Assembly: GCA_009602725.1 (NCBI GenBank)
Contig: WELB01000074.1
Span: 108,120 to 140,361 of the forward strand
Reading direction: 5' to 3'
Length of the DNA: 32,242 bases
Origin: Spirogloea muscicola
Taxonomy: Eukaryota; Streptophyta; Zygnematophyceae; Spirogloeales; Spirogloeaceae
Shown piece after piece: positions 1 to 32,242 of this stretch (position 1 is the first letter of the stretch; the number at the start of each line of letters is the position of its first letter). The position numbers and the translations under genes were made by a program. The notes under the pieces were generated by a model, which saw only the letters and a list, made by a program, of their open reading frames with translations, was not told the DNA's origin and searched no databases.

Positions 1-36
<36 letters not shown>

Positions 37-91
37 TGTCCCGGAGCCAGCAGCGGCCCCGCAGCCAGCGGCGAGCAGCGGCAACTGCTAA
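1..91 (+). CDS. Possible 3' end of a truncated upstream gene, Ala-rich C-terminus
   Basis: The window opens in a (GGC)n tract of 36 bases. The frame starting at base 2 reads a poly-alanine run followed by VPEPAAAPQPAASSGNC and a TAA stop at 89-91. A short Ala/Pro-rich tail of this kind is a plausible C-terminus, but nothing identifies a function, and any GC-rich tract gives such a reading. It may equally be untranslated sequence. The stretch 92-403 shows no supported gene; an A/T-rich CAATAAATAG at about 246-255 is a weak TATA-like candidate for the next gene. Confidence 0.2.
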
Positions 92-403
92 TTGGCAGAT
101 TTCGAGGACGGCTTCTTAGATATCGCCGGTTAGCACACTTTCGCAGTGTCAGTTGATGTGGCGCCAGCCCCGCCGTACCGGCCTGCTCGCGGGACGGGCC
201 GCTCGGCGGCGGCCCCGTTAGCGGCTACAACGGCGGCGCGGGCATGCAATAAATAGTGCCATGCTCAGATCTGTTCGCCGGCGGCGACAAGCAGCCCATA
301 CCCGGATACCCGGGCGTCGTGAGCTTCACGCCGGAGGCCAGCCGCCTCCCCTCCTTCCCGCCTGCAGGCGAAGCTGCGCGAGCTCGTGCATGGCTGACGC
401 CTT

Positions 404-1649
404 ATGAAGCTCGGAGCCCATAGTCGCCGCCTCACTCCGCCGCAGCTTGGCTTGCTAGCCCAGCTCGCCAGCCGGCCAGTCGCTCCGAGCCAACGAGCCG
501 GCACCGCTCTCGCTCCGCGCTCAGCAAGGCTCGCCGAGGTGACGGCGCCGTCGCCAAGCCCTCTTGCCTCTCCTTCTCCGCGGCCTGTGCTGCAGGGCCG
601 GCCACACGAGGCCGAGTCAGAAGAGAAGAGCATGAGGGCTCCGGCGCCCAAGGTCAGGATGGCCGTGGCCGTGGCCCGAACCCCGGTCCTGCGGGCTGCT
701 CCGGCGGGGGCTGTGCCATTCCGGTGAGCGCCTTGACCGCGTGCTTTTCTTGCGGCAAGCTCGGCTGAGTGATCGAGCTAAGTCCGAGCAACTTTGTCAA
801 GCAGCAAACATGGGAGGGAAGCTGAACTGTTGCTGAGCGTCCGTCGTTCCGTGCTGTGCTTGTCCAGCAAAGTGCCCGGGTGCGAGTACGATGCCTTCTC
901 GTCGCCATTGGGCCGACTGACGGTCGTGGCGTCGCCGGCGGGCCTGCACGCCGTGCTCATGGACGGCGACGGGACGCGGGCGGACGCCCTCGCCGGGCTC
1001 CCCCACAACCCGGACCAACCGCTGCTCGCCGAGGTACTCAGCGTCACAGACAACGTTCTGTCTACGGGCTGGCTTGCAAGCGCTTGAGCAATGACAAGTG
1101 CCAGCAAGTTCTGCAGAAACATTGCAGGACAGAGCTCAAAGTTGCCGTGTTTTTAGAATGTACTGTATCATGCAAAGGAGCAACTTCTGCTGGGTACTCT
1201 GTGGTTCCTGATGAGCTCATTGTCTCACTACTAAAATCCTGCTGCAGGCGAGGCGGCAGCTTCAAAGTTATTTCCAGGGCACGCTGAAACGCTTCAGCCT
1301 GCCGCTTGCGCCGCTGGGCACGACATTTCAGCTCGCGGTGTGGCAAGCGCTGCAGCAGATTCCGCATGGTGAGACGCGGTCGTATGCAGCCCAGAGCACG
1401 CTCATGGGCCTGAGCGCTGGCCACGCTCGCGCCGTTGGCGCCGCCAATGGGCGGAATCCGCTCGCGATCATCATACCGTGCCACCGCGTGATCGGCAAGT
1501 CGGGCGGGCTCACAGGCTATGCCGGCGGCCTTGACCGCAAGAGCTTTCTTCTGCAGCTTGAGACGCGGGCAAAAGCACGGCCAAAGCAGAGATGTAAGGG
1601 ACCACAATCAGAGATCCTCCCAGCAAGGCAGTGGCAGTGGCCAACCTGA
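404..1649 (+). CDS. MGMT: Methylated-DNA--protein-cysteine S-methyltransferase (Ogt/MGMT family), three exons
   Basis: Suicide DNA-repair protein that moves an alkyl group from O6-alkylguanine (or O4-alkylthymine) onto its own cysteine. Exons inferred: 404-723, 868-1033 and 1248-1649. Both introns are GT-AG and the phases match (2 then 0), giving 295 aa. Exon 2 carries the N-terminal Ogt domain (SPLGRLTVVASPAGLHAV). Exon 3 carries QLQSYFQGTL, GTTFQLAVWQAL, IPHGETRSYAA, the RAVGAANGRNP helix, the active site PCHRV (Cys codon 1479-1481, about residue 240) and GYAGGLDRK, so the catalytic core is complete. About 100 extra N-terminal residues are rich in R, S, A and P and poor in acidic residues early on, which suggests an organelle transit peptide; an in-frame Met at 632 is an alternative start. 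The last 20 or so residues after the family's usual end are unconserved, and a GTAAGG at 1594 could be a further donor. Core certain; N- and C-termini inferred. Confidence 0.88.
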
Positions 1650-2205
1650 GGAACATACAGTCTGATGTTGGGCTTACTTTGACATAGAGGCCTTTGCGGA
1701 TGCTGCAAATTGAGCAGCAGCAACTAGATGACTGTGTGAGCTCATCAGCTACAAGACATCAGCTGGATGTCAGGCACCCAGGTCTAGCAGTTTATTCGTA
1801 GCATAATCAGGCTGTTCCTGTGTATCTGGCTATCATACAGCACGCTCCTGCCCTGGCAAGCATCTTTGCAATCTCTGCAAGCAGCAGTGCAAGTCTAGAA
1901 AGGCAGTGGCCAATCTCAACAAAGCATCACCGGCCAGCCCTAGCAAGCGCTGATGTGTGCGAGCAGCAATCTTGAAAGGTAGTGGCCTTTCTCCACCGCT
2001 TGGCAACGACATGGTATCATGAGGCCTCAGTGGCTTGTCACGAGTTGCAGCAAGATTCCGTGGTGTATAGGACGTCAAACAACAGCTTGGGTAGCTAAGA
2101 GATGTACGGCTGCACTCGTTCGGGTCGCTGGAGGTGTTTCAAGCACAGATATGACGTGCATGTCTCTGCGCCGATCGCAGTCATTGCCCCTTTACTTGCT
2201 GCGAG
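1650..2205. other. Intergenic, no supported gene
   Basis: Downstream flank of the alkyltransferase gene. No open frame here resembles a protein. Around 1816-1850 the sequence CTGTGTATCTGGCTATCA followed by CAGCACGCTCC resembles the LINE 3'UTR stem-loop module seen at 27745-27840, so part of the stretch is probably decayed LINE tail. Confidence 0.5.
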
Positions 2206-2240
2206 AGCCAGCCCAAAAGAATGTACAAGCGAGGGAGCTC
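2206..2240 (-). mobile_element. LINE 3'UTR hairpin fragment
   Basis: Reads GCGAGAGCCAGCCCAAAAG then AATGTACAAGC on the + strand, which is the reverse complement of the stem-loop module repeated across the window (CTTGTCCATTCTTTTGGGC then TGGCTTCTCACAGCC in LINE sense). It is a short remnant without coding sequence. Confidence 0.6.
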
Positions 2241-2271
2241 TTCCAACGAAGCGAGGGAGCTCTTCCACGAT
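2228..2271. repeat. 22-bp tandem duplication
   Basis: The unit AGCGAGGGAGCTCTTCCA plus four bases occurs twice head to tail (2228-2249 and 2250-2271), immediately before the 5S-like segment. It may be a duplicated insertion-site flank or a replication-slippage product. Confidence 0.8.
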
Positions 2272-2320
2272 CATATCTGGGCCACTACACCGGATCCCAT
2301 CAGAACTCTGAAGTTAAGCC
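2268..2320 (+). ncRNA. 5S rRNA-derived 5' fragment fused to a LINE tail (pseudogene)
   Basis: The stretch holds CACCGGATCCCATCAGAACT, two further bases, then GAAGTTAAGC, which is the highly conserved first half of eukaryotic 5S rRNA including the start of its internal control region (A box, AAGTTAAGC). The preceding ATCATATC also resembles the usual 5S 5' arm. Homology stops at the point where 5S would continue GTGCTTGGGC; from there the sequence follows the LINE C-terminal coding tail (CGTGCTCTCGCTGCGG, compare CGTGCTTTGGCGGCGG at 18210). The C box is missing, so this cannot be a functional 5S gene. It is a 5S/LINE chimera, either a SINE3-like element or a single template switch. Confidence 0.75.
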
Positions 2321-2545
2321 GTGCTCTCGCTGCGGTCTCCGGCTTTCATCAGGGGGATAGTTTTCCGGCAGCTAGTCTGTCGGATTTGGGGCTCCTCACT
2401 CGTAACTACTGAGTGGTCCATCCTCCCCCGTTCTGCCGTTCTGCCCCCCCTCTTCAGGCCCCTTAGTCGCTGCTTAGCTCGTAGTCTGGCCCCTTCGAAC
2501 CTTGTCAATTCTTTTCGGGCTGGCTTCTCACAGCCCTTGCCCCCG
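2320..2545 (+). mobile_element. 5'-truncated LINE tail, ends LTRNY-stop, with 3'UTR hairpin
   Basis: From the 5S junction the + strand encodes ALAAVSGFHQGD, then FPAASLSDLGLLTRNY and a TGA at 2410-2412. This matches the conserved C-terminal peptide of the window's LINE family (ALAAASGFRxGD, FPxASxSDLxxLTRGY-stop). The 3'UTR follows and carries CTTGTCAATTCTTTTCGGGC and the stem-loop GGGCTG-GCTTCTCA-CAGCCC at about 2514-2533. All upstream coding sequence is missing, as expected from incomplete reverse transcription. Confidence 0.75.
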
Positions 2546-2573
2546 TTGGGAGAGCCACTTCTCTCTAATGGAA

Positions 2574-2645
2574 GGCAGTGGCCGGGAAAGGCCAGACCAA
2601 ACAGAATGTACGAAGGGCCGGAAAGGCGCAGAGAGCACTGCTCTC
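2574..2645 (-). mobile_element. LINE 3'UTR hairpin fragment, opposite orientation
   Basis: GGCCGGGAAAGGCCAGACC followed by AAACAGAATGTACGAAG is the hairpin module in reverse orientation. Together with the + copy at 2488-2536 it makes a close inverted pair just upstream of the F-box gene. Confidence 0.5.
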
Positions 2646-2818
2646 CGGGTGGCCGAGTGAACACTGGTACAGACGAGTGAGCACAGGACGACCGCCGCTG
2701 GCACCGCCTCAGCTGCCGCCGCCCGCGCGCGGGCGCCTCTAGTCACCGCGCCGCCAGGGCCTGCGCCTCGCGCTCAGCCGCGCCGCCTCCCGAGCTCCGC
2801 GCCCGATGGCGACGGCGG

Positions 2819-2822
<4 letters not shown>

Positions 2823-2860
<38 letters not shown>

Positions 2861-2861
2861 N
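2823..2861. other. Poly(A) run ending in an undetermined base (likely assembly artefact)
   Basis: Thirty-eight consecutive A residues followed by the window's only N, embedded in (CGG)-rich sequence 48 bases before the F-box ATG. The abrupt switch from GCGGCAGC to A(38)N and straight back to CGCCGGCGG suggests a gap-fill or read-end artefact rather than natural DNA. An upstream ATG at 2806 (MATAA...) may be the true start, with the frame across the gap unknown. Confidence 0.7.
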
Positions 2862-2908
2862 CGCCGGCGGCGGCGGGCGCCGGCGCCGACGGCTCGCGCT
2901 GCGCAGCC

Positions 2909-5830
2909 ATGCTGCCGGACGCGCTCATGCTGGAGGTCTTCCGGCGGCTGTGCTACGCCGACCGCGCGCGCCTGGGCATGGCCACCCAAGAGGTGCCTTC
3001 CCTCCCCTCTATCCTCCAACCCCTAACCCTAGACCTTAAGCCCTAAGCCTTAACCCCTATATTGTAAACCCTAACCCGGTTCCTGACCAGCACCTCATTC
3101 GGAACGCTGGTCATTTGCATCGCTCCGTCTCGTAATCGTCTCCTCTCATGCTGATGCCGCCCATGGCGCGTCGCAGATGCGGCGGCTGGCGGCGGACCCG
3201 CGGCTGTGGCAGGAGCTGGAGCTCTTCGTGGTGCCGTCCGACGTTCATGGCCGGCACAAGCACCACACCCATTACAGCAGCCAGGCACTTGTCGACGTCA
3301 AGGTTCGGGCGGCCACCTTACTACCTGCCGGCTGGCGCCAGACCTCCCTCCTCCTTCCTGCTCAGCTTTCCCCTCAGCTCATCTGACTTCCTGTTGCTGA
3401 CTCGGGGTCTCAGAGCGCCCTGTCTGCCTAGCCTGTGGCTCCGCTTATATAGTCATGAACACTCTCTGTATGCACCTGGCTGGCTTTTACAACCGCTCTT
3501 TGGATATCAGCAGCTGCATCATTTCCTGCTCAACCCCAACCCGTTCTACCTCGTCCCCTTTGGCCAGGCACTGGTTGCCTCGGGCGCAGCACTGGTGCTG
3601 GCGCCAGGCCCCGATGGACTCGACAGTCGCTGCGGCACAGCCAAGCTGGAGCTCCTTCTGGCACGCGCACACGGGCAGCTGCGCAGCGTTGATGTCCGCG
3701 ACTTGCGCCTGCGGACCTCTGACCCGCCGGGGGGCCTGCCGCGCCTGCCGCTGCGCGCCGTCGCCCTCCTGGCGGCCTCCCCCGGCCTCCTGCACCTTGC
3801 GCTCGCCCAGCTGGTGCTGGCAGACTCCGACATGGAGACGCTGGCCTCCGCGTGCCCGGGGCTTGTCACTCTCGAACTCCGCGACTGCCCCGCCAGCGCC
3901 GCCATGCTGCACACGGTCGCCAGGCTGCATTGCCTGGAGACGCTCGCCCTGCAGGACCTCGAGGGCTGGTCAGCGCCCCAGCCCTGTCCCTGCGCTCTCT
4001 CTTCCTCTCTCCTCGCCCCCCTTATAGCTACCCCTGCCTCCAGTCACTCAGCCTTATTCTCCGCCCCTTTCTCCTTTCTCTCAACCCATTGACAACCTAT
4101 GACTCCCCTGTCATAGGTTGTCCCTAAACCTAATCCCCTACACCCTAAACCCTAAAGCTACCCTAAGTCCCAACCCTAAATCCAATTAAGCTCAAACCTC
4201 AACCCTACGTTATCACTGCCCGACCCAATTTCTTCTTTCCTCCCTCTGCTTGCTCCTCCCACAACCACCCTGCAATTTACCCCCACACATGCTTGGTTGC
4301 CTCTCTCTGCCTGCGTCCATCTCCTTTTGGCCCCCCACGCTCTTCCGACCCCAAAAGATGCTCCACAGTTGTCGCTTGCTTGCCGGCTGCTGTATGCTTC
4401 CCAACCGGTGCTTTGCTGGCTGCACCTGCCTAAAACCGGCAACTGTGCAGGCGCAGCAACGGCGGCGGTGACGCGGTGCCTGGGGCAGACAACGTGGCCT
4501 CGCTCGCGCGTGCGCTTCCGCGTCTGCGCTCCTTCTCGCTGGGCCAGTCGCCATGGGACTCGTCAATAGCCGGCGCGCTCCTGGCCGCCGCGCGGGGGCC
4601 GCTGGAGCATCTTGCGCTTGGTCGCCGCGAGGAGTTTGCCACCTCAATGTTCCTGCAGCCGGATGGCAGCCACTTTGCACCCGACCTCGCCCGTCACCAC
4701 AAGCTTCGCTCGTGCGTGGGGCCTCAGTCGATGCAACTTTCCTCCTCGCACCTCCTTCGCTCTCCTCCCTCCTCGCTCCTCCCTCGGCACCTCCGCTCCC
4801 ATGTAACAGTGGAGTTGCTGGATTCTGTGTCAGATATTGTCTTGAGTTAGTCGTATTGAGCTTGGTTGAGTTGGTCATTCTACCCTACACTCCATACCAC
4901 GGACCGTTACCCTCTACCCAACCGCTGAGGGCATGGAAAGCCACTGTGACCCTCCTTAACCCTTGGGTTCCAGATGCAAGCCCTCCCCTTCATGGTTGCC
5001 TCTCCAGCCCCTCCTTCATTCTAACACACCCATTTGTTGCCCATTGTGTCCAGGCTCCTGCTTGGCGGATATGCACTGTCCAATGAAGCCTTTGACGCCG
5101 TCGCCAGGGGCTGCCCCGAGCTGGAGACCTTGGAGCTCTGGCACGGCAGCATCGACGATGGCACGCTGGGCATTGTTGCCGTGGCGCTTCCATTGCTCAA
5201 GGTCTCAGCTGCTGCATGTGCCTGTGCTGCACCAAGCGGACAACACTGTCTAAACTTATTATTGATCGTCTGCGGCTGAGCTCCTGAAGTATAGCAGCAC
5301 CCACGTTCTGATCAGCTGGGCTGGCCACGCAGGTGCTGCGCGTGCTGTGCAATTACGGCGTGTCCGATAAGGGCCTGGCATCACTGGGGCAACGCTTAAC
5401 TGTCCTTGAGGAGCTCGAGGTGTGGCACTGTCCTTCCAAATGGCCACTTCCGCATGGCCACCATACCCAACAATGTCAGACGTCGTCACACCTCGCCAGC
5501 GAGTCCAGGCAGGGGCCCTTGTCTGCCTGCCACTGGTAATGTTGCCATAGTCCCAAGCGTTGCTGAAGCAAGCATGTGCCTAATACTGAAATTCCCGTCG
5601 GAATGGTTTGCGGCTTTCAGTTGGGATTTGTGTGCGAGAGTGACCCGTACGGGTACCCCCATGCCATTGATGACCTCCTTATCTCTGATGCCGGCCTTCT
5701 GCGGCTCTCTGGCTGCCGGGCGCTCAAGCGATTGTACGTTGGTGGCGAGCTCTGGGCACCAATGGACTTTTTCACGCACATCACTGCCGTCGGACTTGAC
5801 CGCCTCCGCACCATGCTGGGCACCTTGTAG
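2909..5830 (+). CDS. F-box/leucine-rich-repeat protein, seven exons
   Basis: Probable substrate-recognition subunit of an SCF ubiquitin ligase. Exons: 2909-2992, 3177-3302, 3511-3968, 4451-4711, 5054-5201, 5333-5419 and 5621-5830. All junctions are GT-AG with matching phases (0,0,2,2,0,0) and the sum is 457 codons plus TAG. Residues 2-45 form the F-box, split by intron 1: LPDALMLEVFRRL, DRARLGMA, then RRLAADPRLWQELEL. The remainder has degenerate leucine-rich repeats of the F-box-LRR/AMN1 type: TLASACPGLVTLELRDC, LHCLETLALQDLEGW, GCPELETLELWHGSID, LPLLKVLRVLCNYGVSDKG, LEELELGF, GCRALKRLYVGG. No transmembrane segment is seen. The start is uncertain because an in-frame Ala/Gly-rich extension runs back into the poly(A)-N artefact. 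Introns 1 and 3 hold telomere-like repeats and intron 2 holds a LINE tail that abuts exon 3. Confidence 0.82.
3003..3078. repeat. Degenerate telomere-like CCCTAA tract in F-box intron 1
   Basis: Contains CCCCTAACCCTAGACC, TTAAGCCCTAAGCCTTAACC and TAAACCCTAACCC, variants of the CCCTAA/CCCTAAA telomere repeat. It lies wholly in intron 1, far from a chromosome end as judged by the genes on both sides. Confidence 0.7.
3345..3525 (+). mobile_element. LINE 3'UTR tail in F-box intron 2, reaching the exon 3 acceptor
   Basis: The sequence CTCAGCTCATCTGACTTCCT, GTTGCTGACTCGGGGTC, CTGCCTAGCCTGTGGCTCCG, TCATGAACAC, TGTATGCACCTGGCTGGC and CGCTCTTTGGATATCAGCAG parallels 27700-27840 in the full-length LINE almost module for module. 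The encoded remnant SSSDFLLLTRG is the family's C-terminal peptide. Homology continues to about AGCAGCTGCAT (compare AGCAGCCGCAT at 27828), so the acceptor at 3508-3510 lies inside the LINE-derived segment. Confidence 0.75.
4122..4212. repeat. Degenerate telomere-like CCCTAAA tract in F-box intron 3
   Basis: Contains CCCTAAACCTAATCCCC, CACCCTAAACCCTAAAGC, ACCCTAAGTCCC and CAACCCTAAATCC. The seven-base CCCTAAA form is the plant/green-algal telomere type. This is the second such tract in the same gene. Confidence 0.75.
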
Positions 5831-6214
5831 GGTTCATGCGTCATGTCAGCCTGTCCCCTTCACTGGCCCTCTGACAAAGGTGGACTGACATGTATCCTCC
5901 GCTTCGCCGATTCAGAGGGCTCAAAATCATTTGTACGCTCCTAAGCTCCTCTGCCTGCTGCAACTTGGTTGCTGTCTTTCTCCCCTGGCAGCTTCTAAAT
6001 TGCCTTTGGCAAACCATAGCTAGGCTCATATCGTGATTATTTGATGAAGAGGGCTTCAAGCTGGAGTACTTGGGAGGACCAAGCTGCGTAATGGGAAAGG
6101 CCGGCAATGTCTCTTGCAGTCACTTGTCATGATACGGGACGTCAACTGCCATATCACATTGATAGGGCAAATTGGAGTTGATTGTGCTTAGGTGTGTCTT
6201 GCAGCACTTTTCGG
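5831..6214. other. 3' flank of the F-box gene, nothing recognised
   Basis: No open frame, repeat or RNA gene is supported here; it probably includes the F-box 3'UTR. I saw no clear polyadenylation signal. Confidence 0.5.
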
Positions 6215-6217
6215 CAT

Positions 6218-6270
6218 CTTCGGACCTTGTCAAGGCACTGGCTGTGAGTGCCAGCCTAAAGGAATGCACG
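6218..6270 (-). mobile_element. LINE 3'UTR hairpin fragment
   Basis: GGCTGTGAGTGCCAGCCTAA followed by AGGAATGCACG is the reverse-oriented stem-loop module. The preceding GGACCTTGTCAAGGCACT also echoes the module's other flank. Confidence 0.55.
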
Positions 6271-6324
6271 TAGGAAGGAGTAAGCAACAGGTCTTTTTGG
6301 CCACTTTCATTCCATGTTGTGCAC

Positions 6325-6560
6325 TTGCAGGCAGGCCGCGCTTTAGCTGCTACTTCTGGGTCTCGTTTGGGTGCCTGATTTCCAGCTGCAACTTACTCCG
6401 ACTTGTGGCTGCTGACTCGGGGTTACTAATCTCCCATTCGCTGTAGCCTCTTGCATAGCTGTGTGCTTTGGCGCCTTCGGCCCTTTGAGCCTTGTTCATT
6501 CATTTCTGGGCTGGCTCTCCTGAATCACAGTGTGCTTCAGAGCTTTCTCTGGCTCCTTCG
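6325..6560 (+). mobile_element. 5'-truncated LINE tail, ends LTRGY-stop
   Basis: Frame reads HLQAGRALAATSGSRLGA, one in-frame TGA, then FPAATYSDLWLLTRGY and TAA (about 6427-6429). The 3'UTR carries GAGCCTTGTTCATTCATTTC and the hairpin start TGGGCTGGCTCTCC. A second similar box, TCCTTCGAACTCCGTC, follows at about 6556. It is one of the clearest copies of the shared C-terminal peptide. Confidence 0.75.
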
Positions 6561-6711
6561 AACTCCGTCTATTGCTTTTCCTGTGCTGGCCTATTTCAGC
6601 CACTGCCCTGTACTTGAAGCGTCTTTTCTTCTTTCCACAGCCCCCGCTTGCGCTGTAGCAGAGCTCACTTCTTGAGAACGGACATAAGGACACACCTGAA
6701 GACGAAATTGC

Positions 6712-6785
6712 TCGCCCATGAAGAAGAGGGGTGGGAAAGGCCAAGCCCAAAAGACTAGACAAGCGCCAGAGGAGGAGGAGTAACA
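6712..6785 (-). mobile_element. LINE 3'UTR hairpin fragment, opposite orientation
   Basis: GCTCGCCCATGAAGAAGAGG, GGTGGGAAAGGCCAAGCCC and AAAAGACTAGACAAGCGCC follow the same order as 19708-19780 (GCTCGCCCATAGAGAAGAGA, GGCTGGCAAAGCCAGCCC, AAAAAGAATGGACAA). This is therefore a diverged reverse-strand tail. Confidence 0.6.
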
Positions 6786-6789
6786 AGAA

Positions 6790-7499
6790 TCAGTCCGATC
6801 TGGGAACGATGTTAGAGCCAGAGCTAGGGGGGTGGGGGTGTCTGGGGCTGGCAAGCGGGGCGGGCGGGCCAAGCGGGCCGGGGACGAGCGCGGGGTTTGG
6901 CCCGCACATGGGGGACTGCCAGACAGCCCTCAGCCGGAGGCACCTGGTCGACGGGGCGTCACGTGCGACCGCCAGCATGTGATCTCGGCAGAACATCGTC
7001 GTGAAGCCCCATCTGGCCCTATTGCGACGGCGGTCAGGGGGCCCGGCCGGGGAGATCCGACAGAGCCTTGTCACGCATCAGGTGTCGTACCGGGCGGCCC
7101 GAGTGTTGCGGCGTGCCGGGGCTTCCACGTGGCGGATTGCCTTCCGATCCAACGGCCGATGTGCGGCCGTACGGCGCCGCCGGGCAAGGGCTCGAAGCGG
7201 GGGTCCGAAAGAGGACAAGCCCAGGTGGGCTACTGTTGGCCCGGAGAAGGGCGGGGGCGAGGAGGGGGGGGAGCAAGGGGGTGAGGAGGGAGGGAGCAAG
7301 GGGGGAGGGTGGCCATGGCCTGGCCTGGCCCGAGGGACAGACCGCAACGTCCCGCGCTTCGGCTGTGGCGGCCATGAAACCCAAGCCTCCGTCTCTTTCC
7401 AAGCGCCCCTAAGCCTCTGCTGCATGTTGCTTGCCTGGGCGCAGCCGCAGGCTGCTGCAGCCGTAGCCGCAGCCGCAGCCGCAGCCGGAAAGTGAAGCG
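6790..7499. other. GC-rich region without a supported gene; purine-rich G tract
   Basis: Several overlapping open frames exist on both strands but none has a start, splice sites and a recognisable product together. A frame at about 7001-7140 contains VSYRAARVLRRA, faintly like the MULE-transposase pattern VSYxxAxRARxxA, too weak to call. From 7245 to 7313 the + strand is almost pure purine with repeated runs of four to eight G. Confidence 0.5.
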
Positions 7500-7562
7500 T
7501 ACAGCTGCCGATGATAGAAGAGCGGCTGTGATAGCCAGCCAGGTGCAGCCAGGACCGCGAGA
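7500..7562 (-). mobile_element. LINE 3'UTR module fragment
   Basis: AGCTGCCGATGATAGAAGAG, CGGCTGTGATAGCCAGCC and AGGTGCAG are the reverse complement of the module CTGCACCTGGCTGGCTATCA, CAGCCGCTC, also seen at 3475-3515 and 27786-27835. It lies about 200 bases upstream of the large secreted-protein gene, possibly in its promoter or 5'UTR. Confidence 0.7.
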
Positions 7563-7758
7563 GAGCGCCCTCCCGCAAGGCCGCCGCGGCTCGGCGGCAG
7601 GAGCAGGTCTGCGGAGGCGCGGAGCCCGCGGACGGGCCGCCCTGGTTCTGGGCCAGTAGCGACTCCGAGAGGAGTGCAGCCGAAGGCGTTTCTTTGATGA
7701 GGAAATATTGGCGCTGACGCGAACGGCGCCGAGGGAGGGGGCCAGCAGAGCCACTGTC

Positions 7759-10700
7759 ATGGCCGGCTGGCCGATGGCGCCGCTTATGGCTGCGACGGCC
7801 CTCCTGGCGGTCCTGCTGGCGCAGGCCGCCGCAGCGCCCCAGCAGGCGGGCGACGTCTTCGTCGCGCCCTGCCCCTTCCAGCCCGACCCGCCTCCAGGAG
7901 GTGCCGATCCGCCTGCTGCTGGAGGCCCACAGAGTCCCCTCTCCGCACTGCAGTTTGTGTTTGTGTTTGTGTTTGCGTTTGTGTTTGCGTTTGTGTTTGT
8001 GTTTGAGTTTGCGTTTGTATTTGCGTTTGTGTTTGCGTTTGTGTTTGTGTTTGTGGTTGTTTTTGTGTTTGTGTTTGTGTTTGTGTTTGTGTTTGTGTTT
8101 GCGTTTGTGTTTGTGTTGTGTTTGTGTTTCTCAAGTCTGTGTTTGTGTCGACTGCTGCTGTGGACTGTCGATTAGACTGCATGCTTCTGAAGTGCTGGCT
8201 CAGCTCAAGCTCAAATCCACCGTCATTGGGTATGGGACTCAAGAAATCCATCTAAGGATGGACATGCCACATTGTGCCATGAGCCCGTCCTCACTGCCTC
8301 CGATCATTGTCCTCCCTGCTGCTCGCTCGGCTGCAGGCTTCCTGAGGTGGAGCAGCGCCGCAACGTGGGGCGGCGACGGCGTGCCGGGCGTGGGCCCCCG
8401 TGCTGGAGGCAACGCCACCATCCCGTGCGGCAAGGCCGTCCTTCTCGACGTCCCCGCTGTCAGCCTCACGCTGCTCCTCATCCAGGGCTTCCTCAAGTGC
8501 GCTCCAATTCCCGCCCTATGTCTCACCTCCCTCATGCTGCAACGCTTACTTGGCTCCCCTCTCGTCTTGGCTGCCCTCTGGCCGCACTCTTACGTGCCAC
8601 CTCCTCGCTCCCCCTCCACCGCAGGTTCTTGGACAGCCCCTCGCTGCCCGTCATCGCTCTCAACGCGAGCTACATCATCGTCCAGGGCCAGCTGACCATT
8701 GGCACGCCGACGGCGCACTTCAAGAGCAGTGCACGCATCACGCTTGTGCCCAACCCTGCCGGCCCGATCCAGTACCTCTTCTCCGTCGCCGCGCCCGCAG
8801 ATGCCGCCAACCCTCGGAAGCTTGGCTACCAGGTCCTTGCTGTGGTATGCACAGCAGCCATCCGATTCCCACTTTCAAGTGCCAAATCCTGTATGCTGCC
8901 TCTCTGCTTGTACCCATTGCTCAATCATTTTACGTCATGCTTCTGGTATTTACAAGCACTTCTGAGCCGCAGGTGGGCGGCCGAGTTCACTTGCATGGCA
9001 TGCCCGCGGGCGCCACCACGGCGACCTTCACGCGCCTGGCAGCCTCAGCGGCGCCCGGTGACAAACAGGTTGTGGTCCGGGCAAATGCAGCCGGCTGGCC
9101 AGTGGGCGGCCAGATAGTCGTGGCATCGACCGACTACGACTACAAGCAGGCCGAGGTCGCCGTCATCACGGCAGGCAGGAACTCGTGGTCCCAAACTTCT
9201 CTGTCCTCCATCGTGCTCTCGCCCTCCATCATGTAAGGAGCTGACATAACATCCCTGCTTTCCTGCCATTGCCAGTTCAGAGCAACGCCAGTGGTGGCAG
9301 TGTGCTGGCCCTCGATCGGCCGCTCGCCTACATGCACTGGGGCGGTGCACTGCTGCCTGACGGTGCCGGTGGCAATCTGGACCAGGGCGCCGAGGTTGCG
9401 CTACTGACGCGAAACATCCTCATCACTGCGCCGCCCTCCAACAATCTCGTGGGTAAGCGAGTGCACGGCCCCACTACCTCACCCTTTCACATCCCCGCAA
9501 TCGCACTGCAACAAGTGTAAGCTTTCCCCTTGGCTAAGACATGAAGCATAACTCACGTAATCGGGAACGCTTTCGCCCCAGCCTGACACGCCTGCCCAAG
9601 AACTGGCCCCCATATCACAGGTGGCCATTTCATGGTCTTCTTCACGACCGTGGCGCAGTACATTGACGGTGTGGAGTTCACAAACATGGGGCAGCAGGGC
9701 ACGCTGGGCCGCTACCCAATCCACGTTCATATGTGCGGCAACCAGGCTGGCGGCACCACCGTCACTCGCAATAGCGTCCACCAAAGCTACCAGGTGTGCA
9801 GTATAGGATGAGGAAAGGGGCAATGTCATACAAGATAGACGGAGTAGGGATGGCAGAGAGAGGAGGGTCATGTCCCATGTGGCAGCACGATGTTCTCACC
9901 CGAAACCTCTCCCACCTGCGCAGCGGTGCGTGGTGATCCATGGGACGGCAAATGTGACTGTGTCAGACAACGTGGCGTATGACACGGCGGGGCACTGCTA
10001 CATCACCGAGGAGGGTGGTGAGACGAGAAATGCCTTTCTGCGCAACCTGGGCCTGGCAACGCGCGCCGTTGCAACGCTGATCCCCAATGAGTCGCCGCCC
10101 GGCCCGTCGACTGAGACCGATGACCAGCCGGCCACGTTCTGGATGAGCAACCCCAACAACGTTCTCGTGGGGAACTTCGCTGGTGGCGGTGACAATACGG
10201 GGTGCGACATCTGTTCTCCTCCCTCCTCTTCTGCCCTCACGCTCTCAGGGGGCACAGCTGGCTAACATTGCCACAACAATTGGTCTGGCGGGCGTGCAGC
10301 TTCTGGTTTGAGCTGCGGGAGGCAGTGCGCGGCATCTCGGCTGACCTCCCCGGGAATGATGCAGTCGTCCCCTTTAATGTCCCACTGGGCACCTTCACTG
10401 ACAATGTTGCACACTCGTATGGGACTGCCGGCTTTCGTACATACCCTCACGGCATGCGGCCACGTTTGCCCTCTGGGGTGAGCAAGCAGTGTCTTGTGCC
10501 AGTCTACAGTCCATTCCATCGCAGATGTCAGTAGCAGCCATGTTTTGCATGTCATATGATTTGGAAAGCCTGCTCCTCTCCTGAGGGCTGTGTCCAGTGC
10601 CCATAATCATGAGAACATTAAACGTCTGTTTCTATTCCAGGTTCCGGCATCCGCTGTTTTCGCACGCCTACAAGCATTCAAGAATGGGTGGTTAGGGTAC

Positions 10701-13700
10701 GCAGCAAGCCAGCTGCAAGCTCATAATAGCAAAGACCATTTATTGACATTTCTTTGTGAAGATGGCCATGAGCCACGCAAGAAAGCAGCAGTGTCTTAAG
10801 TGTGACAGTGATACACGTTCGCCTTCTCACATGCTTATTTCCGTGCAATTGTCATTACAGGCTATTTATTCACAACAGCGACAGTATCACGGCGAATGAC
10901 CTCACTTTCTCTGATAACCCTTGGGGCATCTACCTCAATCAGGACGAGGGCATCACAGTTGAGAGGTCCAGATTTGTTGGCCTGACCGCCAACTATGGCA
11001 ATCCGGCACAGTGCTTTCGCACCGACGAATGGGGCCCCTGCGTGTGAGCCCTTGGCCCTACATTCTATGCTCCATTCACATGATGAAATCTTTGACTGAA
11101 GAAGAGCTGCAGCAAGGCAAGAAATATATAAGGATTTCCTCTGGTTTTCTTCTCGCTGCCACAGGCCGGTTACAGGTTGCACATTGCCGGTGTCGCGCGG
11201 CACGCCGGCGAGGTCGTCTATCGGGAACCACAAGATGCCAAGCTTCGGCATCGTGTGGGACCAGGGCAACCGCAGTGAATCTGGTGGCTATCCCAACCTC
11301 GTCAAAGGGTCAACGTTTGCCAATTACGACCCGACCTGCCGTCCGGCTGCCGCGCTCGGCCTTGCAGGCGCAGCTGACTTCTGGAATGCGGCTCAAAGGT
11401 GAGCGTGTGCCTTTTCTTGGACAATTTCGTGCTGGAAACAGCCAAAGCTGTAATTCACAATTGAATCATCTTCCTATATTCTATGTCTGTCTGACTTGCT
11501 GTGGCGTTATACTATGGAATAAAACGTTGTAGCATCCAAAAATTGTTAGCTGCTAACTACTCAATGCACGACAATGCAGGGTACAGAGCTTGAGCTTCGT
11601 AAATGCGACCCCAGTGTACATGGTTCCACGTATTGCAGCATGGAGTCCAGGAATGCCTGTTGTGGATGGTGGCGAAATCTCACTGCAGTACGCGCTCAGG
11701 GACCTGGACGGCTGCCTGATCGGCGCGCCCGGCTATGTCGTTGCGCGCACGCCTGCCATGCTGCCGCCGGCGGCTAAGGGGTGCACGCTGCAGGCTCTAT
11801 GGAACGCATACAGCTGCCCAAAGCTCTGTTACCGCACAGTCGCCATCCAGTACAACGAGCCAGGCTTTAGCGCCACGACATTGGGCGCTCGCAAGCATGG
11901 TGACTTCAGCTGGGTGGAGATAACCAGGTTGGCAAACCACCGCAAGGCCTGGACTGTGGTGGCTGGCCATTGTGATGCTTGATTCATTTCTCAGCTGATA
12001 AATGGGCGCGGTGTACTTACACAATAGGAGAAGCTTAGTCAGTGGACAGTTTGTTGACGTGCAGCACACCCCTGTTTGAACCTGGCAATTGACTAAGCTT
12101 GACCGTCATTGCCTGTTCAGGATGTTTGCCTGTGCTCTGACAAGCTCTCCATGCATGCACACACTTGCCTAAGAGGTTTGCTGTAATCTTGACAGAGTGG
12201 AGGATGGCATCATCACGGTGCTTGATGGTAACCTCAATGCTGAGTACGTTGCTTATGGAGGGGTGACAAGCACATCTCGGTTCTTCTTTGCCAACCTGCT
12301 AAGCGGGTACACCTACCTCGTCACATTCAAATCGAGTGGCAAGTTCTACCCTGCAGCAGCCGCTGTGAACCTCAAGGATGGAGCAGGCTGCGGTGGCACT
12401 GTCAAGATACGCGTGGCGCCACCGGACGCTTTTCACCAGTGGACTTTCTCCTCGACAGACCAGATCGTATACAAGTAAGCGGACTTTATTTCAGAGTTTT
12501 AGCCTGAGATTCATATTGGTCTGCTGCTACTTGTCCAGCATGGACCTGCGCTAACAGATTGCTGACTCCTGCAGGCCTTGCACTGGGCTAGTCTCAAACA
12601 CGGCCGCCAAGCTCACCACCGTGAGCTATTTCTGCAAGGCTGGGCAGCCAGCGCAGACTGAGATATCTCTTGGACCTTCCACTGTGGACCTTGTGCAACT
12701 AAGCCTTGTCGCAGGCAGCAGCAGTTGCCCACTCTCAAGGTCTAAATCTGCACCTTGCCTTGAGCTGCATGACATTGCAGCACCGAATTGCCAGAGACAG
12801 GCTCTTGGCTAGACACACTATCTTTTACATTCATATGGTGGTCACCTGCCACATAGTAAAGTGGTTGGAATTCTGGAGACGACTATAGCTGTGACAATGC
12901 CGGACATGCACCTGGCAGAATGGATGTGCATGTCAAAGGGCGGGGCTGACGGATCACTGAGGCTCTCCCCATGACTTGTCCTATCTATGGCAGCTCTTGT
13001 GGCATACTCCCATCAGGATCAGCCGGCTGGGACTGGAGTGCAGGAACTGTACCTGCCAGCTTTGCACCGACGACGGCTACCAAAGTGGGTCAACATGCAC
13101 TCCAGGCAGGCTTTGGATCTGGGCAGGGCATCTTCGGTTACGGAAACAACTTCTTGGTCACCACCATCCCCAAAACAACGGCCTCCGTCATCACTTACTA
13201 CTTTCAGCAAGCCTTCAATTTGACCAGCGTCGCGTGCTACAGCGGCCTGGATTTTGACATCATTGTGGACGATGGAATTGTAGTATACCTCAATGGTGAC
13301 GAGGTGCTGCGGAGCAACATGCCACTGGGAAAAATACGGCCGCTCACTCAGGTGCCTTGGGGATCTTGGCAGATCAACTCTGCTGTGCAGTCAGTGCAAT
13401 GATCCTGAGCATCAATCAGTACCACTCACGTACATGTCTCCTCTCTGTTTCAGGCTTTGTCTCACCTCCAGCCCATCCGATATCCTGATGTCAACTACAC
13501 CTCATTCCACATCGACCTTGTGGGATCATCAAGCTCGTATGCGTTAAGGGAGGGCATGAATCTTATCACTGTGGAAGTCCATGCTGCTTTTAATTACGCA
13601 TGGGAGATGGCCTTTGACATGCGGATCTCTGCTGTCAAGCGGTGAGGACCCCCACTGTGTGAGCCTGTTGCAGCCCTGCAACAGGCCCACACAACTAGGT

Positions 13701-16144
13701 TGTCATATTTTCCAGCTCGAATGCAAATACAAGATTCTCGGGAAGAGGAGAGAAGGCAATGCCAACTAAAACATTTATAGCAGTTTGTTTAGAAAATCAC
13801 ATGACACCTTAGACTTTCCCTGCCAGGGCCACCTGCGGGTTGGCGTCACAAGCTCCCACATGTTTGGATGCCCTTGGAAACCCCTTGACCAAGCCATGTT
13901 CAACCCAGTGCGGTACTGGCATCCAGACATGTGTAAACGGGGCTTATTCGACATGCTCAGTTCGTCAGCCATCAGCAGAAATGTACGTGATTTATGAATT
14001 GGTTATGATGTCTACAGTGTGCCCTGCTGAGCAGCTGCCACCTTATGAAGTCCTACACCTGGTCTCCAGGGCAAGCTACTCATCTGTGCCTAGTTTGTTG
14101 GCCATGTTTACACAGCTGTGACGGCATCGACAATGATTGTGATGGTTACGTGGACAACGGGCCTGGCAACCTGAACTGCGGCGCAGGGCAGGGCTGCTTT
14201 GCTGGCAAGTGCCAACCGATTGCAGACTACGTAAGAGCAATAACGGTCGTCCCAGCCGGATCGGCTGGCTGGTCTTACTATGACCTTGGGGGAGATGCCA
14301 CTGCAGCCTTTCCCCAGTGGAAAGTGGGGTGAGTCAAATCCATCCGCTCATTTTATTGGCCTAATTAGCCAACTTGTCATCCATTTACAGGATCGAGATT
14401 TGTGAGACATTAGGAAGGAGCTTCTCGTTAAGTCTCGCATACAATTCCTTATGCAGTATTGCACACAAGCTGACAATTGACTGTGGACGTTGGCCCCTTC
14501 TGTTCTTCAGCCAAGGCATTGCAAGTTGGAAAACAGGCACTGCTCCTCTGGGCTATGACACGTACAATGCAAGCGACATCTTTCAGACCCCAATTGCCAG
14601 CATCCAAGGGAAGTTCATTACTTCCTACTTTGTCAAGGCCTTCGCGCTCACAGCAACAGACCTCCCTATGATTGAGAGCATGAGTAAGCATCAATACTGA
14701 CCCTTTTATACTATTACTCCAGCAACACCACCCTATTTCCTTCCGTTGACTGCCTTGCATGCTCATTACCATCTTTCAGATGCTCATATGCACAATTGTT
14801 TGGTGGTCACGTGGCAGTGGCTGCAGTGAGGAGAGACGATGGAGCAGTTCTGTATATTAATGGGCAAGAGGTCTTCCGTACCAACATGCCAAATGGCTTG
14901 ATCACTTCTCAGACGGTCGCGGCATCGATAACCTGGAACTCTGACTTGAAGACCACCTTCTATCCATGCGATACCTGTGGCCCAAGCACGGCATCCCTCC
15001 TCAAGGTGAGCACTTAGTTGGCGCTCTCCGTGCCAGGCAAGTGTCACGAATGAGCCTCTGCACACATGTAGTAGACGTCCTCTTTGAGCTGAAAGGCACA
15101 TAGTATGGCTCAATGCGACCTACCCTATATGCCGTGCGCAGGCTGGCCTCAATTACATTGCGGTAGAGCTGCACCAGAACTATTTGTGGTCTGGAGATGC
15201 CGCCATGGATTTGGTGCTCTCAAAGTACCTCTTTGGTTCCTGCCAAACGCTACCGGGCGCTCCAAAAGCTTGCATCCTGGCAGCTCCATTGAAGATTTTG
15301 CTACCTGTGAGAACCTTCCTCTTCCAGCCATAATCTGCTGGTACTTTAGCATGCCAAGTGTCAGGTTTCTGTTGCCTGGACTGCTTGACTTCTCTTAACA
15401 TAGGCCTAATGAGTCCAAGTCCAAATTTCCCTGCACATGCAGAGCCAGTCTACATGGAGGTACTTAGATGGAGGTGCCATCGCGCCTCCCACGTGGAGTA
15501 CGGCTACCTTTGATGATAGCACTTGGAAGACAGGTCAGCTCGTCAGCTTCTGTCTCACTTCTGCGCCTCATCTTGGACTGCAATGCTCCACAGGATATTT
15601 CATACAAACTACAAATTAGCTTGCCATGGCTTTCAAACTCTACTTTGCCAGGTTGTCCACCGTCCACGCCCTTACTGTCATGCCTCTGATGACTGCTTGT
15701 GCTGGTTGTGAAATAGGCTCCGGCATGTTTGGCTTTGGATCAAATGGGGGAATACAAACGAAAGTCTCATTTGGAGCAGATGATGCCAACAAGGCATTGA
15801 CCTACTATTTCCGGACCACCGTAACAGCTGCTGATCTGGCTTGCTTCTTTGAGCTGACTGCCAGCATCATCGTCAATGATGGTGCTGTGGTGTACGTAAA
15901 CGGCAATGAGGTGTTCCGCCTCAACATGCCAGACACACCCGTCACATCAGCGACACAGGCGAGCTACTGGGGCAGCTGGTCATGGCAGGACACAATCTTG
16001 ACACCCGGTACATGGTTCAAGAATGGTGCCAATGTCATCGCAGTAGAGGCACACCTCTTTTTCCCAAAGAAGACCGACTTCTTCTTTGACATGGAACTGG
16101 CTGGCCGACGAGAAGGTGCGAACTGCCTTCCGCGGCGAACTTGA
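7759..16144 (+). CDS. Large secreted G8-domain/beta-helix protein with CDGIDNDCDG hinge and three C-terminal repeats, 23 exons
   Basis: Likely extracellular or cell-surface protein. Exons: 7759-7900, 8337-8496, 8625-8832, 8973-9174, 9276-9452, 9621-9793, 9924-10201, 10300-10477, 10641-10696, 10861-11043, 11165-11398, 11580-11927, 12196-12474, 12575-12739, 12994-13393, 13454-13641, 13827-13982, 14116-14328, 14511-14683, 14818-15005, 15142-15306, 15443-15533, 15717-16144; total 1594 codons plus stop, all phases consistent. Residues 1-27: signal peptide. About 50-175: G8 domain (TWGGDGVP, VLLDV, IQGFLKF, SYIIVQGQLTIGT). About 175-800: CEMIP/fibrocystin-L-type beta-helix (LDRPLAYMHWG, GRYPIHVHMCGN, RCVVIHGT, TAGHCYITEEGGETRN, PLGTFTDNVAHS). 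About 1125-1205: Cys-rich hinge with PSAEICDGIDNDCDG. About 930-1100, 1215-1420 and 1423-1585: three related repeats, each with DDG/NDG, VYxNGxEV and RxNMP. Intron 4 uses GC-AG. The exon 15 end (13393 or 13387) and the last exon's end are uncertain. Confidence 0.85.
7953..8130. repeat. Hexanucleotide TTTGTG/TTTGCG array in intron 1
   Basis: About 29 near-perfect copies of TTTGTG with scattered TTTGCG, TTTGAG and TTTGTA variants, ending in GTTGTGTTTGTGTTTCTC. It lies inside intron 1 of the secreted-protein gene. Its six-base period keeps every frame open, which creates long spurious reading frames on both strands. Confidence 0.95.
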
Positions 16145-16879
16145 GCTCGTCCAGCTTGTGGTGGCGTCATCTGCCAACTTGGCAAGCCAAGAGTGTACTA
16201 CTACTACTGCAGCTGCTTACTCTTACTTTGAAGAGCTTTACAGACGGATGCAGCAACTTAGTGCATGGCGATGCAGCTTTGCTGCATCAACATGCACTAA
16301 GCTTCTTCCTGCACATATGGACCAGACGCCCTTCAAGTGGCGTAGTCCTCATCAATTTTCTTTCTCAAACATTACCATCAGCTAAAGGAAGATAGGTACC
16401 AATCCTATGGTACTAGTACACAGCAAGTTGACTGCTGAAAGCAGCAATAAGAAAGACTAGGATAAGAGTAGGACATAGGTCTGTTCAATCTACCAGGAAC
16501 AGAATTCTTATACTCTCATGCAGACAGGATAGCTGTGGTTAGGCGAAAGCGCCAGCAAGGTGGAGGGCTGCAAGGCAGAGTGCTCCGCTTTCTCAGCAAT
16601 TGGCCTGTGATATGTTTACAAGGAGCCACCAACTCTAGCCTACATCTGACTTGCTAATCATTGGATTGTTTCCAACGCAAGTTGGACCTCGTCAAGCTGA
16701 GGCTTGACATAGCAATAACAACGGGGATCTGTGCAATTTACTCTTGCGCAACTCCTAGCAGATCTTGGCTATCCTCCCAGAGGACATAGGGTTAATTTAC
16801 CCACTAATCCAGAGCAGCTTAGAAGCAGAGATACTGAGACGCAAAACACCTAGCCAAATATTTCTTAGTAGCTGTCTGG
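16145..16879. other. Intergenic, no supported gene
   Basis: AT-richer flank after the secreted-protein gene. I see no conserved protein frame, RNA gene or repeat family; small open frames here look random. It probably includes the 3'UTR, but no polyadenylation signal was clear. Confidence 0.5.
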
Positions 16880-17500
16880 GGCAGTGAATGAGCAGGGGCA
16901 GCCCAGAAATTTGACACAAGTGAACAAGCGAGAGAGGTACGGTGCTGGTGCCTCCAAAGGCTGCCAACGGCTATAAAGAGCAAGCTCAGCAGAAGGCTCG
17001 AGGTGGGTTCAGATGTCAACTGCAGCTGGAAAAGAGGCATCACAACGAGACCCAGAAGAAGCAGCCAAAACTCGGCCTGCTCGCAAGTGCACTGCGTGAG
17101 CCTTGGAAAGCTGGGAGGAAATGGATAGCCGCATGCGAAATACCTGGGCAATCGGGGGGCGTTGAAGCCCGGCAGCTCACCTTGCTGTTCCTGCTGACGT
17201 CGACGACCCGCCATGCAAGCCGCTGCAGAAGGTCCAGCTACCGATTGCCAAATGGCCCGTGCACGACCATTGCCAGCGCCACAAACTCATCTTCGGCAGC
17301 GTACTCTGCGCATTTGCGCTCTTTCCCGCTAGCAGCCTTGCCGACTGCGTGCCTGCTTCCGTCGCCAATTTGGTGGGGTTGGCGGGAGACGGAGTCAGCA
17401 GTTACTACATCTGCGATGATGCGAGAAACCCCTCCGGGCGGGATGGCGACCAGGTCAGCGCGCCATGTATGGAGACGACCGTCAGCCCCCAGCTAAGTGG
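16880..17500 (-). pseudogene. LINE 3' fragment with restriction-like endonuclease domain, broken
   Basis: On the - strand, running down from 17500, the frame reads RADLVAIPPGG, RIIADVVTADS, KERKCAEYAAEDEFVALAMV then VHGPFGNR, an in-frame TAG, and LDLLQRLAWRVVDVS. This lines up with the intact element at 27088-27530 (RVDLVGVPLGG, RLLMDVVLTDS, AEQKKLHKY, FYPLAMDIHG, SLLSLLASQ), that is, a PD-(D/E)XK restriction-like endonuclease. After a frameshift the C-terminal region follows (FRMRLSISSQLSKA, LRAGRVLAASSGSRCDA, FPAAVDI). A remnant hairpin (GGCAGCCCAGAAA) lies at about 16890-16910. One stop and one frameshift mark it as dead. Confidence 0.7.
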
Positions 17501-17843
17501 GCGTCCTTCAGAATAGTCACGGCTTGCTCGTTGGCGGTGTGCGTGAATCGGTGTGGCGCCTTGGTCCCACGCGACGCCGCCACTCGGCACGGTTCCCCCG
17601 AGTGATGAGCACGAGCGGAGGAAGTCGCTCCGTGACGGCGCTCCGGCTCCCCAAGTTAGCTAGTCGGATTTGCATGTGCTTACCCGTGGGTACTAATGTC
17701 ACCCTGTTACCTTAGGCACCTTAGCTTATGGCTCCGTTATGTATAGCTTTGTTTATCCTGCACTAGAAATCGCCTTAGAAATATATCGGCTTTGATTGGC
17801 CTCCCTTTCATTTCATGCGATCTGCGCGCCTTCTGTCTTTGAA
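17489..17843 (+). mobile_element. LINE tail (APQVSxSDLHVLTRGY type) with 3' terminal box
   Basis: Encodes GAPAPQVS, one TAG, SDLHVLTRGY and TAA at about 17690-17696. The subfamily 3'UTR follows (TGTCACCCTGTTACCTTAGG). The terminal box TTGGCCTCCCTTTC, ATTTCATGCG, TGCGCGCCTTCTGTC lies at 17796-17840. It forms the outer part of the left foldback arm; the mirror copy is 19934-20298 on the - strand. Confidence 0.75.
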
Positions 17844-18046
17844 GAAAAGCAAGCGCGGCCAGAGTAACTGGTGGCTGGGAAAGCCCAGCCCAAACGAATG
17901 GACAAGGTCTTAAGGAGCCGGAGTGCTAAGGCTTGAGACAGCAGCAAGCGGACTCTCTCAGTAACCTCTAGTCAGTAGATGCAAGTCTGGAAAGCTAGCA
18001 GGCGGAAAGACGTCGCCCTGACGGAAGTCGGAGGCCGCCGCCAAAG
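17844..18046 (-). mobile_element. 203-bp LINE tail inserted in the left arm
   Basis: On the - strand it encodes LAAASDFRQGDVFPPASFPD then LHLLTRGY-stop, followed by the 3'UTR with CTTGTCCATTCGTTTGGGC and a TGGGCTGGGCTTTCCCAGCC hairpin, ending in GCGCTTGC. The flanks CTTTGAA (17837-17843) and CTTTTGAA (18047-18054) look like an imperfect target-site duplication. The right arm keeps the unoccupied site, TTCAAAG at 19934-19940. Confidence 0.8.
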
Positions 18047-18116
18047 CTTTTGAATAACAGTGAGGGAGAGTTGGAAGAGCGGCGGAGTGCCTCATTCCCT
18101 GCTTCGAATTACTGTG

Positions 18117-18403
18117 TCGCCGGGTTCCACGCCCAAGTCTTCCGGATGCGCTTGGCCATCACTTGGCAGCGGTCCCTTGCCTTCGTGGTCCACTTGCGCG
18201 CAGGCCGTGCTTTGGCGGCGGCCTCCGGCTTCCGTCAGTGCGACGTCTTTCCGCCTGCTAGCTATTCAGACTTGCATCTACACTAGAGGTTACTGAGAGT
18301 CCGCTTGCTGCTGTCTCAGTCCTTAGCACTCCAGCTCCTTCAGACCTTGTCCATTCCTTTGGGCTGGCCTCTCCCAGCCACTAGTTAATCTGGCTGCGCT
18401 TGC
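18117..18403 (+). mobile_element. 287-bp LINE tail with 8-bp target-site duplication
   Basis: The insertion is bounded by TTACTGTG at 18109-18116 and 18404-18411; the right arm has one copy (19872-19879, reverse complement), so the empty site is visible. The insert encodes FRMRLAITWQRSLAFVVHLR, AGRALAAASGFRQCDVFPPA then SYSDLHL and, after a one-base shift, TRGY-stop. It has the hairpin TTTGGGCTGGCCTCTCCCAG and ends GCGCTTGC. The same 3' end as the 203-bp insertion, with a longer 5' part, is the hallmark of 5' truncation by target-primed reverse transcription. Confidence 0.85.
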
Positions 18404-18626
18404 TTACTGTGACTTGCTGTTGCTCACACGTGGTTACTGAGCTTCCTTCCGCATCGTCTCGTGTCTAATTGTGTAGTTTTTCTTTTCAGCTCCTTTTTCT
18501 GGCTTTTGGATATTGTCCATTCTTTTTGGGCTGGCTTTGCCAGCCTCTCTTCTCTACCCGAAGAGCAGGGTCCCCGTTGCCGCTCCCGCTTTTTCCCGGC
18601 TCCCTTTGGCTCTTAGTCGTCGAAGT
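18404..18626 (+). mobile_element. LINE tail (DLLLLTRGY type) in left arm
   Basis: TACTGTGACTTGCTGTTGCT then CACACGTGGTTACTGA encodes YCDLLLLTRGY-stop. The 3'UTR has ATTGTCCATTCTTTTTGGGC and the hairpin GGCTGGCTTTGCCAGCC at about 18529-18545. The mirror copy on the right arm is 19640-19880 (- strand). Confidence 0.75.
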
Positions 18627-18631
18627 CAGGG

Positions 18632-19144
18632 AAAAATTTCGTGTATTTGAAACAACCGAAGGCCAAATGGCCAAGTACAAAGGCAAGCACATCTTAAGAC
18701 CTACATGACCTACAGCAGATTGACCCGCTCAGAAACCACGGGTCAAAACATAAAGGTCGCTAACCGATGCCTGGATACTAGATGGCAGATACGAAGCCCT
18801 TCTGCCACCAACTAGAGCTCGCCCAGCTTTCTGGTGCAAAGCATCAGCCTGAGCACGCTGCAAACAGGCCGAAACTCGTCGTCGCAACAACGACAGATAA
18901 GCAGCTGGCAAGCCCATCTCAGGCGGGAACACATCTGCATGTCATGTGTAGCCTAGATTGGCTGCGTTTTGAAGGAGAACAAGGAAACGAGGACCTAAGC
19001 AGCCAAAGATGTCGATTGCCGCTGGCAAGAGCTGATCACATCGGGGGTAATCGGAGTAGTGCTGCAACTTTCTTTGTTCAGCACTGCCCACTGCGGCCAG
19101 CGATGTGTGTCGATGCTGGACCTTTAAAGGCCTCCGTAACCACG
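18632..19144 (-). mobile_element. 513-bp LINE fragment inserted in the left arm, ends LTRGF-stop
   Basis: On the - strand it encodes part of the post-endonuclease region (YPRCDQLLPAAIDIFGC, compare HPAGDTFYPLAMDIHGC in the intact element), then LQRAQADALHQKAGRALVGG and ASVSDLYVLTRGF-stop. The 3'UTR is TGAGCGGGTCA ... TGTGCTTGCCTTTGTACTTG, also found at 28190-28245, and ends in AAATTTTT. CAGGG at 18627-18631 and 19145-19149 may be a 5-bp target duplication. The uninterrupted site is at about 19636-19641. Confidence 0.75.
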
Positions 19145-19376
19145 CAGGGGGGGCAGGCTGGGCCACACCAGCATTCCGCGAGCATAAGTTGCTCTTCATA
19201 GAATGCGGCTTTCGCTTAGTTTGCAGCGCTCGCAAGCTCTGGCTCTTCATCAGCGTGCAGGGCGCGCTCTAAATCAGGCCATTGACTTCCGTGGCGGCGC
19301 TCCGGCTCCCCAAGTTAGCTTGTCGGATTTGCATGTGCTCACCCGTGGGTACTGATGTCACCCTGTTACCTTAGGC
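19145..19376 (+). mobile_element. LINE tail, inner part of left foldback arm
   Basis: Encodes GGAPAPQVSLSDLHVLTRGY and TGA at about 19352-19354, the best preserved copy of this C-terminal peptide, then TGTCACCCTGTTACCTTAGG. The mirror copy is 19412-19635 on the - strand, where the end reads SLSNLYVLTPEY and the stop is lost. Confidence 0.75.
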
Positions 19377-19411
19377 AGTTGAGGCTACATGAAACGAAGC
19401 CATATGCTAAG

Positions 19412-20298
19412 GTGGCAAGGTAATAGTGTGACGTAGTACTCAGGGGTGAGCACATACAAGTTCGACAAGCTAACTTGGGGAGCCGGAGCGCCGCCACAGA
19501 AACCGCTGGCCTGACTTAGAGCGCGCCCTGCACGCTGATGAAGAGCCAGAGCTTGCGTGCGCTGCAAATTAAGCGAAAGCCGCATTCTATGAAGAGCAAC
19601 TAATGCCTGCGGAATACTGGTGTGGCCCAAGCTGCCCCCCCGACTTCGACGACCATAGAGCCAAAGGGAGCCGGGTAAAAGCGGGAGCGGCAACGGGGAC
19701 CCTGCTCTTCGGGAATTGCTCGCCCATAGAGAAGAGAGGCTGGCAAAGCCAGCCCAAAAAGAATGGACAATATCCAAAAGCCATAAAAAGGAGCTGACAA
19801 TAAAAATTACACAATCAGACACAAGACGATGCGGAAGGAATCTCAGTACCCACGTGTGAGCAACAGCAAGTCACAGTAACTCGAAGCAGGGAATGAGGCT
19901 CTCCGCCGTTCTTCCAACTCTCCCTCACTGTTATTCAAAGAAAGAAGGCGCGCAGAGCGCATGAAATGAACGGGAGGCCAATTCAAGGCAATACATTGTT
20001 CAGGCAGAATCTAGTGCAGGATAAACAAGGCTATACACAATGGAGCCCTACGCTAAGGTGCCTAAGGTAACAGGGTGACATTAGTATCCAAGGGTGAGCA
20101 CATGCAAATCATTCAAGCTAACTTGGGGAGCCGGAGGGCCGCCACGGAGCGACTAACTCCGCTCGTGCTCATCACTCGAGGAAACCATGCCGAGTGGCGG
20201 CGTGGCGTGGGACCAAGGCACCACACCGATTCACGCACGCCGCCAACGAGCAGGCCGTGACTATTCTGAAGGACGTCTGTCATGCCCATTTAGCTGGG
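19412..20298 (-). mobile_element. Right foldback arm: uninterrupted LINE-tail array
   Basis: Reads on the - strand as the pre-insertion version of the left arm. It holds three tail units: APQVSLNDLHVLTLGY-stop (about 20087-20160), the DLLLLTRGY-stop unit with its hairpin (about 19735-19880) and APQVSLSNLYVLTPEY (about 19430-19500). It also keeps a terminal box (19938-19985). HRMRLSLNLQRTQALALHQR and AGRALSQASGF precede the last unit. Confidence 0.8.
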
Positions 20299-20337
20299 TT
20301 AGCTCCTCCGATGTGTAATGTAAGGCATTGTGAGGCA

Positions 20338-20470
20338 ATAATGTCTGTGAGAAGCCAGCCCAAACAAAATGCGGCTGCTGTCATCTAAGGAGCGGCTGTA
20401 AAGGCCAGCCAGATGCATACAGGTGTTCATGACGGAGCCACAGGCTAGGCAGACGAAGGTATGAACAGTC
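20338..20470 (-). mobile_element. LINE 3'UTR module fragment
   Basis: The reverse complement reads CTGCCTAGCCTGTGGCTCCG, TCATGAACACCTGTATGCAT, CTGGCTGGCCTTTACAGCCG, CTCC, GACAGCAGCCGCATTTTG, TTTGGGCTGGCTTCTCACAG. This has both stem-loops in tandem and the same order as 27745-27840. It helps define the full 3'UTR of this subfamily. Confidence 0.75.
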
Positions 20471-20874
20471 TGAAAGGGAATGGTAGGAGCTAGGACTGCT
20501 TGGGCCCTCAAGGTGAAACGGCGAGAAATTGTTAGATGCCAAATTTTGGGCCCCACAACACGGCGAGAGCATCAAGACTTCCAATTATGGTCGACGTCTG
20601 CAAGCTGCAGGCTGTCACAGGCGGGACTGTCGGAGCTGTCCCGGATCGTGCAGGCGGGCCGGGGGTCCACTGTCCCATCGCCGTCATGGACCCCTGCGCC
20701 CACGACGCCTGACGGCCGACAGGACGCCTGACAGCGCCCGGGGCGCCCCGCCGCCTGCTGGCCTCTGGGGCGAGCCTGCGACCGCCGTTGCTGGCAGCGT
20801 GGCCGCAATGGAGGAACGCCGCATTGGCGGCCCGGCTGCGTCCCGTCGCCGAGGAGCTCGCGGCCGTGCCCGCC
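20471..20874. other. Upstream region of the four-exon gene, no other gene supported
   Basis: GC-rich 5' flank. Open frames on both strands here are low complexity (Arg/Ala/Pro) and overlap each other; none has independent support. It presumably holds the promoter and 5'UTR of the gene starting at 20926, but no defined element is recognisable. Confidence 0.5.
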
Positions 20875-20925
20875 ATGTCGCCGCTTTCTCAATTGCGGCG
20901 ACCCAGCAGCCACTGCCGTGCAGCA

Positions 20926-22397
20926 ATGGGCCTCCTCACACTACTGGCCCTCGTCGTGGCCTTGGCCGGCGTTGGCCGGTGGGCGTCTGCAGAGGTGGCC
21001 CTGCTCGTGAGGGCGAGCCAGCAGCGCAGCCAGGTCGCAGCTATGTCAGCGGGCAGCCTTGCGCAGAAGACCGCTGAACAGAAGATGCCCGATGCGGAGC
21101 TCGGTGAGAACGTCTTGGAGCTTCGCATGCCGCGCAGCTCACAGCTCAGCTAATGTAGATGGTCCTGTGCCCCGGCGCCGTCCATTCTTGTAGGAGTTGC
21201 CCCAGCATCTGCTGCACCGAGTATGTGTCCGTTTTGAGATCAGAGTCCCAGCAGTCATAGACAATCATGGTGCACTGCCAGCAGGCCCTTCGCATCGGCT
21301 GCTTTATCTGCATTGACTGACGACAGTGACAACCTCATGTGGTGCTTGTTCTGCTCTGCAGCGGAGCTGCTCCAAGCCCGCAGCTTGCATGCAGTCTTGG
21401 GATCACAGTCGGCGCACTTGAAGCAGGACAACCCAGACAGAAGCCTGGTGATAGCCAAGAGCTGGCATGCGGCAGAAGCCAGGAGGGCCCTCAGCAACAC
21501 GTTCGCAGCCTCTGCCCCACGCCATCGCCTCCAGGTCGTGGTGGCTCCAGAGGCGGCAGCTGCACGGAAAGATGATAATGGGCTCGACCACATTGTGCTG
21601 CCACCACCGCCGCCCTCAGTCGCCCCAGTTCCTGCAGCACCGCCTGTCTTGAAACACGGAAGTCTACGACACAGCAACCCCCACATGGCATCTGCAAGGC
21701 AGCAACGTGGCCACAAAGTCAAGGCTGCGAGTCCTGCTCCAGCTCCTGTCCCTCAAGTGAATGTAAACTTGAACGCGAGCTCGGCTGCCACAATAAGGGC
21801 GGCTGAGCTCCTGTGGCTGCTTCAGCAGCTGTCAGCGTCGACATCAGGACCAATTCAGCAGTCTGCTATCAAAGCGATTCTGTTGCTGCAGCAAAGTGAG
21901 CCCTTCAGTACCACATGCAACAATGTGGGTATTTACAATTGCCAAAGCAACAGCATGGCACATGTGAATTTAGCCTGCTGATCGTCCCTGCTCATGCCCT
22001 TGGCTGCCTCACAACCATACAACTTTGCCATCTTTGGCTGCAGTCCCAGGTGTGGTGGATATCCGGTCCAGCCTGCAGTCCCAGGTCACCACGCTGCTCT
22101 ATCCAATTCTACAGGTGAGAATCTGCTGACCGCTTGACTGCTTGTCACACCAGCAACCATTGCAGCCTCATTGCGCAATCTACGCTCCGGCAGAAGCTGC
22201 AGTGTGCTGTATATCTGTATCTGACTTAGCCCAGTTATATTGACTGAATTCGTACATGTTGTTGTTGGATAATTTACCAGACACCAAGTACACCTCAGGA
22301 GCAGGCGGCAAATGTCGTGGACATTCTGTCCAATCTGGGCCGTTATACTGGACGATTTCAAGACAACACAATCGGACTTGCGAACTTCCAACCTTAG
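20926..22397 (+). CDS. Unrecognised secreted or type II membrane protein, four exons
   Basis: Exons 20926-21103, 21362-21895, 22044-22114 and 22281-22397 join with GT-AG introns and matching phases (1,1,0) to give 299 aa and a TAG stop. Residues 1-24 (MGLLTLLALVVALAGVGRW) form a hydrophobic signal peptide or signal anchor. An in-frame ATG at 20875 would add 17 residues (MSPLSQLRRPSSHCRAA) and make a type II anchor. The mature part is Ala/Gln-rich and helical-looking, with a Pro-rich break near residue 140 (LPPPPPSVAPVPAAPP) and possible N-glycosylation at NASS. C-terminal helices follow (RAAELLWLLQQLSAS, DIRSSLQSQVTTLLYPILQ, ANVVDILSNLGRYTGRF). I do not recognise a family. Four phase-matched exons with no internal stops make it likely to be real. 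Confidence 0.7.
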
Positions 22398-23079
22398 GCA
22401 CTCACAGTCCACACCTTGCAGATTCTAATGAAAGGCTAGCTCATCATCTCGATAGCGATCGTTACTTATAAACACAAGGATTGTCCTACATGTACACGGT
22501 ATCGCCCACTATTGTGGTGATTTTGATATTTTACGTGTTCACTGATGCGTCTGTTTATTTGCATATACTGAGTCAATCAGCGGTGAAAGTACTGTGGCAT
22601 GGCATGTGATGCAGTGCATGATGTGGCGAGTCTTTTGATTGGTATTGCTTACATATGTGCCAAAAATCACAAGCTATGTGCAAAATGACTGGCCTAACCA
22701 ATGCGAATCGCTGGAGACTTAGGAGATCTGCTTGCAGTGTTTCATACCATGTGGCTTACATCGAGTGACTATTATACGTACTATGAAAACTTTCCTAGCT
22801 GATAACTGAAATGTTATGGTAAATCGTTTATGGTGGTACCTGAGCTCTCCACCGCCATAGGCAGCTCCCTCTCCAACATGCTTGTTCACGTGCTGACTGT
22901 AGATGTACGGAGTGCACGATCAGAGCAGGGGTCTTTACCAATGACCTGCCCAAGTCGTTTGACGTGCTTAGCACGGGCACTAGAAGGGCAGAAAAAAACA
23001 GCTGGTGACTTTGGGGCACAGCGCATCTCGCAAGTCAGTGCAAGAAGAAAGAAGAGAGGATGGGGCACTTCCAAAGGGG
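22398..23079. other. Intergenic, AT-richer, nothing recognised
   Basis: Downstream flank of the four-exon gene. I find no credible protein frame, RNA gene or LINE module. Base composition is clearly more AT-rich than in the genes. Confidence 0.5.
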
Positions 23080-23125
23080 CGAGGGCACTGAAAAGCCAGC
23101 CCAGAATACCTGACGAGGTCCATAT
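23080..23125 (-). mobile_element. LINE 3'UTR hairpin fragment
   Basis: GGCACTGAAAAGCCAGCCC, AGAATACCTGACGAGGTCC is the reverse-oriented hairpin module. No coding remnant is attached. The stretch 23126-23600 beyond it shows no supported gene. Confidence 0.6.
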
Positions 23126-23602
23126 GGGCCAAAACCACACAGCCATGCAAGTGACACCACCGAGCCTCAAAAGCCCCCCAAGATATTGATGGCGGGAAAG
23201 AAAAGATTGTACCCCCTGGTGGTCGGCGTACTTAATGTCCTTGCCACTCGGGGCGTCCGAGTCGCTCAGCGCTCTTCTGTTGACGTTTTATCGGCTCTCA
23301 GTTACCTTTTGCGGATGGCAGTCGACCACCATGTCGGTCTCCCACCCCTTTGCCTGGCAGGCATCCAGCAGTGCGAGTGTGGGCGTAGATCTGCTGATGA
23401 AGATTGTTAGCTGCCCAAGTGCTTAGGTGTGTTTAGCAAAGTGTACAATGCCTTCCACAATCTGCTAAGAGACACTTTGTTTGCGTACATTTGTTTGCGA
23501 GGCTGGGTACCATCCGATTGTGAAAGTTTGGGGGCATCATGCCCGTTTCCAGAAACTCGGCAAGCCGAACATGAGGCGTCTAGCTGGTGTGAAGACATTT
23601 CC

Positions 23603-23680
23603 ACAAGAGGCGATGGCTGTGAGTGGCCAGCCCAGAATGTACAAAATGCGAAGGGGCCAGAGAAAGCGCTAAAGCACACA
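23603..23680 (-). mobile_element. LINE 3'UTR hairpin fragment
   Basis: GGCTGTGAGTGGCCAGCCC, AGAATGTACAAAATGCGAAG, GGGCCAGAG matches the reverse-oriented module well (stem GGCTG/CAGCC with a GTGAGTGGC loop region). Confidence 0.65.
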
Positions 23681-23741
23681 GTGACTCAAGTGGCCACTAT
23701 GCACTCAGTAATCCCTGTTGAGCAGCCGCAGGTCCGGGTAT

Positions 23742-23788
23742 TATATACGTCTGGCAGATAAGTATGTGCTCACTCGTGGGTACTAGAA
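23742..23788 (+). mobile_element. LINE tail remnant ADKYVLTRGY-stop
   Basis: GCAGATAAGTATGTGCTCAC, TCGTGGGTACTAG encodes ADKYVLTRGY-stop in LINE sense. It ends about 65 bases upstream of the full-length LINE's ATG, so it may be an older copy into which the element inserted, or part of that element's own 5' region. Confidence 0.6.
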
Positions 23789-23851
23789 CCCTCCTTCAGC
23801 CTTTGGCCAACTCCCCGGGGCGCTCGAGCGCCTGAGCGCCGCCGGGCGCGC

Positions 23852-26800
23852 ATGCCGCCGCCTGCGAAGGCACAGCGCGCACCTGCGCGGCGCGCCCCTC
23901 GGAGCTCGCCGCGCAGAGTGCCGTCCGCAGCGCGGCCCCCAGCTGGCGGGGTCCCTCATGCCACGCCGTGCGCCGCGGCGGCCACGGCGGTGGCGAGGGA
24001 GGATACGGCACCTAGGCAGCTTGCACAGCCTCGTGCGGGGAACATGGGTCCGGCTGCCCAGCTCACAAGCTGGCTCGGCCGGCTGCGATCAAACCCTCGG
24101 CTCACTTGTGCCGGGGAGGCAACCGCACTGGCGGCCAGCGCGAGAGCAGTGCACCGGAGCTCCAGGAGTTGCTGCGCTACGCGCTCATCCCAGGCCCCAT
24201 TAGGCTCAGGGATGGACGAGACGGCTGTCCCGACCACGGCCCCAACACCATCTGAGATTGCCGTGGAGGAGGGCAACATGGAGAGGGGCACAGGACCCCC
24301 TCCCCCAGTATCCTCTCCCACTGCTTCTCATGCTGCTCTACTTACGGGCTTCGAGCCCCACCCACAACCAACGCCGTGCACCTCTCCCGCGTCTGCAGGG
24401 CAGACGGCTTCCGCAAACCCCCCTGCATCTTGGAGGGGAGGTCGCCGCAGCGGAGGAGCCAGGCGGCGCTTGGAAGTGGTTGTCGCCATGGGTTCGGCGA
24501 GTGGTGGCAGTGGCGCTGATGATGCTGACGGGCCCGTGGCTGGCGATGCCGCTGTATCAGCTGCACCTGGAGAAGGGGAGCGGGGCCAAGAGGACCTCCG
24601 GCCCCCTGCGGAGGCAACCTCTTGCCCGCCTATGGAGCTCCGCTGCCGGCTCTGCCGGCGGCGCTGTGCCTCCAAGGTGGGTCTGAGCTCGCACGAGCGG
24701 GCCTGCGTGCGTTCTGCTAACAGAGAGGCGCAGCAGGCAGAGGCATCCGCCACCGCTCGGGCTCGCAGAGTCCCTTCAAGAGGGGCGATGCCAACACCAC
24801 CACCAGGGCCTACGGCAGAACACTGGCGGTGGGCGGAGAGCGTGGACGTCTCCGAGATCCTGCGGACGACCAACGCGCAGCTCCTACGACACATCCCGTA
24901 TTGGGCCCGGCCCCACATACGGCGAGCCCTTCGGCCCCTCCTGACACGTCTGGCTCGTGACAGCGAGGATGAGGCTGCATGGGCTGTGTTTGTGTTGTTT
25001 CCGCGACTCTTGCTTGGTCGCCTGCCGCAGGGGAAGGCAGGTCGCAAGGAGCTGCTGCTGCGCCTTCACCTGTTTGAAGGTGGGGAGTGGCAGCTGCTAC
25101 TTGCAAAGCACCAAGCGGCTGCGCAACTCGCGCAAGCCAACTTTCGGCCCACCACGTCGGAATCCGATATTAAGGAGGCGGGCAAGCGACGTGCCATCCG
25201 ATTTGGACGAGCCGGCGACCTTGCCAGGGCTGCCCAAGCCTTGGAGCCCTCCACACCAGCACCGCATGATGCGGCAACCTTGGCCGCACTCGAGCAGCTC
25301 CATCCTTCGGCCCCGCGAAGATTAGATACATGGATGGAGAGCTTCACGCCTGCTCAACCGGTGGACCTGGACCCGGCTGCCTTCCGTCGGGCGATTGTGA
25401 GTAGCCGCAAGGCAGTCGCCGGGGGTCCATCGGGCATGCTCTTTGAGCACTTGCGGGAGCTGTATGGGGAGGACGACTCGGAGGAGGATTTCAATCTGCT
25501 GCTTAGGGTTGCACAACATGTTGCGCGTGGACACCTCACCCAACGAGTAGGCGCAGTCCTCTGCACAAGCAATCTCATTGCTTTGCAGAAGGACAGCGGG
25601 GGAGTGCGTCCTATCTCGATGGGGGAGGTTCTGTCGCGCCTCGTGGGGCGCACCCTAATCATGCAGATTCAGGACGATGCCCAGGCGCACTTCCATCCCC
25701 ACCAGTTTGGGGCTGGGATGCGTGCTGGCGCTGAGACCCTGGTGCACGGGGTACGAGCGGCACTGGATGTCAACCCCCATTGGCTGGCCTTGAGCGTGGA
25801 CGTACAGAATGCCTTCAACACTGTGGATCGGCAGGTTATTGCCGAGGAGCTAAGGCAGTACTTTCCCACCCTCCTCCCTCACTTCCGATGCATGTATGGC
25901 TCGCCATCTGCATTGTTGTGGGGGGCAGGGAGTTCTTTGGCTGTTTTGCAGTCAAAGACGGGGACACGGCAAGGTGATCCAATGGGAGGTTTTCTCTTCG
26001 CTCTGGCGCATCACCGTGCTTTGCGCAACACGGCGAGCGCTCACCCTGGCGTTCTCCTCCCGAGTTACGCGGATGATACCACGCTCCTCGGCCCCCCAGT
26101 GGAGGTGCTGCAAGCTTTCGGCACGCTTCAGCACCAGCTCCAGCTTATTGGGCTTGGGGTCAATCCGGCTAAGTGCTCCGCCTGGTCCCCTATTGGCATC
26201 CCTCTTTCCCTCTTCTCCTCGTTGCCTACATCTTGTCAGACTCCAGAGGGCGGCTTGAGGATTTTGGGAGTGCCACTAGGGGACCCGTCTTTCTCGGAGG
26301 GTGCTGTCCTTGCGCGTCTCCAAGGATACATGCAGGTCCTGCCAGAGCTCCCACGCCTTGGGGACTCTCAGTTGGCAGTGGCCATTTTGACCAGGAGTGT
26401 GGCACAGCGGCCGTGTTACCTCCTGCGTACGGTCCCACCGTCGGTCAGCTTGGATGCTATCTATGCATCCATTGATGTCAAGCTTCAGCAATGCCTTGCT
26501 GATCTGATTGCTCACCCACTCCTAGAGCAGTCTCCAGCAGCACTGGTGCAATGTACGCTGCCCATACGTCACGGTGGGCTTGGTTGTCGCCCCTTGGTCC
26601 GCTTATGCAGACCAGCGTACCTTGGCTGCTGGGCTCAGGTGGCCTCGTCCATATCTGGACGATTCCTCCTTGAGCAACAACGTGTGTTGGCGCCTCACAT
26701 CAGGAACGTGGTTCAGGGGAGTCTGCCTTTCCAAGTGACTCTCAAAGCATGCCAACAGGACCTCTTTGCCGCATACCCGCCTCTGGTGAATGAGCCTGTT

Positions 26801-26956
26801 AGTTCCTGGGCTGACGTTTCTGATGTTAAGGCTCAATCGCGGTTTTCCCGTGCTGCAGACGAGCAACCACTGGAGCATCTCCGGAGTCTCCTCCAAGGGG
26901 ATGCTCGAGGACCCCTGCCAAGCACAGGGATGGTAAGCCAAGACGGCGGCGCATAG
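23852..26956 (+). CDS. LINE ORF: CCHC zinc finger and reverse transcriptase
   Basis: 1034-codon frame from ATG 23852. Residues 1-255 are low complexity (A, P, S, R). A CX2CX12HX3C finger uses C265, C268, H281 and C285, like the N-terminal DNA-binding fingers of R2/NeSL-type elements. AWAVFVLFPRLLLGR lies near 375. The reverse transcriptase spans about 510-800: AVAGGPSG, GVRPISMGEVLSRLVGR, motif A SVDVQNAFNTVD (D650), GTRQGDPMGG (704-713) and catalytic YADD (739-742). It copies element RNA at a nicked chromosomal target. The frame stops at 26956, but the endonuclease frame, open from 26830, overlaps by 127 bases one base back. No apurinic-type endonuclease precedes the RT, as expected for the restriction-like endonuclease lineage. 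The intact catalytic residues suggest a recent copy. Confidence 0.93.
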   Translation: MPPPAKAQRAPARRAPRSSPRRVPSAARPPAGGVPHATPCAAAATAVAREDTAPRQLAQPRAGNMGPAAQLTSWLGRLRSNPRLTCAGEATALAASARAVHRSSRSCCATRSSQAPLGSGMDETAVPTTAPTPSEIAVEEGNMERGTGPPPPVSSPTASHAALLTGFEPHPQPTPCTSPASAGQTASANPPASWRGGRRSGGARRRLEVVVAMGSASGGSGADDADGPVAGDAAVSAAPGEGERGQEDLRPPAEATSCPPMELRCRLCRRRCASKVGLSSHERACVRSANREAQQAEASATARARRVPSRGAMPTPPPGPTAEHWRWAESVDVSEILRTTNAQLLRHIPYWARPHIRRALRPLLTRLARDSEDEAAWAVFVLFPRLLLGRLPQGKAGRKELLLRLHLFEGGEWQLLLAKHQAAAQLAQANFRPTTSESDIKEAGKRRAIRFGRAGDLARAAQALEPSTPAPHDAATLAALEQLHPSAPRRLDTWMESFTPAQPVDLDPAAFRRAIVSSRKAVAGGPSGMLFEHLRELYGEDDSEEDFNLLLRVAQHVARGHLTQRVGAVLCTSNLIALQKDSGGVRPISMGEVLSRLVGRTLIMQIQDDAQAHFHPHQFGAGMRAGAETLVHGVRAALDVNPHWLALSVDVQNAFNTVDRQVIAEELRQYFPTLLPHFRCMYGSPSALLWGAGSSLAVLQSKTGTRQGDPMGGFLFALAHHRALRNTASAHPGVLLPSYADDTTLLGPPVEVLQAFGTLQHQLQLIGLGVNPAKCSAWSPIGIPLSLFSSLPTSCQTPEGGLRILGVPLGDPSFSEGAVLARLQGYMQVLPELPRLGDSQLAVAILTRSVAQRPCYLLRTVPPSVSLDAIYASIDVKLQQCLADLIAHPLLEQSPAALVQCTLPIRHGGLGCRPLVRLCRPAYLGCWAQVASSISGRFLLEQQRVLAPHIRNVVQGSLPFQVTLKACQQDLFAAYPPLVNEPVSSWADVSDVKAQSRFSRAADEQPLEHLRSLLQGDARGPLPSTGMVSQDGGA

Positions 26957-27726
26957 CATCGCAAAACAAAGCATTTTCCATCCGCAAGCCCGCATGCAAA
27001 GGCAAAGCGCGGAGCCACTCAGACGCTCCCAGAGACGAAACAGATAGGAGCCGAGCGTGTGAATGTGGGCTTATTGAGCATGATGCAGTGCTCATGGGTG
27101 ACCACATGCTCAGGTGTGCCAAAGGCAGTGAGCGCACGGGCTCCCACAACCTCCTACGTGACGCCATGAATGGCATCGTCAAGGAGGCTGGATATCAAGT
27201 GGCGTTGGAGAGCACCGGGGTGATGCCCGTCCAGCTCCGCAACGGGGTCCCTCGGACGCGGCGTGTCGATCTGGTTGGCGTCCCCCTGGGAGGTGGCAAG
27301 CGGCTTCTCATGGACGTCGTCCTAACCGACAGCTTCCGGACGAAGGGCCCCGTAACTTCTGAGACCGGCTATGCCGTGAAGGTGGCCGAACAGAAGAAGT
27401 TGCACAAGTACAAGGACCACCCGGCGGGTGATACCTTTTACCCCCTGGCCATGGACATCCATGGGTGTTACGGGGTCCGGTGGTCCTCGTTACTTTCGCT
27501 GCTGGCATCTCAAGCTGACCAGCGGCGCCGGGAACAGGGTGCAGCCCTCCCCGGTGGCTCGGTGCCTTTGGGTCTTGTGTCCTGCTACCGCATGCGTTTG
27601 TCTATGTCGCTACAGCGTTCCCAAGCGCTTGCTTTGCATCGCCGCGCTGGTCGTGCCCTTGCAGCAGCCTCTGGCTTGCGCAGCGGGGTTGCTCTTACCT
27701 CAGCTCATCTGACTTCCTACTGCTGA
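26830..27726 (+). CDS. LINE restriction-like endonuclease domain and C-terminal region (-1 frame to the RT)
   Basis: Opens after a TAA at 26827 and runs to TGA 27724-27726. It has a basic stretch (PRRRRIASQNK), then a CX1CX12HX3C knuckle starting at 27058 (ACECG ... GDHMLRC). The PD-(D/E)XK-type core follows: RVDLVGVPLGGG, LLMDVVLTDS, AEQKKLHKYKDH, FYPLAMDIHGCYG. Such endonucleases nick the target and prime reverse transcription. The C-terminal part YRMRLSMSLQRSQALALHRR, AGRALAAASGLRSG is the peptide repeated across the window. The final residues leave the family consensus: SSSDFLLLTRG is readable one frame away at about 27700-27735. RT and endonuclease are normally one polyprotein in this lineage, so the one-base offset most likely reflects an indel or assembly error. 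Confidence 0.85.
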   Translation, partial: GSIAVFPCCRRATTGASPESPPRGCSRTPAKHRDGKPRRRRIASQNKAFSIRKPACKGKARSHSDAPRDETDRSRACECGLIEHDAVLMGDHMLRCAKGSERTGSHNLLRDAMNGIVKEAGYQVALESTGVMPVQLRNGVPRTRRVDLVGVPLGGGKRLLMDVVLTDSFRTKGPVTSETGYAVKVAEQKKLHKYKDHPAGDTFYPLAMDIHGCYGVRWSSLLSLLASQADQRRREQGAALPGGSVPLGLVSCYRMRLSMSLQRSQALALHRRAGRALAAASGLRSGVALTSAHLTSYC

Positions 27727-27975
27727 CACGGGGTCACTACGAGCGCCCTGGCTGCCTGGCCTGTGGCTCCGTCATGAACACCTGTATGCATCTGGCTGGC
27801 TTTCACAGCCGCTCTATTGATATTAGCAGCCGCATTAAAAAAAAATTCAGCTTGCCTTCGTACTTGACCACTCAGGCTTTTCATCACACACTTCATTCCC
27901 TTCAGTTGTATTTGTCGTTTTCTTACCTCAGCCCTTTTCAATTTCCCTTTGTTCTTACAGTTTGTACTGGTTTGC

Positions 27976-28022
27976 TTTGGCCTCCCTCTGATTCTCATGG
28001 GCACCGCCTGCCTCTCTCTTGT
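27976..28022 (+). repeat. LINE 3' terminal box
   Basis: TTTGGCCTCCCTCTG, ATTCTCATGGGC, CGCCTGCCTCTCTTG. Related boxes are at 17796-17840 (+), 19938-19985 (-), 31852-31905 (+) and 31926-31975 (+). Occurrence at the 3' limit of several otherwise different tails suggests it is the element's true 3' end and possibly the RT recognition site. Confidence 0.65.
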
Positions 28023-28093
28023 CACGAGCGGCGCCAGCAGCCGCTAGCTCTGCTTTTGAGTGAACCCGACCTAGGGTCGACACTGGCGACGCC

Positions 28094-28113
28094 GCCGCTG
28101 CTGCAGCAGCGGC
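28094..28113. repeat. Perfect 20-bp palindrome
   Basis: GCCGCTGCTGCAGCAGCGGC equals its own reverse complement. It sits just downstream of the LINE 3' end in a GC-rich patch. No binding protein can be named. Confidence 0.9.
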
Positions 28114-28149
28114 TAGCGGCGACGCGCGCTTGCTGCAGAGCCTGCCAAG

Positions 28150-28310
28150 AGGAATAAGCGTGTATTAAGAGATGGAGGGCCTGTGTGGCCAAGTACAAAG
28201 GCAAGCACATTGACAAATGTATGTCACCTGCTGCCAAGCTGACCCGCTCAGTTACCACGAGTCAGCACAAAAGGGGCCGAGAGGGCTCGGTCGTTAACAA
28301 CAGGCGAACC
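28150..28310 (-). mobile_element. LINE tail on - strand, ends LTRGN-stop
   Basis: The - strand reads ALSAPFVLTRGN-stop, then TGAGCGGGTCAGC, and ATGTGCTTGCCTTTGTACTT, GGCCACACAGGCCC. This matches the 3'UTR of the 18632-19144 insertion and, more loosely, 27848-27880 of the full-length element. Confidence 0.7.
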
Positions 28311-30317
28311 AGCAATCAGGGAGCCTTACCTTGAGGACTCCGCGGGCAGACCTGTAGATCATCATGCCCCCCAGGCAAGTTTGTGTCTTGTGTGACGACG
28401 CACAGTCTGTAAGCATAACCCCAGATTGTTGCTTAAGGTGTGGCGTGTTCCTTCTTTCCGCGCCATTTGCCTGTGACATTGCATATGAGGCGTCGTGTCA
28501 TGACCTCGGTGCATTCCTGTGGATGTTGACTCTTTCGAACTCTGTCCTTTCCGTAGTATGCGACTCAGCTGGCTTGTGCCAGATCGTTTGTCACTTATTC
28601 TGTTATTGTTCGGGTCATAGCCACTATCACTATCATCCCCCTCTCAAGATAGATGTTTAAATTAGACTCTATCCGAGGTCGTTTGTTGATGTATTCCTGA
28701 CTCTTCTATGTTGCGCTGTCAAATTGTGAGTTGCTACTTGTGTCATTGGAGCACTTCGTTCAAATGGCCCCAGAGGTTGGGAAGAAGAATTGCTTGATGC
28801 ACCTGACATCTTTCAGCCATGCTCGTGGTGGCAGGCATGGCTCACAACAGAGAGGGGGCACAACCAATCCAGGCCGCCTGGGAGCTTATTCTTCAGACAG
28901 TGATGACTGTGAGGGACAAAGTCGTCCACCCTTTGGTGCATGAATAGGAGGTAAGTATCTGCTAGGTTCTCAGGTGTTTTAAGAGCCCCGTCCGAGCAGA
29001 GAGGATGATTCAAAGATGTCCAGCACGGCTCTTGAGGACTCTTTGTCAGCCGCCTTCGTACAACTGGAAGTCTGGGCTGAAATGCCAGAATATTAGCTTC
29101 CAATCACGGAAGCAGGTCTTGATACTGTAGCGATGGGGACATAATGCCTTACATGGCAAGGCCCGAGATCTACCCATGCACCTGACTCCTGGTGGCGTAT
29201 CTTCTGCTTCTTCCTTCTGAAAGCAGTGAAGCTTTTGAACCATCCCCAAGTTGGCGACCGGTCCGTTGGCCACGCTGCCTTCTCATTATGCATAACGATT
29301 GGGGAGGTTCGGACTCCAGCGCCAATTGCCGAGTATCTTGACAGATGCATATCAAGAAACTCCTATGGAGTCAGGTACTGGGCGCCACTTGAGAGCTACA
29401 CCAATGGTCAAGCTGACAGAGGTGATAGCTACCATCTTGTGAATTTTACCTCTCTTTGGGCTATGGTTCAAGATGAGTACAGTGGTAATCTACAAGATTT
29501 CCGTGCCTATGAGGTTGCTGATATTGACCCTGCCAAGAAAATTGGGTAGGAGGTCTTGTGTTGGACTTCCAACCCAAGCTATGCAAGTGGCTCCTGCCGA
29601 TGCACGACCCATACTGGCCGACTTGAAGTGAAGCCATGCTCTGTTCGAGAAGGTAGATCGTGCCCTCCACTGTGTGGAGGAGTGTGATCGTGATCTGCAA
29701 TTTTTGAATTTGAACTTCTCCATGCTGGCTATCAGACCTCCTAAGGCAGTAAAGGCACCAGTGGCAGTGCTCAATTCAGCATCCCGCGACCACAGTAAAG
29801 TTGTGAGTAGGAGTCCATTTAAGATGAGTGAGGTCCTGCTAGATTCCCTTTTTGGAAATCATGAAAGCATGGACGCAACAAGTGTCGCAGGTGCTTGTGG
29901 ATTTAGCCCTCAAAGGCGAAGCTCCTGAAATTTTCCAAGCTCGTTCCGCACTATTCGTAGCGTTGCTTCGGAATAGAGAGCATTGTCTGACTAAGATGAT
30001 ACTGGCTATGTTATGACTGTGCAAGCATTTACAGATGCTAGTCGCACTAGAGAGATGGTGAAATCTGGTCCGCCCACTTGCAAGCATATGTACTCAAAGG
30101 ACGCTTGACGGTTTGCATCATAAGTCCTGCAAGTCCCATTAACATATGCATGGCTTGTGAGACAAGGCGCTGGTCAACAATCATCTGGTTCAAGAAAATG
30201 CCCTCCAAGGAGAGCTTAAAGATTGAAGCGAGGAGAGGAGTGTACCTATGGAGCTCCTCCACAGTCGCCAATGACTGTGACTGGACACAGCAAGATGAGG
30301 TATAAGCTCCTCAGGAG
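28311..30317. other. 2-kb AT-richer region with unresolved open frames
   Basis: Medium-length open frames lie on both strands (+ 29226-29549, + 29674-29928, - 28813-29103, - 29093-29350, - 29490-29774, - 30047-30271), but none shows a motif I recognise and splice links between them are not evident. The + frame at 29226-29549 reads EYLDRCISRNSYGVRYWAP and DIDPAKKIG and is protein-like. This may be a decayed transposon of another class or exons of an unrecognised gene. A degenerate LINE box (CTCTTTCGAACTCTGTCC) lies at about 28528. Confidence 0.35.
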
Positions 30318-30375
30318 AAGAAGATGGCTGTAAGAGTACCCAGCCCAGGTAGACACTCAAGACTTCTCAGACACT
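30318..30375 (-). mobile_element. Diverged LINE 3'UTR hairpin fragment
   Basis: GATGGCTGTAAGAGTACCCA, GCCCAGGTAGACACTCAAGA follows the reverse module pattern (GGCTGTGAgaagCCAGCCCA), with a downstream GTAGACACTtgagA also seen at about 31008. Confidence 0.45.
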
Positions 30376-30544
30376 CATTGGCGAGTGGCACGTAAAAGCA
30401 TGCTACACAGGCCAGTGCGACACGCTCGCTTTCCTTCTTCTCCACAATTCTCATGCATATTCTTAAGGCAGGCCAGTCAAGCTCATGCCTAGTTCGCTTG
30501 CGGAGAGATGCGCGTCGGAGATCTGCGGCAGAGATCGAGGGCGA

Positions 30545-30740
30545 GTGACGCGGCGGCAGCGGGTGACCAGGGCTGCGTGGCCGATGGAGGGGATGAGGTG
30601 TGAAGCGTGTGCGGCTTGAACACTGAGCGGCCCATGCTGCTATGCGATCGTTGTAATGCGGGGTGGCACAGTGGCTGCCTGCAAAACCACCTCTTGCTGA
30701 GGTGCCGGCGGGGCAGTGGTTCTGCCCGCGCTGCGCATAG
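30545..30740 (+). pseudogene. PHD-finger fragment, broken by a stop and a frameshift
   Basis: Frames in succession read DAAAAGDQGCVADGGDEV-stop, then VCGLNTERPMLLCDRCNAGW then HSGCLQ, then one base off PPLAEVPAGQWFCPRC and TAG. Together they follow the PHD-finger pattern (C-C-C-C-H-C-C-C with LLCDxCNxGWH and WFCPxC). A base gain in CTGCAAAACC and loss of the first Cys pair disable it. PHD fingers bind histone tails and also occur in some retrotransposon polyproteins; the retroelement-rich context favours the latter, but a decayed host gene is possible. Confidence 0.65.
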
Positions 30741-31360
30741 CGCTGTCATAGTCAGGATGCTTAACCCTCAGAAGATGCAGCTGCCTCAGACCCAGGCAGC
30801 TGGGAGGAGGGGTGTGGTGACTCTTCTGCCACATTCTTTGCAGGTCTGCTCACCTGGTAGTGAGGCCATGCAGGACATGCTACTGCTAGCTAACAAGCAG
30901 AGTCCTGACCTGTAGGCGGAGCTTCAGGTGTGGCACTTGACGCGTAGTGGGCGCTAAACGGGCAGGCACAACAGGGGCAGTTGACCGTGAAGAAAAGCTA
31001 GCCCAGAGTAGACACTTGAGAAAGCACCGACTGCCCTCCTTCAAGGAAAAAGTGCCTCTCCAAAGGGGGCAAGGGCTGTGAACAGCCAAAGGCAGTGGCT
31101 GTGAGGAACTAGCCGGAGAAGAACACTGACAAGCATGTATTCTTGTGTGCATGTGTGTTAAAGGACAGTGTCTGTAGATATTGGGAAGTTTCATAGGAGG
31201 CAGAGTGAACGCCGACACAGCAGCTTGAGCATTGCGGCCATATGATAATATGACCACGAGCACGTGGGCTGGTGTCAGGGAGTTGGCAGTAGTTTAAACA
31301 TAGGTAGCTTACTAGCTGCGTGATGGCTCGTCAATTGGAGCGGCTATAGCTGCTGATCGA
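30741..31360. other. No supported gene; scattered diverged hairpin modules
   Basis: AAAGCTAGCCCAGAGTAGAC (about 30996-31015), GGCTGTGAACAGCC (about 31075) and GGCTGTGAGGAACTAGCCGG (about 31098) look like decayed reverse-oriented LINE hairpins. No protein frame is convincing. Confidence 0.45.
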
Positions 31361-31369
31361 TTGATTTGC

Positions 31370-31500
31370 GACTGCTGACAGATAATTGAGCGGCCATCTG
31401 TGGTGGTCAACTCACTGACAGGTTTACTTGGAAAGGCTCCTTTGGACCTTGTTCGTTTTTCTTCGGGCTGGTCTTCCGCAGCCATTGCTAGCATATGGAA
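31370..31500 (+). mobile_element. Decayed LINE tail, SIDLRLLTDN-stop, with hairpin
   Basis: TCGATTGATTTGCGACTGCT, GACAGATAATTGA reads SIDLRLLTDN-stop, a degraded form of SxSDLxLLTRGY-stop. After about 50 bases the 3'UTR signature follows: TTTGGACCTTGTTCGTTTTT, CTTCGGGCTGGTCTTCCGCA, GCC. Confidence 0.6.
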
Positions 31501-31674
31501 TAGCTTTCTTTGACAGGCCATTGCCACAAATTAGCTGCTTACTTTCATAGGTGAGAGGAAGAGCATTGACCCTGACATATAGCTCGGCTGGCTTTATCTC
31601 AAATATGCTGACATACTGGTACTTGGGTCCGAAGGCTGTGTAGAAGAATCAGCTCGTTCAAAGGCCACCTCTCT

Positions 31675-31735
31675 TTTGAAGTGGGCGAGGGCTGTGAAAA
31701 GCCAGCCCACAAAAGAAATGAACAAGGTCTGTATT
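31675..31735 (-). mobile_element. LINE 3'UTR hairpin fragment
   Basis: GGGCGAGGGCTGTGAAAAGC, CAGCCCACAAAAGAAATGAA, CAAGGTCTG is one of the best preserved reverse-oriented modules: stem GGGCTG and CAGCCC around TGAAAAGC. Confidence 0.75.
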
Positions 31736-31752
31736 AGTCGCGGTTTGGCGCC

Positions 31753-31980
31753 TCAGTCTAGCATGTCAGATATGCATGTGCTCACTCGGGGATATTAGTG
31801 TCCCCCTTAGCCAGCTCATTACCCAGTTGACAGAACATTTGTAAGGCTAGAATTGGCCTCCCTTTCGACTTCGTGCGCACCGCGCGCCTTCTCTCTTTGT
31901 TGCTTGAACTGTGTATTGGCTTGAATTGGCCTCCCTTTTCATTTCATGCGCCCCGCGCGCCTTTCTTCTTGTTGCGGGGA
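31753..31980 (+). mobile_element. LINE tail SSMSDMHVLTRGY-stop with duplicated 3' terminal box
   Basis: TCTAGCATGTCAGATATGCA, TGTGCTCACTCGGGGATATT, AG encodes SSMSDMHVLTRGY-stop. The 3'UTR holds two copies of the terminal box in tandem: 31852-31905 and 31926-31975 (ATTGGCCTCCCTTT ... GCGCGCCTT). Other copies carry one box. Confidence 0.75.
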
Positions 31981-32204
31981 AGGCGAGGGGGTCCTTTTTC
32001 TTGCGTTACGGGACGCATGTCGACGGTCTCGATACTCCCAACGTGGCGCGCATCGGAGGGCCCAAGCCCAAGCCCGACCGGAGCCCAAACCCTGAGCAGG
32101 AGCTCCCCCTCAAATCCTAGGGCGCACAGAAGGGGCCGAAGCTTACACCACAGCCGGCGAGCCGCGGCCGTGGAACCCTAGCCGAGGCCGCGGCGGGTCG
32201 CGCC

Positions 32205-32242
32205 ATGGCGCCGCCGCCCAAGCGCGGCGCGACGGCGGCGGC
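32205..32242 (+). CDS. Possible start of a gene truncated by the window end
   Basis: CGCGCCATGGCGCCGCCGCC is a strong eukaryotic start context. The frame reads MAPPPKRGATAA and runs off the window in a GGC repeat. Upstream, 31986-32204 is GC-rich and may be promoter or 5'UTR. Nothing identifies the product. Confidence 0.4.
   Translation, partial: MAPPPKRGATAA

Follow-up and report, generated by a model that had tools for sequence, protein, structure and literature searches.

The R2 group of LINEs comprises R2, CRE, NeSL, R4, Hero and Utopia, and its family features are set out in passages of PMC5678591, PMC3636483, PMC10499050 and PMC7650587. One such passage gives the knuckle between reverse transcriptase and endonuclease as CX2-3CX7-8HX4C (PMC5678591), and another gives the catalytic set of the RLE as two aspartates plus a lysine (PMC10499050). 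Two further kinds of LINE are relevant here. Zepp is presented, in the relevant section of PMC8226300, as an L1-type element whose nested insertions are mostly 3' ends, through frequent 5' truncation. The same section places Dualen, or RandI, in Chlamydomonas and its relatives, and a passage of PMC3636483 describes Dualen as a LINE encoding an RLE plus an AP endonuclease.

The window analysed here is the whole stretch of 32,242 nucleotides. A codon-pattern search finds 11 intact LTR[GN][YFN]-stop ends in it, on both strands. By chance very few would be expected: 200 first-order Markov sequences simulated from the window had a mean of 0.01 hits and a maximum of 1. The ends were located by a six-frame script, as 30-residue contexts finishing at the stop, and the tail type letters are this analysis's own labels.

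On the plus strand, a 5'-truncated F1 tail at 2320..2412 has the C-terminus SLSDLGLLTRNY-stop, and a D-type tail at 6337..6429, with one internal stop upstream, has YSDLWLLTRGY-stop. The A-like tail at 17604..17696 ends SDLHVLTRGY-stop, with a stop codon immediately 5' of SDL and an A/B-type 3' block at 17796-17820; a second A-like tail, at 19263..19355, ends SLSDLHVLTRGY-stop. A D-type tail at 18348..18440 (YCDLLLLTRGY-stop) consists of about the last 46 nt and the 3'UTR only. The mini-tail at 23694..23786 (about 35 nt, DKYVLTRGY-stop) lies immediately 5' of a reverse-transcriptase element, and a B-type tail at 31706..31798 ends MSDMHVLTRGY-stop. The minus strand carries a G-type tail at 17958..18050 (FPDLHLLTRGY-stop), an E-type tail at 18729..18821 (VSDLYVLTRGF-stop), a D-type tail at 19843..19935 (YCDLLLLTRGY-stop) and an E-type mini-tail of about 22 nt at 28248..28340 (LTRGN-stop). 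In three copies very little of the coding end belongs to the element: counted back from the last base of the stop codon, similarity to other copies starts at 46 nt (18440), 35 nt (23786) and 22 nt (28248).

Three more relatives in the window are decayed: a C-type tail at 3382..3411 (+), SSDFLLLTRGL, which has lost its stop and has a C-type 3'UTR block at 3473-3496; an A-like tail at 19436..19465 (-), LSNLYVLTPEY; and the one at 27708..27737 (+) described below. The tail coordinates listed in the preliminary description are correct to within a few bases, but its count of at least a dozen truncated LINE tails is reached only with these three included.

The reverse-transcriptase element is of C type. 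Its open frame at 23762..26956 (+) holds a putative C2H2-like finger and the reverse transcriptase (RVT_1, 3.1e-17; best solved relative R2, 9e-8). This frame starts inside the mini-tail, and the element proper starts after 23786. A shifted frame at 26830..27726 (+) continues with a C/C/H/C cluster and an RLE-like region (RRVDLV..D), up to RAGRALAAASGLRSGV, and can be compared with the intact copy L163. The element's own C-terminus, SSDFLLLTRGH, stands in a further frame at 27708..27737 with its stop lost, where L163 ends SSSDFLLLTRGY. The 3'UTR block follows at 27789..27812 (+).

The ORFs of L163 and another copy, L162, are 1,379 and 1,488 codons long, and both finish in SSSDFLLLTRGY-stop. 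The C-termini of other lineages are SLSDLFVLTRGY (L161), SLSDLRLLTRTY (L166) and SLSDLRLLSRGY (L168). In the 1,379-residue ORF of L163, Pfam reports solely RVT_1 (4.4e-17) and a finger below its cut-off (zf-met, E 0.12), with no AP-endonuclease family. For the N-terminal finger, the phmmer match of residues 331-374 to the N-terminal portion of R2 scores just 3.5 bits, too little to be significant by itself. The best solved relatives are R2 (2e-7 and 6.6e-6), then 8c8j (7.4e-5) and LINE-1 (1.4e-4). The C, C, H and C residues, spaced CX1CX12HX3C, are invariant in four lineages, as are RR-x-D155, D170 and K198 in the RLE-like region. A profile of the C-terminal region has no match at E<=1 among solved structures, and the predicted fold of the RLE-like region (pLDDT 34) is not usable, so the 'RLE' label rests on order and motifs. 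The terminal peptide sits behind this region and a conserved RMRLSxSLQRSxAxALHxRAGRAL segment, from which a short linker under weak constraint separates it. Protein identity to the first lineage in the C-terminal alignment is 54, 50 and 51% for the three others, and subfamilies differ in their 3'UTRs and in the codons used for identical residues. The ends in the window are the C-termini of one superfamily of single-ORF LINEs with a reverse transcriptase nearest to that of R2.

In the 153 Mb genome, patterns for LTRGY-stop have 7,781 matches (1,821 + 5,960), against one for a scrambled-peptide control. The genome carries TTTAGGG telomere repeats. When tails are found solely by the upstream LHxRAGRA, 32 of 40 end in L[TSN]R-x-[YF]-stop. 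The glycine of LTRGY is not fixed in these upstream-chosen copies, which, picked independently of the terminus, also end in LSRGY, LTRNY, LTRTY, LTRHY, LNREY and LNRSF. The SDLxxLTRGY terminus first proposed does recur, then, but it is not fixed. Neither do the copies have the same last five codons: the T/S/N and G positions vary, and the arginine is encoded by CGT, CGG, AGG and AGA. Because the tails are homologous and in frame, mostly at a constant distance from the conserved RAGRAL motif, they go back to descent, and the convergence suggested in the preliminary description falls away. One scan of viral contigs found no relatives there. A search of the published literature returned nothing on this C-terminus; the listed matches to the string LTRGY look like chance (LTR/Gypsy), judged by titles. 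The peptide appears to be undescribed, within a known kind of element.

Short copies predominate among A/B tails. Of 40 sampled through the A/B 3' end, 22 start in the 3'UTR and 3 inside the motif; L123, L127, L135 and L150, among the 22, have other, partly shared upstream sequence and might represent a distinct, longer element, L131 is seemingly mis-aligned and by eye starts in the 3'UTR, and seven of the 40 (L129, L130, L133, L140, L145, L146 and L155) matched their own locus in the reference set, their starts being those of L022, L023, L024, L028, L029, L030 and L031. For tail types A/B, similarity extends over no more than 150 nt in 28 of the 40 copies. The typical A/B copy consists of a 3'UTR, alone or together with the final codons, which is why the peptide recurs so often. 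In 38 copies, the longest word common to both flanks has a mean length of 6.68, compared with 5.46 +/- 0.16 when the pairings are shuffled, the pattern that target-site duplications would produce. Behind 3' ends, sense and antisense tails are about equal in number (3 and 3 for 40 copies, 2 and 4 for 24). A tail-to-tail orientation rule was considered, as opposite tails face each other in the window, but was rejected since the flanks of 3' ends show no bias. Nucleotide conservation is located 3' of the terminal codons, where it takes the form of a hairpin or a terminal block. Of 16 representative 3'UTRs, 7 lack the hairpin or have it in altered form, and the control with a scrambled anchor yielded just one site. 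Recognition of the RNA for insertion would probably depend on this hairpin or the terminal block, and not on the terminal codons.

The selection acting on the last codons was measured in four lineages. Over the last 12 codons pS is 0.884 and pN 0.209, a pN/pS of 0.237, compared with 0.737 in the linker and 0.464 in the RLE-like region. A codon bootstrap puts the tail below the linker (P 0.0008) and below the RLE-like region (P 0.0126); this is a small test, of 11-12 codons in 4 lineages, and the bootstrap resamples codons and ignores relatedness. The pS of the tail exceeds that of 94.7% of 12-codon windows in the RLE-like region. Its pN is low but not extreme, with 14% of those windows equally low. 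In 12 tails picked from the upstream-ascertained set, several of them close relatives, the final 11 codons have a pN/pS of 0.29 and codons 9-25 one of 0.58. Similarity is lowest at third codon positions (0.519 versus 0.692 and 0.736). Synonymous change near saturation together with a low pN/pS indicates constraint on the protein, not on the RNA. The preliminary description had expected constraint at protein or RNA level; the constraint is borne out, and the comparison of synonymous with nonsynonymous change that it proposed decides for the protein. SDLxxL[TSN]R-x-[YF]-stop is very probably a genuine C-terminus behind the RLE-like region and its linker, kept by selection on the protein while the DNA drifts.

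Other accounts of the shared ending can be weighed against this. The codons 5' of the stop might be an RNA signal bound by the reverse transcriptase, with the peptide as a by-product. The site is indeed close to the RNA 3' end, and in 32 of 71 motif-chosen copies the 5' end falls 19-68 nt ahead of the last base of the stop codon. This pile-up of 5' ends is absent from the 40 copies chosen by their 3' end, which mostly start still further 3' with no excess at the motif; with the near-saturated synonymous sites and the dissimilar third positions, this leaves an RNA signal very improbable. A peptide common only because its copies are young or homogenised, through one recent subfamily or gene conversion, is slightly less probable again. 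Within each subfamily it does hold: in subfamily A many copies match their closest counterpart at 97-100%, and the RLE-like regions of many C-type copies share 97-99% identity. As a full account it is ruled out by the differences in 3'UTRs and codons between subfamilies and by lineages with just 50-54% protein identity to one of them, which also upholds the earlier claim of several distinct LINE subfamilies. Least probable of all is that the motif is an insertion target, with new elements landing behind the stop codon of older copies. The arrangement at 23786, where an element starts immediately after LTRGY-stop, looks like such a case. However, that copy is 5'-truncated, as 16 of 20 other copies reach further 5', and in none of these 20 (taken from 40 matches listed) is the motif directly upstream of the element's 5' region. 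The flanks of 3' ends vary as well, and the motif as target was rejected as a rule. In one of the 20, L017, the motif lies further off, within the 150 nt examined upstream.

Given selection on the protein, the role of the peptide is a separate matter. A conserved segment, a loose linker and a conserved free end with an aromatic residue would fit a docking peptide, which might for example close the endonuclease over its target or recruit a host replication or repair factor. The peptide may, though this is less likely than not, be an undescribed free-ended docking module of RLE LINEs, carried on a loose linker, needed for retrotransposition, and kept while the rest of the C-terminal region diverged to about 50% identity. 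It is likewise possible that the terminal residues have no function of their own and form the final strand or helix packed into the folded C-terminal domain, with the same conservation as the remaining protein. The tail pN, which lies within the range of RLE-like windows, agrees with such packing; the less constrained linker in between, and the protein stopping right at the motif, speak against it. If the peptide docks, the element's own endonuclease or linker region is the somewhat favoured partner, and a host partner is rather unlikely.

With these results the shared peptide becomes a testable claim: selection on the last dozen residues as protein, and nucleotide conservation further 3'. The second half of RLE LINE insertion is called very poorly understood in the abstract of PMC6895275, and a docking module, if true, would be a new handle on how these elements complete it. 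The genome itself offers ample natural material for asking why target-primed reverse transcription halts early, since its short insertions run to thousands and come from several lineages.

Compared with known systems, the nested insertions made mostly of 3' ends resemble those reported for Zepp and Zepp-like L1 elements of green algae. Zepp is described as L1-type, however, while here the endonuclease looks RLE-like and the L163 ORF has no AP-endonuclease family. That lack also separates the elements from Dualen/RandI as described, an RLE-encoding LINE that they otherwise resemble in their RLE-like region. R2 in the strict sense inserts at one 28S rRNA site, whereas here the flanks differ, among 20 copies for the 5' end and among 40 for the 3' end, and no single target site is seen in these samples, unlike in the R2 group. 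From that group the elements differ further in their knuckle spacing, which departs from the published form, and in the conserved peptide behind the RLE-like region, of which the R2-group passages compared make no mention. The likenesses to the R2 group are one ORF, with the reverse transcriptase followed by C/C/H/C and then the RLE-like region, a putative C2H2-like finger upstream, 5'-truncated copies, and R2 itself as best solved relative. The host is probably a green alga with a large superfamily of RLE-type, R2-group-like LINEs.

In the window, 11 ends match LTR[GN][YFN]-stop exactly (+ strand, seven; - strand, four). Simulation from the window's dinucleotide frequencies gives a mean of 0.01 and a maximum of 1 end per window (200 simulations). 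There are also three decayed tails, at 3382-3411 (+), at 19436-19465 (-) and at 27708-27737 (+), the last of which is described below. The preliminary description was right about a shared C-terminal peptide. The codons 5' of the stop differ between tails though the residues are the same, and the DNA 3' of the stop falls into several 3'UTR families (A to G) among the tails compared. Opposite-strand tail pairs with their 3' ends facing each other occur at 17604-18050, 18348-18821 and 27708-28340; in the genome sample, neighbouring tails favour neither orientation.

In the 153 Mb genome, CTNACNCGNGGNTAYTAR has 1,821 matches and CTNACNMGNGGNTAYTGA 5,960, counts that leave out leucine TTR, and AGR before TAR. 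The MGN in the search pattern also admits AGY (serine); only arginine codons occur among 100 matches listed. As controls, the backward patterns gave 0 and 3 matches, and a scrambled peptide 1 (4 backwards). The genome also contains TTTAGGG repeats, including at the starts of three contigs (C10, C22 and C29) among the matches listed, and the genome search found no arrays of four TTTTAGGG. This combination fits the green lineage. On another contig (G000 C27:905790-906317), opposite-strand TTTAGGG arrays point towards one another, which resembles a telomere fusion or an assembly join.

A sample free of motif bias was obtained by picking copies via the upstream peptide LHxRAGRA, using the first 40 of 1,323 matches; the reversed control matched 12 times. 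Of the 40, 36 reach a stop within 30-45 codons, and 32 of the 40, counted from the listing, end in L[TSN]R-x-[YF]-stop: LTRGY 10, LSRGY 8, LTRTY 7, LTRNY 4, and LTRHY, LNREY and LNRSF one each. Five of the eight exceptions are shifted or interrupted (fetched genome loci L086, L095, L098, L110 and L119); the others are L088 (LTPGY), L081 (LTRDH without a stop) and L118 (LTRTY, stop lost). From these endings, the stable part of the terminus is the leucine, the arginine and the aromatic end, while the glycine is variable.

Constraint at the protein or the RNA level had been proposed; the protein half is right, and the RNA half is not supported. Codons were compared between lineages A, C, F1 and F2, the latter three being 54, 50 and 51% identical to the first over the C-terminal region. 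Over the last 12 codons, synonymous divergence (pS) is 0.884 and non-synonymous divergence (pN) 0.209, a ratio of 0.237, versus 0.737 in the 15-codon linker 5' of the tail and 0.464 in the restriction-like endonuclease (RLE)-like region before it (codon bootstrap P 0.0008 and 0.0126). A pN as low as the tail's occurs in 13.7% of 12-codon windows in the RLE-like region. Twelve tails out of 36 open ones, rows that include close relatives, give 0.29 over the last 11 codons versus 0.58 over codons 9-25, and their arginine codons are CGT, AGG, CGG and AGA. Tail pS exceeds that of 94.7% of RLE-like windows, so in the four lineages nothing points to constraint at the RNA or DNA level on the last 12 codons. 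The terminal peptide is therefore constrained as protein. The suggested convergence on the same terminus is not supported.

Among motif-chosen copies (60 loci plus 11 in the window), 32 of 71 have their start 19-68 nt 5' of the stop codon's last base. A second sample was chosen by the A/B 3' end (first 40 of 2,244 matches). A script placed 22 starts within the 3'UTR (4 of them possibly another element with a common 3' end), 3 within the motif and the other 15 further upstream (7 being self-matches, with true starts from the motif-chosen set); L131 is apparently misaligned. Similarity spans at most 150 nt in 28 of the 40. Short copies therefore dominate this sample, which makes the peptide stand out, and no preferred start site at the motif is seen in it. 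The longest words common to both flanks average 6.68 nt in 38 copies, versus 5.46 +/- 0.16 in shuffled pairings (maximum 5.89 among 200), and reach at least 8 nt in 10 of the 38, as target-site duplications would give. In L123, L127, L135 and L150 the terminal ~60 nt are an A/B LINE tail with different sequence 5' of that, L127 and L150 being near-identical across the displayed stretch; these could be SINE-like elements with a borrowed LINE 3' end.

A GGGCTGG...CAGCC hairpin lies 66-112 nt 3' of the stop in 9 of 16 representative 3'UTRs (types D, F and G), and is missing or altered in seven (A, B, C, E, W6429, L106 and L117). CAGCC follows TTTGGGCTGG within 17 nt in 97 of 114 cases across all fetched loci, which overlap and are not all independent; the scrambled-anchor control had a single site only. 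Types A and B have a common terminal block ending in CATGCGCMCCGCGCGCCTTCTC, with 2,244 exact matches and 0 backward. Hairpin and block may be insertion signals, since R2 protein binds its own 3'UTR RNA (in an excerpt of PMC10499050).

The window's own C-type LINE has an open frame with reverse transcriptase at 23762-26956 (+; RVT_1, 3.1e-17); a C/C/H/C cluster and the RLE-like region continue it in a different frame (26830-27726, +). Its C-terminus, SSDFLLLTRGH, is the decayed tail at 27708-27737, in a further frame and with the stop lost. Genome relatives have this domain order in a single frame; the ORFs of L163 (1,379 codons) and L162 (1,488 codons) both terminate in SSSDFLLLTRGY-stop. At the C-type 5' end, CCCAACGGCTCCCTAGCTCGCCGCC starts 16 of 20 copies (L001-L006, L009-L012, L015-L020), at least two GACC units preceding it in nine of the 16 (both counted by eye), as if there were a short repeat or added bases.

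Elsewhere in the window, three + strand frames (12950-13402, 14688-15017, 15620-16144) have a DGAVVYVNGNEVFRxNMP-like motif in common and appear to be repeated exons of a single large protein. There is also a frame with a CEMIP beta-helix match (9807-10265, +; 1.1e-30), a 6-O-methylguanine-DNA methyltransferase DNA-binding domain (PF01035; 1215-1649, +; 2.5e-30) and a GTTTGT array of ~30 copies (7953-8129).

Overall, the copies show that selection maintains the protein terminus, that the linker preceding it is less constrained, and that the LINE leaves 5'-truncated copies bearing signs of short duplications. A conserved block, a loose linker and a conserved end whose aromatic residue is free would suit a docking peptide. 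Its partner would most likely be the element's own endonuclease/linker region, with a host partner second to such self-docking. The more sober rival reading makes the peptide just the final packed element of its domain. No description of this terminal peptide was found in the literature searched.

The nearest solved structures are R2 proteins (2e-7, 6.6e-6), followed by 8c8j (7.4e-5) and LINE-1 (1.4e-4). L163 has no Pfam match to an AP endonuclease, and a profile search with the C-terminal region gave no solved-structure match. The RLE label comes from domain order and from residues invariant across the four lineages, and the C/C/H/C spacing published for RLE LINEs, in an excerpt of PMC5678591, is not that of the present element. 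It is accordingly classed here as an R2-group-like LINE of RLE type, a name that does not imply a clade. Some tails lie inside or beside other tails, as in Zepp (per an excerpt of PMC8226300). This is a new set of families within a known kind of element.
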